A stretch of DNA of 64,000 bases, from assembly GCA_016932715.1 (NCBI GenBank), contig JAFGCG010000001.1:1-64000 (forward strand). The letters are read 5' to 3'. This document shows, one piece after another, positions 1 to 64,000 of the stretch (positions are counted from its first letter, which is position 1; each line of letters begins with the position of its first letter). This DNA is from Anaerolineales bacterium. Lineage in GTDB: Bacteria > Chloroflexota > Anaerolineae > Anaerolineales > Villigracilaceae. Both the position numbers and the translations under genes were made by a program. The notes under the pieces are model-generated. The model had not been told where the DNA came from, did no database searches, and saw only the letters and a list, made by a program, of their open reading frames with translations.

Positions 1-41
1 CAACCGGCGCGGCCGTGATCTGGTCTTTCTTTCTGCGCTGA
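1..41 (+). CDS. 3' end of an upstream small membrane-anchored protein (partial)
   Basis: The first 41 bases read in frame as the last 13 residues of a protein, ending in the hydrophobic stretch AAVIWSFFLR and a TGA at 39-41. They are identical to bases 451-491, the end of the next complete gene, and the two copies diverge immediately after the stop codon. The simplest reading is a tandem paralog whose body lies to the left of the window. An assembly overlap artefact is also possible because the match starts at base 1. Confidence 0.55.
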   Translation, partial: TGAAVIWSFFLR

Positions 42-146
42 TCAATGCGCCAGGGTCATGATCTCCCTGTAACCTTTTACAAAATCTACTGGCATTATCT
101 AAATCAGCTAATAGGTGTACACTTGCAGTATTCACGGGAGGTTGAC

Positions 147-491
147 GTGAGTGCAAAGCCTATTGTTCTCAATGGCAAGGCGTATCGCAGCATGGAGGAA
201 ATGCCGCCAGATATTCGTGAGAATTACGAACTGGCAATGTGTTTGCTGGGCAATCCGGAGGAAGAATTCATCCCGAGCAAGTTTAAGACCAGGAATACTC
301 TCGCCGATGAGACTGCAAATACTTCCACCAGCCTTGAAGCGGAAACGCTGCCTCGCCCCGCACCGACGCCTGTCAGCCCAGCGACAACGCCCGATACATC
401 CAAGGGCTGGATGCTCGTGCTCGCTGGGTTATTCATACTCCTGTTGTGTGCAACCGGCGCGGCCGTGATCTGGTCTTTCTTTCTGCGCTGA
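147..491 (+). CDS. Small tail-anchored membrane protein, unknown function
   Basis: The product is 114 residues with a soluble, acidic N-terminal part (starts after VSAKPIVLNGKAYRS), a Pro/Thr-rich linker and one hydrophobic helix at the very C-terminus (WMLVLAGLFILLL) ending FFLR, so it looks tail-anchored. I chose the GTG at 147 because GGGAGGT at 136-142 is a good ribosome binding site. An upstream ATG at 45 would add residues without any such site. The C-terminal 13 codons are duplicated at the left edge of the window. No family is recognised and no function is proposed. Confidence 0.6.
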   Translation: MSAKPIVLNGKAYRSMEEMPPDIRENYELAMCLLGNPEEEFIPSKFKTRNTLADETANTSTSLEAETLPRPAPTPVSPATTPDTSKGWMLVLAGLFILLLCATGAAVIWSFFLR

Positions 492-583
492 GGATCCTCA
501 AAGCCACGATCGTTTTGGTCCGCGGCACCCGGCTTGTTCCATGTTGCACAATATTAGCGTTTGATTAGAAGGTTATAAGCTAC

Positions 584-612
584 TTGACTTTGATTTTGAA
601 TTTCTGTATAGT
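584..612 (+). promoter_or_regulatory. Sigma-70-type promoter for the ABC export operon
   Basis: TTGACT (584-589) and TATAGT (607-612) are separated by exactly 17 bases, a near-consensus housekeeping promoter. It lies about 90 bases upstream of the ABC ATPase start at 704 and presumably drives the four-gene operon that follows. Confidence 0.7.
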
Positions 613-703
613 AAACTCGATACGAGAGGAAACGGCACGGTTGCCCACCGGCACGCGTGCCTTTTGTTTGTCTGTACATATTTCACTTTTTTAAGGAGCA
701 CCA

Positions 704-1639
704 ATGATTCAGGTCAATGGTCTCACCAAGGACTACGGCGCGCGCCGCGCCATTGACAACCTCACCTTCGACGCAGAACAGGGAGAAATTGTCGGCTTTC
801 TCGGACCAAACGGCGCGGGTAAAACAACCACCATGAGAATCCTCACAGGCTACATGCCGCCGAGCGATGGAACAGCCACGGTTGCGGGGTATGACATTAT
901 GGAGGAATCGCTTGAGGTTCGCAGGCGGGTCGGTTATCTCCCCGAAACCGTACCTCTCTATAATGATATGACCGCACTGGAATATCTCAAATTCATGGCG
1001 GAGCTGCGGCATATCCCAGACACGGAGGAGCGTGCCTACGAAACGCTGGAGGGCGTCAATCTCACGGAACGCGCCAACAGTTATATCAGCACCTTTTCCA
1101 AAGGCATGCGCCAGCGCATGGGACTGGCACAGGCGTTGATCCACCGTCCCGAAGTCCTGATCCTCGATGAGCCCACCATTGGTCTCGACCCTGCCCAGGT
1201 GGTGGAAATGCGTAAGGTGATCCGCGAGATCGGCAAAGACAGGACGGTCCTGCTTTCCACCCACATTTTGTCGGAGGCGCAGCAGATCTGTGACCGCGTG
1301 CTGATCATCAACAAGGGCAAAATCGTGACGGAGGATACTCCTGAAAATCTGCAGTCCCGCCTGGTGGGTGCACAGCGCGTGATCCTGCGCGTGCGCGGCG
1401 ATTCGGACGGCTTGAGCGGCAAAGTGTCCAAAGTCAAAGGCGTACGCGCTGTAGAGTCCAAACCAGACGGCTCGGTGGAGTTTGAGTTCGGCGCAGGAGA
1501 AGATGCCCGACCTCAGGTGGCAAAAACTATCATCCAGGCTGGCTATGAACTGCTCGAAATGCGAGCCGTCGGGTTGAGTCTCGAAGAAATCTTCCTCGAA
1601 CTCACCCGCGACAATGCCCCCGGCAAGAAATCTTCGTGA
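704..1639 (+). CDS. ABC transporter ATP-binding protein (gliding/ABC-2 type)
   Basis: This is the ATPase subunit of an ABC-2 type exporter, 311 residues. Walker A is GPNGAGKTT at about residues 34-42, the signature region FSKGMRQRMGLAQAL begins near 131, and Walker B with the D-loop (LILDEPTIGLDP) is near 150, followed by the switch histidine in LLSTHIL. The length and the roughly 90-residue tail after the ATPase core resemble GldA and similar ATPases. A ribosome site (AAGGAG) precedes the ATG. The next gene begins 7 bases after its stop, so ATPase and permease are co-transcribed. The substrate cannot be read from sequence. Confidence 0.9.
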   Translation: MIQVNGLTKDYGARRAIDNLTFDAEQGEIVGFLGPNGAGKTTTMRILTGYMPPSDGTATVAGYDIMEESLEVRRRVGYLPETVPLYNDMTALEYLKFMAELRHIPDTEERAYETLEGVNLTERANSYISTFSKGMRQRMGLAQALIHRPEVLILDEPTIGLDPAQVVEMRKVIREIGKDRTVLLSTHILSEAQQICDRVLIINKGKIVTEDTPENLQSRLVGAQRVILRVRGDSDGLSGKVSKVKGVRAVESKPDGSVEFEFGAGEDARPQVAKTIIQAGYELLEMRAVGLSLEEIFLELTRDNAPGKKSS

Positions 1640-1646
1640 GGCAGCT

Positions 1647-2396
1647 ATGAGAAACATCTGGACCATCGCAAAACGCGAATACAACCATTACTTTATCAGC
1701 CCGATTGCTTATGTCGTGGCTTTTATCATTCTGTTCACTGAGGGGATTTACTTTACGTACATTATCAGTTTCTATTCCCAACAAGCTCTTTTTGGCGGGA
1801 TGCAGGCGCCGGATATAACGCCAATCAACTGGCTGTTCGTATTCCTGCTGGTCTTTACAACGCCAGCCATCACAATGCGTTCGCTTTCCGACGAAGCCCG
1901 CACCGGCACACTGGAACTTCTGCTTACGGCTCCGATTCGGGATTATGAGCTGATCATCGGGAAATGGTTGGGCGGACTCCTCTTTGTATTGACTATTCTG
2001 GCAGTCACCCTTGTTTATGCCATCATCATGAACAGTCTCGTCACCCCAGGCATCGACCAGCAGCTGATGATCTCATCCTACCTGGGTGTTATTCTGGCTG
2101 CGGCAGCCTTGCTGGCGCTTGGGGTCGGAATTTCAGCCATCTTTACGAACCAGATCGCGGCCTTCTTCGCGACGTTCGGCCTGTTCTTTATCCTCTGGTT
2201 CATGATGGGCATATTTGGAAACCTGGTGCAGGGCAGCGGGGCACAGGTATTTCAGTACCTCAATATATCCGCGCACTTCAGCGATGCCCTGAACACGGGG
2301 AGCATTAAGTTATCAGACCTTGTCTACTTCCTCAGCCTGATTGCCCTCGGCTTGTTCACGGGGACAACCGCGGTTGAAATTCGGAGATGGCGCTAA
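1647..2396 (+). CDS. ABC-2 type transporter permease (GldF-like)
   Basis: This 249-residue permease has about six hydrophobic segments. It opens with a soluble start (MRNIWTIAKREYNHYFISP) typical of GldF/NosY-like subunits and contains the family stretch ITMRSLSDEARTGTLELLL. I set the start at 1647 rather than 1614 because family members begin with this motif and GAGG lies just upstream. It should dimerise in the membrane and pair with the ATPase upstream. Its stop overlaps the next start (TAATG at 2394-2398), indicating translational coupling to the Gld-like partner. Confidence 0.85.
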   Translation: MRNIWTIAKREYNHYFISPIAYVVAFIILFTEGIYFTYIISFYSQQALFGGMQAPDITPINWLFVFLLVFTTPAITMRSLSDEARTGTLELLLTAPIRDYELIIGKWLGGLLFVLTILAVTLVYAIIMNSLVTPGIDQQLMISSYLGVILAAAALLALGVGISAIFTNQIAAFFATFGLFFILWFMMGIFGNLVQGSGAQVFQYLNISAHFSDALNTGSIKLSDLVYFLSLIALGLFTGTTAVEIRRWR

Positions 2397-4012
2397 TGAA
2401 AAACAGGAAGAAACAATCCAAAAGACAGGCGCGCAACTACTCCTTCGTCGCGCTGATCCTCGCTGCGCTGGCGGCGGCTGCCGCACTCCTGCTCGGCATT
2501 ACGCGCGGGCTGGTATCGATGCAGGTCTTTACCGTGGCGAATGTGGATAACTTGCAGCGCTGGCTGCTTGTCAGCATCGGACTGGTGGTCCTGTTCCTCG
2601 CGGCGTATGCCATCCTGGAGCCGGACAAAGTCCGGCGCTTTGCCAGCGGGCGACAGGCCCGTTATGGCAGTAATGCCCTGATCATGACGCTTGCCTTCCT
2701 GGGCATCCTCGTTGTTGGAAATGTGCTTGCTTATCAGAATCCCAAGACCCTGGTGGACTTGACGGAAGACAAGACAAACACGCTCTCACCCGAAATGACG
2801 AATGCGCTGCAAGCTCTCCCGGCAAAGGTGACTGCTACCGCATTCTTCTCCCAGAACAGCAGTACCGAGTCTGCCGAAAAATTGCTGAGCAACATCAAAG
2901 CCAACAGCAGCGGCAAGTTCGACTTTAGTTTCGTCAACCCGGACCGCGACCCGCAAACTGTCAGGGAGGCGGGCATCACTGGCGATGGAAAGATCCTGCT
3001 GCAAATGGGCAGCCAAAAGGAAATCGTAGCGTTTGCCAGTGAAACAGAGATCCTCAAGGGCTTCCTGCGGCTGCTCAACCCGGGCAATAATGTGGTCTAC
3101 TTCCTGACCGGGCATGGCGAGCGCGACATCGAACAAGCCGGTGAGTCAGCGCTGACGCGCGCAAAAGGCACGCTCGAAGACAAAAACTACACCGTGAAAA
3201 CACTCAATCTGCTGGCTGAAAATCAGATTCCGGAAGATGCGAGTGTGGTCGTCATCGCCGGTCCCCTCAAACCTGTTTCAGAAAACGAAGTAGATCTGCT
3301 CAGGGACTATCTTGCGCAGGGTGGTTCACTGATCGTGATGGCCGATCCGACGATCCTGACCGAGTTTGGGGATGAGAGTGACCCGCTGGCTGAAATGCTT
3401 GCGAATGATTGGGGCATCATCCTTAATGATGATGTCGTGATCGACCTTAACAACACCGATCCCCGGACAGCCGTATCCGCTCTTTATGATTCATCGCACG
3501 TGGTCACGCGCAATATGAACAGGGTTGGCGTCTTATTTCCGTATACGCGCAGCCTGAGCGTGGCCGAGGCACCCGAAGGGATAACAAATACTCGTCTCGT
3601 GCAAACCAATGAAAATTCCTGGGCTGAGACTGATTTTGAAAGCCTCAAGCAGGAAGGGTGGCCGCCAAGCTTTGATGTGAACACAGAGGTGCAGGGCCCG
3701 CTGACACTGGTCGCGGCGGGTGAAAACTTCAGCAGCGGGGGCCGCGTGGTGGTGTTTGGCACATCGGCATTCGCGGAAGATCAAAGATTTGATGGCATGG
3801 GCAACGGAGATATGCTCATCAACTCGGTCGACTGGGCTGCCGAGCAGGAAGACCTTCCCAATATCACACCTAGAACGCCAACAGAACGCAGATTTACGGC
3901 TCCCGGTCAATTCCAGTGGATCGCAATCCTGCTGGGCTCCATATTCATCATCCCCGGCCTGGTGATCCTCGCAGGTGTCTCCACGTGGCTGTCACGCAGA
4001 AAGCAGGGGTAG
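2396..4012 (+). CDS. GldG-like ABC-associated membrane protein
   Basis: The product is 538 residues with about three N-terminal membrane segments, a large extracytoplasmic domain and a C-terminal helix (WIAILLGSIFIIPGLVIL). The ectodomain has the recurring pattern of GldG-like proteins, including TGHGERD and a hydrophobic strand followed by GGSLIVMADP. In known gliding or export systems this subunit acts with an ABC-2 permease and ATPase. The ATG at 2396 overlaps the permease stop and has GGAG at 2383-2386; an alternative ATG at 2387 would add three residues. It is directly followed by a DUF4340 protein, a common pairing. Confidence 0.8.
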   Translation: MKNRKKQSKRQARNYSFVALILAALAAAAALLLGITRGLVSMQVFTVANVDNLQRWLLVSIGLVVLFLAAYAILEPDKVRRFASGRQARYGSNALIMTLAFLGILVVGNVLAYQNPKTLVDLTEDKTNTLSPEMTNALQALPAKVTATAFFSQNSSTESAEKLLSNIKANSSGKFDFSFVNPDRDPQTVREAGITGDGKILLQMGSQKEIVAFASETEILKGFLRLLNPGNNVVYFLTGHGERDIEQAGESALTRAKGTLEDKNYTVKTLNLLAENQIPEDASVVVIAGPLKPVSENEVDLLRDYLAQGGSLIVMADPTILTEFGDESDPLAEMLANDWGIILNDDVVIDLNNTDPRTAVSALYDSSHVVTRNMNRVGVLFPYTRSLSVAEAPEGITNTRLVQTNENSWAETDFESLKQEGWPPSFDVNTEVQGPLTLVAAGENFSSGGRVVVFGTSAFAEDQRFDGMGNGDMLINSVDWAAEQEDLPNITPRTPTERRFTAPGQFQWIAILLGSIFIIPGLVILAGVSTWLSRRKQG

Positions 4013-4015
4013 TGT

Positions 4016-4666
4016 ATGATTCGGCGTTCCACAGTCGTCTATATAATACTCCTGCTGGCATTGGTTGGAGCATATTACTACTTGAATAACCGCGCGCAGC
4101 CTGCGGACGTAGAATTAAGCGTAACCGCTGAGCCTACCGTGGAAGTCACATATCTCTTTCCTGCGGACAAAGGCACGCCGTCAGGCATCCGCGTGGAGTC
4201 GAAATCAGGAGACGCTGTCGAAGTTGTGCGTGACGCTGAGAATGCCTGGATGCTGACCCAGCCGATCGAAGTCGCGGCCGACTCAGCGTCGGCGGAGGCG
4301 GCAGCGAGTCAGGTCACCACCATTCGGGTTTTGGACAGCGAGCCGGGTGTCGATCCCGAAATCGTAGGGCTGGAAGTCCCCGAACATGTCCTAACCATAA
4401 AGTTTACAAGCGGAGCGGAACGAACAGTTGACGTGGGCGTTATCACCCCGAGCGAAAGCGGCTATTACGTCCGTGACGCGTCAGGCAGGGTTGTCATCGT
4501 CAGCAGGAGCGCGATCGATTTCCTGTTGGGCCTTCTGGAGAATCCGCCTTATCTTGAGACGCTGACTCCCAGCCCCGTCCCTGCCACGGAGACCTCCACC
4601 CCGCTTCCCACTTCGACACCCGAGGGCGCGACGCCGACGAGCGAAAATGTTACACCTCAGCCGTAA
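4016..4666 (+). CDS. DUF4340-type membrane-anchored protein
   Basis: A 216-residue protein with one N-terminal membrane anchor (VVYIILLLALVGAYYYL), a beta-rich extracytoplasmic domain resembling DUF4340 (WMLTQPIEVAADSASAEAA, then VLDSEPG), and a Thr/Pro/Ser-rich C-terminal tail that looks like a flexible stalk. It begins 3 bases after the Gld-like gene and closes the operon. DUF4340 proteins usually follow GldG-like genes, which supports a shared complex; its exact role is unknown. Confidence 0.7.
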   Translation: MIRRSTVVYIILLLALVGAYYYLNNRAQPADVELSVTAEPTVEVTYLFPADKGTPSGIRVESKSGDAVEVVRDAENAWMLTQPIEVAADSASAEAAASQVTTIRVLDSEPGVDPEIVGLEVPEHVLTIKFTSGAERTVDVGVITPSESGYYVRDASGRVVIVSRSAIDFLLGLLENPPYLETLTPSPVPATETSTPLPTSTPEGATPTSENVTPQP

Positions 4667-4709
4667 GGCTTATAAAACTGTAAAGTATGAAACAGCAACG
4701 AAATGAGTA

Positions 4710-4738
4710 TTGAAATTCGCTTTAAAAAAGAGTATTCT
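4710..4738 (+). promoter_or_regulatory. Promoter for the sigma factor gene
   Basis: TTGAAA (4710-4715) and TATTCT (4733-4738) are 17 bases apart and lie 36 bases upstream of the sigma factor start. The spacing is ideal; the -10 is one mismatch away from a common form. Confidence 0.5.
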
Positions 4739-4773
4739 GATACTGATACTAAAAAGAACTGGATCTGTAACGA

Positions 4774-5985
4774 ATGGATGTAGACAAAATTTTGATGGTT
4801 GATGAAGAGGAAGAATTCTCTGCGATTGCCCGGCTCGTGGAGCTGGGCCGCCAAAAGGGATATATTACGCTCGATGACATCCTGCACTTCTTCCCGGAAG
4901 CGGAGCAGGATGTCGAACAGCTCGAAGAGGCCTTTTCGGCTCTCTTGAGCGCGGGTATTCCCTTCATGGAGGATACCGCGACAGCAGAGCCGAGTGAAGA
5001 AGAACTGGTCGCTGTGGAAGCGGCGGAAATCGAACCGGAAATCGACCTCTCGCTTGACGACTATCTGGCAAATATAGATACTGACGATACGATCGGTTTA
5101 TACCTGAAAGAAGTCAGCCGCGTGCCGCTTTTGACCGCGGAAGAGGAAGTGAAGCTGGCACAGCGCATCGAACGCGGACGCATGGCGCGCGAGGAACTTG
5201 CCAAGGGCAATGCCAGCCCGCGCCGCCGCTCGGAACTGCGCAAGCTGATCGAGGACGGCTGGGCTGCCCGTGAACACCTGATCACCGCCAACTCCCGTCT
5301 GGTGATCTCTGTGGCAAAGAAGTACATGGGGCGCGGCGTCCCCTTCCTGGATTTGATCCAGGAAGGCAATATCGGCTTGATCCGCGCCACGAAGAAATTC
5401 GATTACCGCCGCGGGCACAAATTCTCCACCTATGCCACCTGGTGGATCCGTCAGGCTGTCACGCGCGCGATTGCCGATCAGGGCCGGACGATCCGTGTGC
5501 CGGTGCACATGGGCGACCAGATCAACAAACTGCTGCGCGTCCAGCACCAGTTGACCCAGCGCCTCGGCCGCGAGCCGAGCGTGGAAGAACTTGCAGTTGC
5601 CCTGGATGTTCCGCCCAAAAAGGTCGAGAACATGATCCAGGTGGCGCGCCGCCCGCTCTCCCTGGAAACGCCGACCGACGATGAGGAAGACTCGGTGCTC
5701 GGTGATTTCATCGAGGACGACGAGGCGCCCCCGCCCGACGATACCGCGACCTATAACCTGCTGCGCGAGCACCTCGGCGAAGTGCTGAATGGGCTGCCGC
5801 CGCGCGAAGTCCGTATTCTGCAATTGCGTTACGGTCTGCTCGATGGACAGGCGTACACGCTCGAGGAAGTGGGCCGCAAGATGGGCGTGACGCGCGAACG
5901 CGTCCGCCAGATCGAGGCACAGGCGTTGAGCAGGCTGCGCCATCCGTCCATCCGACGGAAATTGCGCGATTATCTCGGAGAATAA
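4774..5985 (+). CDS. rpoD: RNA polymerase primary-type sigma factor (sigma-70)
   Basis: This 403-residue protein is a housekeeping-type sigma factor. Region 1.2 begins at [17 protein letters not shown] (about residue 108), region 2 carries [17 protein letters not shown] and [17 protein letters not shown], and region 4.2 carries the helix-turn-helix [18 protein letters not shown] near the C-terminus. An acidic N-terminal segment of about 100 residues resembles region 1.1. It is a single-gene unit with its own promoter and a strong terminator. Chloroflexota often have several RpoD-like sigmas, so it may be a paralog rather than the only primary factor. Confidence 0.92.
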
Positions 5986-5986
5986 A

Positions 5987-6020
5987 TCAAAAAGCGGCGC
6001 CAGAAGGTGCCGCTTTTTGA
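5987..6020 (+). terminator. Rho-independent terminator after the sigma factor
   Basis: An AAAAAGCGGC stem pairs with GCCGCTTTTT around a short loop and ends in a T-run, right after the sigma factor stop. The A and T runs on both sides make it potentially bidirectional, so it could also stop read-through from the minus-strand pseudogene. Confidence 0.85.
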
Positions 6021-6043
6021 TTCGTGTCTGACCTGGAATGCCA

Positions 6044-7577
6044 TTATGGGCGGAAAGCAAAAATCTCGGCGTCTGCAGTTTCATAGACCAGATCATAATG
6101 TCTATTCGCCTGCGGGGAATCAATCAGAGTATGCGAGACATGCTGTTTTTGCGCGAGAACAAAGTCCACCTGAACGTTTTCTTCCTCCAACCAATTGTTC
6201 AGGCAGCCAGCATCTGGACAACCCTGTAAAGCTGTCAATGCCTGAGAGCACTCAAAAAAGCCTGAGCCGAGAATCCACTCCCTCCCTTGAAGAGTATTCT
6301 AGCTTTGTCGCTCCGCCAACACCGGGAACCATTCCTGGTATGAATCGATCATGGGGCTGATGTTCCCAGTATTTGTGATCAGCAGAAACCGGCTTTGGGG
6401 AGGCGTATTTTCTTTAACCCATGCCATCGTCTCGCGGTCAGAACGGCTCAAACTGATTGCCACTAAATTTGGAATAGATACATACGAGACATACAATAGA
6501 TAGACCAGGATGACTGCAAGGCTTGCCTGAGCCAGGCCGCTTAGATATCGACCGGCATTGCTGCTGTTTGGAAAAGTCTCCGAGGCAGCTCGAATCAATT
6601 CTTTGTTCAAACAATGTAGACCTTCGCTCACAAGCATGAGCAAGGGGAAAATCACAATGGCAGGCGCATTACGCGGATCGATCAAAAATGGAAGCAGAGC
6701 CCAGAAGACGAGCAGGAACTCCCGTCTACGCAGCACAGCAAACATTCCCATCAACCCAAACACAGTCAAAATCGGCAAACCACCCTGTGTGGAAAAAACT
6801 GTGTGATAGAGCGAGGCAAGCGTTTTTTCGCGAATCCCGGTGTCATAGCTGACCAGAATGGTGCGAATCCGTGGTAATGCAAAACGGCCAGCCACCATGG
6901 GGCAGTCAACAAGGCCGTACCCAAAGCCACCAGCGCTGCATTTCTTATCCCGGCTGCATTTCTCCCGTAATACGCCCAAAACAGAAAACATATCCCTGCA
7001 GTCTGCAATCCCACTTCGGGATGGCTAAGGACGGCAAACGCACAAAACAGAATTGCCAGCCCAATTGTTGTCTTGCTTTCGTCACCGCGAAACAGATCAT
7101 AGACGCAACCAATAGCCAGCAGGGAAAACAGAATGCCGAACGAACGTGTCAGCCCGCCTCCCATGATAAGCCAATCGGAGGCGCCCGGCGTCAGAGCATA
7201 AAAAAGGGCTGCGATGATTGCTTTGGATTTTGAATTTAGAATCCGGTGCGCCAGCCGGTAAAAGACAGGAATAATGGCAGTACTGACAAGAGGCGGCAGC
7301 CAGCGCAACAATTCAAGTTCCGGCATTGACAACTTATCGGACACAAACGCAGCAACATAGAGTCCAAGCGGCGGATATGCAAACGGAATGTCGAGGGAAT
7401 TGTAAGATGTTATGGAAGGAAGAACAAAGCCATTAAATTGCAGGTCGCGGATCATGGCTAATAACATCCCCCATCATTGACCGGGAAATCGGTCAGCACG
7501 CCGGGAATGAAGCGCAACACACCTCCAAACAACACGGCGATTCAGAGAACTACATCTGCATACTTTTTCTGCGACAT
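6044..7577 (-). pseudogene. Degenerate GT-C-like membrane glycosyltransferase
   Basis: Pieces of one protein are spread over two frames. A start near 7577 (MSQKKYADVVL) is cut by TGA at 7542-7544; the frame then gives GVLRF and FPVNDGG. A one-base shift near 7468 leads into MLLAMIRDLQ. A second shift between about 6870 and 6815 follows the HYHGFAPF segment. An in-frame TAG lies at 6299-6301 (RQS*NTLQG), and the final segment ends YETADAEIFAFRP. Every piece aligns by eye with the intact paralog at 12544-14109 (NDGGMF, HYHGMGP, GRQSLYTVQG, YETADVVVYG). Two shifts and two stops make loss of function more likely than a single base-call error. Confidence 0.8.
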
Positions 7578-7633
7578 TGTAAGTAGTGCAATCCATTCAT
7601 GCGGCAAAAGCTGCGCGATTATCCAGCAGTAAA

Positions 7634-8821
7634 TCAAGGAGCGGCACCTTTTAGTACGACCTTTTGATCTAATAACATTGCCCAGGCAGCCAAAGCAATT
7701 GAACCCACGACAATCCAATAAGCCCATGAAATATTCTGTTGCCAGAAAATGACGCTAAAGACAAATCCTGCCAGCAAGACAGCAACTCGCATTCCCCTCA
7801 AGGATGATGAGCAAATCGAAAGCGCCCAAAAAACAACAATGATTAGGGAGGGATTGTCATATTGCATGGCGTAAGGAGTCAACGCGTAGGATACCAGCAA
7901 GGAAATGGACATCACTTGTAGAAATGATTCAGAACGCCATATCGTTGTGAAAAGAATAATAATCCCGGCTACCGCGACTATTACATAGATGGGCATTTGC
8001 CATCCAAACGCGATGCCGAGAGTTTTCAACCAGTCTATTAATGTAGTATTGATGCGCAGGGCAACCGCTTTGTCTGGACCATCCAATACTGTTGTTAGAC
8101 CCTTTCCAAAACCTTCCTCAAAAAGTGGCTTATACCAATCTGGGGTGACCCACGTAGAAATTGCTAATAATATCCCAAGCGAGAGGACCATTGTAAAGAC
8201 AGGTCGCCACTGATGTCGGCGCATCAGCCACAGACTCAGCCCGGCCACAACGATCAGCGTAACATTTGGCTTAATCAGCAATAGCGCCATCCAAAACCCT
8301 GCCCAAGTCCATTGCTTATTCTCGACAGCTATAATAACCGCGACGAGCAGAGCAAAAATTAGAATTCCAGCCTGTTCGTAGCGCCAAGTAATCCACGCAA
8401 ACGAGAATGTAGCCAGGGAGTAAAGGAGATAGCGCTTCCAGCCTTCCGGCGGCCATTTGAATATTTTGCCCAAATTCCATAGGCCGAGATTCCAGACAAC
8501 CAAATTAAACACCATCCAGACCGCTCGAGCGACCTGGAATGGAAGCGCAGTCAGAGGAATAAAAATCCAGGCGAACCAGGGAGGATAGTAGTACGGGTTG
8601 TTACCCATTTCACCCGTAATCTGCAACAACACGGGAGCAACCTGATGATAGTCATACGGATTGCCACCTGAGACTAACACGCTGGCAGCAGCATAGTATC
8701 CACGAAAGTCCATTCCATAAAGGACGAAGGATATTATTGCCAGCCCCAGGCTGAGACCCAACCAACCGGCTAGTGCAAAAAAATCAAAACGTCTGATCCA
8801 ATTATCCTTGCGACTTTTCAT
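7634..8821 (-). CDS. GT87-like multi-pass membrane glycosyltransferase
   Basis: A 395-residue protein with about ten hydrophobic helices, matching the DUF2029/GT87 pattern of polyprenyl-phosphate-sugar mannosyltransferase-like enzymes. The first loop carries MDFRGYYAAASVLVSGGNP, with the acidic residue expected for GT-C folds and the family phrase NPYDYHQ, followed by YYPPWFAWIFIPL. It is intact between two broken glycosyltransferase genes on the same strand. The donor is probably lipid-linked and the reaction extracytoplasmic by family analogy. The acceptor is unknown. No clear ribosome binding site precedes the ATG. Confidence 0.7.
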   Translation of the reverse strand: MKSRKDNWIRRFDFFALAGWLGLSLGLAIISFVLYGMDFRGYYAAASVLVSGGNPYDYHQVAPVLLQITGEMGNNPYYYPPWFAWIFIPLTALPFQVARAVWMVFNLVVWNLGLWNLGKIFKWPPEGWKRYLLYSLATFSFAWITWRYEQAGILIFALLVAVIIAVENKQWTWAGFWMALLLIKPNVTLIVVAGLSLWLMRRHQWRPVFTMVLSLGILLAISTWVTPDWYKPLFEEGFGKGLTTVLDGPDKAVALRINTTLIDWLKTLGIAFGWQMPIYVIVAVAGIIILFTTIWRSESFLQVMSISLLVSYALTPYAMQYDNPSLIIVVFWALSICSSSLRGMRVAVLLAGFVFSVIFWQQNISWAYWIVVGSIALAAWAMLLDQKVVLKGAAP

Positions 8822-8845
8822 ATCGTATATTTTCCAGGTAATTGT

Positions 8846-10921
8846 TTAATGACAAGTCAATTCAAAAAGCGCCATGCCCGCGTCCCGAAAAACAGGCTTC
8901 CCGCAAGCAGGCAGGAAGATATCCGTAAAGTAATCAAGCGCTTTCCTATGTAGGCCGCGTGGATCATGATAAAAAATAAACCAGCTTGCATCCGGTGAAC
9001 TAAGCATTAAGTGAGTAATTCCAATTTTGTCCAGTTTCCGCGCCAGTTCCTGCGGCGCAGGCGAATCAATTGACAAACGGATCGCCGCAGATTGCTCATC
9101 ATCCGGTATACAGCGTTCATCACAGTAATACCCCCGGCCGTCCCACAAAAAAAGCACCCGGTCATGCGCCGCCAGAGAACTTTGAATGTATAAAACTGTG
9201 CCAAAATTATTGTTTATTCCCTGCAAAACCTGAGCGGTGGACTTTTGACCGATAAAACATCCCCATACACCCGTGTTTTGAATCGTCCCGATTTGATGGA
9301 TCAGGCTCAGGATCATGAGTCCGCCAAGCAATCCGAACTTCAAAAGATTCCTTAGGACTAACGGAGACCTTTCAATTACGACGCTGGTCATAATTGCAGC
9401 AAACGCGCTCAATGGCACGAGAAAACGAACTACTTGCGAAGAAACGGCCCACAAAACAAAATAAAGAGCTGCATAGGCCGGAATCACTTTGAGGATTTTA
9501 TTGGGTTTTGCAACAAAGGGAAAGAAAAAGCTTAGCCACATAGCAGGATGGATTACTTCAATTGGAATTGTGGCGAATCGATCATGATGTGCATAAACAT
9601 TGAAAGGGAGCAGCAGATAATCCAGCCAGGTCTTTCCAGTGCCAAATGTCTGGACGTAATCGTTCAGAACCTGATTCTCCAATGGGTCCCAACCCCGGCC
9701 GCCAAACACCAGCGGATAAACGGGGTTACCGGTCCAAATCCAATTCTTGATGTACCATATTCCCATCACCAGTCCCGCCGAAACTCCAAAGAACAGCAAA
9801 TTGGTCACCCGGCCGCCGATGGGTTGCTTCACGCGTTCGATGGACTTCCATGCCACAATTGCTCCAACGATCAGCAGTATGGGAAGGGAAAGATACTTGA
9901 TGCTTGCCGCGGCACCAGACATCATGCCTGCCAGTACGAGCCACTTGCGCGCCGTCTGGTTTTCATCTGTCAACCATAAACAAACGGCATATATGCTCCA
10001 GAACTCATAACATGCCCAGGCATAATCAACACTAGCCCAGGTTGACCATAAGAGGAATGCTGGAGCACCAATTAAGACGGCTACGGCCATATAGCCGACC
10101 TAGCGTCCCCAAAAGCGGACGCTGAACACATAAACACTGCTCATTAATAAAACAGCATATGTAAGATTAATCAACTTCGCTAAAGGATCCAGGCCAAAAA
10201 TCATCCCAACCAAGAACGGCATTTCTCCCAAAAATGGATAGGCAGAGCGCCATATCTCAGGATCGAAATAAATTCTGCCTTCCGCAAGAAATTGACGGGG
10301 TATCTCCATATGGTACATTAAGGCGTCATAATCCCAAACCGGAGAGGCTGCGTTCACCAACAGTAACGGAATAGATATAAAGATTACCGTTTGCAGTAAA
10401 ACCTCAAACCGACTTCGTCGAACCGGAGAGCAGGATGCTTCAATCGTTGTCGCAGGATCGTTTACGAGTTCAATCAATTCTCGGAATGCAATGGAACCTG
10501 AAATAGCCAGCCACGTGAGAATACCCGGGACATTCAGCCATCCGATCAGCCCGATAATCGTTATCCCCATGGAAAATATGCCAAATCCGACCATCAAGGC
10601 AAGCAAACCGGATTCTATTTTCGATAATAGTGGGAGTTTAAAAAGGCGGAGGCAGAGCTGACCGAGGCCATAGGCACTCAGAAGAACATAGCCATAAAGA
10701 AGCAGCAAAAAGACTATTTCGACCCAGACCAGTGGCCCACGCGCCTGCAGTCCTATATGCGGCATTCTCAAGCGCCAGATCAAACCCGCCCAACAAAGTA
10801 AAAACGCCGACCAGATTTTCAGCGAATGATTTCTTCTTGCAACTGGAGGGCATTGCATGTTTTGAATTATATCAAGGGTGAAATGACAACGTATTGCGAC
10901 CCCGGGATCGAAGAGCTGCAA
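8846..10921 (-). pseudogene. GT-C-like membrane glycosyltransferase interrupted by one amber stop
   Basis: Two consecutive open segments are in the same frame, separated only by a TAG at 10100-10102 (SVRFWGR*VGYMAVAVLIG). Read through, they give one protein of about 690 residues with many helices and the GT-C-type loop WDYDALMYHMEIPRQFLAEG in the first half. The second half starts in the middle of a helix, so neither half looks like a complete protein. The start is uncertain: 10921 is the first in frame, while an ATG at 10858 gives a more natural N-terminus. It may be a recent nonsense allele, a sequencing error or, less likely, a read-through gene. TAG is a normal stop elsewhere in the window. 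Confidence 0.7.
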
Positions 10922-11056
10922 AAGTTTGCATCTCTGTTAGCTGCACTATCCATATTTTTTCTTACAATTAGCCCAAACAAACTATCGAGATCGTGAGATT
11001 TACGGGACTGCATATCCGGTCGCTTCACAATACCAGGAATCATCTTTACAATTCCA

Positions 11057-12562
11057 ATGCAAATGGCGCAGGAAACAAGTGCCCGAACCACCTCGTTTCG
11101 TCCGCGTTTAGCCGATTTCATTTTTATCGCGGTTCTTTTCAACGCGCTTGCCTCCGGCGCGCAGATGCTCAGCATTGACAGCGACCTGGGACGTCACCTG
11201 ACGCTCGGCAATTACATTCTCGACAATCGCATTGTCCCCACCCGCGATCTAGTTTCGCACACATTATCGAATCACCCGCGACCGCCCTACGAATGGCTGT
11301 CTCAAACGCTCTTTGCGCTTGCAAATCGCCTGCTGGGTCTGGACGGGGTGATCCTGTTGACTGCGGTGATCATTGCTGCAACGTTTACGCTGATATTTCA
11401 ATTTGCAAACCGCAGAAGCAAATCGCCGGTTTTTGCCTTTTTGATCACACTCCTGGCTGCCGGAGCATCGAGCTTTCACTGGCTGCCTCGACCCCATATC
11501 ATTACATTCATGTTTTTGGCAATCTGGATCGAAAACCTTGAGCAACTGAAGAGAGGTAAGCCCATCAGGGTATTCGTTTTTCCGCTGACAATGTTATTTT
11601 GGGCAAACCTCCACGGCGGATTCATCTTTGGCATCCTTGCCTGGTTTGCATATGCCGCTGGCTGGCTCTGGGAGAGATGGCAGGGAAAAGCCAATAACCA
11701 GACCGGGATGGCACTGCTGGGAACAGGGTTGCTATCTCTCCCGGCAACAATCACCACTCCCGACCTCTGGCGCAACTGGGAAGCTGTGTTGAACAACAGG
11801 AGTGCATTTATTCTTAATCGCACCGCCGAGACCATGCCGCCCGACCTGACGGATCCTGCCATTTTGCCATTCACAGTCCTGCTTGCCCTGTCAATTCTGT
11901 TTTTTCTTGTAAACAGGAAAACACTTTCAGCGAGTCACTTCTTTTTGATTGCAGGCCTGGGAGGGTTATCTTTATGGATGGCGCGCAGCATTCCACTCTT
12001 TGCAATTGCCTGTGCACCTATATTGTCCGAATCAGGCGGCTCCGCGTTGCTTCGATTAAATGCCTGGTCCAAAATCGAAGAGAGGTTCAGGGAATTTGGC
12101 AAACAGTCTCTGTGGCCCGTCATCCCTCTCATTGCCGTACTCTGCACCGTTGGCTATCTGGCGAACAGGAACTTCAACGAACGTCGATCCGTTTTTGCAT
12201 TCAATCCACGAGTCTTCCCGGTGCAAGCCCTGGACTGGCTGGAAGACAATCCGCAGCCTGGAAACATGTTCAACGAGTTCAACTGGGGAGGCTATATCCT
12301 TTACCGGACCTGGCCCGGACAACTGGTGTTTCTCGACAGCCAAAGCGATTTCTATGGCGAGCCCCTGATGCGTGATTATGATCAGATCATGACCGCCCGC
12401 GGAGATTGGGAAGACCTGCTGGGAAAATATCAGGTGGACTGGGCAATCATCCCAACCCATTCACCGTTCGCCATCGAAATTTCCGGAGATCCTGGTTGGG
12501 AAACCCTTTATGAAGACGAAACAGCCACGATCATCCACAAGTCTCAATCGTCCTTTCCATAA
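11057..12562 (+). CDS. Multi-pass membrane protein, GT-C glycosyltransferase-like
   Basis: A 501-residue protein with about ten predicted helices and a C-terminal soluble domain. The loop after helix 1 reads SIDSDLGRHLTLGNYI, with paired acidic residues as in GT-C enzymes, and a later region has FNEFNWGGYILYRTWP followed by FLDSQSDFYGEP. It is the only plus-strand member of the glycosyltransferase island and ends with a 19-base convergent overlap with the next minus-strand gene. The start could be the ATG at 11057 or 11063; neither has a clear ribosome site. Sugar substrate and acceptor cannot be inferred. Confidence 0.6.
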   Translation: MQMAQETSARTTSFRPRLADFIFIAVLFNALASGAQMLSIDSDLGRHLTLGNYILDNRIVPTRDLVSHTLSNHPRPPYEWLSQTLFALANRLLGLDGVILLTAVIIAATFTLIFQFANRRSKSPVFAFLITLLAAGASSFHWLPRPHIITFMFLAIWIENLEQLKRGKPIRVFVFPLTMLFWANLHGGFIFGILAWFAYAAGWLWERWQGKANNQTGMALLGTGLLSLPATITTPDLWRNWEAVLNNRSAFILNRTAETMPPDLTDPAILPFTVLLALSILFFLVNRKTLSASHFFLIAGLGGLSLWMARSIPLFAIACAPILSESGGSALLRLNAWSKIEERFREFGKQSLWPVIPLIAVLCTVGYLANRNFNERRSVFAFNPRVFPVQALDWLEDNPQPGNMFNEFNWGGYILYRTWPGQLVFLDSQSDFYGEPLMRDYDQIMTARGDWEDLLGKYQVDWAIIPTHSPFAIEISGDPGWETLYEDETATIIHKSQSSFP

Positions 12563-14109
12563 ACAACTACATCAGCCGTTTCGTAGACGACCTTGAATTG
12601 CGTCTTCAGCGCTTCCAAAAAATAAGGAAATGTCCCTGGCATATCAAGAGGCTGACAGTTGTTCGCGCGCAAAACTTTCGAGAGGTAAATATAATCATAC
12701 TGTGAACGATCGATGGCAGAGTCCAGGCAGGAGCCATCACTCGAAGCCAGGCACTCCTGGACAGCATACGTGGATATCACATAATCGGTAAAGTTTTCGC
12801 CCTGAGTCCATTCTGTCCCCTGGACAGTATAGAGACTCTGCCGGCCTGTCAGCGCCGGGAACCATTCAAGCACTGAGTCGCATGAAACCGACGTGGTTCC
12901 CGTCAACACCAGAAAACGGGCGTCATCCGGAGTATGTGAGCGCACCCAGGCCATCGCTTCCTGATCCGGTGGATAGAGGGTAGCGCTGGAAAGCCGTAAT
13001 CCAAATGCGTAGGTGGAAAATACCAGGTAGAGCAGCAGGTACATCATGACGTTGCGCTCGATCGAGGACAGATTCTCGGACTGCTCCGCACGATCTTTCC
13101 CAGCCCAGGCCTGCATCCCCGCCCAAACGACATCCACCAGGCCGACAGCCGCCAGCATCGCCAACGGGATCGCGGCGGGACCCGCGGCGCTGCGGCCCTC
13201 CACAAAGAACGGGATCGCCATCCATAACGGGAGCAGGTAATCCCTGCGGAGGAGGCAGGATCCAATCCCGATCAATCCCAGGACCGCAATGACCGTCGCA
13301 TAGGGCTCCTCTGTAAAGACAAAGAAGACGAGATGAAATACAGCCAGGAGTTTCTGTCCCGTTTGAGCACCTTTGATCAGCGGACCCATCCCGTGATAAT
13401 GAATGACCGTTGCCCACCAGGGGGCAGTGACGATCAAAACGATGATGCCAACAAAGATCGAATTGATAAAGGCAGTCTTTTTGCGCGCGAGCATCAGCCA
13501 TAAAAAGATGGCGGAGACAAAGGTATGGACCGCGGCTTCGGGGTGGCTCAACACAGCCAGCCCGCCAAGAACGCCAGCCAGGAAGACATCGCTGCGGCGG
13601 TTTTCTTCGTACAGGCGTATGACCGTTGCAAGCGTCAATAGCATGAAGAATTGGCCGGGGCTGCGCGTGAGTCCGCCGCCCATGATAAACCACGAGAGCG
13701 CACGCGGCATCAGGGCAAAGAATATCGCAGAGACCGCGGCGTAATATTTATTCTTCAACAGGCACAGCGCCAGCAGATAAAACGCAGGGATGGAAAGTGA
13801 CGCAAAGAAGGCGGGCAGCCAGCGCAGGACTTGCACTGCGCTCAGACCCAGCAAATCCGCCGCGAGCCGCCCGAGATAAAAGCCAAGAGGTGGATAAGCA
13901 TAGGGAATCTTCAGATGGTTATACGTGGTAAAGGCGGGCAGCAAATAACGGCTGGTTTTCAGGTCGTCCACCATGACTGCGAACATGCCCCCGTCGTTGA
14001 TGGGAAAGCCGGCCAACAGAGTCGGGTTGAAACGCATGAACGTGCCAAGCAGAATTGCCAGAAAAAGAAGCAGCGTCGACCATTCCGCACGAGTGATGGA
14101 TTTTTTCAT
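12544..14109 (-). CDS. GT-C-like multi-pass membrane glycosyltransferase (intact paralog)
   Basis: A 521-residue protein with about ten to eleven helices and a C-terminal extracytoplasmic domain. Landmarks are FPINDGGMFAVMVDDL in the first loop, FIMGGGLTRSPGQFF, VLSHPEA and the terminal YETADVVVYG. I start at 14109 (MKKSITRAEW), which has GGAG seven bases upstream, rather than an upstream ATG at 14148. It is the intact counterpart of the pseudogene at 6044-7577. The fold suggests transfer from a polyprenyl-linked sugar on the outer face of the membrane; the acceptor is unknown. Confidence 0.7.
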   Translation of the reverse strand: MKKSITRAEWSTLLLFLAILLGTFMRFNPTLLAGFPINDGGMFAVMVDDLKTSRYLLPAFTTYNHLKIPYAYPPLGFYLGRLAADLLGLSAVQVLRWLPAFFASLSIPAFYLLALCLLKNKYYAAVSAIFFALMPRALSWFIMGGGLTRSPGQFFMLLTLATVIRLYEENRRSDVFLAGVLGGLAVLSHPEAAVHTFVSAIFLWLMLARKKTAFINSIFVGIIVLIVTAPWWATVIHYHGMGPLIKGAQTGQKLLAVFHLVFFVFTEEPYATVIAVLGLIGIGSCLLRRDYLLPLWMAIPFFVEGRSAAGPAAIPLAMLAAVGLVDVVWAGMQAWAGKDRAEQSENLSSIERNVMMYLLLYLVFSTYAFGLRLSSATLYPPDQEAMAWVRSHTPDDARFLVLTGTTSVSCDSVLEWFPALTGRQSLYTVQGTEWTQGENFTDYVISTYAVQECLASSDGSCLDSAIDRSQYDYIYLSKVLRANNCQPLDMPGTFPYFLEALKTQFKVVYETADVVVYGKDD

Positions 14110-14191
14110 TGAGCGTCTCCGTGATGGTTTGCAGTGGGATTCTAACATGATACAAAAACAAACATGTATTAGCAGGAGAGCCTAAAACATC

Positions 14192-14259
14192 AGCCGCGAA
14201 TCTCGCGAATTTCCGCGGATTATTCAAGAAATTCGTGCGAATTCGCGTAATTCGCGGCT
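14192..14259. repeat. Family C palindrome (CGCGAATT words)
   Basis: Perfect 10-base arms AGCCGCGAAT (14192-14201) and ATTCGCGGCT (14250-14259) enclose several CGCGAATT-like words. Related words recur at 58893-58935 and 60800-60835. It sits in the 250-base gap upstream of the intact glycosyltransferase. Confidence 0.7.
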
Positions 14260-14296
14260 AAGACCGCGCGGCACCATCGGTGTCTTCTTTGCTCTT

Positions 14297-14336
14297 AAAA
14301 AGGAACTCACCCTCGAAAATTATTTTCAGGGTGAGT
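14297..14336 (-). terminator. Terminator of the cytochrome oxidase assembly genes
   Basis: ACTCACCCT (14305-14313) pairs with AGGGTGAGT (14328-14336), and on the minus strand the stem runs into a five-T tract. It lies just beyond the ctaB stop. Confidence 0.8.
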
Positions 14337-14357
14337 CAGGCCTGCCGAGTCTATTTT

Positions 14358-15674
14358 TCAGCGCACTGCATCGATCATGATCGCCAGGAAAATAAAGACC
14401 AGATAGGTACTCGACCATTTGTACATCCGCCAGGCAACCTTATTGCCTCCCTGCTTCCAGACTGCCCAGGCAGCATAGATCAACGCGGCCCCGAGCACAA
14501 GCGCTGAAACCAGATAAACAATCCCAGCCAGCTGGAGGATTGGAAGCAGCAGGGTAACAACGATCAATTCAATTGTGTAAATGAAAATCTGCCGGCGGGT
14601 TTCCATTTCGCCGCGTACGACAGGCAGCATCGGAACTCCTGCCCGCTCATAATCGCGCATGCGGACGATTGCCAGCGCCCAGAAATGAGGCGGCGTCCAC
14701 ATGAAAATGATCGCAAACAGGATCAGCGCCGTCCAATCCAGATGGCCCGTAGCTGCGGCATATCCGACCAGGGGCGGGATGGCGCCTGCCCCCCCGCCAA
14801 TGACAATATTTTGCACGGTCGCTTTTTTGAGCCAGAGACTGTACAAAATAACGTAGTAAACAATCCCGGCAAGCGAAAGCAGCGCGGCAAGCCCATTCAC
14901 GAAACAAGCCAGGACGTAATAGCTGATCAAAGACAGCGCCAGCCCAAACGCCAGGCCTTCTGCATTCGTCAGGCGGCCGTCCGCCAGGGGACGTTTGGCG
15001 GTGCGCTGCATGTTCTTGTCGAGTTCACGATCGATGTATTGATTCAACGCGCTCGAGCCGCCGGCTGCCAAAGCCCCGCCGATCAACGTCCACATGGTCA
15101 GGGAAAATGAGGGCCAGGCTTTGCCGCCGATCACAAGCCCGCCATAGGTGGTGATCAGCAGCAAGCCCACGATCAGCGGCTTGGACAAGGCAATGAAATC
15201 CCTGGTGCGCTGGCGTCGATCCAGGGTTGCAGGCTCTTTATTTTCAACAGCCAGCACTCCCGATGTGTACACCAGCAGGAGCAGCGAGACCCACAGCGCG
15301 ACGGAGGTCAGCGTATGCAGCAGAACAAGATGAGCCGGGTAGGATTGTATGACCTGCATCGCGCCCACCAGTACCTGCCCAAAGAACATCACACCGAGGA
15401 TGGTTGTCAGCGGGAGCAGGACGCTCTGGTCACGTTGTTCCCGCCAGGCCTTGCGCAGCACGAGGAACATAAGAATAGATGCCATTCCCACCAGAATTAT
15501 GTGCGTCTGCTTGAGCCAGCCTAATGGCTGATCCGGAGCACAGAAAGGGAAGCCCGCACAGTACGCCGCGGCTCCGGTCAGCGTCACCAGGCGGCCTATG
15601 ACCGTGAGAGCCAGGATGGCAAAGAAGAGAACCAATACCCGGCGTGCAAATGAGGTTTTCAGCGAGTACTTCAT
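14358..15674 (-). CDS. ctaB: Heme O synthase with N-terminal CtaA-like half
   Basis: The C-terminal part (about residues 150-438) is protoheme IX farnesyltransferase of the UbiA family, with the Asp motif NQYIDRELDKNMQRTAKRPL and the second motif region RMRDYERAGVPMLPVV. The first 150 residues hold about four helices that resemble half of heme A synthase CtaA, including GFPFCAPDQP and single histidines (QTHIIL, LLHTLT). The fusion would bring the farnesyl transfer and heme O oxidation steps together, but with half of CtaA the second activity is doubtful. I start at 15674 because its ATG overlaps the SURF1 stop (ATGA). It is the last gene of the oxidase assembly operon. Confidence 0.88.
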   Translation of the reverse strand: MKYSLKTSFARRVLVLFFAILALTVIGRLVTLTGAAAYCAGFPFCAPDQPLGWLKQTHIILVGMASILMFLVLRKAWREQRDQSVLLPLTTILGVMFFGQVLVGAMQVIQSYPAHLVLLHTLTSVALWVSLLLLVYTSGVLAVENKEPATLDRRQRTRDFIALSKPLIVGLLLITTYGGLVIGGKAWPSFSLTMWTLIGGALAAGGSSALNQYIDRELDKNMQRTAKRPLADGRLTNAEGLAFGLALSLISYYVLACFVNGLAALLSLAGIVYYVILYSLWLKKATVQNIVIGGGAGAIPPLVGYAAATGHLDWTALILFAIIFMWTPPHFWALAIVRMRDYERAGVPMLPVVRGEMETRRQIFIYTIELIVVTLLLPILQLAGIVYLVSALVLGAALIYAAWAVWKQGGNKVAWRMYKWSSTYLVFIFLAIMIDAVR

Positions 15675-16414
15675 TTCGATCCTGCTTCCTGTTTTCGCAA
15701 AAAGAACGGATATCCAACAAACAAGATGGTCGCGAACGTAAACCACTGCAAAGCATATCCAAAATGGGGACCTTCGGTCAGTTCGACTTCCGGCTGGAAT
15801 GGGATCGGCGGTTCCGTGTCATCCGCATCAGGCTCGGGCTGGATGTAAACCGGCAAAACGGGATACGGCATCTGACTGGCGATCCGCCTCAGATCGGCGT
15901 TGTTCCAAACCTCCAGCGCTGCGCCGTTTTCCGGCAGCGGATCCGCGATTCCGCCGAAGCGTGGTTTGGCATGCCCAAGCCGGACCTGCCCCGCGACGGT
16001 TACCATGCCGGGCTCGTCATACTTGCGCCAGTCCGCGGGAACGGGATTGCCCTCAGCGGGGATCCAGCCACGATCAACGAGGACAGCTGTCCCTGAGAAG
16101 CGAAGCGGGGTCAGTAAGTGGTAACCATATTGGTCGCCGTAATACTGATTTCGCATGGCGACCTGATTCACAAAGTCATATTCCCCGGTCACTTTTACGG
16201 GCCGCCATTCCATCTCAATGATGTCGCCAGGCTGTTCCTGATTTAAATCCAGGGCAGGCTGCGCCCGCGCGAACTCGAATTGGGCGTTGAACGCGCGGCG
16301 CTGCTCGAGCCGGTCCAACTGCCAGATGCCGAGACGAATACATAACGCCGTCCCCGCAAAAACAAGCAGCGTGGCAAAGAACCACTTGCGCTGGAACATC
16401 TTAAGCAGGAGCAT
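15671..16414 (-). CDS. SURF1 family cytochrome oxidase assembly protein
   Basis: A 247-residue protein with the SURF1 layout: an N-terminal helix, LGIWQLDRLEQRRAFNAQ, a soluble domain with VTGEYDF and VLVDRGWIPA, and a C-terminal helix near GYALQWFTFATI. SURF1 helps heme a reach subunit I of cytochrome oxidase. It overlaps both neighbours (the cupredoxin gene upstream by 14 bases, ctaB downstream by 4), so translation is likely coupled. Starts at 16399 and 16441 are also in frame; 16414 gives a short cytoplasmic tail. Confidence 0.85.
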   Translation of the reverse strand: MLLLKMFQRKWFFATLLVFAGTALCIRLGIWQLDRLEQRRAFNAQFEFARAQPALDLNQEQPGDIIEMEWRPVKVTGEYDFVNQVAMRNQYYGDQYGYHLLTPLRFSGTAVLVDRGWIPAEGNPVPADWRKYDEPGMVTVAGQVRLGHAKPRFGGIADPLPENGAALEVWNNADLRRIASQMPYPVLPVYIQPEPDADDTEPPIPFQPEVELTEGPHFGYALQWFTFATILFVGYPFFLRKQEAGSK

Positions 16415-16901
16415 CTTCTTTTTTCTTGGGAGTAAAAACAAAGCTGTATAGCGCGATCAAAATCGCCATGGGAAGTGCAATGTACAGAATGCCATAAATT
16501 CGCGTACCGGGCGTAAGCGGCTCGCGCACATCCAGTCCAAAATATTGGCCCGGCTGGAACGTGCATTCATAGGCAAAACTTTCTTCCTGATCGAGCGACA
16601 GCTGTGCGGATGAGTTCGCGGGAATCCACAACGGGCCGAGTTTATGATCGACTGAATCCTCATTCCTGACGACCAGCCTGTCGCCAACTACAAAGGTCAT
16701 ATTCTCGGGGATCGACGGCGGCTGTTCGCCACGCGCAATCTGTTCTGCCGTGCCGGGAGGAATGGTCAGAATGATCTCGCGCGGCGCACGTGCCGTGTCC
16801 TGCAAAAAAAGAAATGGCACCTCACTGATCAACACCCCCAGCAGCAGGGCGAGCACAACGGAAAAGAGGATTCTTTTAACCACAAAACTTCTTGAATACA
16901 T
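16401..16901 (-). CDS. Membrane-anchored cupredoxin-like protein in the oxidase operon
   Basis: A 166-residue protein with an N-terminal anchor (RILFSVVLALLLGVLI), a beta-sandwich-like ectodomain and a second C-terminal helix (YIALPMAILIALYSFVF). The ectodomain resembles a cupredoxin: VVRNEDSVDHKLGPLWI supplies a histidine and FAYECTFQPGQYFGLDV a cysteine. The second histidine and methionine of a full type I copper site are not evident. Its position between Sco and SURF1 suggests copper handling or a structural role in oxidase maturation. I do not recognise a named family. Confidence 0.65.
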   Translation of the reverse strand: MYSRSFVVKRILFSVVLALLLGVLISEVPFLFLQDTARAPREIILTIPPGTAEQIARGEQPPSIPENMTFVVGDRLVVRNEDSVDHKLGPLWIPANSSAQLSLDQEESFAYECTFQPGQYFGLDVREPLTPGTRIYGILYIALPMAILIALYSFVFTPKKKEDAPA

Positions 16902-16917
16902 TTTATTCTCACTTACA

Positions 16918-17520
16918 TCATTCGAGCAGCAACTTCAAATCGTGGACAATATCCTCGACCGGCGTGTCGAACGGAAACGACACCCGCAGGTTTCCCTGCT
17001 GGTCGATGATGGTCACCCGCGCGGTGTGGTCCACCAGATAGCCTGCGGCTGACCTGCCCTCCACAACCTCCCGGAACACGCCATAATCATTCCAGGTCTT
17101 TGCCAATTCAGGTTCCGACCCGCTCAATCCAATGAAACCCGGGTTGAAGTGATCGACATATTCCTGCACGCGCTCGGGGGTATCGCGCTGCGGGTCAACG
17201 GTCACAAACAGGACCTGGACCTGATCCGCTTCGCCGCCAAGTTTTTCCAGCGCCTGGTTCAGCTCTGCCATTGTGATTGGACAGACATCCGGGCAGGAAG
17301 TGTAGCCAAAGAACAGCATGACGATCTGACCGCGCATCTCGCTCAGCCGGAAGCTGTTTCCGTTTGCGCGCGTCAGCTCGATCTCCGCGGCGACCGGGTA
17401 TGGCTCGGCATAGGTTGTCCCCCGAAAACTGGCGGGTCTCGAAAAAAGGAACACGCCAGCCGCCACCGCGCCGATCAAAAGGAACGACATCAACCCCACC
17501 AAAAGTAATTTTCTATCCAT
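16918..17520 (-). CDS. SCO1/SenC family copper chaperone
   Basis: A 200-residue thioredoxin-fold protein with an N-terminal membrane anchor. It carries the copper motif SCPDVCP at about residues 74-80 and the third ligand histidine in LVDHTARV at about residue 163, plus VTVDPQRDTPE. Sco proteins deliver or prepare copper for the CuA site of CoxB, encoded just upstream on the same strand. A terminator separates it from the cox structural genes, so it begins a second transcription unit with the cupredoxin-like protein, SURF1 and CtaB. Confidence 0.9.
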   Translation of the reverse strand: MDRKLLLVGLMSFLLIGAVAAGVFLFSRPASFRGTTYAEPYPVAAEIELTRANGNSFRLSEMRGQIVMLFFGYTSCPDVCPITMAELNQALEKLGGEADQVQVLFVTVDPQRDTPERVQEYVDHFNPGFIGLSGSEPELAKTWNDYGVFREVVEGRSAAGYLVDHTARVTIIDQQGNLRVSFPFDTPVEDIVHDLKLLLE

Positions 17521-17596
17521 AGTACTTCCTGAATTTCAACAAACATCTCCCAAAGTCGGCGCAAGAGAGCGCCTCGCCACTTACAATCATACACCT

Positions 17597-17633
17597 GAAA
17601 AACGGGGCGACCTGCAGCAGGCCGCCCCGTTTT
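17597..17633 (-). terminator. Terminator after the cox structural genes
   Basis: AAAACGGGGCG pairs with CGCCCCGTTTT around a short imperfect loop, with a T-run on the minus strand. It separates coxB-coxA-coxC from the assembly genes. Confidence 0.85.
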
Positions 17634-17672
17634 GAATTCGACTAGCTGGCAGTGAAGAATGCCTGCAGGCAG

Positions 17673-18440
17673 CTATCGGACGGCCGTACCGATCAAATAC
17701 AATGCCGGATAGAAGAAGATCCACACGACGTCTACGAAGTGCCAGTACACCGCGGCTGCCTCCACCGGATAATTCCTGGCATCATACAGACCACGCCGGC
17801 CATTGAACCAAATGATTGCGAGCAGGATCAAGCCGGTAAAAACATGGAAGGCATGCATACCGGTCATCATGAAGAAGGCTGCACCCGCGACGCCGCTGTC
17901 GGGCGTTATGCCCTCATGAATGGCAATGCGCCACTCCACCAGGACGACGCCGAGCAAAAAGCCCAGACCCAGGATAAATGTTATCAGGGTGTTGTTCAGG
18001 AAACCGCGGCGGTCGCCGTTATGGATCATCGTTTCACCCCGGTTCATGAAGAAGGATGAGACGAGCAGGACAGCGGTCACGCCCAGGCCCAGGAGTTGGT
18101 TTAGTTCCGGACGTGAGAGCCCAAGCAGGTTAACCCGCATGACCATCAGACCGCCAAACACGAACGAATCCGAGACCAGGAACAGCCACAATCCGAGACG
18201 ATTTGTGCCAGCCTTGTAGTTATAGGATTTGTCGTCCTTCTCGGACTCGAGGTTGAGCTTGTAAATATGCATGTAGTAATACACGACCAGCCCGGCTTTG
18301 ACCAGTGCAACGACAACCAACAGCGGGACAGAATTGAACGAAACCGCGATGAAGAACTCGAGACCCGTCAATACCGCCAGGTAAATGAAAATGATAATCC
18401 CCTGGCTCAACATCGATTTTTTTTCTTGTGTATGATTCAT
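17673..18440 (-). CDS. Cytochrome c oxidase subunits IV and III fused
   Basis: The N-terminal ~75 residues form two to three helices with GLEFFIAVSFNSVPLLVVVA and VVYYYMHIYKLN, as in caa3-type subunit IV (CtaF). The rest is subunit III, with RLGLWLFLVSDSFVFGGLM, TGMHAFHVFTGL and VYWHFVDVVWIFFYP. Total length is 255 residues. The order is IV then III in one chain, whereas they are normally separate proteins. It follows coxA in the operon and would be a structural part of the proton-pumping oxidase. Confidence 0.85.
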   Translation of the reverse strand: MNHTQEKKSMLSQGIIIFIYLAVLTGLEFFIAVSFNSVPLLVVVALVKAGLVVYYYMHIYKLNLESEKDDKSYNYKAGTNRLGLWLFLVSDSFVFGGLMVMRVNLLGLSRPELNQLLGLGVTAVLLVSSFFMNRGETMIHNGDRRGFLNNTLITFILGLGFLLGVVLVEWRIAIHEGITPDSGVAGAAFFMMTGMHAFHVFTGLILLAIIWFNGRRGLYDARNYPVEAAAVYWHFVDVVWIFFYPALYLIGTAVR

Positions 18441-18460
18441 TATTTTTGCCCTACCCAGGA

Positions 18461-20548
18461 CTAATGCTGCGCGCCTTCAGCGGTTACAGGATGTTTTTCA
18501 CCCTGATGACCGTTAAATTGGACATACTTGCTATCCGCCAGACCATAGTCATATGGCTCGCCAACCACTTCGAACGGAACATCGTAGTTATGGACCGGCA
18601 TGGGTGAGGGCACCTGCCATTCAGGCGAGCGTGAATTCCAAACATTGCCTTCGGCTTTTTCACCATGCCTGATGCTATGGAAGAGATTGATCACGAAGAT
18701 CAGCACAGAAAGTGCAATGAGGAAACCAGCAATGGTCATCAGAAGATGCGTGAAATCAAACCCAAGAGCCGGATCATAATCCACAATCCGACGGCGCATG
18801 CCTCGCAGGCCAATGACCATCATGCCTAACGTCAGCACAAAGAACGAGGGGGTCATCAGCCAGAAGTGCACCTTGCCCCAGAATTCATTCATGCGGCGGC
18901 CGGTCGCTTTGGGGAACCAGAAATAGATCGCGGCGAAGAACGGGAAGATGAATCCGCCGAAAATCGTATCGTGGAAATGACCGACGATGAAATATGTGTC
19001 ATGCAGATGCAGGTCCAGCGCAATCGCAGCATTCGGGGGTCCCGTCAGACCGCCCAGTAGAAATACAATGATCGCGCCGAGCACGAAAAGCATCGGTGTC
19101 GGCGTCGTGATCTTGCCGCCCCAGATGGTCGCAACCCATGAGAAGAACTTCACACCGGTTGGCACAGCAACGAGCAGGGTGCTGTACATGAACGGGACCC
19201 GCAGGTATTCATTCATGCCCGAGGTGAACATGTGATGTGCCCAGACCGTGAAGCCGACCAGGGCAATCCCCAGGGAGGACATGGCAACCCAGCGATATCC
19301 GAACAAAGGTTTGCGGACGAAAACAGGCAAAAGTTCAGAGATGATTCCCAGCCCAGGCAGCACGAACACATACACAGCCGGGTGCGAATAGAACCAGAAG
19401 AGATGCTGGAACAGGACAGGGTTCCCCCCTTTTGCGGCATCAAAGAAACCCATGCCAAACAGACGCTGGAACATGACTAACTGGAAAGAGAGACCGATCA
19501 ACTGCGTAGCTGTAAGAGCAATGATCGAGGTCGCGACGGAAGCCCAGACAAAGATCGGCAGGCGCATGGCGCTCATACCTTTGGCGCGCATCCGCACTAC
19601 GGTCGCGATCACATTCAGTGAACCGAGGATGGACGACCAGCCCGCCGTGAAAACGCCCAGGAAGAACATCTGCATGCCCACCGGCGCACGCGCCGAAAGA
19701 GGCGGATAGCCCGTCCAACCGGTATCGAATCCACCCAGCACAAGGCTCATGAGAAGCAGCACGGAGGCGGGGACTGATATCCAGTAGGCAAAGGCGTTCA
19801 GACGAGGGAATGCCATATCGTGCGCGCCGACAAGGAAGGGCACGGCATAGTTCATGATCCCGGAAATCCCCAGCAGAATGGAAATGATCATGATGATGCC
19901 ATGCAACGACATGATCGTGTTGTAGAACTGGGGTCCCGTCTGGTTGAACAACTTGAAGGTGGTGGTCAGAAATTGCAACTGCGAGGCGGCGAGCTCCGTA
20001 CGGAAGATCAAAGCGAATGTACCGCCAATTGCGATCAATACCAGCGCAGTGACCGTATATTGAATGCCAATCACTTTATGGTCCAGCGAGACATCAAGAT
20101 ATTTCCCCCCGCCCGGTTCATCTTCATGATGCTCAGGGGTGTCGATGCCGCGCGCCCACTTCACCCAGTCAGCGACGACGCCAACGCCAAACATAAAAGT
20201 GACAACGCCTGTCAGCGCACCGAACACCCAGGCCGGTTCACTAAAAAAGAAGGTGCCGAATATCGTGTCACTACCCAGCAGCGCACGGATTCCCGTAACA
20301 AAGAACCCGCCCAACAGAGTTCCCACCACCTGCCAGACCAGGCCGCGCGTGATGCCGCGATAACCGTATATGCCAAAGAAGAAAGCCGTCACCGATACCA
20401 GGAGCGCAAAGGCTGAGGCAACCGAGCCGCTGTAATTGAGCGCCCCGGTCACCAGCAGATCCAGCCCCAATCCGATCCCGTACCCGATCATGCCCCCCAC
20501 CGCTAAAAGCAGCAGCCCTCTCCAAACGGAATTAAGTCTTCTCATCAT
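18461..20548 (-). CDS. Cytochrome c oxidase subunit I, A2 type, with N-terminal extension
   Basis: The catalytic subunit holds heme a and the heme a3-CuB site: MSLHGIIMI with the low-spin heme histidine, WFYSHPAVYVFVLPG with the A2-type YSHP motif replacing the helix VI glutamate, WAHHMFTSGM with the two CuB histidines, TGVKFFSW with the K-channel lysine, and DTYFIVGHFH. The family usually has about 520-560 residues; this one has 695. The surplus is an N-terminal extension of about 155 residues with four predicted helices ahead of the canonical start (KVIGIQYTVTALVLI). It lies between coxB and the fused subunit IV-III gene. Confidence 0.93.
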   Translation of the reverse strand: MMRRLNSVWRGLLLLAVGGMIGYGIGLGLDLLVTGALNYSGSVASAFALLVSVTAFFFGIYGYRGITRGLVWQVVGTLLGGFFVTGIRALLGSDTIFGTFFFSEPAWVFGALTGVVTFMFGVGVVADWVKWARGIDTPEHHEDEPGGGKYLDVSLDHKVIGIQYTVTALVLIAIGGTFALIFRTELAASQLQFLTTTFKLFNQTGPQFYNTIMSLHGIIMIISILLGISGIMNYAVPFLVGAHDMAFPRLNAFAYWISVPASVLLLMSLVLGGFDTGWTGYPPLSARAPVGMQMFFLGVFTAGWSSILGSLNVIATVVRMRAKGMSAMRLPIFVWASVATSIIALTATQLIGLSFQLVMFQRLFGMGFFDAAKGGNPVLFQHLFWFYSHPAVYVFVLPGLGIISELLPVFVRKPLFGYRWVAMSSLGIALVGFTVWAHHMFTSGMNEYLRVPFMYSTLLVAVPTGVKFFSWVATIWGGKITTPTPMLFVLGAIIVFLLGGLTGPPNAAIALDLHLHDTYFIVGHFHDTIFGGFIFPFFAAIYFWFPKATGRRMNEFWGKVHFWLMTPSFFVLTLGMMVIGLRGMRRRIVDYDPALGFDFTHLLMTIAGFLIALSVLIFVINLFHSIRHGEKAEGNVWNSRSPEWQVPSPMPVHNYDVPFEVVGEPYDYGLADSKYVQFNGHQGEKHPVTAEGAQH

Positions 20549-20561
20549 CTTCCTCCACGAA

Positions 20562-21578
20562 TTACTTCAGCGTCTTGATGTACGCGATGATGTCTGCGAT
20601 TTGTTCGTCGGTAAAATCATAGGCAGGCATGAGCTGGTTTTCGAAACCGGCTACGATCTTTGCCTGCGGCGCCCTGATCGACTCGTGAATATAGGCTTCA
20701 TCAGCAGTTACCACGCTGCCATCGGTCAGGGCTTCCTGCCTTCCAAATAGATTCAACCAGGTGGGACCGATCCCCGGCGAACCGTTGGTCGAATGACAAG
20801 CCACACAGCCGCTGGCGGCAACCAATGCCTCTCCCCGTCCTTCAGGAGTTTGGGAAGCCTCCTCAGCAAGCGCTAATTGTTCTGTCATCCAGGCATCGAA
20901 GTCCGCCTGTGAGGAGACAATCACGGGTTTTTCCATACTGTAGTGAGCCGTTCCACACAACTCAGCACAGCGGACCTTGTAATTTCCCTCCAGCGTCGGT
21001 GTGATGCGTAATTCGGTGATGCGGCCAGGCACCAGGTCCTGCTTGACGCGAAACTCGGGAACCCAGAACGAGTGGATCACATCATTCGAGGTCATTCGCA
21101 GGAGAACCTGCTTTCCGACCGGAAGATGCAGTTCATCAGAAACAACAGTTAAGCCATTCACAGGGGGATATTCAAATGTCCATGACCATTGCAGACCTGT
21201 TACATTCACTACCATGGCCTCGGGGTCGACCCGGCGGGTTTCCGCAAGATTGACCGCGCCCAAATAAGCAAACGCCATCACAACAAATAATGGGAGAATC
21301 GTCCACGTAATTTCTAATTTTGTATTTCCCTCCATATGTTCCGCATCTGTCGTATCGCCTTCCCTGCGGCGGAACACGATCAGGCTGTACACCAGCGGGA
21401 CCACGATCAATGCAAAAAGAAAGGACATGGCAATCACTTCGAGATTCCACATCCAATCGATATCGCTGGCCTGGGTACTTGCCTGAACAGGCATCAATCC
21501 GACAGAATCCAGGCCAATATAGATGAGAACGGCCATCACAATGACCAAAATTCCCACAATGACAAAATGTCGTTGCAT
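20562..21578 (-). CDS. Cytochrome c oxidase subunit II with fused cytochrome c (caa3 type)
   Basis: A 338-residue chain. Two helices precede a cupredoxin domain with the CuA ligand set CAELCGTAHYSM near residue 205 and the aromatic QWSWTFEYPP. A C-terminal cytochrome c domain follows, with CVACH near residue 255 and the distal methionine in QLMPAYDF. This fusion defines caa3 oxidases, in which the tethered heme c feeds CuA. A promoter-like pair lies at 21633-21661 and a good ribosome site (GAGGAGAG) precedes the ATG. It is the first gene of the cox operon. Confidence 0.95.
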   Translation of the reverse strand: MQRHFVIVGILVIVMAVLIYIGLDSVGLMPVQASTQASDIDWMWNLEVIAMSFLFALIVVPLVYSLIVFRRREGDTTDAEHMEGNTKLEITWTILPLFVVMAFAYLGAVNLAETRRVDPEAMVVNVTGLQWSWTFEYPPVNGLTVVSDELHLPVGKQVLLRMTSNDVIHSFWVPEFRVKQDLVPGRITELRITPTLEGNYKVRCAELCGTAHYSMEKPVIVSSQADFDAWMTEQLALAEEASQTPEGRGEALVAASGCVACHSTNGSPGIGPTWLNLFGRQEALTDGSVVTADEAYIHESIRAPQAKIVAGFENQLMPAYDFTDEQIADIIAYIKTLK

Positions 21579-21632
21579 ACGTTCTCTCTCCTCTTAAATT
21601 GAACAGGGACCACCCCAGTCCAAAACCGTCTT

Positions 21633-21661
21633 AATATACCAAATTTTCTCACATTTGTCAC
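21633..21661 (-). promoter_or_regulatory. Promoter of the caa3 oxidase operon
   Basis: On the minus strand GTGACA (21661-21656) and TATATT (21638-21633) are separated by 17 bases, about 55 bases upstream of the coxB start. Only one base of the -35 differs from consensus. Confidence 0.55.
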
Positions 21662-21716
21662 GAATTTCACAAGGAGGAAATTCGCACAACGCGAAGCTGA
21701 CGACGGTTGCGGTTTA

Positions 21717-22181
21717 CTAAGCTTCGCTCAGTGTCGAGAGCACTCCCGTGCTGTGTTCGGCAGGACGCACGTTCTCGAACACTTTTACGATCTCTCCATT
21801 TTTGTCGATGAGGAATGTGGTACGAAGCACGCCTTGATATTCCCGACCCATGAATTTCTTTGGTCCCCACACCTGATACAGATCACAAACTTTATGACTT
21901 TCATCCGCCAGCAGCGGGAACGGCAACTGAAATTTCTGCTTGAATTTCACGTGTGACTGGACATCATCCGGGCTTACGCCCAGGATCACAACACCAGCCT
22001 TTTCATAAGCGGAGTAATCGTCTCGGAAGTTACAGGCTTCTTTTGTGCAGCCCGGGGTATCATCCTTCGGATAAAAATACAGGAGGACATTCTTCCCGCG
22101 AAAATCAGACAATCTGCGCGGGGTATTTGTATCATCAGATAGCTCGAAATCAGGCGCAGGAATACCGGCAGGGAGTGGCAT
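21717..22181 (-). CDS. bcp: Thiol peroxidase of the PrxQ/Bcp family
   Basis: A 154-residue peroxiredoxin that reduces hydroperoxides using thioredoxin. The peroxidatic site is DDTPGCTKEACNFRDDY, with the second cysteine five residues later as in PrxQ, and VSPDDVQSHVKFKQKF and LPFPLLADE complete the fold. GAGGAG precedes the ATG, and a TATAAT at 22213-22208 on the minus strand is a possible -10. It lies just upstream of the oxidase operon on the same strand, consistent with oxidative stress defence in an aerobe. Confidence 0.93.
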   Translation of the reverse strand: MPLPAGIPAPDFELSDDTNTPRRLSDFRGKNVLLYFYPKDDTPGCTKEACNFRDDYSAYEKAGVVILGVSPDDVQSHVKFKQKFQLPFPLLADESHKVCDLYQVWGPKKFMGREYQGVLRTTFLIDKNGEIVKVFENVRPAEHSTGVLSTLSEA

Positions 22182-22222
22182 GAGTTGGTCTCCTCAATTA
22201 TGGCTGTATTATAACTTCAAAT

Positions 22223-22252
22223 AAAAAGCAACGCACCTTTATGGTGCGTTGC
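22223..22252 (-). terminator. Terminator after the lipoprotein cytochrome c
   Basis: GCAACGCACC (22228-22237) pairs perfectly with GGTGCGTTGC (22243-22252) around TTTAT, and the minus strand continues into a T-run. Confidence 0.88.
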
Positions 22253-22278
22253 AACGCTAGACTTTTGTACTGGTTCTG

Positions 22279-22689
22279 TTATTTCAATGTGCGAATAAAA
22301 GAGACGATCTGCCAGATCTGTTCCTCGCTCAAAATCCCCTTGAATGCCACCATCGATGTCCCGGGCTTGCCCTCACTGATCCGCCAGAACAGAAAGTCAT
22401 CGCCTGTCTGGGATTGCAGCGTTGCCAGATCGCGGGGCTTCGGATCGAGTGCCTGCCCGGCCGGTCCATCACCTTGTCCCCGAGGTCCATGACACATCTC
22501 ACAGTTCGTTCTGAATGTTTCCGCGCCTGCCTGCGCTGCCTCCGCTCCATAGGGATTCGTCAAGCCGGCATACTCCGATGGGACAGGAGCGAGGGGAGCA
22601 TTTTCATCTGCGGCGGATGAATTCTTATTCCCCTCACACGCCGCCAGCAGCAACATACTTGCCAACCACACAAAAACAATCCTTCTCAT
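22279..22689 (-). CDS. Lipoprotein cytochrome c
   Basis: A 136-residue protein with a lipobox-type signal (LASMLLLAAC), a low-complexity linker and one class I cytochrome c domain. The heme site is CEMCHGPRGQGDGP and the likely axial methionine is in GTSMVAFKGILSEEQIW. It would be anchored outside the membrane and could be an electron donor to the caa3 oxidase encoded nearby. It forms its own unit with a terminator on each side. Confidence 0.88.
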   Translation of the reverse strand: MRRIVFVWLASMLLLAACEGNKNSSAADENAPLAPVPSEYAGLTNPYGAEAAQAGAETFRTNCEMCHGPRGQGDGPAGQALDPKPRDLATLQSQTGDDFLFWRISEGKPGTSMVAFKGILSEEQIWQIVSFIRTLK

Positions 22690-22719
22690 GATCTATACCT
22701 TTCTCTCCTGGTCTGACCC

Positions 22720-22751
22720 GGCAAAAATAACCGCCACGAAGTCTGTGGCGG
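22720..22751 (-). terminator. Terminator after the receiver protein gene
   Basis: CCGCCAC (22731-22737) pairs with GTGGCGG (22745-22751), and on the minus strand the stem is followed by TTATTTTTGC. It is placed between the receiver gene and the cytochrome gene. Confidence 0.75.
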
Positions 22752-22778
22752 CTGTGAATCTTTGCAGAGCGAAGTCTC

Positions 22779-23150
22779 TTACTTCAAAACCTTAACCTTC
22801 TTCAAAGCCCCTTCCAGGGCGTCAATTGTGGCGGGTTTGATGAGCATGACATTGGCGCCAAGTTTCATCACTTTCTTGCGCGTCTCCGGCTGGTCATCCG
22901 ATGTGATCACAAAGACCGGCACGGGGATCAAGTTGGGTTCGCGGCGCAGGTATGCCAGGATCTCAATGCCATCCACCCCGGGCATATTAATATCGAGGCA
23001 GATGAATCTCGGTGTAAAACCACTCCCCAGAATCGACATCGCGGCGCTCGATCCATATGCCAGACGCGTCTTGTACCCTAGTACGTTCAACATTTGACTC
23101 AGAGCATCTGCTGTTGTGCGGTTGTCGTCGATGATCAGCGCTTCGGCCAT
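22779..23150 (-). CDS. Stand-alone CheY-like response regulator
   Basis: A 123-residue receiver domain with nothing attached: acidic pair IIDDNRT at the N-terminus, phosphorylatable aspartate in FICLDINMPGVDG near residue 53, the conserved serine/threonine in VFVITSDD and lysine in LIKPAT. Its ATG at 23150 directly abuts the TAG of the MoeA-like gene upstream, and its ribosome site GGAGGAT lies inside that gene, so the two are translationally coupled. No kinase is in the window. A similar orphan receiver is coupled to uvrC at 52886. Confidence 0.88.
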   Translation of the reverse strand: MAEALIIDDNRTTADALSQMLNVLGYKTRLAYGSSAAMSILGSGFTPRFICLDINMPGVDGIEILAYLRREPNLIPVPVFVITSDDQPETRKKVMKLGANVMLIKPATIDALEGALKKVKVLK

Positions 23151-25133
23151 CTAATCCTCCAAAATGACTGTGCCCATTACGGACACGTCATATCCTATTC
23201 GTTGAGATACAGCCTCTCGAAAACGGCGATCAGCCAAAAGCCCGAAGAGTGGCGCAAGCAGGTCGCTTTCCGCAAATTCCTTCGGGGCAACCAGATCATA
23301 TCGTTCCTGATAGAGTGGAATAAAATCCAGATCCAGTGCCTGCGCGGCGGCGGCGATTCCCAGCCCGCAATCCGCCCGACCAGAGGCTACAGCGGCTGCA
23401 ACTCCGAGATGAGTATACTCTTCTTGAGAATAGCCGACAATGCGTTCCGGCGGGATTGTCATCAAATTCAAATGATAATCGAGCAAAACACGCGTGCCCG
23501 CGCCCCGCTGCCGGTTCACAAACTGGACCTGGGGCCTGGCGAGGTCTTCCAGGCTTTTCACGCCTTTCGGGTTTCCGCGCCTGACGATGAGCCCCTGTTC
23601 CCGCCCCACGAGCGCCACCACCCTGACGGGGATACCCGGCATGTACTGGCGAATATACGAAATGTTATATTCACCCGTTGCAGTGTCAAGAAGATGGGAC
23701 CCGGCTACATGCGCCTCGCCGCGGCGCAGGGCGATCAAGCCGCCCTGTGAGCCCACGTTCGCGGAGGCGAGCCGGCGAGCGTGCTCGGCAAGAAACTGCG
23801 CCAGGAGGTCCAGCGTGAGGTCATGCGAGCCGATGCAAAAAATCGTCCGCTCGATTTCTGCCTTGCTGCGATACAAACGGACTTCGACCTGCGCGCCCGC
23901 CTCCAATCCCTGCACGCCGCGCGGGATGAGTGCCAGCCCATCCGCTTGCACGAGGGAGGTGATCACTCCGGCTCCCCGCGACAGCGGCGCGGCGAGGAGT
24001 TTCTCGCCCACTTTCCCGACCGCCACTCGCACGTAATCATCATCGCCTGGTGGAGAAACGATCTTGCGAGTCAATATCGCAGTTTCTGTTTGCATTTCGT
24101 TCCGCTTCCGCCCCAGCCACTTTGCGATCAACGGTTCGACGAAGATATCGACCGTCAACGCGGCAGAGACGGGGTAACCGGGAACGCCGACAATCGGGAC
24201 CACAGACGATGGACCATGGACCGCGGTCTGTGGTCGATGGTCTATCGTCCCCAAAATAACGGGATGACCCGGTCTCACAGCCACACCATGCACTAATAAC
24301 TGTCCTAGTTTCTCAACAACCTTCGCCGAGAAATCCTCCGCGCCGGCAGAGGAACCGGCATTCAACAAAACGAGATCATATTCACGCGCGGCTTCCTGAA
24401 CGCGCGCACAAATCAAAGCAAAGTCATCTTTTACGATCGGGTAGCGGGTCGGTTCGCCGCCCATGGATTTGATCTGCGCCGCGATGACCAGCGAGTTGTA
24501 TTCGAGAATATCGCCCGCCTTGAGGCTGCTCCCCAGCGGGACGAGTTCCGAACCCGTAGGCAGGATCGCCACTTTCGGTTTGCGGGCAACTTTAATATCC
24601 TGGTATCCCGCCGCGGCGACGGCGCCCAAATCGACGGGGCGCAAAACGTGACCCGCGGGCAAAACCAGTTGGGTTGCAACAATATCTTCCCCCAGCGGGC
24701 GGACGTGACTCCACGGGGCGACAGAGGCGCGGATGCGAATGGAAGCAGGTGAGCGAATCTCGTTCGTAATATTTCCGTCTTCATCCAGGGATTCGACATT
24801 CTCGATGGGGATGACCGCGTTCGTCCACTCAGGCAGGGGATCGCCCGTGTCCACGTACTCCGCCCCAGGTCCGATTCGAAGCGTGACGGGCTTGGATGGC
24901 AAAGCCTCATTCGTTCCAGCCGCCCGGACCGCGAATCCATCCATCGCAGAGGCGTGGTAGTGAGGCGAGGAAATCTTAGCCCAAACCGGCTCGGCGGTCA
25001 CGCGCCCCAGTGCATTTTCATCGAGAGGGATCGATTCCGTTCCAAGCACGCGCCACAAACCCACCTCTTGCAGAGCCTGCTGCAGGCGTCTTTGGGCTTC
25101 AGGGAGAGGGATATCGTGAAGATAGACCGACAT
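23151..25133 (-). CDS. MoeA-like molybdopterin molybdotransferase fused to a PBP-like domain
   Basis: Residues 1 to about 410 are MoeA, the step that inserts molybdate or tungstate into adenylated molybdopterin. Landmarks are SAMDGFAVRA, ILPTGSELV, NAGSSAGAEDF and GVPGYPVSA. Residues about 430-660 form a substrate-binding-like (type 2 PBP) domain with FCIGSHDLTLDLLAQFL, QFVNRQRGAGTRVLLDYHL and GRADCGLGIAAAA, similar to the molybdate- or pterin-sensing domains fused to MoeA in other bacteria. An extra loop at about residues 294-312 is encoded by a palindromic repeat. It is followed without a gap by a receiver gene. Confidence 0.88.
   Translation of the reverse strand: MSVYLHDIPLPEAQRRLQQALQEVGLWRVLGTESIPLDENALGRVTAEPVWAKISSPHYHASAMDGFAVRAAGTNEALPSKPVTLRIGPGAEYVDTGDPLPEWTNAVIPIENVESLDEDGNITNEIRSPASIRIRASVAPWSHVRPLGEDIVATQLVLPAGHVLRPVDLGAVAAAGYQDIKVARKPKVAILPTGSELVPLGSSLKAGDILEYNSLVIAAQIKSMGGEPTRYPIVKDDFALICARVQEAAREYDLVLLNAGSSAGAEDFSAKVVEKLGQLLVHGVAVRPGHPVILGTIDHRPQTAVHGPSSVVPIVGVPGYPVSAALTVDIFVEPLIAKWLGRKRNEMQTETAILTRKIVSPPGDDDYVRVAVGKVGEKLLAAPLSRGAGVITSLVQADGLALIPRGVQGLEAGAQVEVRLYRSKAEIERTIFCIGSHDLTLDLLAQFLAEHARRLASANVGSQGGLIALRRGEAHVAGSHLLDTATGEYNISYIRQYMPGIPVRVVALVGREQGLIVRRGNPKGVKSLEDLARPQVQFVNRQRGAGTRVLLDYHLNLMTIPPERIVGYSQEEYTHLGVAAAVASGRADCGLGIAAAAQALDLDFIPLYQERYDLVAPKEFAESDLLAPLFGLLADRRFREAVSQRIGYDVSVMGTVILED
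24198..24251. repeat. Family B palindrome inside the MoeA-PBP gene
   Basis: Perfect arms GACCACAGAC (24198-24207) and GTCTGTGGTC (24226-24235), followed by GATGGTCTATCGTC. Related GGACCGTGG/CCACGGTCC-like words occur at 44808-44834 and 45283-45315. Here it is read in frame as HRPQTAVHGPSS, an insertion not expected in MoeA. Confidence 0.7.
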
Positions 25134-25134
25134 A

Positions 25135-25176
25135 ACGATTTACGATTTGCGATTTACGATTTGCGATTGACGATTT
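25135..25176. repeat. Family A heptad array, six units
   Basis: Six tandem 7-base units of the form RCGATTK (ACGATTT, GCGATTT, GCGATTG) fill the gap upstream of the MoeA-PBP gene. A separate run of TTCATCC words follows near 25218-25240. Confidence 0.85.
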
Positions 25177-25238
25177 ATGCATCCAGCCATTTGTGCCGTG
25201 TGACTCATAACTCGGTTTTCATCCTTCATCCTTCATCC

Positions 25239-26678
25239 TTACGTTAACACTTCCACATCGTGCGGGCCCGACTCTTTCAGCCCCGCGCCGGTCATGCGCA
25301 CGAAGATCGCCTTCTGCTGGAAATCTTCGATCGAGTGTGCGCCGCTGTAACTCATCCCGGACTGTAATCCGCCGACCAGCTGGGTCAGCACTTCGCGCGC
25401 TTTGCCGCGATATGGGACCGCGGCTTCCACGCCTTCCGCGACGTAGTCTTCGATCTCTTCGTGGGTCAGGTCGTTGCCCTCGCGCTTGTTACGCTCGATG
25501 TTCGCTTCGAGCGATGCCATGCCGCGCGAGGCTTTGTAACGATGACCGCGCCGTGTCATGATCAGGCCCGGGCTTTCATCTGTTCCCGCGAGCAGACTCC
25601 CGATCATGGCAGTTTGTGCGCCGGCGGCGATCGCCTTCGCCAGGTCACCGGGCTGGCGAACGCCGCCATCCGCAATAATGGGAATCCTGTGTGCGCGTGC
25701 AGCTTCGGCGCATTCGATCACAGCCGTCAATTGCGGCACGCCGGAGCCAGCCACATTTCGGGTGATGCAAATCGAACCGGGTCCCACGCCGACCTTGACC
25801 GCGTCGACACCCGCCTCGATCAGACGTTTCGTACCGTCCGCGCTGGCAACGTTCCCGCCAATGATCTGCGCCTGAGAAAAATGTTTGCGAATACCCTTGA
25901 TCATTTCCACTTCGAGCTGCGAGTCGCCGTGCGCGATATCGACTACGATGCAATCGGCGCCCGCTTCGAGGACAGCTTCCACGCGGCGCATTTCCCTGTC
26001 GCGTACGCCGACGGCTGCGCCAACCGCCAGCCGTCCCTTTGCGTCTTTCGTCGCTTTGGGGAACTGTGTGATCTTCATAATATCCTTCAACGTCACCAGT
26101 CCTACCACGTTGCCCTTGTCATTGACCAGCGGAAGCTTCTCCACGCGGTACTCGTGCAAGAGTCGTTCGGCATCCTTCAATGACGTGTCTGGCGGTGCAG
26201 TGTGCACATTCCTCGACATGATGTCTGTCACGGGTTTATTCATGTCATTTTCGAATAACAAATCGCGCGTCGAAACGATGCCGATCAGCTTCTCATCCTC
26301 ATCCAGGATCAAAATTCCGCCCGTACCGGTTTCGTCGACAACGCGTTTCAGATCACCGACCGTATTCGTTTCCCGCATCATGATCGGTTTATCAACAATG
26401 AACGACTCAGCCTTCTTCACGCGCCCGATCTGACGCGCCTGCTCCGCGATCGTCATAAAGCGGTGGATGATCCCGATCCCGCCTTCGCGCGCCATGGTGA
26501 TCGCCATCTCGCTTTCCGTGACCACGTCCATGTTTGCGGAAACGATCGGCACCTGCAAAGCGATGTTCCTGGTCAGCCAGCTTCTTGTCGAAAGGGAGCG
26601 GCGCGATTCCACAGCGGAATATTGGGGTACGAGCAAAACATCATCGTACGTTAAAGCTGTTTCGGGCAAAATCTTCAT
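25239..26678 (-). CDS. guaB: IMP dehydrogenase
   Basis: A 479-residue enzyme that converts IMP to XMP with NAD, the committing step of GMP synthesis. The catalytic loop is GPGSICITRNVAGSG, with the active-site cysteine, and IADGGVRQPGDLAKAI, EGVEAAVPYRG and the C-terminal YSGAHSIEDF follow. Two CBS domains are inserted at about residues 95-205. The ATG has GAGGAG upstream. It is divergent from purB, so both AMP and GMP branches of purine synthesis (guaB, purB, purA) are clustered here. Confidence 0.96.
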   Translation of the reverse strand: MKILPETALTYDDVLLVPQYSAVESRRSLSTRSWLTRNIALQVPIVSANMDVVTESEMAITMAREGGIGIIHRFMTIAEQARQIGRVKKAESFIVDKPIMMRETNTVGDLKRVVDETGTGGILILDEDEKLIGIVSTRDLLFENDMNKPVTDIMSRNVHTAPPDTSLKDAERLLHEYRVEKLPLVNDKGNVVGLVTLKDIMKITQFPKATKDAKGRLAVGAAVGVRDREMRRVEAVLEAGADCIVVDIAHGDSQLEVEMIKGIRKHFSQAQIIGGNVASADGTKRLIEAGVDAVKVGVGPGSICITRNVAGSGVPQLTAVIECAEAARAHRIPIIADGGVRQPGDLAKAIAAGAQTAMIGSLLAGTDESPGLIMTRRGHRYKASRGMASLEANIERNKREGNDLTHEEIEDYVAEGVEAAVPYRGKAREVLTQLVGGLQSGMSYSGAHSIEDFQQKAIFVRMTGAGLKESGPHDVEVLT

Positions 26679-26709
26679 TGTGACTCCTCTAGATTCAGGT
26701 CGCCCGAAT

Positions 26710-26715
26710 TATAAT
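26710..26715 (+). promoter_or_regulatory. -10 element next to purB start (possible leaderless mRNA)
   Basis: TATAAT ends 8 bases before the ATG at 26724 and no ribosome site lies between. A transcript from this box would begin almost at the start codon. No convincing -35 is seen. Confidence 0.4.
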
Positions 26716-26723
26716 GCGTGACT

Positions 26724-29385
<2,662 letters not shown>

Positions 29386-29387
29386 GG

Positions 29388-29412
29388 AAGTGAAAAGTGA
29401 GAAGTGAAAAGT
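29388..29412. repeat. Family L words (GAAGTGAAAAGT)
   Basis: Two copies of GAAGTGAAAAGT flank a GA dinucleotide right after the purA stop. The same words on the opposite strand occur at 57590-57622 at the end of the M24 peptidase gene. Confidence 0.5.
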
Positions 29413-29449
29413 CCCTGCGGCAGCAACTCACGGCTCCCCAAAGGGTTGT

Positions 29450-29497
29450 CATTGGTAGAAACGTAACAAGCGAATTTTGTTTTCGTTTCTACCAATG
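29450..29497. repeat. Long perfect inverted repeat upstream of glsB
   Basis: CATTGGTAGAAACG (29450-29463) and CGTTTCTACCAATG (29484-29497) are perfect 14-base arms around 20 bases that contain an inner AACAA/TTGTT pairing. There is no T-run directly after the stem, so a simple terminator is unlikely. Confidence 0.75.
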
Positions 29498-29564
29498 AGC
29501 GGGAGCATGGTGCCCGCCCAGCAAGAATTGTCCAAACTATATTCGCACTTACTCGGAGGTAAAA

Positions 29565-29816
29565 ATGAACATCATCTTATGGATCATCTTCGGTGCCATC
29601 GCTGGATGGATTGCAAGCATCATCATGGGGAAAAACGCCCAAATGGGCGCTCTCGCCAACATCGTCGTGGGCATTGTCGGCGCCCTGCTCGGAGGCTGGA
29701 TCATGAGCCTCTTCGGCGCACAGGGCGTGACGGGATTCAACCTGACCAGTCTGCTCGTTGCCATATTGGGCGCGATCGTCCTGCTCTTCCTGGTGGGGTT
29801 AGTCCGCCGCCGCTGA
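29565..29816 (+). CDS. GlsB/YeaQ/YmgE family small membrane protein
   Basis: An 83-residue protein made of three glycine-rich helices: MNIILWIIFGAIAGWIASII, then NIVVGIVGALLGGWIMSLFG, then LLVAILGAIVLLFLVGLVRR. This is the transglycosylase-associated (GlsB/YeaQ) family, often induced by envelope or acid stress. GGAGG precedes the ATG. It stands alone between the long inverted repeat and a terminator. Confidence 0.88.
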   Translation: MNIILWIIFGAIAGWIASIIMGKNAQMGALANIVVGIVGALLGGWIMSLFGAQGVTGFNLTSLLVAILGAIVLLFLVGLVRRR

Positions 29817-29837
29817 TCGTACCTGATCAAATCGTCC

Positions 29838-29879
29838 AAGCAAAAAGCCGTGTATGGAAATATGCACGGCTTTTTGCTT
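29838..29879 (+). terminator. Terminator after glsB
   Basis: AAGCAAAAAGCCGTG pairs with CACGGCTTTTTGCTT around a 12-base loop, with T-rich sequence on both strands. Confidence 0.88.
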
Positions 29880-30043
29880 TCAGAAGCGGAATGAGCACAT
29901 GGTTATAATTGAAACATTATGCCATACATCGGCGATCAGTTATCCGGAAGATGTGACAAAGCTGTTTGTTGAAAATTGCCAGCTTTATATTGAAGGCAAG
30001 CCACTGAAACATCGAGTTGATTTTGAGAGAGGATACTAACCCC

Positions 30044-30991
30044 ATGCCCCCCACCCTCAACGACATCCGTGAAGCTGCAAGGCGGATTAAACCTTATGTC
30101 CATCGCACGCCTGTATTGACCAACGAAAGCCTGAATGAGAAAGTCCGAGCCCAGGTCTATCTCAAATGCGAAAATCTGCAAAAGGTCGGCGCGTTCAAGT
30201 TTCGCGGCGCCTGCAATGCAGTGTTTTCACTGGATGACGAGACTGCCGGGCGCGGTGTCTGCACGCATTCATCCGGCAATCACGCGCAGGCGCTGGCGCT
30301 GGCGGCCAGGCTGCGCGGCATCCCCGCCTACATCGCCATGCCGAACACTGCGCCGGCTGTAAAGAAGGCTGCGGTCGCCGGTTATGGCGGACAAATCACG
30401 TTCTGTGAACCAACCCTGGAGTCGCGCGAAGCGGCTCTCGCGAAAATCGTCGCAGAAACCGGTGCAACAGTCGTCCATCCTTACAACGACGAGCGCGTCA
30501 TCGCCGGACAGGGAACCGCCGCGCTCGAACTGTTGGAGGACCTTCCCGATCTGGACATAGTCATCGCACCCATCGGCGGCGGCGGACTCCTGAGCGGGAC
30601 CTCCACAGCAGCAACAGAACTCAAGAAAAACATCCGTGTCATCGGCGCGGAACCTGAAATGGCGGACGACGCGTATCGCTCGCTGAAGGAAGGGCGGATT
30701 CTTCCGTCGGTGAAGCCAAAGACCGTTGCAGATGGCTTGCTCACCTCGTTTGGTACGCTGACATTCCCAATCGTCCGGGAGCGCGTCGAGCAGATCATCA
30801 CTGTCAGCGAACAGGGAATTATCGAGGCGATGAAGTTCATTTGGGAGCGCGCCAAGATCATCATCGAACCCTCTGCTGCAGTGGCTGTTGGCGTATTGTG
30901 GGAAAAGAAAATCGATTTGAGCGGCTTGAAAGTGGGAGTGATCCTCAGCGGCGGAAACGTGGATCTCGAAAAGCTGCCGTGGCAATCATAA
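30044..30991 (+). CDS. PLP-dependent serine/threonine dehydratase-type enzyme
   Basis: A 315-residue fold-type II PLP enzyme. The PLP lysine is in GAFKFRGACNAV, the substrate loop is HSSGNHAQALALAA, the phosphate loop is GGGGLLSGT and the C-terminal SGGNVDLEKL is present. There is no ACT domain, so it is the short, non-isoleucine-regulated form. It could be a catabolic threonine or serine dehydratase, a serine racemase or a hydroxyaspartate ammonia-lyase, which cannot be separated by eye. An ATG at 30017 is also in frame; I prefer 30044. A TATAAT at 29904-29909 is a possible -10. Confidence 0.85.
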   Translation: MPPTLNDIREAARRIKPYVHRTPVLTNESLNEKVRAQVYLKCENLQKVGAFKFRGACNAVFSLDDETAGRGVCTHSSGNHAQALALAARLRGIPAYIAMPNTAPAVKKAAVAGYGGQITFCEPTLESREAALAKIVAETGATVVHPYNDERVIAGQGTAALELLEDLPDLDIVIAPIGGGGLLSGTSTAATELKKNIRVIGAEPEMADDAYRSLKEGRILPSVKPKTVADGLLTSFGTLTFPIVRERVEQIITVSEQGIIEAMKFIWERAKIIIEPSAAVAVGVLWEKKIDLSGLKVGVILSGGNVDLEKLPWQS

Positions 30992-30998
30992 GACCGGA

Positions 30999-32354
30999 CT
31001 ATAGCAAATAGACTTCCACCATTTCGCCTGCCGACAACCCGGTCGCATCGGGATGAATGCGCAGAAGTCCATCGGCGGAAGCGAGGGTAAAGATCAAGTT
31101 ACTCTTGCCGAAGATAGGCTCAGCATCATAATTAGCGATTAGCGATTGGCGATTAGCGGTTAGCGGTTGGCGATCAGCGGTTAGCGGTTGGCGATCAGCG
31201 ATTGGCAACTGGCGATTGGCGATGAGCTTTACGGGCCACCAGTCTTCGCGGCCGGCTTGCGATGGCAGATTCACAGTAAGCCGTGCCAGGACGGTTGCTC
31301 TCGGCCTGGGCAGCGCGCCGAGTAATTTCTCGAGCACCGGTACGACAAACAAATATCCATTTACCAGCGCGCTGACAGGGTTGCCAGGCAGCCCGATAAC
31401 AGCCTTTCCGTCGCAGACGCCTAAAATCGTGGGCTTGCCGGGGCGCGTGTTGATGCCATGGACCAGCACACCCGGCGTGCCCAGGGAGCGAATGACCTCC
31501 GCGGTCATATCGCGCGTCGAGGCGGATGAACCGGCTGTGATGATGACCACGTCACACTCCAATAACGCTTTGGCAGCCGCATCTTTGAGCGCCTCGAACT
31601 CATCAGAGATGATGCCATAGCGCGTGGCTGTCCCACCTGACTTTTCCACCAAAGCACTCAGCGTATAGGAATTGACGTCGCGCACCTGGCCCGGTCGCGG
31701 GGACTGGGAAGGGTCAACAACTTCATCCCCTGTCGAGATCAGCCCGACTCGGACTTTTCTCACCACGTTGGCTTTCGTGACTCCCAGCGCCATGAGCCCC
31801 CCGATCTCCGCGGGACGCATCCGACTCCCCTTCGGCTGGATCAATTGTCCCTGCGCCACATCCTCCCCGACGCGGATCACGTTCTCGCCCTCCGCGATCG
31901 CGCGGAAGATTTCGATTTCGTTTGTCGGGGCTGGGCTTGCCCCTGCCCCCAGGCGACCGTGAAAGTCGCCCCTACGGATTATTTGTGTATATTCCAACAT
32001 CACCACCGCATCAGCACCTCTGGGTAACATCCCGCCGGTGTGGATCGACGCGCATTGTCCCGCCTCAACTTCGAATGCGGGCGCAGCCCCCATTGGAACT
32101 TCACCAATGAGGTTGAGGTAGGCTGGCAGCGAATCGCTGGCCCCATGCGTATCCCCGGCGCGGACCGCGTACCCGTCCACGGTGGAACGCTCAAAATCCG
32201 GCAAGGGATGTGACGCGCGGAGGTCTGCCGCGAGGACGCGGCCTAAGGCTGAGGGAACGTCGATTAATTCGGAATCAGTGATCGGCGGCGAAAGATATGA
32301 GAAGAGCAGCGCGCGGGCGTCATCAGGAGGCAGAAGCGTCAAAAACTCGGGCAT
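30999..32354 (-). CDS. moeA: Molybdopterin molybdenumtransferase MoeA
   Basis: A 451-residue enzyme that ligates molybdate or tungstate to molybdopterin. It has FERSTVDGYAVRAGD, GAVKL-type core strands, ISTGDEVVDP, TAGSSASTRDMT and GLPGNPVSALVNGY. Two inserted stretches are encoded by repeats: residues about 125-144 (GAGASPAPTNEIE) by a double hairpin, and residues about 378-408 by thirteen 7-base units giving a 7-residue period (LPIADRQ, PLTADRQ, PLTANRQ). It is the second MoeA in the window. An AOR gene downstream in the window is a plausible client. It converges with the dehydratase gene, with only 7 bases between. Confidence 0.93.
   Translation of the reverse strand: MPEFLTLLPPDDARALLFSYLSPPITDSELIDVPSALGRVLAADLRASHPLPDFERSTVDGYAVRAGDTHGASDSLPAYLNLIGEVPMGAAPAFEVEAGQCASIHTGGMLPRGADAVVMLEYTQIIRRGDFHGRLGAGASPAPTNEIEIFRAIAEGENVIRVGEDVAQGQLIQPKGSRMRPAEIGGLMALGVTKANVVRKVRVGLISTGDEVVDPSQSPRPGQVRDVNSYTLSALVEKSGGTATRYGIISDEFEALKDAAAKALLECDVVIITAGSSASTRDMTAEVIRSLGTPGVLVHGINTRPGKPTILGVCDGKAVIGLPGNPVSALVNGYLFVVPVLEKLLGALPRPRATVLARLTVNLPSQAGREDWWPVKLIANRQLPIADRQPLTADRQPLTANRQSLIANYDAEPIFGKSNLIFTLASADGLLRIHPDATGLSAGEMVEVYLL
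31132..31222. repeat. Family A heptad array inside moeA, thirteen units
   Basis: Thirteen exact 7-base steps of the form TTRGCGR (TTAGCGA, TTGGCGA, TTAGCGG, TCAGCGG) lie within the coding sequence. Because three heptads equal seven codons, the peptide repeats every seven residues. Confidence 0.92.
31924..31980. repeat. Family I double-hairpin repeat inside moeA
   Basis: GGGGCTGGGCTTGCCCC and GGCGACCGTGAAAGTCGCC are two adjacent hairpins read in frame within moeA. The element ends CCCCTACGGATT. Confidence 0.65.
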
Positions 32355-32358
32355 ACGA

Positions 32359-33231
32359 CTAGTGAAGCCAGAAAAAACTCACGCTCAAAAAGTAAGCGGT
32401 CAGCCCGAACACTGTCAGAGCGGTCACGGTTAGGAGTCTCCAATTGGTTGGCGCACCCAGGGCAATGTTACGAAGCTGGTAAATTTGAAACAGGGCAAAG
32501 GGCAGTGTCAAAAAGGCAGGCAGAACAAGGGAAAGCCTGAGACCAAAGACTGGCGCCGCCAAAAAGAAAAGATAGGCAAGCAGGATGAAAAGATGATGCA
32601 GAGGCACAACCCGCTCCCAGCCAAGCCCCGTCAGGAAGGTACTGCGACTGTATTTCGTGTCCGAAGCAAAGGCGGGGAAATCCATGACGATGAAGTAGGC
32701 AAAAGCCAGGAACGTCAGGGGAATGGTAATCAGCAGGAAGCGATGCGTTTCACCCGATTGAAGGATGTATCCAATCGAAGGAACGACATATGCCAGTTGT
32801 GCCGCCAGGATGAATTCACCAAACCCGCGATTGATAAAGCGGAGAGGAGGAATGGAATAGGCGAGGACAAGCAGGAGAGAGAGCAAAAGAAAGGTAAAAG
32901 CAGGAACGGGCAGGTGGTCGTTGTTGTAGAGGAGAAATGCAATGACCGCATTTGCGGTGAGTGCTGCGATGGAAACGTACAACGCGTTGTTACGAAGCGC
33001 CAGGCGGTCTTTGAGAGTCTCGCCTTCGACGATGGGTTCGTTGATAGGTCGAAAGACCTCTGCCAGCAAATTCATGCTCGCCTGCGCGAGCAGGACCGCA
33101 GCAAGCCCAAGCCAGAAGGAGTCGCTGCGGAACTGTTTGCCGAGGTAATTGGCAATGCTCGTGCCGAGAAAATAGGTCAGCGCGGCGAGCAGCAGGTGAA
33201 GCGGGCGGGAGAGACGGAGGAGGTTTTTCAA
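32359..33231 (-). CDS. UbiA-family prenyltransferase-like protein with altered Asp motif
   Basis: A 290-residue protein with about eight helices in the UbiA pattern. The second motif region (VMDFPAFASDTKYSRST) keeps two aspartates. The first motif, normally NDxxDxxxD, reads NLLAEVFRPINE, so two magnesium-binding aspartates are replaced by glutamate or arginine. It may have a changed activity or accept a different donor, for example a menaquinone-like or lipid substrate. It begins 5 bases from the moeA start side and probably shares a transcript with moeA. Confidence 0.75.
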   Translation of the reverse strand: MKNLLRLSRPLHLLLAALTYFLGTSIANYLGKQFRSDSFWLGLAAVLLAQASMNLLAEVFRPINEPIVEGETLKDRLALRNNALYVSIAALTANAVIAFLLYNNDHLPVPAFTFLLLSLLLVLAYSIPPLRFINRGFGEFILAAQLAYVVPSIGYILQSGETHRFLLITIPLTFLAFAYFIVMDFPAFASDTKYSRSTFLTGLGWERVVPLHHLFILLAYLFFLAAPVFGLRLSLVLPAFLTLPFALFQIYQLRNIALGAPTNWRLLTVTALTVFGLTAYFLSVSFFWLH

Positions 33232-33240
33232 TTTGGGATT

Positions 33241-33263
33241 TCCGATTTACGATTGACGATTTG
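33241..33263. repeat. Family A heptads, three units
   Basis: CCGATTT, ACGATTG and ACGATTT lie just upstream of the UbiA-like gene, in the gap after the aminotransferase. Confidence 0.6.
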
Positions 33264-33288
33264 GCTTTCAAACACAAGGGACAGGATT

Positions 33289-34395
33289 TTATTTGGAAAG
33301 AAACTCTTCCAGCTTTTCCACTGCGGGTGGAAGATTCTTCCTTCCGAGCCCCAAACGGAAATGATTCTGGGCGTCATCATACACCGAACCGGGCAAAAGG
33401 AGTACACTGGCTTTTTTCACCAGTTCGTCACAGAAGTTTTCCACGCTGCCGCCAAGGTAACGCGGAAAAGCCATCGAGCCTGCCTGCGGACGCACCCAGG
33501 AGAAAAGATCAGAGTGACGAGCAAAAAGATCATCGATGACAGCGAGATTATTCTTAATGATATCCAGGTTGCGTTCGGCAAGTTTTGTGCGATTTCGCAT
33601 GGCAACCTCGGCAAGAAACTCACTGGGAGCGGAGTTGCAGATCGTGGTGTAGTCCTTGAGGGATGCCATCTTTTCGTAGATTTTCCTGTTCTTTGTGGCA
33701 ACCCAGCCAATGCGCAGACCTGCCAGCCCGTAAGTTTTGGAGGTCACACCCAGGGAAATGGCATGATCGCCCAGATCACACCCGGCGGGCAAACGCGCCG
33801 CAGGGTCATACTCGGATTCCCGATACACCTCGTCAGAAAAAAGCAAAAGGTTATTTTCACGCGCAAATTTGTGCACGGCGGCATAGTCTTCACGAGACAT
33901 CAGATACCCGGTTGGGTTATGCGGCGTATTGATGATGAGGGCTTTGGTATTTGTCCGCATCAGGTGACGGAGCTCGTCCAGGTCGAGCGACCACCCGTTT
34001 TCTGTGCGCGCCCGCCAGGGACTCACATCACAGCCTGCGGCGCGCGCCACCTCTGCCAGGGACTGGTATCCGGGCGAATGGACGATGACGTGATCGTATT
34101 CCTTGAAGGCGGCAAACATGAAGAGGAAGATCGCCTCCTCCGCGCCGGAATGGACGAGGATCTCTTCAGGCTGGATCGTTTCGTAGAGTTTGCAGATCGC
34201 GCCGCGCAAGGCCGGACCGCCCTGTGATTCGGTATAGCCCAGCCACACCTGCTGAAATCTTTCCGCCGCGCCCTTTTCGAGCGCGAGCAGGTCCGCAATG
34301 GACATGGATTCAGAGTCTGAGGCACAGAGCAGGTATTCCGTGTTGAATTCGTATTTGGCAAAGTAACGTTCGAGTTTGAAGGGAGGCAGGTTCAT
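33289..34395 (-). CDS. PLP-dependent aminotransferase, class I/II
   Basis: A 368-residue fold-type I aminotransferase. The PLP lysine is in GVTSKTYGLAGLRIGW, with the substrate/PLP stretch NTPHNPTGYLMS and FSDEVYRESEYD. The amino donor and acceptor cannot be told from sequence. I start at 34395 (MNLPPFKLERYFAKYEF); the upstream in-frame start at 34416 would take its first residues from a repeat. No ribosome site is seen. Confidence 0.85.
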   Translation of the reverse strand: MNLPPFKLERYFAKYEFNTEYLLCASDSESMSIADLLALEKGAAERFQQVWLGYTESQGGPALRGAICKLYETIQPEEILVHSGAEEAIFLFMFAAFKEYDHVIVHSPGYQSLAEVARAAGCDVSPWRARTENGWSLDLDELRHLMRTNTKALIINTPHNPTGYLMSREDYAAVHKFARENNLLLFSDEVYRESEYDPAARLPAGCDLGDHAISLGVTSKTYGLAGLRIGWVATKNRKIYEKMASLKDYTTICNSAPSEFLAEVAMRNRTKLAERNLDIIKNNLAVIDDLFARHSDLFSWVRPQAGSMAFPRYLGGSVENFCDELVKKASVLLLPGSVYDDAQNHFRLGLGRKNLPPAVEKLEEFLSK

Positions 34396-34397
34396 GG

Positions 34398-34498
34398 TTT
34401 TTACCACGAAGGGCACGAAGGAGCACTAAGGTTTGATAACTGGCGCAGCATGATGACTTTCCTTGGATTTTCCTCCGGACACTTCGTATCCTTTGTGT
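34398..34498. repeat. Family D words in the aminotransferase-DinB gap
   Basis: CCACGAAGGGCACGAAGGAG at one end and CTTCGTATCCTTTGTGTTT at the other are complementary in theme. They belong with the ACACGGA/ACACAAAGG elements at 53294, 53617 and 54774. Confidence 0.4.
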
Positions 34499-34972
34499 TT
34501 AAGTCTTCAATACCTTTTTCATATCACGATAATGGAGCTGGTTATGCAGGAACAGCATTTTAATCATTTCGCGCAGGGTCGTCACTCCCAGGAAAGGATG
34601 CCGGCCCTGCTTGTCCAGATCGGCTTCAGATAAACCAGATGTCCAGGCGACTGATTTTGTGCGGATAGTTCTGTATTGCTCCAGCAATTCCTGCGGAGTC
34701 AACTCTTTTGTCCGCGCTTGCATGGCAGCGTTGTAACGGTCAATCGAAAAATCGTCCGGGGCGCCCGCCTCACCCTGACGAATACTCTCAAAGAGCTCGA
34801 GCAGCCCACGCTCCGAGGTGGCGAAGTGTGCCAGCACGTTGCGGATCGTCCAGGTGGCGCCCTCGGTGTAGACCTCCTTTTGCCACTGGCTATCTGTCAA
34901 CCCGGTAAAAACGGACACAAATCTTTCTCCTTCTGATTTGAGTTTTTCAGCAAGTTCATTGACTTCAGACAT
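34499..34972 (-). CDS. DinB family protein
   Basis: A 157-residue four-helix-bundle protein of the DinB superfamily. Potential metal-ligand histidines are in NVLAHFATSERG and FLHNQLHYRDMKKVL near the C-terminus. Members include metal-dependent thiol transferases; the reaction here is unknown. GGAG lies upstream of the ATG. It follows the SDR gene on the same strand by about 50 bases. Confidence 0.8.
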   Translation of the reverse strand: MSEVNELAEKLKSEGERFVSVFTGLTDSQWQKEVYTEGATWTIRNVLAHFATSERGLLELFESIRQGEAGAPDDFSIDRYNAAMQARTKELTPQELLEQYRTIRTKSVAWTSGLSEADLDKQGRHPFLGVTTLREMIKMLFLHNQLHYRDMKKVLKT

Positions 34973-35022
34973 ATTGGTCTCCTGGTCGGCTCGTCTACTA
35001 GTCGGTCCGCTCAGTGCGAGAA

Positions 35023-35727
35023 TTATATTAAAGAATAACCCCCATCCACGACAATCGTTTGCCCGGTAATGTACTCATTCTCCAGCAAGAATTCGAGGGC
35101 TGAGGCGATCTCTTCGGCGCGCGCCGGACGTTTGAGCGGGACCCGATTAATCAGCCGCTGCCACTCCTCAGCGGAGACAAGCTCCGATCGCAGGACCAAT
35201 CCCGGCGCGATGGCATTGACGCGGATCTGCGGCGCAAACGCGCGGGCGAGAACCCTGGTCAGGGATTCGAGGGCGGCTTTACTGACTGTATACGAAGGAT
35301 AGCGACTCCAGGCCTTTTGTGCGCCCACATCCGTGATGTTGACGATCAGCCCGCCGCCGGTCATCTTCTTTGCACATGCCTGCGCGAGCAGGAAGGGAGC
35401 CCGGAGATTAAGATCAAGGGACGCATCCCAATCTTCGAGCGTGAGCGAGTCGACGTTTCCGCTCAGCATGAAGGCGGCGGAATTAACCAGGACATTGAGA
35501 GAATCGAATGTAGAAACCAGAGATTGGATTTGGGCAGGATCGGTGAGATCGGCTTGGGAGAGGATGGCGCGCCTCCCAACGGATTCAACTTCCGTCTGAG
35601 TCTGACGCGCCGCCTCCAGCGAGCGATGATAGTGGAGCAGGATGTCGAACCCATGCCGCGCGAGCGTCAAAGCGAAGACCTTCCCCAATCGATGCGCCGC
35701 GCCCGTGACCAGGGCAAGAGGTGCCAT
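35023..35727 (-). CDS. SDR family oxidoreductase (pteridine reductase-like)
   Basis: A 234-residue Rossmann enzyme. The N-terminal dinucleotide site is VTGAAHRLGKVFAL, with NSAAFMLSG, and the catalytic pair is in YPSYTVSKAALE. TGAAHRLG is a pattern found in pteridine reductase-like members, so NADPH use is likely. I start at 35727, because residues further upstream would be encoded by a repeat. TACAAT at 35739-35734 ends six bases before this ATG, suggesting a leaderless transcript. Confidence 0.82.
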   Translation of the reverse strand: MAPLALVTGAAHRLGKVFALTLARHGFDILLHYHRSLEAARQTQTEVESVGRRAILSQADLTDPAQIQSLVSTFDSLNVLVNSAAFMLSGNVDSLTLEDWDASLDLNLRAPFLLAQACAKKMTGGGLIVNITDVGAQKAWSRYPSYTVSKAALESLTRVLARAFAPQIRVNAIAPGLVLRSELVSAEEWQRLINRVPLKRPARAEEIASALEFLLENEYITGQTIVVDGGYSLI

Positions 35728-35733
35728 GGGGGA

Positions 35734-35739
35734 ATTGTA
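35734..35739 (-). promoter_or_regulatory. -10 element next to SDR start (possible leaderless mRNA)
   Basis: TACAAT on the minus strand is exactly six bases from the ATG at 35727. No ribosome site lies between and no clear -35 is seen. Confidence 0.4.
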
Positions 35740-35754
35740 ATGGGTAAATTGGGA

Positions 35755-35850
35755 AAAAGGTAGACAGGTATACAAGTAGACACATAAACAGGTCAGCGGC
35801 CCGTCTACGTGTCTACTTGAATACTTGCTTACTTGTGTACTTATCTACTT
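35755..35850. repeat. Family E words (GTAGACA/TGTCTAC)
   Basis: GTATACAAGTAGACAC and GTGTCTACTTGAATAC form near-palindromic arms, with more CTTACTTGTGTACTT words beyond. The same words recur at 56510-56560. Confidence 0.6.
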
Positions 35851-36810
35851 CTTGAAGTAATTGGAAACGAAGAACCATATATTCGCCGGGCGCTCCGCGA
35901 GGCGGCGCATGTAGTATGGATACCAGTGCGTGCCAAATGGAACATACACGCGCACAGGGTAGCCCTGTTTTACGAGCTGCTCCTGCAAGTCCCGGCGGAT
36001 ACCGAAGAGCATCTGGAATTCGAGTGCTTCTTTTGGCAAGCCCGCTTTTTCAGCATATTGCTTCGCGAAGGCGATGCGCTTTTCGTCGTGGGTCGCAATC
36101 GCAGGGATCGGCGGTACGCGCCCATCCGCGCTGACCTGGTTGGCTTCGATCTTGAGGGCGGCATCGATCGTCAGCTTGGTCAACAAATCAAAGGTCGCGT
36201 CCACATCCGCTTTTTTCGGAAAGGCCTTGTCGGGCGGTTCCTTGTAGGCGCCTTTGACAAGCCGAAGAGGGGTATTGTATTCAAGCAGCTTGCGCACATC
36301 GGCTTCCGTGCGATAGAGATAGGATTGCACCACCATGCCAACCTGGTTTACGCTGAAGCCGCGCTGCAGCATGGAGTAGAACGTATCAAGCGTTACATCG
36401 GTATAGGGAGTGTCTTCCATGTCAATACGCACAAAATTGCCATGCTTCCTGACTTGGTCGAGGATGCGCACCAGATTCCGGCGGCAGATCTCCTCATCCA
36501 GCCCCATGCCGATCTGTGTCAACTTGATGGAAACGTTCGCCCGGATACCCGCCTGATCGATTTCATTGAGGATGGCAAGGATATCTTCCGTTGCCCGATC
36601 TGCCTCTTCGACAGTCGAGGTATGTTCCCCCAGATGGTCCAATGTGGCGTTGATCCCCTTTTCATTCAACTCACGGATGGCACGGATCGCATCGGCGCAG
36701 GTTTCGCCCGCGACGAACCTTGATGCCATACGCCATGCAAATCCCCAATTTGTGATGAGCTTCTGCGCCCAGGTCGCCTTGGAAAGATAGATGAAAAAAG
36801 AGCGTAGCAT
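35845..36810 (-). CDS. Proline dehydrogenase
   Basis: A 321-residue TIM-barrel flavoenzyme that oxidises proline to pyrroline-5-carboxylate and passes electrons to quinone. It shows NATLDHLGEH, NVSIKLTQIGMGLD, VRIDMEDTPYTDVTL, LVKGAYKE and ATHDEKRI, and ends in YYMRRLAERPANIWF, which carries the paired arginines of the substrate site. The second enzyme, P5C dehydrogenase, is not fused and not in the window. GAGGA precedes the ATG. Confidence 0.9.
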   Translation of the reverse strand: MLRSFFIYLSKATWAQKLITNWGFAWRMASRFVAGETCADAIRAIRELNEKGINATLDHLGEHTSTVEEADRATEDILAILNEIDQAGIRANVSIKLTQIGMGLDEEICRRNLVRILDQVRKHGNFVRIDMEDTPYTDVTLDTFYSMLQRGFSVNQVGMVVQSYLYRTEADVRKLLEYNTPLRLVKGAYKEPPDKAFPKKADVDATFDLLTKLTIDAALKIEANQVSADGRVPPIPAIATHDEKRIAFAKQYAEKAGLPKEALEFQMLFGIRRDLQEQLVKQGYPVRVYVPFGTHWYPYYMRRLAERPANIWFFVSNYFKK

Positions 36811-36988
36811 TTTCCTGTCCTCGGGTGGATATGGAATAGAAAAACCAAAACCCTAAAGGTCTCGTTGCGCCGCGAACCGTTCTGCATCGTGAAAACCTGT
36901 AGGGTTCATCTCAGATTTATTCTAGCACAAAGGCAAAAAGGGGTGTGTTATACTTTTTCACGATATTTGTCATGTTTTCGGAGGCAGT

Positions 36989-38491
36989 GTGAGGAACCGC
37001 AGTTCCGTCCCCATCTTACGCGGGATATCCATCGCAATCTTATCCATCGCAGTCGTGCTGACCGTCATCGCACTGATCGGCTACAGCCGCCAGCGCAACA
37101 ACTATCCACGCGGCATGACCATCGCAGGCGTCCCCGTCGGCGGGGTTGACCCGCAGGTCGCCTCCGAGCGCGTGCTGCAAGTGTATTCGTCACCCATCGA
37201 AGTGCAGTATGGCGAAGCGATCATCCATGTTGACCCTTCGGTGGTCGGCTTTGAGCTGGATATGGACAGCATGATCGCCGCCGCAGACCTTGAACGCACC
37301 GGTGGTTCCTTCTGGGGTGGATTTTGGAACTATTTGTGGAACCGCGACCCCGCGCCGGTCGAGATCCCGTTAAGCGCGACGATCAGCGAAGAACGTTTAC
37401 GGGCTTACTTGCAGAATGAAATCTCCGCACGTTACGATGAACCTCCCACGCCGGCTCAGCCTGTCCCGGGCAGCACAACGTTCACAGCCGGCACACCCGG
37501 AATTATCCTCGATATTGACCGGGCAGTGCGTTTGATCGAAGACACACTCCGCTCGCCCAACAATCGGACCGTGGTGCTTTCCTTTCGGCAGAGCGCGGCC
37601 GCCCGGCCGACCATGCAAAACCTGGAAATATTGCTCCAGCAAAATATCACGGTGGCTGACTTCGACGGGGTCATCGGGGTTTACCTGCAGGATCTGCAGA
37701 ATGGGCAGGAGATCCACTTTGCCATGGATCAGGGTGAATTGATCTCGGTGAATCCGGATATTGCCTTCACCGCCTCCAGCACCGTAAAGATCCCGATCAT
37801 GGTTTCCTACTTCATCAAATACGGCAGCGATGCCTTGAGCGAACAGTCGACGGCTTTGCTCATGGACATGATCCGCAGATCCGAGAATCCGCCCGCGGAT
37901 CGTCTGATGGAAAGCCTGGATGCGCTGAGAGGTCCGCTGGTTGTGACGGAAGATATGCGCAAGATCGGGCTGGAAAATACCTTCCTGGCTGGTTTCTTTT
38001 GCAGTGCAGAGTTCCCCTGCCCGCTTTTGCAGCGGTTCGAGACCCCCGCGAACAAACGCACCGACGTCGAGACCGATCCCGACTCCTTCAACCAGACCAC
38101 CCCATCCGATATTGGCATGCTGCTGGCTGATATCTACCAATGCGCAGAAGGCGGCGGCGGCGCATTGATCGCCGCCTTCCCCGATAAGATCAGTAGTGAA
38201 CTCTGCAAGCAAATGATCACCCTGCTAGCCTCCGACAAGATCGGGGTTTTGATCGAGGCAGGCGTTCCGGAGGGGACGCAGGTCGCCCATAAACATGGCT
38301 GGATCAGCGATCCGTCCTCGCTTGTCATCAAAAACATCAGCGATGCCGGGATTGTCTATACGCCCGGCGGCAATTATGTCCTGGTGATCTATGCTTATCA
38401 CCCGGTGCAAACGGTCTGGGAGCCGGTCTCCGGACTCTTCGCACAGATGTCACAGGCAGTTTACAATTACTATAACATCCCGACTCAATAA
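36989..38491 (+). CDS. Membrane-anchored serine hydrolase (class A beta-lactamase-like) with N-terminal PG-binding-like region
   Basis: A 500-residue protein with one N-terminal anchor (ISIAILSIAVVLTVIALIGY), then a region resembling the YoaR/VanW-type putative peptidoglycan-binding domain (GMTIAGVPVGGVDPQVA). The C-terminal domain from about residue 210 is of the beta-lactamase/transpeptidase fold with the SxxK motif in TASSTVKIPIMVS and KHGWISDPS in place of the KTG motif. It probably acts on cell-wall peptides or is an inactive relative rather than a resistance enzyme. The start is a GTG with GGAGG upstream. Confidence 0.75.
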   Translation: MRNRSSVPILRGISIAILSIAVVLTVIALIGYSRQRNNYPRGMTIAGVPVGGVDPQVASERVLQVYSSPIEVQYGEAIIHVDPSVVGFELDMDSMIAAADLERTGGSFWGGFWNYLWNRDPAPVEIPLSATISEERLRAYLQNEISARYDEPPTPAQPVPGSTTFTAGTPGIILDIDRAVRLIEDTLRSPNNRTVVLSFRQSAAARPTMQNLEILLQQNITVADFDGVIGVYLQDLQNGQEIHFAMDQGELISVNPDIAFTASSTVKIPIMVSYFIKYGSDALSEQSTALLMDMIRRSENPPADRLMESLDALRGPLVVTEDMRKIGLENTFLAGFFCSAEFPCPLLQRFETPANKRTDVETDPDSFNQTTPSDIGMLLADIYQCAEGGGGALIAAFPDKISSELCKQMITLLASDKIGVLIEAGVPEGTQVAHKHGWISDPSSLVIKNISDAGIVYTPGGNYVLVIYAYHPVQTVWEPVSGLFAQMSQAVYNYYNIPTQ

Positions 38492-38522
38492 AGGACTTCG
38501 CAATATTTTATGCCCGTAAGGG

Positions 38523-38528
38523 TATAAT
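38523..38528 (+). promoter_or_regulatory. -10 element next to COG1579 gene start (possible leaderless mRNA)
   Basis: TATAAT ends six bases before the ATG at 38535 with no ribosome site between. Confidence 0.45.
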
Positions 38529-38534
38529 CGGACC

Positions 38535-39236
38535 ATGAGCGCCGCGCTGGGATTGTATCGTCTGCAACAGGTGGATAGCCGGATCGATCAGATCCAGGCC
38601 CGTTTGAGGACGATTCAGCAAACGCTCGAAAATGACCTGGCACTGCGCTCCGCCCTGGAACGTTACGAGGCGGCGGAGACCAGGTATGGAAACGCCGAAC
38701 GCCTCCTGAAGCTGAGCGAGACCGAGGTCGAGAAACAGCGCATCAAGATCGAACAGACCGAAGCCAGCCTCTACGGAGGGCGGGTCCAGAACCCAAAGGA
38801 ATTACAGGACCTGCAAAAGGACACCGCTTCCCTGAAACGGCACCTGGAAACCCTGGAAGAGCGTGAATTGGAAGCCATGCTCTCGGTCGAAAACCTTGAA
38901 AAAGAGTTGCAGGCAGCCAAAACCGACCTGGAACGTGTCCAATCGAATTTGAAAGAACAGAACCGGGACCTGGCCCAGGAAAGTGAAACCCTCCGCAAAG
39001 AGTTCGAACGGCTGAACTCGGAGCACCAGGCTGTCGTGACAGACATCGCAGCGCAGGCTCTACACACTTATGAAGCGTTGCGCAAGCAAAAGCGCGGTAT
39101 CGCGGTGACAACCGTCGCCGATAGTTCCTGTGAGGCATGCGGCACGACCATCACTCCCTCGCAGCAGCAAAGTGCCCGGTCGACAAGTCAATTGTTCTAC
39201 TGCCCCACCTGCGGACGAATCCTGTATGCAAGCTAA
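38535..39236 (+). CDS. COG1579-type coiled-coil zinc-ribbon protein
   Basis: A 233-residue protein consisting of a long antiparallel coiled coil (about residues 5-185) and a C-terminal zinc ribbon formed by CEACGTTITPS and YCPTCGRILY. It contains GGRVQNPKELQDLQKD, typical of the widely distributed COG1579 family, which is thought to bind nucleic acid but lacks an agreed function. It has its own -10 element and no ribosome site. The NACHT gene follows 40 bases later. Confidence 0.85.
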   Translation: MSAALGLYRLQQVDSRIDQIQARLRTIQQTLENDLALRSALERYEAAETRYGNAERLLKLSETEVEKQRIKIEQTEASLYGGRVQNPKELQDLQKDTASLKRHLETLEERELEAMLSVENLEKELQAAKTDLERVQSNLKEQNRDLAQESETLRKEFERLNSEHQAVVTDIAAQALHTYEALRKQKRGIAVTTVADSSCEACGTTITPSQQQSARSTSQLFYCPTCGRILYAS

Positions 39237-39276
39237 CCGCACCATCGATCCCTCTCCCAATGAGAGAGACGCATAG

Positions 39277-41832
39277 ATGACCATCACTCTTCCGCCTGAT
39301 CCGTTCTCGTTTCTGTTTGGTTTTGCCGTCGGCATCCTGTTTGTGTGGCTTTTGGGCCGCCTCCGCCCCCTGCTTAAGCAGGTACGCGAGAGCGCCAAAG
39401 AACGGCAGCAGGTCGCACAGACGCGCCGGACAACCGGATTGGAGGATAATCACCGGCGGATCACGCTGCGCCGCGCTCAGGGGATGCACCTGGCATCCTC
39501 CCTCTTTTCACTTGATGAAATCCTGCAGGAACCGCGCCTCATCGCTCCACCGCCGCGTGTGGAGCCGGGTGTGATTGGGATCCAGGAAGATATCATTTCG
39601 CAGACACTGCCCCACATGCCGGCCTGGCCCGAACTTGCCGCAATCTACCGTGCGCCCACCCTCGGCGTCGCGGAAGCGATTGCCGGTGGATCGAACATTG
39701 TGATCGTTGGAGCCGCGGGCACGGGAAAAACTGTCGCTCTCGCCCACCTGGCTTCGCTGGCAGCCAATCTCAAGGTCAGGCTGAGCGCGGAGTCGGACCT
39801 GGAGGCAGTTCCCTATCTGTATCACGTCGCCGATCTGCAATTTCCATTTGACGCGACAAAGGACCCGGCGACCAGCATTATCAACGCCGCCGGGGAACAC
39901 GCGCCCATTTTCGACCTGAGACGTTTGCCGGGATTCATCCAGCAGACGCTTAAGAACGGGCAGGCGCTGGTGTTGATCGATGGTTTCGATGAACTCGATC
40001 CACAGGGGCAGTCCAATGTCGTTGACTGGTTCAAGGCTTTGCTGCAAACCTACCCAAAGGTAAGGATCGTAACAACAGGTTGTGTCGATCGGCTCCATGG
40101 CTTGATCAGCCTTGGGTTCAATCCACTGGCATTGATCGGATGGGACACGCCCAAAAATTCCCAATTTATCCAGCAATGGGGAGAACTATGGTCACAGACG
40201 GTTGCCCTGGAAGCCTGGGCACAAACCGGCCCCGAACAGATCGATCCGATCCTGCTCAATACCTGGCTGGCGACGGATAACAGCAATCTGACGCCCCTGG
40301 AGTTGACGCTCAAGGTCTGGGGCGCGTATGCGGGCGACAGCCTGGGTCCGCGCGTGCTGGACGCGATTGCCACTCATGTCCGGCGCATCGCGCCAAGCGG
40401 GACACCGGTCGCGGCGCTCGAACTGCTCGCGATGCAGGTTGTGCTGACTTCGCAGCCGGTCTTCGATCCGCGCCAGGCACGTTCGTGGGTGAAGCAATAC
40501 GACATTGTGGAAGATGATAAACCCCTCGAAAGCGCAGAGACGGACACGGAAACAGAAGAGGGCGAAAAGGCTCCACCAACCGATTCACAAAAAATCAAAA
40601 AATCGAAAGCCAGGGAAGCTGCTCCAAGTTATGGTTTGCTGACTAAAATGGCGGACAGCGGCTTGCTGGTCTCGTACCCGAACAACCGCATGCGTTTCCT
40701 CCATCCGGTTTTGAACGGTTATCTGGCTGGGCAGGCAATTGGGGACAACCATGCGGATGCGACGCTGCTTGCCCTCTCGGACTGGGACGGTAAGACCGTC
40801 GCGCTCCACTATCTGGCCGCGCGCGGCGATGCATCGGCAGTGGCAGATATCATGTTGAAAGAGTCGGAGCTGCCACTTCACAACCGTGTCTTTGCCGTGG
40901 CACGCTGGCTGCGCGATGCCCCCAGAGAGGCAGCCTGGCGCAGCAAAGCCTTTGCAAGTTTACTGGCGATCCTGCAAGCGGAGGGCCAGCCCCTGGGCCT
41001 GCGTGGACAAGCCATGGCGGCATTTGTCACCAGTAATGACCCGGGCGCGGCAACCCTCTTCCGGCAGCTGCTCAGTTCCAGATCGTTCGAACTGATCCCA
41101 CTGGCTGCCCTGGGAAGCGGCGCACTGAAAGATCTAAAGGCAATCGATGCACTGGAGGAATTGATGCAGGCGCCGGTCGGAGCTGTCCGGCGTGCCGTCT
41201 GTATCGCGCTGGTCGCGATTGGAACCGAAAAATCACTGGAAGGGGTAGCGCGTGCGCTGTTACAGGGCGATGAAGACCTGCGACGCGCCGCGGCGGAAGC
41301 CCTGGCAAATGACCCCGCCGAGGGACATGCCATGCTCAAGGAAGGCGCGACCCTGGATGACATTATGCTGCGCCGCGCAGTCGTCCATGGATTGTCACGT
41401 GTCGGGCAACCGTGGGCTGTTGAGATGCTCCAGCATTTACAAGTGGAAGACGACCAGTGGGCGGTCCGTAACCTCGCCAATCAATATCTTGAACAAATGC
41501 AAACCATAGACCCGCGTGTGCCACGTCCCCTCACGACACCTTCGGAAGCTCCCTGGCTGATCGAATTCGCAGGAAAGCAAAAGATGGGTGTTCCACGCGG
41601 CGGACCTGCAACAGATGTACTTCTCAGTGCTTTCAAACTTGGCAGTACGGAAGAGCGGCTCGCGGCACTGCCTTATCTCAAGCGTGCGGCAAATGAAGGC
41701 ATTATCAGCGCGCTTTATCACGCCATGTACGGTGAAGACCCCGAAGTCCGTGAAGCAGCTTACTATGCCATTGAAGAGATTGGCGCCGACGGGTTTAAGC
41801 TCCCCCATCCCAACCAGTTTGGATTAGGCTAA
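39277..41832 (+). CDS. Membrane-anchored NACHT-type STAND ATPase with HEAT repeats
   Basis: An 851-residue protein. One N-terminal helix (FLFGFAVGILFVWLLG) is followed by a NACHT ATPase: Walker A GAAGTGKT at about residues 145-152 and Walker B ALVLIDGFDELDP at about 230-242. A winged-helix-like middle and a charged linker (about residues 415-450) lead to HEAT-like repeats from about 590 to the end, such as LRRAAAEALANDPAEGHAML and DPEVREAAYYAIEEIG. NACHT-repeat proteins act as sensors in defence or signalling; the membrane anchor is an unusual addition and no effector domain is seen. Function here is unknown. Confidence 0.8.
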   Translation: MTITLPPDPFSFLFGFAVGILFVWLLGRLRPLLKQVRESAKERQQVAQTRRTTGLEDNHRRITLRRAQGMHLASSLFSLDEILQEPRLIAPPPRVEPGVIGIQEDIISQTLPHMPAWPELAAIYRAPTLGVAEAIAGGSNIVIVGAAGTGKTVALAHLASLAANLKVRLSAESDLEAVPYLYHVADLQFPFDATKDPATSIINAAGEHAPIFDLRRLPGFIQQTLKNGQALVLIDGFDELDPQGQSNVVDWFKALLQTYPKVRIVTTGCVDRLHGLISLGFNPLALIGWDTPKNSQFIQQWGELWSQTVALEAWAQTGPEQIDPILLNTWLATDNSNLTPLELTLKVWGAYAGDSLGPRVLDAIATHVRRIAPSGTPVAALELLAMQVVLTSQPVFDPRQARSWVKQYDIVEDDKPLESAETDTETEEGEKAPPTDSQKIKKSKAREAAPSYGLLTKMADSGLLVSYPNNRMRFLHPVLNGYLAGQAIGDNHADATLLALSDWDGKTVALHYLAARGDASAVADIMLKESELPLHNRVFAVARWLRDAPREAAWRSKAFASLLAILQAEGQPLGLRGQAMAAFVTSNDPGAATLFRQLLSSRSFELIPLAALGSGALKDLKAIDALEELMQAPVGAVRRAVCIALVAIGTEKSLEGVARALLQGDEDLRRAAAEALANDPAEGHAMLKEGATLDDIMLRRAVVHGLSRVGQPWAVEMLQHLQVEDDQWAVRNLANQYLEQMQTIDPRVPRPLTTPSEAPWLIEFAGKQKMGVPRGGPATDVLLSAFKLGSTEERLAALPYLKRAANEGIISALYHAMYGEDPEVREAAYYAIEEIGADGFKLPHPNQFGLG

Positions 41833-41955
41833 TGCATTTGTCACAGGAAGGCTGGAAGCCCGCGTTCGCCCTGAACGCGCGCTTTGTGCTGAAACAGAAG
41901 TAATCGTAAAAGTTACCAAGAGGAAATCGCGCAAGTTTCGAAGGAGGAGGATGTT

Positions 41956-42633
41956 ATGGTGGATGAATCGTTATTGCTGGCGATCGCTATCCTGGGCGGG
42001 ACAGGCAAAGAGGGAAAAGGTCTCGCGTACCGCTGGGCAAAGGCAGGTTATCGCGTTTTGATCGGTTCACGCTCTTCGGAAAAGGCTGTGAAGGCTGCCT
42101 CCGAAATTATGCAGCTATTGGAAGGTTCCTCTTCCGTGGTCGGCGCCACCAACCTGGAAGCAGCAGAACAGGCGGAGATCGTTGTCATTACCGTGCCCTA
42201 CTCGGCACACCGTGAGACACTGGAAAATGTGAAAGATGCCCTCAAAGGCAAGCTGCTGATCGATGTCACCGTCCCGCTTATCCCGCCAAAGGTAAGCAAG
42301 GTGCAAATGCCCGCCGCGGGATCTGCCACCCAGGAGGCAAAAGAGATCCTTGGCGAGGAGACAGAAGTCGCGGCTGCGTTCCAAAACGTTTCTCATGAAC
42401 TTTTGCTGGGCGAGGAAGAGATCGAATGTGATGTGCTCGTGACGGGTACAAGCAAAAAAGCGCGCGCGGAGGCATTGACGCTTGTCGCCGCCGCCGGGTT
42501 GACAGGCTGGGATGCCGGCACGATCGAGAACTCTGTCGTTGTCGAAGGACTCACCAGCCTGCTCATCAATATCAATAAGCAATACGGCTCCACCCATGCG
42601 GGAATCAAGATCACAGGCGTGCAAAATCAGTAG
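41956..42633 (+). CDS. npdG: NADPH:F420 oxidoreductase
   Basis: A 225-residue Rossmann enzyme that exchanges hydride between NADPH and coenzyme F420. The N-terminal site is AILGGTGKEGKGLAYRW with an NADP-type GSRSSEKA just after, and VITVPYSAHRETL, VTVPLIPPKV and AAFQNVSHELL follow as in NpdG/Fno. GGAGGAGG lies five bases before the ATG. It is the first gene of the F420 island and would connect the F420 pool to NADPH. Confidence 0.9.
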   Translation: MVDESLLLAIAILGGTGKEGKGLAYRWAKAGYRVLIGSRSSEKAVKAASEIMQLLEGSSSVVGATNLEAAEQAEIVVITVPYSAHRETLENVKDALKGKLLIDVTVPLIPPKVSKVQMPAAGSATQEAKEILGEETEVAAAFQNVSHELLLGEEEIECDVLVTGTSKKARAEALTLVAAAGLTGWDAGTIENSVVVEGLTSLLININKQYGSTHAGIKITGVQNQ

Positions 42634-42637
42634 GCAG

Positions 42638-42713
42638 TATTCAGTCGCCGGTAAATTGTTATGTATGCTGTTCGCTGAACACTAACGACTGAACACTGAT
42701 TACTGAGCACTAA
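42638..42713. repeat. Family F words (CTGAACACTRA)
   Basis: CTGAACACTAA, CTGAACACTGA and CTGAGCACTAA are spaced closely, with the reverse AGTATTCAGT on the left. It fills the gap between npdG and cofE and touches the cofE start. Confidence 0.55.
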
Positions 42714-43522
42714 TGTCACTGATACTTACCCCCCTCTCTGGCATCCCTCTCGTCCGCCGCGGCGACAATCTGGCGGATTTTATTGTGAAAGCGCTGGAGG
42801 AAAACGAGATCGCACTGGACGACAATGACATCCTGGTCCTTGCTCAAAAGATCGTTTCCAAATCCGAAGGACGCACCGTCAATCTTGCAGCCGTCACGCC
42901 CTCGCAGCGCGCCATTGACCTCGCCCGACAGACAGACAAAGACGCCCGCGTCGTCGAGCTTATCCTGCGGGAAAGCAGCGAGGTGTTACGCACCCGGCCC
43001 GGGACGATCATTGTCGAACACAGGCTCGGATTCGTGTGTGCGAACGCAGGCATCGATCATTCAAATGTTGCTCCCCCTCTCCCTGAGGGAGACTGCGAAG
43101 CGCTCCGCAAGGAGGGGCCAGGGGTGAGGGCTGAAGAGTGGGTCCTGCTCCTTCCAACAGAGCCGGATCACTCGGCGGAAATGATCCGCAAAGAGATCGA
43201 GTCCCAAACGGGAAAACAAATCGGCATTCTGATCATCGACTCACATGGGCGCGCCTGGCGCAATGGCACCGTTGGCGTTGCGATTGGCATTGCGGGCCTG
43301 CCGGGTCTGCAGGATTTACGCGGCCAGCCGGACCTTTTTGGATTTTCCCTGCGCATTACACAGGTCGGCGTGGCAGATGAACTTGGCGCGGCTGCCTCCC
43401 TGGCGATGGGACAGGCTGCCGAAGGCACGCCGGTCGTCCATGTGCGCGGCTTTCCCTATCCGCTTCGTGAAGCCTCGCTGAAAGAGCTGCTGCGCCCCAA
43501 AGAACAAGATTTGTTCCGCTAA
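42713..43522 (+). CDS. cofE: F420-0:gamma-glutamyl ligase
   Basis: A 269-residue CofE that adds gamma-linked glutamates to F420-0. Landmarks are GIPLVRRGDNLADFI, LVLAQKIVSKSEG, FVCANAGIDHSN, SHGRAWRNGTVGVAIG and DELGAAASLAMGQA. Residues about 120-140 (PPLPEGDCEALRKEGPGVRA) are an extra loop encoded by a palindromic repeat at 43071-43131. Unlike actinobacterial FbiB, no nitroreductase domain is fused, but a separate nitroreductase gene lies three genes downstream. Confidence 0.93.
   Translation: MSLILTPLSGIPLVRRGDNLADFIVKALEENEIALDDNDILVLAQKIVSKSEGRTVNLAAVTPSQRAIDLARQTDKDARVVELILRESSEVLRTRPGTIIVEHRLGFVCANAGIDHSNVAPPLPEGDCEALRKEGPGVRAEEWVLLLPTEPDHSAEMIRKEIESQTGKQIGILIIDSHGRAWRNGTVGVAIGIAGLPGLQDLRGQPDLFGFSLRITQVGVADELGAAASLAMGQAAEGTPVVHVRGFPYPLREASLKELLRPKEQDLFR
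43071..43131. repeat. Family H palindromic repeat inside cofE
   Basis: CCCCTCTCCCTGAGGGAGA begins the element and GGAGGGGCCAGGGGTGAGGG ends it, with GCGAAGCGCTCCGC between. A related CCCTCTCCCAATGAGAGAG lies before the NACHT gene near 39250. Confidence 0.7.
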
Positions 43523-43559
43523 CCCGACACCTGGCACTGACACCTCCTTAAACTCAACA

Positions 43560-43826
43560 ATGGACGAGAAAAGCACAAAAACACTAACAGGAATCTTATG
43601 CACATTTGATACACTTACGAAGTGCCGCAGAAACACTATACAGGATCTTGGAATCCAGCTTGGGATTATTTTCAGTAATATAGAATTTGCTGGAACAAGC
43701 GGTAAACGCGATGCACAGATTAAATTTTTGATCGATTGCACTGAAGAAGATGTTCAGACCATTCGAGATTTTCAGAAAGAAATGCACACACTTTATATTC
43801 CAAACCCAATGGTGGTAATCACATGA
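43560..43826 (+). CDS. Small protein of unknown function, coupled to the PPOX gene
   Basis: An 88-residue product (MDEKSTKTLTGILCTF at the start) with no signal or membrane helix and no recognised domain. The local sequence is clearly more AT-rich than its neighbours. Its TGA overlaps the ATG of the next gene (ATGA at 43823-43826), which supports translation. No ribosome site precedes it. A recently acquired gene is one possibility; a chance open frame is another. Confidence 0.4.
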   Translation: MDEKSTKTLTGILCTFDTLTKCRRNTIQDLGIQLGIIFSNIEFAGTSGKRDAQIKFLIDCTEEDVQTIRDFQKEMHTLYIPNPMVVIT

Positions 43827-44212
43827 GTTTCCCTGAAGACTTTCAAGACCTTCTCACCGATGACTCAAAAGCTTTGCTCTATCTGGCGACCCTCATGCCC
43901 GATGGCTCGCCGCAAGTCACACCCGTCTGGTTTAGCACGGATGGTGAATATATCCTGATCAACACCGCCGAAGGTCGCGCCAAAGATCGCAACATGAAGG
44001 CTCGCCCCAGAGTTGCCATGACCGTTCAAGATCCCAGGAATCCCTACCGATACCTTGGTATGCGCGGCGAAGTAGGCTCTTACACAAGAGAAGGTGCCGA
44101 TGAACATATCAATGCCCTCTCCCTCAAGTATGATGGCAAACCCTACAACATCCCAGCCGGGCAAAAGCGGATCATCTTCCGTATCAAACCAACTCACTTT
44201 GACAAGCATTGA
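43823..44212 (+). CDS. PPOX-class F420-dependent oxidoreductase
   Basis: A 129-residue split-barrel protein of the pyridoxamine oxidase-like superfamily. It shows ALLYLATLMPDGSPQVTPVWF, ILINTAEGRAKDRNM and VAMTVQDPRNPYRYLGMRG, the pattern of F420-binding members such as the Rv1155-like group. Its place inside the F420 island supports F420 rather than FMN as cofactor. The start overlaps the preceding small gene and its end overlaps the nitroreductase, so three genes appear coupled. Confidence 0.88.
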   Translation: MSFPEDFQDLLTDDSKALLYLATLMPDGSPQVTPVWFSTDGEYILINTAEGRAKDRNMKARPRVAMTVQDPRNPYRYLGMRGEVGSYTREGADEHINALSLKYDGKPYNIPAGQKRIIFRIKPTHFDKH

Positions 44213-44807
44213 TCTGCACAAATTCCTGCGGATGCGCCGTTCGATCCGCCGCTTCAAGCCGGACCCGGTGCCTGATTCCGTGATCCAAAACATCCTCTCG
44301 ACCGCGACGTACGCGCCCTCGGCACACAATCGTCAGCCGTGGAGATTCGTGGTAGTGACGGATCTATCCGTCAAAATATGTCTTGCAGAGGCAATGGCGC
44401 AGGATTTTGAACGCGACCTGGTTCGAGACGGTGTCCCCCCTGAGAAAATACAAACCCAAGTCAAACGTTCGCGAGAACGGCTCACCTCCGCGCCGGTCGC
44501 GATCCTGTTGTGCCTCGACATGAGCGAAATGGATTCCTATCCTGACGAAAAGCGCCAGCAAGCCGAGCGGATGATGGCAATCCAATCCGTGGCTGCGGCG
44601 GGATTGCAATTACTGCTCGCGGCGCACGTCGAAGGCTTGGGCGGGGTCTGGGTTTGTTCGCCCCTGTTTGCGCCGGAGACGATCCAGAAGACGCTGGATT
44701 TATCGGAGAAGTGGGAACCACAGGCTATGTTCTATGTTGGCTATCCGGATGAATCACCAAAGAACAAAGAGATGAAAGATTTGGATAGTTTGGTCAAAAT
44801 GTTATGA
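44199..44807 (+). CDS. Nitroreductase family FMN enzyme in the F420 cluster
   Basis: A 202-residue nitroreductase-fold protein with RMRRSIRRFKPDPVP, the FMN-binding APSAHNRQPWRFVVV and GGVWVCSPLFAP. The likely start is the TTG at 44199, which overlaps the PPOX gene by 14 bases; no ATG lies between it and the first conserved motif. It resembles the C-terminal domain that actinobacterial FbiB carries to reduce dehydro-F420-0. Its setting suggests the same role as a separate protein. A general nitroreductase is the alternative. Confidence 0.78.
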   Translation: MTSIDLHKFLRMRRSIRRFKPDPVPDSVIQNILSTATYAPSAHNRQPWRFVVVTDLSVKICLAEAMAQDFERDLVRDGVPPEKIQTQVKRSRERLTSAPVAILLCLDMSEMDSYPDEKRQQAERMMAIQSVAAAGLQLLLAAHVEGLGGVWVCSPLFAPETIQKTLDLSEKWEPQAMFYVGYPDESPKNKEMKDLDSLVKML

Positions 44808-44834
44808 TGGTGGACCGTGGACAGTAGACCGTGT
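44808..44834. repeat. Family B words after the nitroreductase
   Basis: GGTGGACCGTGG and ACAGTAGACCGTG form two related words, matching those at 45283-45315 on the opposite strand and at 24198-24251. Confidence 0.5.
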
Positions 44835-44864
44835 TTTTAGGCAAAGACGCATATAGGAGGTGAA

Positions 44865-45275
44865 ATGTCTTTCAAATTTGAACAACTGGACGTTTGGAAT
44901 ATGTCGCTCGATTATTCTGATTCGATTTACGAATTAGCAGAAAAACTTCCGGAAAGTGAACGCTTCAATCTAAAATCACAAATCACTCGCGCGGCAACAT
45001 CCATTTCTTTGAATATTGCAGAAGGGTCAACGGGGCAAAGCGACCCCGAACAGAGCCGCTTTCTGAGTATGGCAATTCGCTCTTTGATTGAAACAGTGGC
45101 TTGTCAGAGACTTATCACTCGCCGAAAATATGTAAGCGAGAAAGCCCTTATGGAGCATCTAGATCTGCAAGCACAGGAACTCGCCAAGCGCCTTCATGCG
45201 TTCCGTAGATCACTAACAAAATCTAGTAGGTTTATCGGTGAAGAACAACCCGCATATGGCACAGATCAACTCTGA
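44865..45275 (+). CDS. Four-helix-bundle (S23/IVP-type) protein
   Basis: A 136-residue protein of the four helix bundle family first noted in 23S rRNA intervening sequences. It has FEQLDVWNMSLDYSDSIYELAEKLP, LKSQITRAATSISLNIAEGS and SMAIRSLIETVACQ. Such proteins are common as single genes and their function is unknown. AGGAGG precedes the ATG. Its 3' end overlaps the start of cofD by 20 bases; it seems inserted in the F420 operon rather than part of the pathway. Confidence 0.88.
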   Translation: MSFKFEQLDVWNMSLDYSDSIYELAEKLPESERFNLKSQITRAATSISLNIAEGSTGQSDPEQSRFLSMAIRSLIETVACQRLITRRKYVSEKALMEHLDLQAQELAKRLHAFRRSLTKSSRFIGEEQPAYGTDQL

Positions 45276-46224
45276 AAGTACTGTCCTTCGTCCATCGTCT
45301 ACCGTCCACCGTCGTATCGTTGCTCTCGCGGGCGGCGTCGGTGGCGCGAAGTTTGCCCACGGGCTCGCTCAGATTCTCCCGCCTGAAGACCTGACGGTCA
45401 TTGTCAATACCGGCGATGACTTCGAGCATTACGGTTTGTACATCTGTCCTGACCTGGATACGGTCTGCTATACACTGGCAGGATTAGCCAACCCCGAAAC
45501 AGGCTGGGGGCGCGTGGACGAAACGTGGAATGTCATCGAGAACGCCTCGAAACTTGGCGGACCGGATTGGTTCCGTTTGGGCGACCGGGATCTGGGAACG
45601 CACCTCGAGCGGACGCGGCGCTTGAAAGAGGGGCAAACATTATCGCAAATTACAAAAGACTTTTGTAAAGCCTGGGGAGTTGAACAGACAATCCTGCCCA
45701 TGTCGGACCAGCCGGTGCGAACGATTGTCGAAACGGAGGCAGGCGATCTCGCGTTTCAGGAATATTTCGTACACCGTCGCTGTGAGCCGCGCGTGAAAGG
45801 CTTCCGATTCGAAGGGGTCGATTTGGCGGAACCCGCTCCGGGGGCGCGCGAAGCGCTCCAGGCCGCGGATGCAGTCATCCTTTGCCCGTCAAATCCCTGG
45901 GTGAGCATCGATCCAATCCTGCGAGTTATCAAAAAAGTAAAGAAGCCTGTCGTTGCAATCTCCCCCATCCTTGGCGGGCAAACAGTCAAGGGTCCGGCGG
46001 CGAAGATGTTCCGCGAGCTGGGCTTCAAGCCATCTGCGCTGGCTGTTGCAAATCATTATTGCGATCTGATAAGCGGGTTTGTGCTGGACAAGATTGATGA
46101 GCAATTGAAAGGAGATATAGGTATAAACATGAGTACAATGGTAACCAACACATTGATGAAGGATCTGAACGATAGAAGCCGACTGGCTCAGGATGTACTA
46201 CACTTCATCGAGGCTGAGCTATGA
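45256..46224 (+). CDS. cofD: 2-phospho-L-lactate transferase CofD
   Basis: A 322-residue enzyme that joins the activated lactyl-type donor to FO, giving F420-0 or dehydro-F420-0. It shows ALAGGVGGAKFAHGL, IVNTGDDFEHYGLYICPDLDTV, GWGRVDETW, LSQITKDFCKAWG and CPSNPWVSIDPIL. The first ~20 residues before RRIVALAGG (TVLRPSSTVH) are encoded by family B repeat words, so the native start may have been altered by the insertion. GTG at 45238 is an alternative. It overlaps cofC by the ATGA at 46221. Confidence 0.93.
   Translation: MAQINSESTVLRPSSTVHRRIVALAGGVGGAKFAHGLAQILPPEDLTVIVNTGDDFEHYGLYICPDLDTVCYTLAGLANPETGWGRVDETWNVIENASKLGGPDWFRLGDRDLGTHLERTRRLKEGQTLSQITKDFCKAWGVEQTILPMSDQPVRTIVETEAGDLAFQEYFVHRRCEPRVKGFRFEGVDLAEPAPGAREALQAADAVILCPSNPWVSIDPILRVIKKVKKPVVAISPILGGQTVKGPAAKMFRELGFKPSALAVANHYCDLISGFVLDKIDEQLKGDIGINMSTMVTNTLMKDLNDRSRLAQDVLHFIEAEL
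45283..45315. repeat. Family B words in the cofD N-terminus
   Basis: GTCCTTCGTCCATCGTC and TACCGTCCACCGTCG are coding here. They correspond to the reverse of words at 44808-44834, so the four-helix-bundle gene is flanked by inverted copies. Confidence 0.6.
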
Positions 46225-46832
46225 CACTTTGGGCAATTGTCCCCGTAAAGCCTTTACGACGCGGCAAGTCGCGTTTGGCTGGCACCTTGTCTGAAGACGA
46301 GAGAACAAATCTCAATCGCTCACTGTTACAAAATACACTCAAGACCCTTTCGGAATTGAAAGAAGTGGAAGAGGTTTTGGTCATTAGCCGCGATCCACAT
46401 GCACTGACGATTGCGCGCAATTACGGCGCGCGGACCGTTCGCGAAGACGGTCAGCCGGAATTGAATACGGCATTGAAGCGCGCCACGGTCGTTGCCCAGG
46501 TCTATGCCACCGGTGCGATCCTGATCCTGCCCGCTGACCTGCCATTGATCACCGCCGAGGATGTCCGCGCCCTGATCGAGCGCGCCGGCGAACCGCCGAC
46601 GGTGGTCATCGCCCCGGACAGGCATGGGACCGGCACGAATGCGCTGCTGATCTCCCCTTCAGGTCTGATCGAATATGATTTTGGCGAGAACTCCTTCCAG
46701 CGTCACTGCCAGCGCGCCAGGGAAGCCGGCGCCCGGCTCAAGGTCGTCAACCTCCCATCGCTTGGGTTGGATCTGGATCTCCCAGAGGATCTTGAACTGG
46801 TACGGCAGTTCGAACTGCCGGCAATTCCATAG
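46221..46832 (+). CDS. cofC: 2-phospholactate/PEP guanylyltransferase CofC
   Basis: A 203-residue nucleotidyltransferase that activates 2-phospholactate, PEP or a related acid for CofD. It has the N-terminal WAIVPVKPLRRGKSRLAG, LPADLPLITAEDV and IAPDRHGTGTNALLISP, and ends LDLDLPEDLELV. Which acid is used cannot be decided from sequence; the neighbouring nitroreductase would fit a PEP route through dehydro-F420. It is the last gene before a strong terminator. Confidence 0.92.
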   Translation: MTLWAIVPVKPLRRGKSRLAGTLSEDERTNLNRSLLQNTLKTLSELKEVEEVLVISRDPHALTIARNYGARTVREDGQPELNTALKRATVVAQVYATGAILILPADLPLITAEDVRALIERAGEPPTVVIAPDRHGTGTNALLISPSGLIEYDFGENSFQRHCQRAREAGARLKVVNLPSLGLDLDLPEDLELVRQFELPAIP

Positions 46833-46852
46833 GTAGTGGCATTTCAAACCTC

Positions 46853-46890
46853 AACTCTCCCAATGGCTCTTCCGTTTGGGAGAGTTTTTT
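46853..46890 (+). terminator. Terminator of the F420 biosynthesis genes
   Basis: AACTCTCCCAA pairs with TTTGGGAGAGTT (one offset) and is followed by six Ts, about 20 bases after cofC. Confidence 0.88.
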
Positions 46891-47046
46891 ATAGGTGCAC
46901 CAGGACTTTGCAAAGAACACTCAAAGCCTGAGGGCTGGTCTCGTAAGATGAAGAGTTGACTATAATATTGAACGGTTAGGCTGGTGACAGCCATTTTTAT
47001 CATTTGGCAATGGACAGGAACGAGTCCCCCGGCGAAAGGATTGAAC

Positions 47047-48375
47047 ATGACAACAAGATTTGAACATGGGATTGTCGTGACTTTGGGTCCGGACAACCGC
47101 GTCATCTGGAACGGCGCGGTCGTAACCGAGGACGAAAAGATCGTGGCAGTTGGGAATGCCGTGGAAATGAAGCTCCGGTTCCCGAATGCAGAAGCTGTGG
47201 ATTGTGCGGGTAAGATCGTCCTGCCCGGGTTCATCTGCGCGCACCATCACTTCTACTCGACCATGGCGCGCGGCATGGCAATCCCGGGCGAGCCTGCTTC
47301 CAATTTTGTGGAAATCCTCGAACGGCTGTGGTGGAAGGTGGATCGGGCCTTGCTGGAGGAAGACATCACTCTTTCGGCGCAAATCCCACTCATTGAATGC
47401 ATCCGCAACGGCACGACGACGGTCATCGACCACCACGCCTCCCCGGGGATGCGCGACGGCTCGCTCGACCTGATCGAAGCTGCCGTCCGCCAGGCAGGGA
47501 TCCGCACCTCGCTGTGTTATGAAGTCTCGGATCGCAACGAAATGGGCGCTGGCATCGAGGAGAACGAACGCTTCATCAAGAAGATCGGCAGGGGCGACGG
47601 GCAGATCGCTGCGATGATGGGGCTGCACGCCTCGTTCACCCTCTCTGACGAGACACTTGAGAAATGTGTCGGGATTGCCAAAGATAACGGTGTGGGCTGC
47701 CATATCCATGTCGCGGAAGACCTCGCCGATCGTGAAGATTCGCTCAACAAATATGGAATGCCGGTCGTCCACCGGCTGGATAAAATGGGCGCGTCCGGAG
47801 CGAAATCCCTCTTCATCCATTGCGTCCACATCGACGAATCGGAAATGGACCTGATCGCTGCCACCCATACGAGCGTCGTTCACAATCCCGAATCGAACAT
47901 GAACAATGCCGTCGGCGTGACCAAACTCTTCGAGCTCTTGAAGCGAAACATCCTCGTCGGCCTGGGCAGCGATGGCATGTCTTCGGATATGCTGTCTCAG
48001 ATGCGCTGTGCCTATCTTCTGCATCGGCTGGCGAATCATGATCCACGCGTCGCTTTCCTGGAAGCCCCGAAGCTCCTTCTGGAAAATAATGCTGAAATTT
48101 GCGAGCGTCAGTTCGGCATCCGCCTGGGCGAGATCGCTCCAGACCACCCGGCAGACCTGGCAATCCTGGACTATCACCCGCCCACCCTGCTGAACGAGGC
48201 AAATTTCCTCGGGCATTTGATCTTTGGTCTCGTGGACGCGACGGTCGATACGACCGTCTGCCAGGGAAAGATCCTGATGCGAGGCAAGCAGATTCTCTCG
48301 ATGGACGAGGAACGGATCGCGGCGCGCGCCCGCGAACTTGCCCCGCAGATGTGGCAGCGCCTGGCAGCGCTCTAA
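47047..48375 (+). CDS. Amidohydrolase, SsnA/guanine-deaminase-like
   Basis: A 442-residue metal-dependent hydrolase. The metal site includes CAHHHFYSTMARG, the conserved histidines in CHIHVAED and FIHCVHID, and the aspartate in GLGSDGMSSDM. Overall it resembles SsnA-type aminohydrolases and related deaminases of purine or other nitrogen heterocycles. SsnA is often found with selenium- and molybdenum-dependent purine oxidation genes; selA and moeA are in this window but not adjacent. I start at 47047 with GAAAGGA upstream, and TATAAT lies at 46961-46966. Confidence 0.82.
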   Translation: MTTRFEHGIVVTLGPDNRVIWNGAVVTEDEKIVAVGNAVEMKLRFPNAEAVDCAGKIVLPGFICAHHHFYSTMARGMAIPGEPASNFVEILERLWWKVDRALLEEDITLSAQIPLIECIRNGTTTVIDHHASPGMRDGSLDLIEAAVRQAGIRTSLCYEVSDRNEMGAGIEENERFIKKIGRGDGQIAAMMGLHASFTLSDETLEKCVGIAKDNGVGCHIHVAEDLADREDSLNKYGMPVVHRLDKMGASGAKSLFIHCVHIDESEMDLIAATHTSVVHNPESNMNNAVGVTKLFELLKRNILVGLGSDGMSSDMLSQMRCAYLLHRLANHDPRVAFLEAPKLLLENNAEICERQFGIRLGEIAPDHPADLAILDYHPPTLLNEANFLGHLIFGLVDATVDTTVCQGKILMRGKQILSMDEERIAARARELAPQMWQRLAAL

Positions 48376-48502
48376 CTTGCATAGTCAGCCGAAAGGTCTG
48401 ACTTCTCTTTCCAAGTATAATGATCATTGATGATTGCCCGCACGTAAACAAAAGTGTTTTCCAGATCCAGAGCCGAATCACATCCTAACCGGAGGTTCCA
48501 AC

Positions 48503-49498
48503 ATGGAAAGAGTAGCACTCTATTTGCAGGACTCGCATGATCTCAGGGATGGACTGGAGTATGCGCGCTACGCCGAGAGCCGCGGTTTCGAAGCTGTGTG
48601 GCAGGCAGAGTCCCGTCTGGTGCGGGATGCGATCGTCCCGATGGCAGCCTACGCGGCGGTCACAGAACGGATCAAGGTTGGCTCAGGCGTCATCAACAAC
48701 TGGACGCGCAACATCGGTCTGCTCGCCGCGACCTTCCTGACCCTCGACGATCTCGCGCCGGATCGCATCATTTGTGGGATCGGCGCCTGGTGGGATCCGC
48801 TGGCAAGCAACGTTGGCATCACGCGCCGCAAACCGCTGACTGCCATGCGCGAGACCGTCGAAGTACTGCGCCGCCTGCTCAATATGGAGCGCGTCACGTT
48901 CCACGGGGAGTTTCACAATGTGGAAGGCATCGAATTGGACGTAGTGCACGGCCGCCGGGAGCCGCGCCACATCCCGATCATGATCGGTGCAACCGGCGAT
49001 CAGATGATGGAACTGACAGGAGAAATCGCGGATGGAGCCGTGCTCAACTACTGCGTCCCCCCCGAATACAACGATAAAGCGCTGGAACTCCTGGACAAAG
49101 GCTTGCAGAAATCCGGCCGCAAAATGGACGACTTCGACCGCCCGCAACTGATCGTCTGCTCGGTGGATGAGGATCACGACAAAGCCATCGAGTACACCAA
49201 ACAATTGCTCTGCCAGTACCTTGCGCAACAGCCCCATATTGCCAAAGCCTCCGGCGTTTCACAAAGTGTCATTCAGGAGATTCAATCCATTCTGGGATGG
49301 CCTGCCACGAAAGAACAGATCAACAAAGCCAAACATCTCGTCCCCGATGACCTTGTCCATCGCATCACTGCCTCGGGAACGCCGGCAGAGGCGAAAGCCA
49401 AAGTGCAGGAATACAAAAAGCGCGGCTGTACCTGTCCGATCCTGTATCCGGTTGGCGGGAATTTCAAACTGCTGATCGATACATTTGCCCAGGCATAA
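48503..49498 (+). CDS. LLM-class F420-dependent oxidoreductase
   Basis: A 331-residue luciferase-like TIM barrel. It has [54 protein letters not shown] and [20 protein letters not shown], the layout of F420-dependent reductases related to Mer and F420-dependent dehydrogenases. The substrate is unknown. GGAGG at 48491-48495 precedes the ATG at 48503, and TATAAT is at 48416-48421. It closes the F420 island as a likely consumer of reduced F420. Confidence 0.85.
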
Positions 49499-49523
49499 AG
49501 CGCTGCATGAACATAGCAGTGCT

Positions 49524-50009
49524 TTACAGCCTCTGCAAATAATCCAGCAGCAACTTCAACGCTGCCTCTGCCGCAGATAATTTATTTTCCTCCCGATTGC
49601 CCGAAAAACGAAAGACTTCTGCCCACTCTCCCTGGCCTGTCACGAATCCAATCCAGGTTGTACCGACCGGTTTCTCCGGGGTCCCGCCACCAGGACCCGC
49701 AATCCCGCTGACCGATATGGCGATATCCGACTTCAAAGCCTTATGGATGCCTCGCGCCATTTCAAGAACGATCTCACGGCTCACGGCGCCTTTTGTATTC
49801 AACGTATCCCAGGAAACATTCAACAAAGCGACTTTCGCTTCATAGGCATATGCCACGACGCCGCCAAGGAAATACTCCGACGAACCCGGCACATCGGTAA
49901 TACGGCTGCTGAGCAAGCCACCCGTACAAGACTCGGCCAGCGCCAGTGTCAACCCACGTTCCTGTAACAGGCGTCCTACCTGTATCTCCAGGGAATCGGT
50001 CACGTTCAC
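49524..50009 (-). CDS. pncC: CinA C-terminal domain protein (NMN amidohydrolase)
   Basis: A 161-residue protein consisting only of the CinA C-terminal domain, which deamidates nicotinamide mononucleotide in pyridine nucleotide salvage. It contains LAESCTGGLLSSRITDVPGSS, FLGGVVAYAYEAK and SVSGIAGPGGGTPEKPVGT. The start is a GTG with GAGG upstream, and the minus strand has TATAAT at 50036-50031. A stem AAAGCGCTGC/GCAGTGCTTT overlaps its stop on the boundary with the convergent LLM gene. Confidence 0.9.
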   Translation of the reverse strand: MNVTDSLEIQVGRLLQERGLTLALAESCTGGLLSSRITDVPGSSEYFLGGVVAYAYEAKVALLNVSWDTLNTKGAVSREIVLEMARGIHKALKSDIAISVSGIAGPGGGTPEKPVGTTWIGFVTGQGEWAEVFRFSGNREENKLSAAEAALKLLLDYLQRL

Positions 50010-50136
50010 CTCGATCGAATTAATAACGAGATTATACCCACCTTCCTCCTCGATTATAGTTTTGCATATGACAGATTGAGATGAAATTGCCCGGCAGGCA
50101 AATCCATTTACTCAACTGCGATCGAATTCACTTTCC

Positions 50137-50172
50137 GGCAAAAAACAACCTCCAGCAAAAGCAGGAGGTTGT
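50137..50172 (-). terminator. Terminator after the Yip1 gene
   Basis: ACAACCTCC (50145-50153) pairs with GGAGGTTGT (50164-50172) and continues on the minus strand into a T-run. Confidence 0.82.
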
Positions 50173-50190
50173 TGCCGTCATATAGGAAAC

Positions 50191-50901
50191 CTACGGCATG
50201 GGCGTAAGGATCGTTTCAAAAGTATCCGAGATAGTGGGACCCAACGCCTGGAGAATCGCGAAAACTCCAACCGAGAGACAACAACAAAGCACAAGTACAG
50301 GCAGGAAGAAGGAGCCGATCGCCTGTCCCCAGCCAAACTGGTTGACACCTTTGACCGCCATCACCTCCAGCACAACGACATATAACCCCGCGAGCAAACC
50401 CACAATTCCAAAACAAGCCCCCACCCACGGAATGGCTGACAACAGAGCGAGCACACCGCTGATCAAAGAGAATGGTGTCGTAATCGCCGCAAAGGCATAC
50501 GCGAGCTGCTCAAAGGTTCCACGACCTCCGAACATTTTGGCAAGGACTTGAATAATCCCGGTCACAAGCGCAAACAGAAGAACAGAAATCAATGCTGCAA
50601 CGGGTGCACCACAAATGGCTGCGATCAGGGTGTTACCGGTTGTTTGCGGAAGGCCCTCCATACCATAACTCTGCATCATTTGGCGCATTACCTGGCCCTG
50701 CACCAGGGACGACAGGAAAGCGCTCACCAGCGAACCCAGAAATACCCACAGGAACGCGGTGGTCAATTTCGCATTGGGTGATAATGCAATCCTTGAAAAA
50801 GTCTGCTCGCTGGGCTTCGTGACCGCGTCTCTCCACACTGAAAACCATTCCGAAATACCAGAAGGCGGCGGCAGCATCGGGGTATTCATTTGTTCGCTCA
50901 T
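50191..50901 (-). CDS. Yip1-domain membrane protein
   Basis: A 236-residue protein with a cytoplasmic N-terminal segment (ISEWFSVWRDAVTKPSEQTF) and five hydrophobic helices, including LISVLLFALVTGIIQVLAKMFGG and PFSLISGVLALLSAIPW. This is the bacterial Yip1 (YIP1/Yif1) superfamily pattern; the function in bacteria is unclear. I chose the ATG at 50901 because GGAGG lies just before it. It is divergent from uvrC. Confidence 0.8.
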   Translation of the reverse strand: MSEQMNTPMLPPPSGISEWFSVWRDAVTKPSEQTFSRIALSPNAKLTTAFLWVFLGSLVSAFLSSLVQGQVMRQMMQSYGMEGLPQTTGNTLIAAICGAPVAALISVLLFALVTGIIQVLAKMFGGRGTFEQLAYAFAAITTPFSLISGVLALLSAIPWVGACFGIVGLLAGLYVVVLEVMAVKGVNQFGWGQAIGSFFLPVLVLCCCLSVGVFAILQALGPTISDTFETILTPMP

Positions 50902-51008
50902 GGATGCCTCCAAAAAAGATTTGTTCCATTATTGCACAAAACACAACGAATTACAACCTGTTCCCGATAAGCAACACAAATGTTCTGCTTGCAGTAAAAT
51001 TATATGCG

Positions 51009-52889
51009 ATGGAAATTTCAGAGAAGATTCAAGGCATCCTTGCCACCCTGCCTGCAAAGCCGGGCTGCTACCTGATGAAAAATGCCGAGGGGAAGATTAT
51101 CTATGTTGGCAAAGCGATCAGCCTGAAGAACCGCGTCCGGTCGTATTTCCACGCGGATGCCGGTTACGACGCGAAGACGCGGCGGCTGGTGCGTGAGATC
51201 GCCGATATCGAGTGGATCCTCGTCGGGTCGGAGCTGGAGGCGCTCATCCTGGAGATGAACCTCATCAAAAAGCACCGGCCCAAGTACAACGTCCGCCTGA
51301 AGGACGACAAGCGCTATCCATATATCAAAATCCATTGGGCTGACCCTTTCCCCAAAGTAACGGTGACGCGCCAAATGGTCGATGATGGCTCGCGGTATTT
51401 CGGTCCGTACACCTCCGCCTGGGCCGTCTATCAAACCCTGGATGTGCTCCGCCGCATCTTCCCCTATCTGACCTGCGACCGTGAGATCACCGGGATGGAC
51501 AAGCGCGCCTGTCTTTATTACGACATCAAGCTGTGCATCGCTCCCTGTATTGGCGCGGCATCCCAGGCGCAGTACCGCCAGATGATCTCCGACCTGATGG
51601 ACTTCCTCGGCGGGCACAGCGAGGGCATCGTGGCACGCATCCAAAGCGAGATGGAAAAAGCTTCCGAGGAAATGCGCTTCGAGAAGGCTGCCGCCCTGCG
51701 CGACCAGCTCAAAGCCATTCAAGCGATTATCGAGCGGCAGAAGATCGTCTTCGCGACGGACTACCTGGACTCGGACGTGCTGGCGATGGCGCGCAGCGAC
51801 GGGGAAGCCTGCGTGCAGATCTTCTTTATCCGCGGCGGGAAGCTGATCGGACGCGAATACTTTATCCTGGAAGGCACGGAAGATGAAGCGGATACCGAGG
51901 TGATGGAGCAGTTCATTACACAGTTCTATACCGAAGCCGCGACGATCCCACAGCAGGTGATGCTGCCGCAGGAAATCGAAGAGGCGCGCATCATCAGCCA
52001 GTGGCTGCGATCCAGACGCGGCGGCGAGAAGGTCGAGTTCTTCGTCCCGAAAGAGGGCCAGCCGCGCGAACTGGTGCAGATGGCAGCCGAAAACGCAACC
52101 GAGACCCTGCAAGCCCTGCGCGCCCAGTGGCAGGCGGATACGCACAAACAGGAACAGGCTCTCGCCGAACTGCAGCAGGCGCTGAACCTGCCGGAGCCGC
52201 CGAACCGGATCGAATGCTACGATATTTCGAACACACAGGGCACCGCGATTGTCGGGGCAATGGTGGTCTTCACGCAGGGCGTGCCTGACAAAAAGTTGTA
52301 CCGCAAATTCAACATCGAGAGCGTGGTCGGCGCGCCGGACGATTTCGCCTCGATGGAGGAGATGTTAACGCGCCGGTTCCGCAGGTGGCGCGGCGGACAG
52401 GACGCTTCGACTTCGCTCAGCGGGAATCCGCCCCCTGGGTTCAAGCGGGATGAATCGTTCTCCTTCCTGCCCGACCTCGTGATCATCGACGGCGGCAAGG
52501 GTCAGTTGGGACGCGCCGTCAGCGTCCTCGAGAAGTTCGAACTGCAGGACAAAGTCCCAGTGGTGGGACTCGCAAAGCAGCGCGAGGAAATCTTCTTCCC
52601 ACACAAGCCGGAAGCGCTGATGCTGCCGCGCCATTCCCAGGCGCTCTACCTTGTACAGCGCATCCGGGATGAGGCGCACCGCTATGGGATCACGGCACAT
52701 CGGAAGAAACGCCAAAAAATCGGCATGGCTTCTCAGCTGGACTCCATCCCGGGAATCGGTCCCACGCGTCGAAAAGCCCTCTTGAAACATTTCGGTTCTG
52801 TGGATAAGATTAGGGAAGCTTCGATTGAAGAATTAAGGGTTGTTGTGCCGGAAGACGTGGCAAACTCCATCAAGGCGCACCTCGAATGA
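51009..52889 (+). CDS. uvrC: UvrABC excinuclease subunit C
   Basis: A 626-residue nuclease that makes both incisions in nucleotide excision repair. The GIY-YIG domain has PGCYLMKNAEGKIIYVGKA, the UvrB-binding UVR motif is near residue 215 (MEKASEEMRFEKAAALRDQL), the RNase H-like domain has IECYDISNTQGT and LVIIDGGKGQLGRAV, and a tandem helix-hairpin-helix ends the protein (DSIPGIGPTRRKALLKHFGS). Residues about 461-483 (QDASTSLSGNPPPGF) form an extra loop encoded by a repeat. The ATG at 51009 has no ribosome site but TAAAAT is at 50995-51000. The receiver gene overlaps its stop. Confidence 0.96.
   Translation: MEISEKIQGILATLPAKPGCYLMKNAEGKIIYVGKAISLKNRVRSYFHADAGYDAKTRRLVREIADIEWILVGSELEALILEMNLIKKHRPKYNVRLKDDKRYPYIKIHWADPFPKVTVTRQMVDDGSRYFGPYTSAWAVYQTLDVLRRIFPYLTCDREITGMDKRACLYYDIKLCIAPCIGAASQAQYRQMISDLMDFLGGHSEGIVARIQSEMEKASEEMRFEKAAALRDQLKAIQAIIERQKIVFATDYLDSDVLAMARSDGEACVQIFFIRGGKLIGREYFILEGTEDEADTEVMEQFITQFYTEAATIPQQVMLPQEIEEARIISQWLRSRRGGEKVEFFVPKEGQPRELVQMAAENATETLQALRAQWQADTHKQEQALAELQQALNLPEPPNRIECYDISNTQGTAIVGAMVVFTQGVPDKKLYRKFNIESVVGAPDDFASMEEMLTRRFRRWRGGQDASTSLSGNPPPGFKRDESFSFLPDLVIIDGGKGQLGRAVSVLEKFELQDKVPVVGLAKQREEIFFPHKPEALMLPRHSQALYLVQRIRDEAHRYGITAHRKKRQKIGMASQLDSIPGIGPTRRKALLKHFGSVDKIREASIEELRVVVPEDVANSIKAHLE
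52390..52452. repeat. Family K repeat-like insertion inside uvrC
   Basis: The stretch containing GACGCTTCGACTTCGCTCAG is read in frame as a Ser/Gly/Pro-rich loop between the conserved TRRF and LPDLVIIDGG segments. Only one clear copy is in the window, so repeat status is tentative. Confidence 0.4.
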
Positions 52890-53269
52890 GACAAGTCTGG
52901 ATTACCGACGACGACGAGGAAATGAATCGCGCAATTGGGCTGATGCTGAAAATGCTCAATTGCGAAGTGCTGACGTTCCAGAACGCCCGCGCGACTGTGA
53001 AGACCCTCCTGACCGGCAAAACCCCTGATATGCTGCTCGTGGATATCAATATGCCGGAAGTATCCGGGCTGGATATGCTGGAATTTCTGCGCCGCCGCAG
53101 GGAATGGAAGGAGCTTCCCATCGTCATGCTGTCCTCGGAAGCCGCAGATAACATGGTGGATAAGGCGCTGCAGATGGGCGCAGATTCCTATCTGATCAAA
53201 CCTGTCACGATCGAAGAACTCGAAAAATCAATGACAACTGCCATTGATAAGCACGCGAGTGTCAAATAA
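52886..53269 (+). CDS. Stand-alone CheY-like response regulator, coupled to uvrC
   Basis: A 127-residue receiver: acidic residues in WITDDDEEMN, phosphorylatable aspartate in LLVDINMPEVSGLDML near residue 52, serine in IVMLSSEA and lysine in LIKPVT. No output domain follows. Its ATG overlaps the uvrC TGA, so translation is coupled. It resembles the receiver at 22779-23150 (both have DINMP and LIKP) and may be its paralog. No histidine kinase is in the window. Confidence 0.88.
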   Translation: MRQVWITDDDEEMNRAIGLMLKMLNCEVLTFQNARATVKTLLTGKTPDMLLVDINMPEVSGLDMLEFLRRRREWKELPIVMLSSEAADNMVDKALQMGADSYLIKPVTIEELEKSMTTAIDKHASVK

Positions 53270-53293
53270 GTGATGTTACGCAGGCAAGGTGCC

Positions 53294-53374
53294 TTTACCA
53301 CGGAGAACACGGAGTCCACAGAGATTTTTAAGGGGTTTTCTCCGTGTTCTCAGTGCGCTCCGCGGTGAAACTGC
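53294..53374. repeat. Family D palindrome (ACACGGAG words)
   Basis: GAGAACACGGAG (53303-53314) and CTCCGTGTTCTC (53340-53351) are perfect 12-base arms, extended by CCACGGAG and CTCCGCGG on the outside. It lies between the receiver gene and the small membrane protein. Confidence 0.8.
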
Positions 53375-53399
53375 GTAAGGTGAGTCAAATAAGTGAGAT

Positions 53400-53543
53400 A
53401 TGGCAAATAAAAAATCAAACAAGAAACCGGTTGAAACCAGTGAAAAACGGGATGCCAGGCGAACAAGAATATTGCAGATCATCTTCATACTGTTTTCCAT
53501 TATGTTGATCCTCTCCATGGTTCTTCAGCTGACGAGCAGCTAA
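53400..53543 (+). CDS. Small single-helix membrane protein
   Basis: A 47-residue product: a very basic first half (MANKKSNKKPVETSEKRDAR) and one helix (ILQIIFILFSIMLILSMVL) ending QLTSS. The lysine-rich start and single C-terminal helix give an N-in orientation. The composition is far from random, which supports a real gene, but the upstream site (GTGAG) is a weak ribosome binding site. No family is recognised. Confidence 0.55.
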   Translation: MANKKSNKKPVETSEKRDARRTRILQIIFILFSIMLILSMVLQLTSS

Positions 53544-53574
53544 TCACACATCCCTGGCTGGTATAATCGATACC

Positions 53575-53596
53575 GCGCGGCAGCAAGAAGCCGCGC
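53575..53596 (+). promoter_or_regulatory. Hairpin in the prfA leader
   Basis: GCGCGGC (53575-53581) pairs with GCCGCGC (53590-53596), followed by TTTATTT. TATAAT at 53562-53567 lies just upstream, so a transcript would begin about where the stem starts. It may be a 5' stabilising stem or a weak attenuator. Confidence 0.35.
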
Positions 53597-53616
53597 TTTA
53601 TTTCGGATGGAAATTA

Positions 53617-53677
53617 AACACAACGGACACAAAGGTCTCGAAGGTTTTACTTTGTGTCCTTCGTGTCCTTTGTGTTA
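53617..53677. repeat. Family D palindrome in the prfA leader
   Basis: GGACACAAAG (53625-53634) and CTTTGTGTCC (53650-53659) are perfect arms, with a further CGTGTCCTTTGTGTT copy after them. It ends shortly before the prfA ribosome site. Confidence 0.8.
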
Positions 53678-53692
53678 AAAAAGAAGGAATGT

Positions 53693-54766
53693 ATGCTCGA
53701 CAAACTAAAAGGCATCGAAGAACGCTACGAACAACTTGGGAACGAGCTGCTCGAAGTCGGCAACGACTACCAACGCGCCGCAGAGATCAACAAGGAGCGC
53801 GTCGACCTGGAGTTCATCGTCGAGAAGGCGCGCGCATACCGTCAGGCGATGAAAAGCCTGGAGGAAGCCAGAGTCATGCTCGAGTCCGAAAAAGATCCGG
53901 ACATGCTCGCGCTCGCCGATTCTGATATCGTGGAATTAAGCCCGAAGGTCGAAGCCCTCGAAAAAGAGATCAGGAGTTTGCTCGTTCCCAAAGACCCGCG
54001 CGACGAAAGGAATGTGATCGTCGAAATACGCGCCGGCGCGGGCGGAGACGAAGCCGCGATCTTTGCGGGGGACCTGTTCCGCATGTACTCACGGTACGCG
54101 GACAGGCTGCGATGGAAAGCGGAGATCCTTTCCGAGAACGCCATCGGAATCGGCGGCTACAAGGAAATCATCTTTGAAATCCGCGGGAAAGGCGCCTACT
54201 CCAGGCTCAAATACGAATCGGGGGTGCACCGCGTGCAGCGGGTGCCTGCCACCGAAGCCCAGGGACGTATTCACACCTCGACCGCAACCGTCGCGGTCCT
54301 CGCGGAAGTGGATGAAGTGGAGATCGACATCCCGGAAAGTGACATCGAGATCGAAGTCTATCGCTCATCGGGCGCAGGCGGGCAGAATGTGCAGAAGAAC
54401 TCCACGGCTGTGCGTTTGCATCACAAACCAACCGGCATGATCGTGACCTGTCAGGATGAACGCTCTCAACTGCAGAACAAGCTGCGCGCCCTGAGCATTT
54501 TGCGGGCGCGGCTCTACGAGATGGAAGCGGAAAAACGCCGGACAGAGATCGAATCCGACCGCCGTTCACAGGTTGGAACCGGGGAACGCTCCGAAAAGAT
54601 CCGCACGTATAACTATCCCCAAAACCGCGTCACGGATCACCGCGTTGGACACTCCATTTACAACCTTCCGGCTGTGATGGATGGCGCGATCGATGAATTC
54701 ATCGAGGAGCTTTCCACGCGCGATGAAGCGGAGCGCCTGGCGACGAGCGGCGTGGAAGAAGAGTAA
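53693..54766 (+). CDS. prfA: Peptide chain release factor 1
   Basis: A 357-residue class I release factor for UAA and UAG. The peptidyl-hydrolysis motif is in [19 protein letters not shown], and the preceding [18 protein letters not shown] region carries the family's codon-reading PxT element. It starts at 53693 with AAGGAA upstream; a longer in-frame start at 53654 would be encoded by the repeat. prmC, the enzyme that methylates its GGQ glutamine, is next on the same strand. Confidence 0.96.
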
Positions 54767-54773
54767 GAACTTG

Positions 54774-54866
54774 GGACACGGAATTCACGGACAGCGCGGA
54801 ATTCGTTCGGCATGTACGGAAAATCCGTTGCCGCGGCGATACGCTTTTTCTGTGGGATCCGTGTCC
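54774..54866. repeat. Family D palindrome between prfA and prmC
   Basis: GGACACGGA (54774-54782) and TCCGTGTCC (54858-54866) are perfect 9-base arms about 75 bases apart, with CACGGACAGCGCGGAATTC between. Confidence 0.65.
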
Positions 54867-54877
54867 AAAAAGAACCG

Positions 54878-55729
54878 ATGAACAACTCGCTTTTTGCCGA
54901 TATCACGAACCAATTCGCTCTCATCAGCGATACTCCCGCTTTGGATGCCTCGGTCCTCATTGCTCATATCGTCAACCGGCCGCGCACGTGGGTCATCGCT
55001 CACCCTGAATTGACTCTGACAACGGACCAGCAAAAACAATTGGACGAGGCGCTTGCCCGCCTGGAAGGCGGCGAGGCGTTTCCCTATGTACTGGGTCGCT
55101 GGGATTTCTTCGGCCTGGAATTTGCTGTGACGCCGGATGTTTTGATCCCCCGTCCTGAAACGGAACTGCTGGTGGAAAAGGCGGTCGCCTGGCTGCAGAG
55201 GTCTCCTCGCCGACGGACGATTGCCGATGTGGGGACAGGCTCCGGCGTGATCGCTGTTTCGATTGCCATCAATGTTCCGGATGCGCGTGTCCTCGCAACC
55301 GATATTTCGCTTCCGGCGCTGAAAGTCGCCCGCGGGAATGCGAAGAAATTCAATGTTGCCGACCGGGTCGATTTTCTCCAATGCGATCTGTTGCCTCCGC
55401 ATATCGATCCCTTATCCACGGAACGCCATTTTGATTTGATCTGTGCGAATTTGCCGTATATTCCCACCGAGACGTTACACAATCTTCCCATCTTTGGACG
55501 AGAACCCACCCTTGCCCTGGATGGCGGTCCCGATGGGCTGGACCCAATCCGCCGCCTGCTGGATATCGGGCCCGAGTGGCTGGCGCCCAATGGGATGATG
55601 CTCCTTGAAATCGAAGCGACGCGCGGTATCCAGGCGCTCAGCCTTGCCTGCGATCTGTTCTCGGAGGCAACGATTCATCTCTATCAGGACCTCATGGGGC
55701 AAAACCGGTTGCTGGAAATCATCCTTTAG
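54878..55729 (+). CDS. prmC: Release factor glutamine methyltransferase
   Basis: A 283-residue SAM-dependent enzyme that methylates the GGQ glutamine of release factors. The SAM site is IADVGTGSGVIAVSIA, the N-terminal part has RPETELLVEKAV, and the catalytic motif, normally NPPY, reads NLPY here (CANLPYIPTE, about residue 190). I start at 54878 (MNNSLFADI); an in-frame start at 54812 would run through the family D repeat. It sits between prfA and tsaC in one direction. Confidence 0.93.
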   Translation: MNNSLFADITNQFALISDTPALDASVLIAHIVNRPRTWVIAHPELTLTTDQQKQLDEALARLEGGEAFPYVLGRWDFFGLEFAVTPDVLIPRPETELLVEKAVAWLQRSPRRRTIADVGTGSGVIAVSIAINVPDARVLATDISLPALKVARGNAKKFNVADRVDFLQCDLLPPHIDPLSTERHFDLICANLPYIPTETLHNLPIFGREPTLALDGGPDGLDPIRRLLDIGPEWLAPNGMMLLEIEATRGIQALSLACDLFSEATIHLYQDLMGQNRLLEIIL

Positions 55730-55734
55730 TGACA

Positions 55735-56360
55735 TGCAGACGGAAATTCTTCCGGCTTCTTCGCCCGATGCAGTCACGTACGCTTGTGAAGTTTTGCAGC
55801 GAGGCGGATTGGTCGCCTTTCCCACCGACACAGTCTATGGCGTTGGCGCGCCGGCATTCAACGGGAAAGCCGTCGAGTCGGTGTATCGTGCAAAGGATCG
55901 ACCCGTTGAAAAGGCAATCCCCATTTTGATCGGTGATCCAAATGATTTGGAAAAAGTTGGGATGAATATTCCTGAGGTCGCGCGTCAGCTGGCCTCTCGT
56001 TTCTGGCCCGGACCTCTCACGCTGCTTGTCCCGAAGCGCCTCGACCTCCCCGAGGCGGTTTCTGCCACTTCCACCGTCGGCGTGCGCGTGCCTGACCACG
56101 AGGTTGCGCGGGCGCTCCTGCGCCGCGCGGGACCACTGGCAGTCACCTCCGCAAATATTTCCGGAGCACAGAGTCCGGTCACTGCGCAGGAAGTTTACAG
56201 GCAACTGGGCGGAAGAATCCCATTGATCCTTGATGGAGGCAAAACGCCGGGAGGAGTCCCGTCCACGCTTGTCGATTGCACAACATCTGAATTGAAAATT
56301 TTGCGGGAGGGTCCTGTTTCGCCGGAAGAGTTACGTTCCGCGCTAAATAATTTGGAGTGA
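55735..56360 (+). CDS. tsaC: Threonylcarbamoyl-AMP synthase
   Basis: A 208-residue Sua5/YciO/TsaC protein that makes threonylcarbamoyl-AMP for the t6A37 modification of ANN-reading tRNAs. It has GGLVAFPTDTVYGVGAPAF, YRAKDRPVEKAIPILI, FWPGPLTLLVPK, TVGVRVPDH and VTSANISGAQSPV. It lacks the extra Sua5 C-terminal domain. It begins 5 bases after prmC and converges on tsaD, which performs the following transfer step. Confidence 0.94.
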
Positions 56361-56440
56361 AAAACTCTTAGTCTGCTTTCAGGTTTGGTTCAGGTTCCCT
56401 TAAAGTCCCTGGCTATAATGAAAGCTGCATTCTCCTTTAC

Positions 56441-56486
56441 AAACCGCCCACGGCTCGGGCAAGCCAAGGGCGGTTTGGGTTTTTTG
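56441..56486 (+). terminator. Terminator after tsaC
   Basis: AAACCGCCC (56441-56449) pairs with GGGCGGTTT (56468-56476), with an inner GGCT/AGCC, and is followed by GGGTTTTTT. A TATAAT at 56414-56419 lies only about 22 bases before it. Confidence 0.85.
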
Positions 56487-56509
56487 TGGACAGTACACGG
56501 GTAAAAAGC

Positions 56510-56560
56510 AAACAGGTATACAGGTCAAAAAGCTTGTATACCTGTTTACTTGTCTACCTT
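56510..56560. repeat. Family E palindrome beside tsaD
   Basis: AAACAGGTATACA (56510-56522) and TGTATACCTGTTT (56535-56547) are perfect 13-base arms with a 12-base spacer; ACTTGTCTACC follows. The same words occur at 35755-35850. Confidence 0.85.
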
Positions 56561-57587
56561 ACGACAGCGGCCAGGTCGGCTCGACATCGATATCCAGTTC
56601 AGAGACATGCCCCAGGGCGTACCGGTAATACCCGGCTGCGGCGATCATCGCGGCGTTGTCAGTGCATAGCGAAAACGCTGGGATATGGACCTTGAATTCA
56701 TCCTGCAATTGAAACGCCTGACGAAGCGCGTGGTTGGCAGAAACGCCGCCCGCGACGAGAATCTCTTTTGCCTGATGGTCGCGCGCAGCCTGCATGGTCT
56801 TCTTGAACAGCACCTCCACCACCGCAGCCTGGAACGAGGCCGCCAGGTCTTCCACAGGCAGCGTTTTCCCTTTTTTCTTCAAATCAGCGACTTCATACAG
56901 GACCGCCGTTTTGAGTCCGCTGAACGAAAAGTCGTATTGCCCCTCGAGCCTGGCGCGCGGGAATTTGAAACGCGTTGGGTCTCCGCTTTCGGCTGCGCGC
57001 TGAACGGACGGTCCGCCGGGGTATGGGAGCTCGAGCAGCCGCGCGACCTTGTCGAAGGCCTCACCCGCCGCGTCATCCAGGGTGGCGCCGAGACGCCGGT
57101 ACGTCAGATGATCGGTCATGAGATTCAGTTCTGTGTGCCCGCCGGAGACAAGCAAAGCCATCAACGGAAATTGAGGTTCCGGCGGCATCGTCTCGCCAGC
57201 GTTGTACACCCACGATGAATAAATATGCCCCTCGAGGTGATTCACGCCGATCAGCGGCAAGCCCATCCCGAGGGCGATTCCCTTTGCCATATTCATGCCA
57301 ACGACCAGCGACCCCGCCAGTCCAGGACCGCGTGTGACGGCAACCGCGTCGATATCCTGCAATGTCAGATTGGACTGCACAAGCGTCTGCTCCACGACGG
57401 GAATAATGCTCAACACGTGCTGGCGCGAGGCGACCTCAGGGAACACGCCGCCATAACGTGCGTGGATGTCCATCTGCGAGGCGACCGTGGAGGACAAAAG
57501 CACGCGCCCGTTTTCGAGGATCGCGCAGGCGGTCTCATCGCAGGAGGTTTCGATGGCAAGGATCCGGGCGGATTTCAATTCACTCAT
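56559..57587 (-). CDS. tsaD: tRNA threonylcarbamoyladenosine transferase subunit TsaD
   Basis: A 342-residue ASKHA-fold protein that transfers the threonylcarbamoyl group to A37 of tRNA, in complex with TsaB and TsaE. The metal-binding histidines are in GVNHLEGHIYSS, with IETSCDETACAIL, GGVFPEVASRQH, PLMALLVSGGHTEL and LVAGGVSANHALR. The family E palindrome lies immediately after its stop. It is convergent with tsaC. Confidence 0.96.
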   Translation of the reverse strand: MSELKSARILAIETSCDETACAILENGRVLLSSTVASQMDIHARYGGVFPEVASRQHVLSIIPVVEQTLVQSNLTLQDIDAVAVTRGPGLAGSLVVGMNMAKGIALGMGLPLIGVNHLEGHIYSSWVYNAGETMPPEPQFPLMALLVSGGHTELNLMTDHLTYRRLGATLDDAAGEAFDKVARLLELPYPGGPSVQRAAESGDPTRFKFPRARLEGQYDFSFSGLKTAVLYEVADLKKKGKTLPVEDLAASFQAAVVEVLFKKTMQAARDHQAKEILVAGGVSANHALRQAFQLQDEFKVHIPAFSLCTDNAAMIAAAGYYRYALGHVSELDIDVEPTWPLS

Positions 57588-57589
57588 CG

Positions 57590-57622
57590 TACTTTTGACT
57601 TCTCACTTTTTACTTCCGACTT
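57590..57622. repeat. Family L words at the M24 peptidase end
   Basis: ACTTTTGACTTCTCACTTTTT and ACTTCCGACTTC match the reverse of the words at 29388-29412. They span the 3' end of the peptidase gene and supply its last residues (VGSKK). Confidence 0.5.
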
Positions 57623-58871
57623 CTTTCTTCCACTTCTTCATCGGCAAAACAAAATCATAGGGATAGTCAGCCAGCAGTTCCGCTTTGCCATCGGGTCGTA
57701 CCCAATAGGTGTCTTCGATTCGCACGCCCATGCCTTTGTCGGGATAATACAAACCGGGCTCGATGCTGATGACTACGCCGGGCTTGAGAAGATTATCCCC
57801 GGCTGCAGTGAGAGCAGACCACGGACGTTCATGGATATTCAAGCCAACCCCGTGTCCCAGGGAATGGACATACCCCTCCAGCGGCGCCTTCGTGTTGAGT
57901 TGGGATTTGTGCCCCTTAGACTCAAAATACTCGCATGTCATACGCTGGTAGTCAATAAAGGATGCATTCAGGTCGAGGTTCTCAATGACCTTGTCATAGA
58001 CTTCACGGACCTGATCATAGAGGGACTGCGCTTCAGGAGCCGCGTATCCCAGACTCCAGGTGCGTGTGAAATCAAAGAAATACCCCCCGCCCTTTTCGGC
58101 CGGGAAGATATCAAAGACGATCGTCTTGCCCAATGTCATCAAATCTTCAGGAGCGCCGACGGAATGCGGTACGCCCGCGTCGCGCCCGATCGCGAAGATC
58201 ACACCTTCCACATCCACCGCGCCGCGTTCCGCCAGCCAAAGAGCGATCTTGGATTTCACGTCTCCCACGGTAAGCGGGCTGCCATCTTCCTTCAATAGCA
58301 CTTCGTCCTCACGCACGTCACAGGCAGTCAGGTAATCCTGGACCATCTGCACAACGGTTGTCGTCACTGCACCTATTTGGCGGATGCGGGCGATTTCCAG
58401 GTCATCTTTGGTTTCCATCGCACGCAACAGGGTCGAATCCATGCCAGATTCGCCGACAAGTTCCAATTCGGGCATGACGCTCGCCAGCTTCATCAGGACG
58501 CCAAACAAGTGAGAGAGTTCCATCCTCCCATACACTGCGGCCCGCCCTCCGGAAAGTCCAAACTCCGAAAAGATCCTTCGGAAATTCAGCGCGACCGCCA
58601 GCTGCATATCCCCATTCGCCTGTTCCATGAAATCTGTCATGGGGAATTCACTGAACGAGACCGTCTTCAAGCCACTCCTGGCGGCTTCATCGCGCTCCAT
58701 ATCATTGTAGAACAACACCGGTTCTTTTCCGACTTTCTTGATCAGCAGCGCGCTGCTGACATGCCCGCCTCCCACGAAATAGTACATGGGCGGGTTATAT
58801 TCTGCATCACCAAAAACGAGGATGGCATCCAGCCTGCGATCCTGCATCAGGGCATCGAGATCAGATTTCAT
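57603..58871 (-). CDS. M24 family metallopeptidase (Xaa-Pro peptidase-like)
   Basis: A 422-residue pita-bread-fold peptidase. It has an N-terminal creatinase-like domain and a C-terminal catalytic domain with GKTIVFDIFPAEKGGGYFFD, SLGHGVGLNIHERPW, SIEPGLYYP and GVRIEDTYWV. Two acidic ligands occur as DIFPAEKGGGYFFD rather than the usual DxGxxxxGYxxD, so the first metal-ligand motif is slightly divergent. It probably removes N-terminal residues before proline or acts as a related hydrolase. GGAG precedes the ATG at 58871. Confidence 0.85.
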   Translation of the reverse strand: MKSDLDALMQDRRLDAILVFGDAEYNPPMYYFVGGGHVSSALLIKKVGKEPVLFYNDMERDEAARSGLKTVSFSEFPMTDFMEQANGDMQLAVALNFRRIFSEFGLSGGRAAVYGRMELSHLFGVLMKLASVMPELELVGESGMDSTLLRAMETKDDLEIARIRQIGAVTTTVVQMVQDYLTACDVREDEVLLKEDGSPLTVGDVKSKIALWLAERGAVDVEGVIFAIGRDAGVPHSVGAPEDLMTLGKTIVFDIFPAEKGGGYFFDFTRTWSLGYAAPEAQSLYDQVREVYDKVIENLDLNASFIDYQRMTCEYFESKGHKSQLNTKAPLEGYVHSLGHGVGLNIHERPWSALTAAGDNLLKPGVVISIEPGLYYPDKGMGVRIEDTYWVRPDGKAELLADYPYDFVLPMKKWKKEVGSKK

Positions 58872-58892
58872 AAATTCTCCTGGAAAGATTCT

Positions 58893-58935
58893 AACGCGAA
58901 TCGCACGAATCGCTGCCTGTAGCAGCATTCGCGTT
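58893..58935. repeat. Family C palindrome at the selA stop
   Basis: AACGCGAAT (58893-58901) and ATTCGCGTT (58927-58935) enclose an inner GCTGC/GCAGC stem. It overlaps the selA stop and precedes the M24 peptidase gene, so it could act as a transcription boundary. Confidence 0.75.
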
Positions 58936-60280
58936 AAGAACTTAATACCCCTTTTAACACCCTCAGCAGCAAAGCATCGTTCAACACGGTGCGCGGGTCG
59001 AGCAGGACTTTGTCATTTTCTGTTCGTGCGATGACCGGAGAACTCGCTTGACGAAGTTTCTTCAGGAATTTATCGGGCGATCCTACATTCAACGCCAGGA
59101 CATACGTGCTGACACATTCCTCGGGCAGGCTGCCTCCGCCGACCGTTGATTCGGATTTCAGCACCTCGCCCTGTCCCAACTCAGCCCGCCACGTTTCCGC
59201 GCGGACTTTCAATTGGTCCAGCGTTAAGGACATCATCCTCCAGATGGGGATTTCCCTCTCCGGCTCATCCTTGAGATAATGCAGCAGCGTCGCGGTGAGC
59301 CCCGCGAGGCAAATCTTGTCCGCGCGGACAGCGCGCGCCAGCGGATGTTTCCTGACCTTGTCTATCAAATCTTTTTTGCCGAGGAGGATGCCCGCCTGGG
59401 GACCGCCGAGCAACTTGTCTCCCGAGAAACAGACGAGGTCGACGCCTGCTGCCAAAGACTCCTGGACGGTCGGTTCGTGGGCAAATCCATAGTTGGCTGT
59501 ATCGAGCAATGCACCGGAGCCGAGGTCATCCAGCACAGGGACGCCAGCTTGATGAGCCACTTCGACGATCTCGCCCAATTCCGGTTCTTCTGTGAAGCCA
59601 ATGATCTTGAAGTTGCTGCGATGGGCGCGCATGACGAGCGCGGTCGGTTCTTCGAAAGCGGATTGGTAATCGGACAAACGGATTTTGTTCGTCGTCCCCA
59701 CTTCGACAAGTTTCGCCTGCGATTGTTTCATCACATCCGGGACGCGGAACCCGCCGCCGATCTCCACAAGCTGCGAGCGGGAAATGACCACGCGCTTTTT
59801 GTGCGCCAGTGCAGCCAGCGCCAGCAGCACAGCCGAGGCGTTGTTATTCACGATCACTGCGGCTTCTGCGCCGGTCAGCTTTTGCAGGGTCGCTTCGGCA
59901 TGGGTGAGGCGTGAGCCGCGCTGACCTTTCTCCAGGTCATATTCAAGCGTGGAGTAGTCTTCGGCAGCTTCTTTCATCGCCGCGACGGCTGCCCGCGACA
60001 AGGGCGCGCGCCCAAGATTGGTATGAAGAATAACTCCGGTCGCGTTGATGACCGGAAGCAGGGTCGGCTTGGTCCAGGCGAGGAGGTGAGATGCGGCTTG
60101 GGCCAGGATCGCGTCCGGGGAGGGCAGGCCCGCCTCCGGCGTAGCCCGGAAACGTGTGCGGATCTCGTCCAGGGCCAGTCGAAGCGCGTCCAACGTCAGG
60201 GGGCGGCCATACGTCTCAATGAGCTGAGTCGCACCCTGAAGCAGTTGTTCGACGGAGGGAAGGTCACGAAGACTGGTCAT
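58934..60280 (-). CDS. selA: L-seryl-tRNA(Sec) selenium transferase
   Basis: A 448-residue PLP enzyme that converts Ser-tRNA(Sec) to Sec-tRNA(Sec) with selenophosphate. It shows NATGVILHTNLGRAPLS, NNNASAVLLALAALA, the PLP lysine in CFSGDKLLGGPQAGI and VDDLGSG-type strands (VLDDLGSGALLD). No selB, selD or selenocysteine tRNA was recognised in the window, so the rest of the system must lie elsewhere. Its start overlaps the end of the small membrane protein gene upstream by 17 bases. Confidence 0.95.
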   Translation of the reverse strand: MTSLRDLPSVEQLLQGATQLIETYGRPLTLDALRLALDEIRTRFRATPEAGLPSPDAILAQAASHLLAWTKPTLLPVINATGVILHTNLGRAPLSRAAVAAMKEAAEDYSTLEYDLEKGQRGSRLTHAEATLQKLTGAEAAVIVNNNASAVLLALAALAHKKRVVISRSQLVEIGGGFRVPDVMKQSQAKLVEVGTTNKIRLSDYQSAFEEPTALVMRAHRSNFKIIGFTEEPELGEIVEVAHQAGVPVLDDLGSGALLDTANYGFAHEPTVQESLAAGVDLVCFSGDKLLGGPQAGILLGKKDLIDKVRKHPLARAVRADKICLAGLTATLLHYLKDEPEREIPIWRMMSLTLDQLKVRAETWRAELGQGEVLKSESTVGGGSLPEECVSTYVLALNVGSPDKFLKKLRQASSPVIARTENDKVLLDPRTVLNDALLLRVLKGVLSS

Positions 60281-60677
60281 CGGTGGGGACCGGAGGTTTC
60301 CAATGCGACTTTTCGCGCAGGCGCGTGAAATATTCGATGGCTGCCAGCCCGCCCGCGAGACCCAGGATCACATAGACCGTGACCAGGCGCCCAAGCTGGA
60401 GCCAGGCGAGGGTCGCGCCATAGATCCCAAACCACATCGCCTGACGGACGATCACGTTCGCTTCCGCAGGCGTTTCAGCGGGAAAGCGACGATGAAAGAA
60501 ATAGACAACCGGCAGCACCGTGCCCGTGAGCGCCATCAACACCAGGACGAAGAAGCCCCAGCGCGGCCAGACATAGGGAAGTGTTTGTGTGATGAGGAGA
60601 TAAAGCCCACCCCAGCCAATGAGCATCAGCACAAGGGACGAGAGCCCGAATGGTTTGAATTTGAGTTGTCCATCCAT
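60264..60677 (-). CDS. Four-helix membrane protein, unknown function
   Basis: A 137-residue protein with four hydrophobic helices (for example LSSLVLMLIGWGGLYLLITQ and GRLVTVYVILGLAGGLAAI) and a hydrophilic C-terminus. I start at 60677 (MDGQLKFKPF), since TATAAT at 60690-60685 lies seven bases before this ATG and the region further upstream is a purine-rich GAGGAAAGAGG repeat-like tract. It overlaps selA by 17 bases. No family is recognised with confidence. Confidence 0.65.
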   Translation of the reverse strand: MDGQLKFKPFGLSSLVLMLIGWGGLYLLITQTLPYVWPRWGFFVLVLMALTGTVLPVVYFFHRRFPAETPAEANVIVRQAMWFGIYGATLAWLQLGRLVTVYVILGLAGGLAAIEYFTRLREKSHWKPPVPTDDQSS

Positions 60678-60684
60678 TGAGGGA

Positions 60685-60690
60685 ATTATA
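60685..60690 (-). promoter_or_regulatory. -10 element next to membrane protein start (possible leaderless mRNA)
   Basis: TATAAT on the minus strand is seven bases from the ATG at 60677 with no ribosome site between. It would drive the membrane protein and selA together. Confidence 0.45.
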
Positions 60691-60799
60691 CTCTGTGGGA
60701 GAAGAGAAGAAAGAGGAAAGAGGCGGGAAGAAGCGATGAGCAAAATGAATAGCCGACTCACAAGTTTGCGAGCCGGCTAGTTGAGTGATACTCTTTAAA

Positions 60800-60835
60800 G
60801 CTGCGCGTAAATTCGTGGAATTCGCGGCGAATGCT
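60800..60835. repeat. Family C words between AOR and the membrane protein
   Basis: GCGCGTAAATTCGTGGAATTCGCGGCGAAT carries the AATTCGCG words of 14192-14259. It fills the gap after the AOR gene. Confidence 0.55.
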
Positions 60836-62989
60836 TTAGATCATCTTCTTTGCCTCTTCGACCACTTCGAGCACTTCGGGGAAATCGATCCCGAGCTCGC
60901 GGAGTTTCTCGATCGTCGGGATACTGTCCTTGTCCCAGCCGCGCCGCTGATAGACGGCATCTGCGAGCATTTCATACTGCGCTTCACGATATTTGCGCAG
61001 CTCCTTCATCTTCTGTTCCATGGACATTCCGCCCGGCTCGATCTCGACGAGGCGCTTGAGCTGCTCATCGTAGCGCTCCTGGCGCGATTCATACTCCTCC
61101 CTGGTGACCGGTCCCATGCCGCGATAGGGCGGGACGTCATGCTGGCGGCCGACGCGTCCCATGCGCAGAGAAAACACTTTCTGGAAGTTATACACGCGCT
61201 CAGATTGAAGCAGCAAATCTTCTGCTTTGGTTGGCTTGCCAGTCACACCCTGATGGATCCAGGTATAGTTCTCGACATGCTCCTCTACTTTGGCGGGTTC
61301 TTTGGTCTCCTTGTTGTTTGCGGGTGAAATGTCGTTCCACGGCAGTTTGCAGAGACCATGCAGGCTGAACCAGGTGCGCCAGATCGGGAAGTAATGCAAG
61401 GCTTCAGCCTTGTCCTGGAAGGTGGGCAAAAGTTTGTGGACCTGATCCATGAAGATCAGCCAGGCTTCATCATGCTGCGGACCCTTGGTTGCCAAAGCAT
61501 AACCGCCTTGTTGAGCGAGAGACTCTTTACACATGTATTCTGAGATCTCCATACCCTTGATTTCCATGCCGATATCATGCATGAAGGCAGGGTCACCGCC
61601 GAAGACACGCGCGAAATACTCTTTCATATAGCGGACGCCCTGCCCGACAATCACGCCAAACCCTTCGCCGCGCGCCATTTGGTGTAACAGTTCGAGCGCC
61701 GCATCACTGTTGCCAAAATTCAATTCCAAACCGCTGGTATGCTCCTTGGTGATAATGCCTGCTTCGTAGCACTCCATCGCAAACGCGATGCTGTTCGCAC
61801 ACGAGATGGTGTCGATGCCATAGGTGTCACAGTAGAAGTTAAGCTCGAGCACTTTCTGCGGGTCGAAGTTGCCGATGTTCGACCCCAATCCGGCGGCGTT
61901 TTCATATTCAGGTCCATCCACGAGGACGCATGTCCCGGCATAGGGACCGGTCTTCACAGGGAACTTATCGACGCCGTGCGAGCAGGACATCGTGCAGCCC
62001 AGCCAGCAGCCGTCGGGCAGACCCTGGGTAAAGGCTTCCTTCCAAACCTTCGTGCTGATCTTCTCTGCCTCCGGGTGGCTTCCAAAGCGATAGTTGTGCG
62101 TTGGCAAAAGATCAAAATGGTCCATCACCTCGAGGATGTTCGCCGTACCCACTTTGCGCATCTGATTCTGCGAATCGTCCAGGTCGGCAATTTCCTTGTT
62201 GATGCGCTGCCCGGCCTTGCGCACGAGCGCCATATCTGCAACGCCGTTCTTGTCTCCGCTCATATCGCTGAAACGGCAGACGACCGCGGCGATCTTCTTG
62301 TCGCGGAAGACGCGTCCCGGGCCGCCGCGCCCGGCCTGCTTGAGCCGCGCCTCCTTCCGGCGGACGTCGTACCAGGAGGAATTGATCACTGCAAAGCGGA
62401 TATAGTTCGCCGCCTGCCCGCTGGACAGGACTGCCACGCCGCGCTTGCCTTTTTCATCACCGCCATACTTCGCCGTCAGCATATTGCCAATCAGGTGGGA
62501 ATCTTCTTCTTCGAAGGCATACGGCTCGATCGTGACCCGGCCCGTATCGCCGTCGATAAAGATGACCACATCCTCAGCCGCCTTGCCCTGGATCTCCAGG
62601 GCATCGAAACCTGAGAACTTCAGGAACGGACCGAAATACCCGCCGACATTGCTGTCGATCACATTTTCCGTCAGCGGACCGAGCGTCACGACCGTAGCTT
62701 TGCCGGTGCCCGGGTAAGCCGTGATCCCACAGATGGGACCGTTGGTAACGATCAACTCATTCTGCGGGTCGTTCCAGCGGGTCTCGGGCGTGACCGCATC
62801 CCACAGCAGCTTAAGTCCAAACCCGCGCCCGCCTGTGAAGATGTCCTTCATCTGCTGGGTGACAGGCTTTTCGCGGATGGTATTGGTATCCAGATTGATG
62901 TAAAGCGTGCGATTGGCATATCCCCGCTCAACAGGACGAAGTTCGTAAGTGAATTCTGCAAGTAAAGTCGATTCAGTCGGCAGAGTCAT
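60836..62989 (-). CDS. Aldehyde ferredoxin oxidoreductase family tungstoenzyme
   Basis: A 717-residue AOR-family protein, slightly longer than the usual 600-660. The N-terminal domain has TGGRGFGLKLLWDAVTP and GYFGPFLKFSGFDALEIQG as in tungstopterin-binding members. The iron-sulfur region is CWLGCTMSCSHG, with cysteines spaced by three residues each instead of the common CxxCxxxC, and a candidate fourth cysteine is in LHGLCKLPW. It probably oxidises an aldehyde or reduces an acid or acyl-CoA through ferredoxin. AAGGAG precedes the ATG. MoeA proteins in the window could supply the cofactor. Confidence 0.88.
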   Translation of the reverse strand: MTLPTESTLLAEFTYELRPVERGYANRTLYINLDTNTIREKPVTQQMKDIFTGGRGFGLKLLWDAVTPETRWNDPQNELIVTNGPICGITAYPGTGKATVVTLGPLTENVIDSNVGGYFGPFLKFSGFDALEIQGKAAEDVVIFIDGDTGRVTIEPYAFEEEDSHLIGNMLTAKYGGDEKGKRGVAVLSSGQAANYIRFAVINSSWYDVRRKEARLKQAGRGGPGRVFRDKKIAAVVCRFSDMSGDKNGVADMALVRKAGQRINKEIADLDDSQNQMRKVGTANILEVMDHFDLLPTHNYRFGSHPEAEKISTKVWKEAFTQGLPDGCWLGCTMSCSHGVDKFPVKTGPYAGTCVLVDGPEYENAAGLGSNIGNFDPQKVLELNFYCDTYGIDTISCANSIAFAMECYEAGIITKEHTSGLELNFGNSDAALELLHQMARGEGFGVIVGQGVRYMKEYFARVFGGDPAFMHDIGMEIKGMEISEYMCKESLAQQGGYALATKGPQHDEAWLIFMDQVHKLLPTFQDKAEALHYFPIWRTWFSLHGLCKLPWNDISPANNKETKEPAKVEEHVENYTWIHQGVTGKPTKAEDLLLQSERVYNFQKVFSLRMGRVGRQHDVPPYRGMGPVTREEYESRQERYDEQLKRLVEIEPGGMSMEQKMKELRKYREAQYEMLADAVYQRRGWDKDSIPTIEKLRELGIDFPEVLEVVEEAKKMI

Positions 62990-63193
62990 GGAAGGTCTCC
63001 TTGGTTACTCACGTAAATAGGAATGGCACTCAGTATAATTATCCCAATATTGACCTTGATTGCCTACTGATTATCTTCCCCTTCTGGTAGTGCCAAGAGG
63101 CAGGCTGATTTATAATGACGATTGTCGAACCGCGCAGTTAAAAGAGGTGAGAGGAAAGACGAAAGAGGCTTCGCGGTGAAGAAAGAAGGTTGT

Positions 63194-63706
63194 ATGAACG
63201 TATCCGACGCCATCCGACTGAAGCGCGCCGTGCGCAAATTTCAGGACAAGCCTTTGCCTGAGGAGGTAACTCGCGCCATCCTGAATGCCGGGCGCAGATC
63301 CCAATCGTCGAAGAACGAGCAGACCTGGCAATTCATCGCCATCCGTGACAAATCGGTTCTCAGAGCGCTCTCCGAATGCGGGCAGTGGGCTGGACATCTG
63401 GCGGGCGCGGCGTTGGGCGTCGCTATTCTCACGCCGGATCCGGAAGGAAAATTCCAGATCATGTTCGACGCCGGGCAAGCCGCGGCGTTCATGCAGCTGG
63501 CTGCCTGGGAGTTGGGAGTCGGCTCGGTCCCGGCTTCGATCTATGAGCCGGAGAAAGCGCGCCAGATCCTGGGGTTCCCCGCCGAGTGGCATCTGCGCAT
63601 CGCGCTGTCATTCGGATATCCGCTGGAGGAGGCAAAGTTGTCCGCTGCGCCAAAGAAGGGCGGGCGAAGAGCACTGGCGGATGTGGTGCATTGGGACAGA
63701 TGGTGA
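63194..63706 (+). CDS. Nitroreductase family protein
   Basis: A 170-residue FMN-dependent nitroreductase-fold protein with AIRLKRAVRKFQDKPLP, GRRSQSSKNEQTWQFIAIRD and AAAFMQLAAWELGVGSVPAS. It is shorter than classical members and lacks a strong hint of substrate. I start at 63194, where GAAGG precedes the ATG; a longer frame from a TTG at 63122 directly follows TATAAT (63111-63116). It is divergent from the AOR gene. Confidence 0.85.
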   Translation: MNVSDAIRLKRAVRKFQDKPLPEEVTRAILNAGRRSQSSKNEQTWQFIAIRDKSVLRALSECGQWAGHLAGAALGVAILTPDPEGKFQIMFDAGQAAAFMQLAAWELGVGSVPASIYEPEKARQILGFPAEWHLRIALSFGYPLEEAKLSAAPKKGGRRALADVVHWDRW

Positions 63707-63732
63707 TTGACGATTTGCGATTTGCGATTGGC
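63704..63732. repeat. Family A heptads, about four units
   Basis: TGATTGACGATTTGCGATTTGCGATTGGC is cut into 7-base steps of the RCGATTK kind and starts at the stop of the nitroreductase gene. Confidence 0.75.
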
Positions 63733-63790
63733 ATCTTTTAAAGGTTTGTTTGGCAATATTGACATTAACAACGAATGAATAGGAGCCTTG

Positions 63791-64000
63791 ATGAACAACC
63801 AGCTTTTGAACGGCGAGTGGCAGTTCCGCCAATGCGGTACGGAGGAATGGCTGCCAGCGACCGTCCCGGGCGGAGTGCATACCGATTTGCTGGCACTGGG
63901 AAAGATCCCCGATCCATTTGTGGCTGACAATGAACTCAAGGTGATGTGGGTGGCTGAAACGGACTGGGAGTACCGCCGCACATTCAGCATGGATGCCGCT
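63791..64000 (+). CDS. Beta-mannosidase-like glycoside hydrolase family 2 (5' part)
   Basis: The first 70 residues fit the N-terminal sugar-binding domain of GH2 beta-mannosidases: LNGEWQFRQ, then WLPATVPGGVHTDLLALGKI, DPFVADNELKVMWVAETDW and EYRRTF. AGGAG precedes the ATG by a normal distance. The gene continues past the right edge, so the catalytic residues are not visible. Confidence 0.85.
   Translation, partial: MNNQLLNGEWQFRQCGTEEWLPATVPGGVHTDLLALGKIPDPFVADNELKVMWVAETDWEYRRTFSMDAA

Follow-up and report, generated by a model that had tools for sequence, protein, structure and literature searches.

The window (the whole 64,000-nt stretch of DNA that we analyzed) carries short repeats both between and within genes, the genes being our own ORF-based calls. 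The mapped arrays and hairpins are:

24196..24251, unstranded: GACSATG heptads, the GGACCAT/GACGATG palindrome in the MoeA-PBP gene (arms of 28 nt, 79% complementary); in frame, in the loop between GHPVILG and GVPGYP, which varies among 28 sequences
25135..25177, plus strand: single CGATTKR (RCGATTK) heptad array, immediately upstream of the start of the MoeA-PBP ORF and before IMPDH
25218..25240, plus strand: TTCATCC heptad array, 3.3 perfect units; the word is also in relatives
28043..28101, unstranded: GGGAATC heptad hairpin; its left arm codes the C-terminal tail of PurB (a manual reading of the sequence), and the hairpin ends just 5' of the GGAGG belonging to the likely start of purA (ATG 28120)
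29388..29412, plus strand: AAGTGAA (GAAGTGA) heptad array, just after purA
31131..31227, plus strand: ATTAGCG heptad array of 13.9 units, lying in frame in the minus-strand MoeA gene (30999-32354), where it codes RQPLTAN-type 7-residue repeats
33231..33262, plus strand: CGATTKR heptad array, at the start of an unassigned minus-strand ORF (32359-33231)
35739..35850, unstranded: GTANACAV octads, convergent pair (hairpin), between the minus-strand SDR and proline dehydrogenase genes
42627..42713, unstranded: convergent pair of TCAGTNN (CTGAACA) heptad arrays, located between the F420-oxidoreductase ORF and the F420-ligase ORF
44810..44833, plus strand: GTGGACC heptads (GACSATG family)
45283..45313, plus strand: reverse-oriented GTCCATC heptads of the GACSATG family, just upstream of the CofD domain
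53297..53368, unstranded: ACACGGAG-type hairpin, between ORFs
56499..56560, unstranded: GTANACAV octads, convergent pair (hairpin)
57591..57637, minus strand: AAGTGAA-type heptads (reverse complement), at the end of the M24 peptidase gene
63705..63732, plus strand: CGATTKR heptad array

A cluster of CGCGAATT lies at 14190-14260, outside the interval 24198-58935.

The original prediction was that many families of short palindromes are spread across 24198-58935. These families are largely real, but most of them are tandem arrays with a period of 7 or 8, and many form no palindrome. The repeats in this Anaerolineales genome are mostly short arrays of degenerate 7-nt words, with some 8-nt words (the unit length is 7 in most arrays; GTANACAV and GTTWGAAR are octads). 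In 464 kb of the genome, there are 34 period-7 arrays with a score of at least 13 and 11 period-8 arrays, versus 0 and 0 in an order-5 Markov control. Within 24198-58935, perfect hairpins exceed the expectation from 20 Markov-3 controls if the arms are at least 10 nt (9 versus 0.8) or at least 12 nt (3 versus 0.1), and hairpins with 8-nt arms are little enriched (19 versus 12.5).

Most of the proposed words stand as families: RCGATTK, the GTAGACA octads, GAAGTGA, CTGAACA (which is TCAGTNN), the GGGAATC hairpin, and the GGACCAT/GACGATG palindrome. Genome-wide copies are many rather than few: three units of CGATTTR gave 103 matches (6 with the reversed pattern), the octad word 175 (0 reversed), and GACSATG 92 (2 reversed), where overlapping registers are counted, with several matches per array. 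For the ACACGGAG family, the hairpin at 53297-53368 is real but the word is not enriched in 831 kb of the genome (19 versus 26 in the reversed control). The corresponding counts were 33 versus 1 for GAAGCAATC, 11 versus 6 for CATTGCGAG, and 20 versus 20 for CCCTCTCCC. A search for the ACGAGWA word found no array. GGACCGTGG at 37566 and GGGAATCG at 49991 and 52751 each stand alone within an ORF and are likely due to chance.

At least eight words form arrays here, including octads without G runs. Searches of the genome place tandem 7-nt units at many dispersed sites, and the same words return at many unrelated sites. In our sample, 374 of 3160 pairs of heptad arrays have a word in common (3.0% in a reversed-unit control), as do 71 of 351 pairs of octad arrays (0% in the control). 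Octad words are also shared between this genome and another, G015 (173 of 675 pairs, versus 1 in the control); the sharing of heptad words between them is weaker (152 of 2960, versus 80).

The best-sampled words consist of a fixed core and free spacer bases. Across 50 octad arrays, which were found by autocorrelation and assigned by consensus, the unit is GTA-N-ACA-V: positions 4 and 8 are nearly free and the other six are 81–91% constant. The fourth base is C in 34% of units, G in 27%, T in 21%, and A in 18%. TCAGTNA has a similar core and is free at position 6 (15 arrays). The GGTAATT and GTTTGAAG arrays have no clear core/spacer split. Octad arrays start and stop at fixed points of the unit, with GTA at the hairpin foot: in 63 arms, the outer end has A at −2 in 75% but C at −3 in only 24%, and the inner end is followed by G (79%), T (68%), and then A (33%). 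Octad spacer bases agree more often two units apart (0.49) than in adjacent units (0.33) or at other sites (0.28), which is a two-unit periodicity.

Neighboring arrays of one word face each other. Among 188 arrays from nine word searches, neighbors within 100 bp were convergent in 29 cases (21 of them octads), divergent in none, and in the same direction in 3. Across 111 hairpins, the direction of the word was the same in 407 comparisons and opposite in 7, although these pair counts are not independent because the hairpins include orthologous sites among relatives. This fixed direction suggests a directional spreading process. Most heptad arrays have no partner (30 of 32 CGATTKR arrays are single). 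The hairpins also have a polarity in base content, which was strong in our first set (58 G-left and 4 C-left of 65). In the wider set, the left arm is G-richer and the right arm C-richer in 89 of 111 hairpins, with 16 reversed and 6 equal. As this polarity is weaker in the wider set, our argument rests on word direction and not on G content.

Neither arm of a pair is a copy of the other; what they have in common is the word alone. In 71 hairpins, arm complementarity was 0.789 in the chosen register and 0.773 in the best of the registers obtained by whole-unit shifts. (The average over all shifted registers was lower, 0.708, so some mirror signal is possible.) In 29 octad hairpins, the agreement of spacer bases, summed over two positions (maximum 2), was 0.848, versus 0.834 when shuffled (P = 0.33). 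Because the arms are not mirrored (foot register 0.591 versus 0.551, P = 0.18), we rejected the idea that one arm is made by fold-back copying of the other.

As predicted, some copies lie in frame within genes: in MoeA-PBP (23151-25133), in MoeA (30999-32354), and in the C-terminal tail of PurB. The ATTAGCG array lies in a MoeA loop at which orthologs carry either different repeat families or short tails. One MoeA loop requires 14 changes of insert label on a tree of 28 sequences (16.4 on average if the labels are shuffled), so turnover of the insert is quick; the labels were set by eye and several could be disputed, and the tree was built quickly, with SH-aLRT as its sole support measure and 11 of 25 inner branches open. 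Well-supported sister species on this tree carry different inserts in this core-gene loop. In neither of the genes that we compared, MoeA and MoeA-PBP, do all relatives conserve the coding copies (for MoeA-PBP, 4 of 31 loci with partial matches were dropped). Together, the recurrence of words and the 14 label changes support the claim that a process spreads short repeats and is still acting. The repeated in-frame changes in MoeA loops are a route from short DNA words to new protein segments in conserved enzymes.

The convergent pairs could be RNA (or cruciform DNA) hairpins that are selected in operon gaps for a role such as mRNA processing or stability, with a fixed direction since the transcript must present one arm first. 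Of 182 arrays, 7 at contig edges were set aside and 89 are intergenic. These favor gaps whose two genes point the same way (76 tandem, 5 convergent, and 8 divergent, versus about 61, 13, and 15 expected from gap bases by hand arithmetic), as such hairpins might. Also, by eye, 3 of 26 octad pairs end 13–17 nt before an ATG. But the other 86 arrays lie at least half in ORFs, most heptad arrays lack a partner with which to form a hairpin, and facing spacer bases are not complementary beyond chance. An Rfam search of the window gave no match. We view selected hairpins as possible, but on the unlikely side. The base polarity of the arms is what would be expected of bidirectional Rho-type terminators, which would have a C-rich 3' arm with regular pyrimidine-C steps. 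The gene context does not fit: only 5 of the 89 intergenic arrays are between convergent genes, and in tandem gaps the sense strand is C-rich in 43 cases, G-rich in 29, and equal in 4. We rejected terminators as extremely unlikely.

Another explanation, raised by the original prediction, is that the repeats are REP/BIME- or MITE-like: each word would descend from one palindromic ancestor that was spread through the genome, by a Y1/RAYT transposase for instance, and whose arms slippage later scrambled. The convergent order is the HH dimer order of GTAG REPs, octads begin with GTA at the foot, and genomes with more octads tend to have more Y1_Tnp genes (rho = 0.49 for all 61 genomes; 0.41, P = 0.012, for the family alone; neither kinship nor multiple testing was corrected for). 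But we found no near-identical long copies, as MITEs would have: the best long match to a 112-nt octad hairpin in its own genome is 75% identical over about 90 nt. Octad arms are tandem arrays, not the 20–40 bp palindrome with a conserved unpaired GTAG or CGTC end of a REP, and their fourth base is not fixed as G. Across 26 octad pairs, the loops differ (by eye) and the flanks share little (the commonest flank 7-mer is present in 6 of 26 hairpins, with no control). Many arrays are single. Finally, arrays are at background density near the first 17 Y1 loci, and at 20 further loci there are 0.110 arrays per kb within 1 kb versus 0.124 farther away (P = 1.0). Thus, neither a REP/MITE identity nor a RAYT-type mobilizer is borne out, and we consider a mobile palindromic ancestor unlikely. 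By eye, TCAGT arrays lay close to Y1 genes at 4 of the first 17 loci, but this post-hoc hint failed to replicate at the 20 further loci, where 1 array was near and 5 were far (P = 0.56). Ordinary local slippage, in which chance pairs of 7-mers expand because 7 nt suits DNA polymerase and the words are arbitrary, would account for two-unit growth and for the dominance of period 7, which the pertinent sections of two reports describe for many bacteria and ascribe to polymerase slippage (PMC4679880; PMC4692102). The words that arrays have in common, both within this genome and, for octads, with G015, disfavor slippage as the sole cause, and slippage leaves the core/spacer pattern and the fixed direction unexplained. 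It is very unlikely to suffice.

Reports of heptameric repeats in bacteria go back decades. For their origin, the relevant portions of two reports give hypotheses only (PMC4692102; PMC4679880). The closest known repeats are those of cyanobacteria and Xanthomonas, where convergent GGGAATC pairs have already been reported. Excerpts of Rehm et al., 2015 (PMC4692102) describe GGGAATC / GGGGA(T/C)T heptads in Xanthomonas and Nostoc, with 70 and 75 cases in Xanthomonas of two sites in convergent orientation. Our arrays are likewise dispersed and degenerate, lie mostly between same-direction genes and more rarely between divergent ones, have convergent neighbors (29, versus 0 divergent and 3 same-direction), and include the GGGAATC word (28043-28101). 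In contrast, those excerpts concern one G-rich word, read as a quadruplex former and 7–11% intragenic, whereas here there are at least eight words including octads, 86 of 182 arrays are at least half in ORFs, the arms are non-mirror, the array ends are fixed, and core genes change repeatedly in frame. Quadruplex-capable G runs are absent from the GTANACAV, TCAGTNA, and CGATTKR units; the GGGAATC hairpin has them.

The TCAGTNA family is the reverse complement of TAACTGA, which occurs as direct repeats in Beggiatoaceae, Cyanobacteria, and Bacteroidetes (MacGregor, 2015, PMC4679880, in part). That account covers one word, with 169 direct-repeat sets and one indirect, and proposes translational regulation; here, TCAGTNA is one of many words. 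In relatives' MoeA-PBP it codes LSVISYQ-type peptides, and this peptide is named in the same account. Chloroflexus aurantiacus, from the same phylum, also has heptamer-based arrays, the (GATAGRA)n satellites, for which the relevant part of PMC6749651 describes a single word and no pairs or coding inserts. The GTAG- and CGTC-tagged REPs with RAYT, as characterized in sections of Di Nocera et al., 2013 (PMC3733652), are 20–40 bp stem-loops with a conserved unpaired tag. They too form dispersed inverted pairs with the tag ends outside (HH), some inside genes, but here each arm is a tandem array, the fourth base is variable, and no RAYT link was found. Like Rickettsia palindromic elements, our arrays insert in frame into protein genes (in two genes compared with orthologs), but they have no conserved sequence over the length of the element (for the octad family only).

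We tentatively favor, with less than even confidence, a process in which dispersed arrays of degenerate words are seeded by addition of words at 3' ends, grow by slippage, and are paired by two-ended extension. A strand-specific template would direct the addition, to a DNA 3' end, of copies of a word that the genome already uses; the array would then lengthen by slippage, often by two units per step. If both 3' ends at a gap or break were extended before closure, then a convergent pair would result, whose arms would have a common word but not a common unit order. Arrays that land in promoters would be purged, and those in operon gaps or loose protein loops would persist until replaced. We infer the 3'-end route, the template, and the purging; we observe the shared words, the fixed direction, the non-mirror arms, and the fixed start and end phase of octads, as well as the two-unit periodicity and repeated in-frame change in two genes. 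Alternatively, the direction could be fixed by a functional constraint, or each word's arrays could descend from a single paired ancestor. Single heptad arrays (30 of 32 for CGATTKR), the possible mirror signal in the shifted registers, the missing core/spacer split in the GGTAATT and GTTTGAAG arrays, and the negative searches for reverse transcriptase and Ku given below count against 3'-end extension. A rule that holds across words (common direction, uncopied arms, fixed ends, core plus spacer) leads to a testable question about a strand-specific synthesis step.

A bolder and quite improbable version is that a directional word-adding activity extends DNA 3' ends by whole 7- or 8-nt units that are specific to the genome, and that facing pairs are scars of joined extended ends. 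This would be much like telomere addition, but without a recognized reverse transcriptase: there is no match to RVT_1 (PF00078) in this genome (G000, 94.67% complete) or in the array-rich G015 (98%). No Ku was found in any of the 37 genomes of the family, this one included. Thus, neither the usual RNA-templated polymerase nor Ku end joining is present, which also weighs against the favored process, and we rejected reverse transcriptase and Ku as the agent. Over 61 genomes, 33 have a PF00078 match, and the number of reverse transcriptases is weakly correlated with the number of GACSATG arrays (rho = 0.36; 0.32, P = 0.053, within the family).

The repeat families of the window had been predicted to be palindromes, lying between genes and in frame within conserved genes. 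Their words do recur, but most of the families turn out to be short arrays that repeat every 7 nt or, in one case (the octad GTANACAV), every 8 nt. In 464 kb of this bacterium's genome (an assembly of 4.94 Mb in 195 contigs, 94.67% complete), autocorrelation identified 34 period-7 arrays and 11 period-8 arrays, with none of either in a Markov control, as well as 22 period-14 arrays (control 0) and 6 period-16 arrays (control 1). The remaining periods between 5 and 13 gave at most 6 arrays each. Relatives had 94 period-7 arrays, versus 2 in the control (73 loci, 1.11 Mb), and an outgroup had 2 (six loci, 106 kb). Three of the words, searched across this genome, have many copies, as was originally suggested: CGATTTR repeated three times had 103 matches (6 for the reversed pattern), the octad had 175 (0), and GACSATG had 92 (2), where these totals count overlapping registers.

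Two arrays of one word that face each other form a hairpin. Nine word searches over 2.7 Mb found 188 arrays, versus 3 for reversed units. Neighbors at most 100 bp apart were convergent in 29 cases, divergent in none, and in the same direction in 3. Octads make up 21 of the 29 convergent pairs (19 of the 21 are from this genome and two others, G015 and G019), and heptad arrays mostly lacked a partner. A pairwise, word-free comparison of 111 hairpins gave 407 same-direction matches and 7 opposite ones, which are not independent events because some of the hairpins are orthologous.

Each arm of a hairpin seems to have grown separately, often by two units per step. Across 71 hairpins, arm complementarity was 0.789 in the chosen register; shifting the register by whole units gave 0.773 at best and 0.708 on average. 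The summed agreement of facing units at their two spacer positions was 0.848, versus 0.834 if shuffled (29 octad hairpins, P = 0.33). Within an arm, spacer agreement was 0.49 for units two apart and 0.33 for neighbors, versus 0.28 for units from other sites. The octad unit (50 arrays from autocorrelation, assigned by consensus) has six positions at 81–91% and two that are nearly free: position 4 (C 34, G 27, T 21, A 18%) and position 8 (G 36, C 31, A 24, T 9%). TCAGTNA arrays resemble it, with a free base at position 6; CGATTTA arrays have a less sharp spacer at positions 6 and 7; and GGTAATT and GTTTGAAG arrays had no clear split into core and spacer. Octad arms (n = 63) have sharp match limits, before AR-GTA on the outside and after GT on the inside. 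The end point of TCAGT arrays is also sharp (after CAGT), and CGATT arrays show a tendency to stop after CGATT.

The surrounding genes (by Pfam) include MoeA-PBP, IMP dehydrogenase, PurB, PurA, a second MoeA, F420 genes, UvrC, and a release factor. The features compared or read in frame were:

23151–25133, MoeA-PBP gene
26718–28120, PurB frame and the stretch up to the likely purA start
30999–32354, minus strand, second MoeA
31131–31227, 14-unit ATTAGCG array within the second MoeA

The excess of arrays over controls and the loop inserts of MoeA-PBP bear out that the repeats are real and change between species: well supported sister pairs have different second-loop labels. Among 28 MoeA-PBP sequences (4 partial sequences were left out), some species have TCAGT-coded segments of the LSVIS type in the first loop, and others have no insert there. 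The second loop contains GACSATG arrays, GAGTAAC heptads, an IARS...EIASG element, and other inserts, between conserved flanks. (IARS...EIASG...RND-type residues are in frame there at loci L083, L045, L104, L064, and L108 of other genomes. The word GAAGCAATC, which we take to belong to such elements, occurs 33 times in 831 kb of this genome, versus once for the reversed control.) On a quick tree made without the loop columns, the first loop has 6 label changes and the second has 14 (shuffled mean 16.4, equally low in 10 of 200). The GACSATG label changes three times, which would fit either three gains or a single gain with two losses.

At the site of the 14-unit array, orthologs of the second MoeA (36 rows, with this genome and five others present twice) have heptads of CGATT or of other words, unrelated palindromes, or short tails. 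C-rich/G-rich palindromes take up this loop in relatives at L134, L066, L135, L142, L158, and L161; they have a C-rich left arm, and several are of the CCCCTCTCC...GGAGAGGGG type. The PurB frame, read by hand, passes through the left arm of a GGGAATC hairpin and stops inside the hairpin, and the longest purA ORF likewise starts within it. Judging from the sequence, purA likely starts at 28120, from GGAGGCAGC-ATG. The best matches to this PurA are first from Anaerolineae/Anaerolineales (Chloroflexota), with a top identity of 84%.

Words are shared (within one mismatch) by 374 of 3160 pairs of heptad arrays from this genome (n = 80, 11.8%), versus 3.0% for the reversed-unit control, and low-complexity words such as CTTTCCT account for some of these pairs. 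Octad arrays (n = 27) share a word in 71 of 351 pairs (20%, control 0). When arrays of this genome are paired with those of G015, octads match in 173 of 675 pairs (control 1), and the excess for heptads is smaller (152 of 2960, control 80). The octad is centered on the bacterium's own family. At up to three mismatches, it is in 29 of the family's 37 genomes and in 6 of 24 others from the order, two of which have it in numbers (G054 with 113 and G041 with 49); counts within the genus range from 0 to 410. At up to two mismatches, it is in 12 of 301 genomes sampled across the phylum, and 11 of the 12 are from the family.

The elements belong with heptameric repeat arrays, and not with the REP or MITE elements that the original prediction raised. 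Published work describes heptameric repeats in cyanobacteria, Xanthomonas, Beggiatoaceae, and Chloroflexus (PMC4692102, PMC4679880, PMC6749651). For two xanthomonads, Rehm et al. (PMC4692102) reported 70 and 75 pairs of GGGAATC sites in convergent orientation. Among the matches listed from the open-access literature, no title concerned convergent repeat pairs in Anaerolineales.

The fixed direction, combined with arms that are not copied from each other, calls for a mechanism. The one that we tentatively favor is that a DNA 3' end would be extended directionally, with slippage afterwards. A serious rival is the copying of elements that were later scrambled. The best long match to an octad pair within this genome has 75% identity over about 90 nt, with up to 96% (26 nt) for shorter matches; among 26 octad pairs, the loops differ (by eye) and the commonest flanking 7-mer is in 6. 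The proposed RAYT-type mobiliser did not emerge: Y1-transposase genes are in 57 of 61 genomes, including this one, but arrays were not enriched near 20 of them (0.110 per kb, versus 0.124 farther off). We rejected a link between TCAGT arrays and Y1 genes, which were within 1 kb at 4 of 17 loci (L229, L233, L240, and L241) and then at 1 of 20 further loci. Kinship or genome size could explain why octad and Y1 counts are correlated (rho = 0.49 across 61 genomes; within the family, rho = 0.41 and P = 0.012). RVT_1 was not found in this genome or G015, nor was Ku in the family's 37 genomes.

Selection for RNA hairpins is also a serious rival to directional extension and slippage. There were no Rfam matches in the window. 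Of 182 arrays from this genome, G015, and G019, 62 lie within an ORF, 24 at the end of one, and 7 at the edge of a contig; gene ends are uncertain because the ORFs came from a simple script. The 89 intergenic arrays comprise 76 in same-direction gaps, 5 in convergent gaps, and 8 in divergent gaps, versus about 61, 13, and 15 expected from gap bases (by hand arithmetic).

The window has other repeats as well. UvrC contains a plain in-frame tandem repeat with a period of 18 (52163–52206), and another period-18 repeat is at 61777–61812. An imperfect palindrome rich in CGCGAATT (14190–14260) lies directly upstream of a minus-strand ORF (12544–14148). Finally, the ORF at 36989–38491 has a Beta-lactamase2 domain (Pfam).
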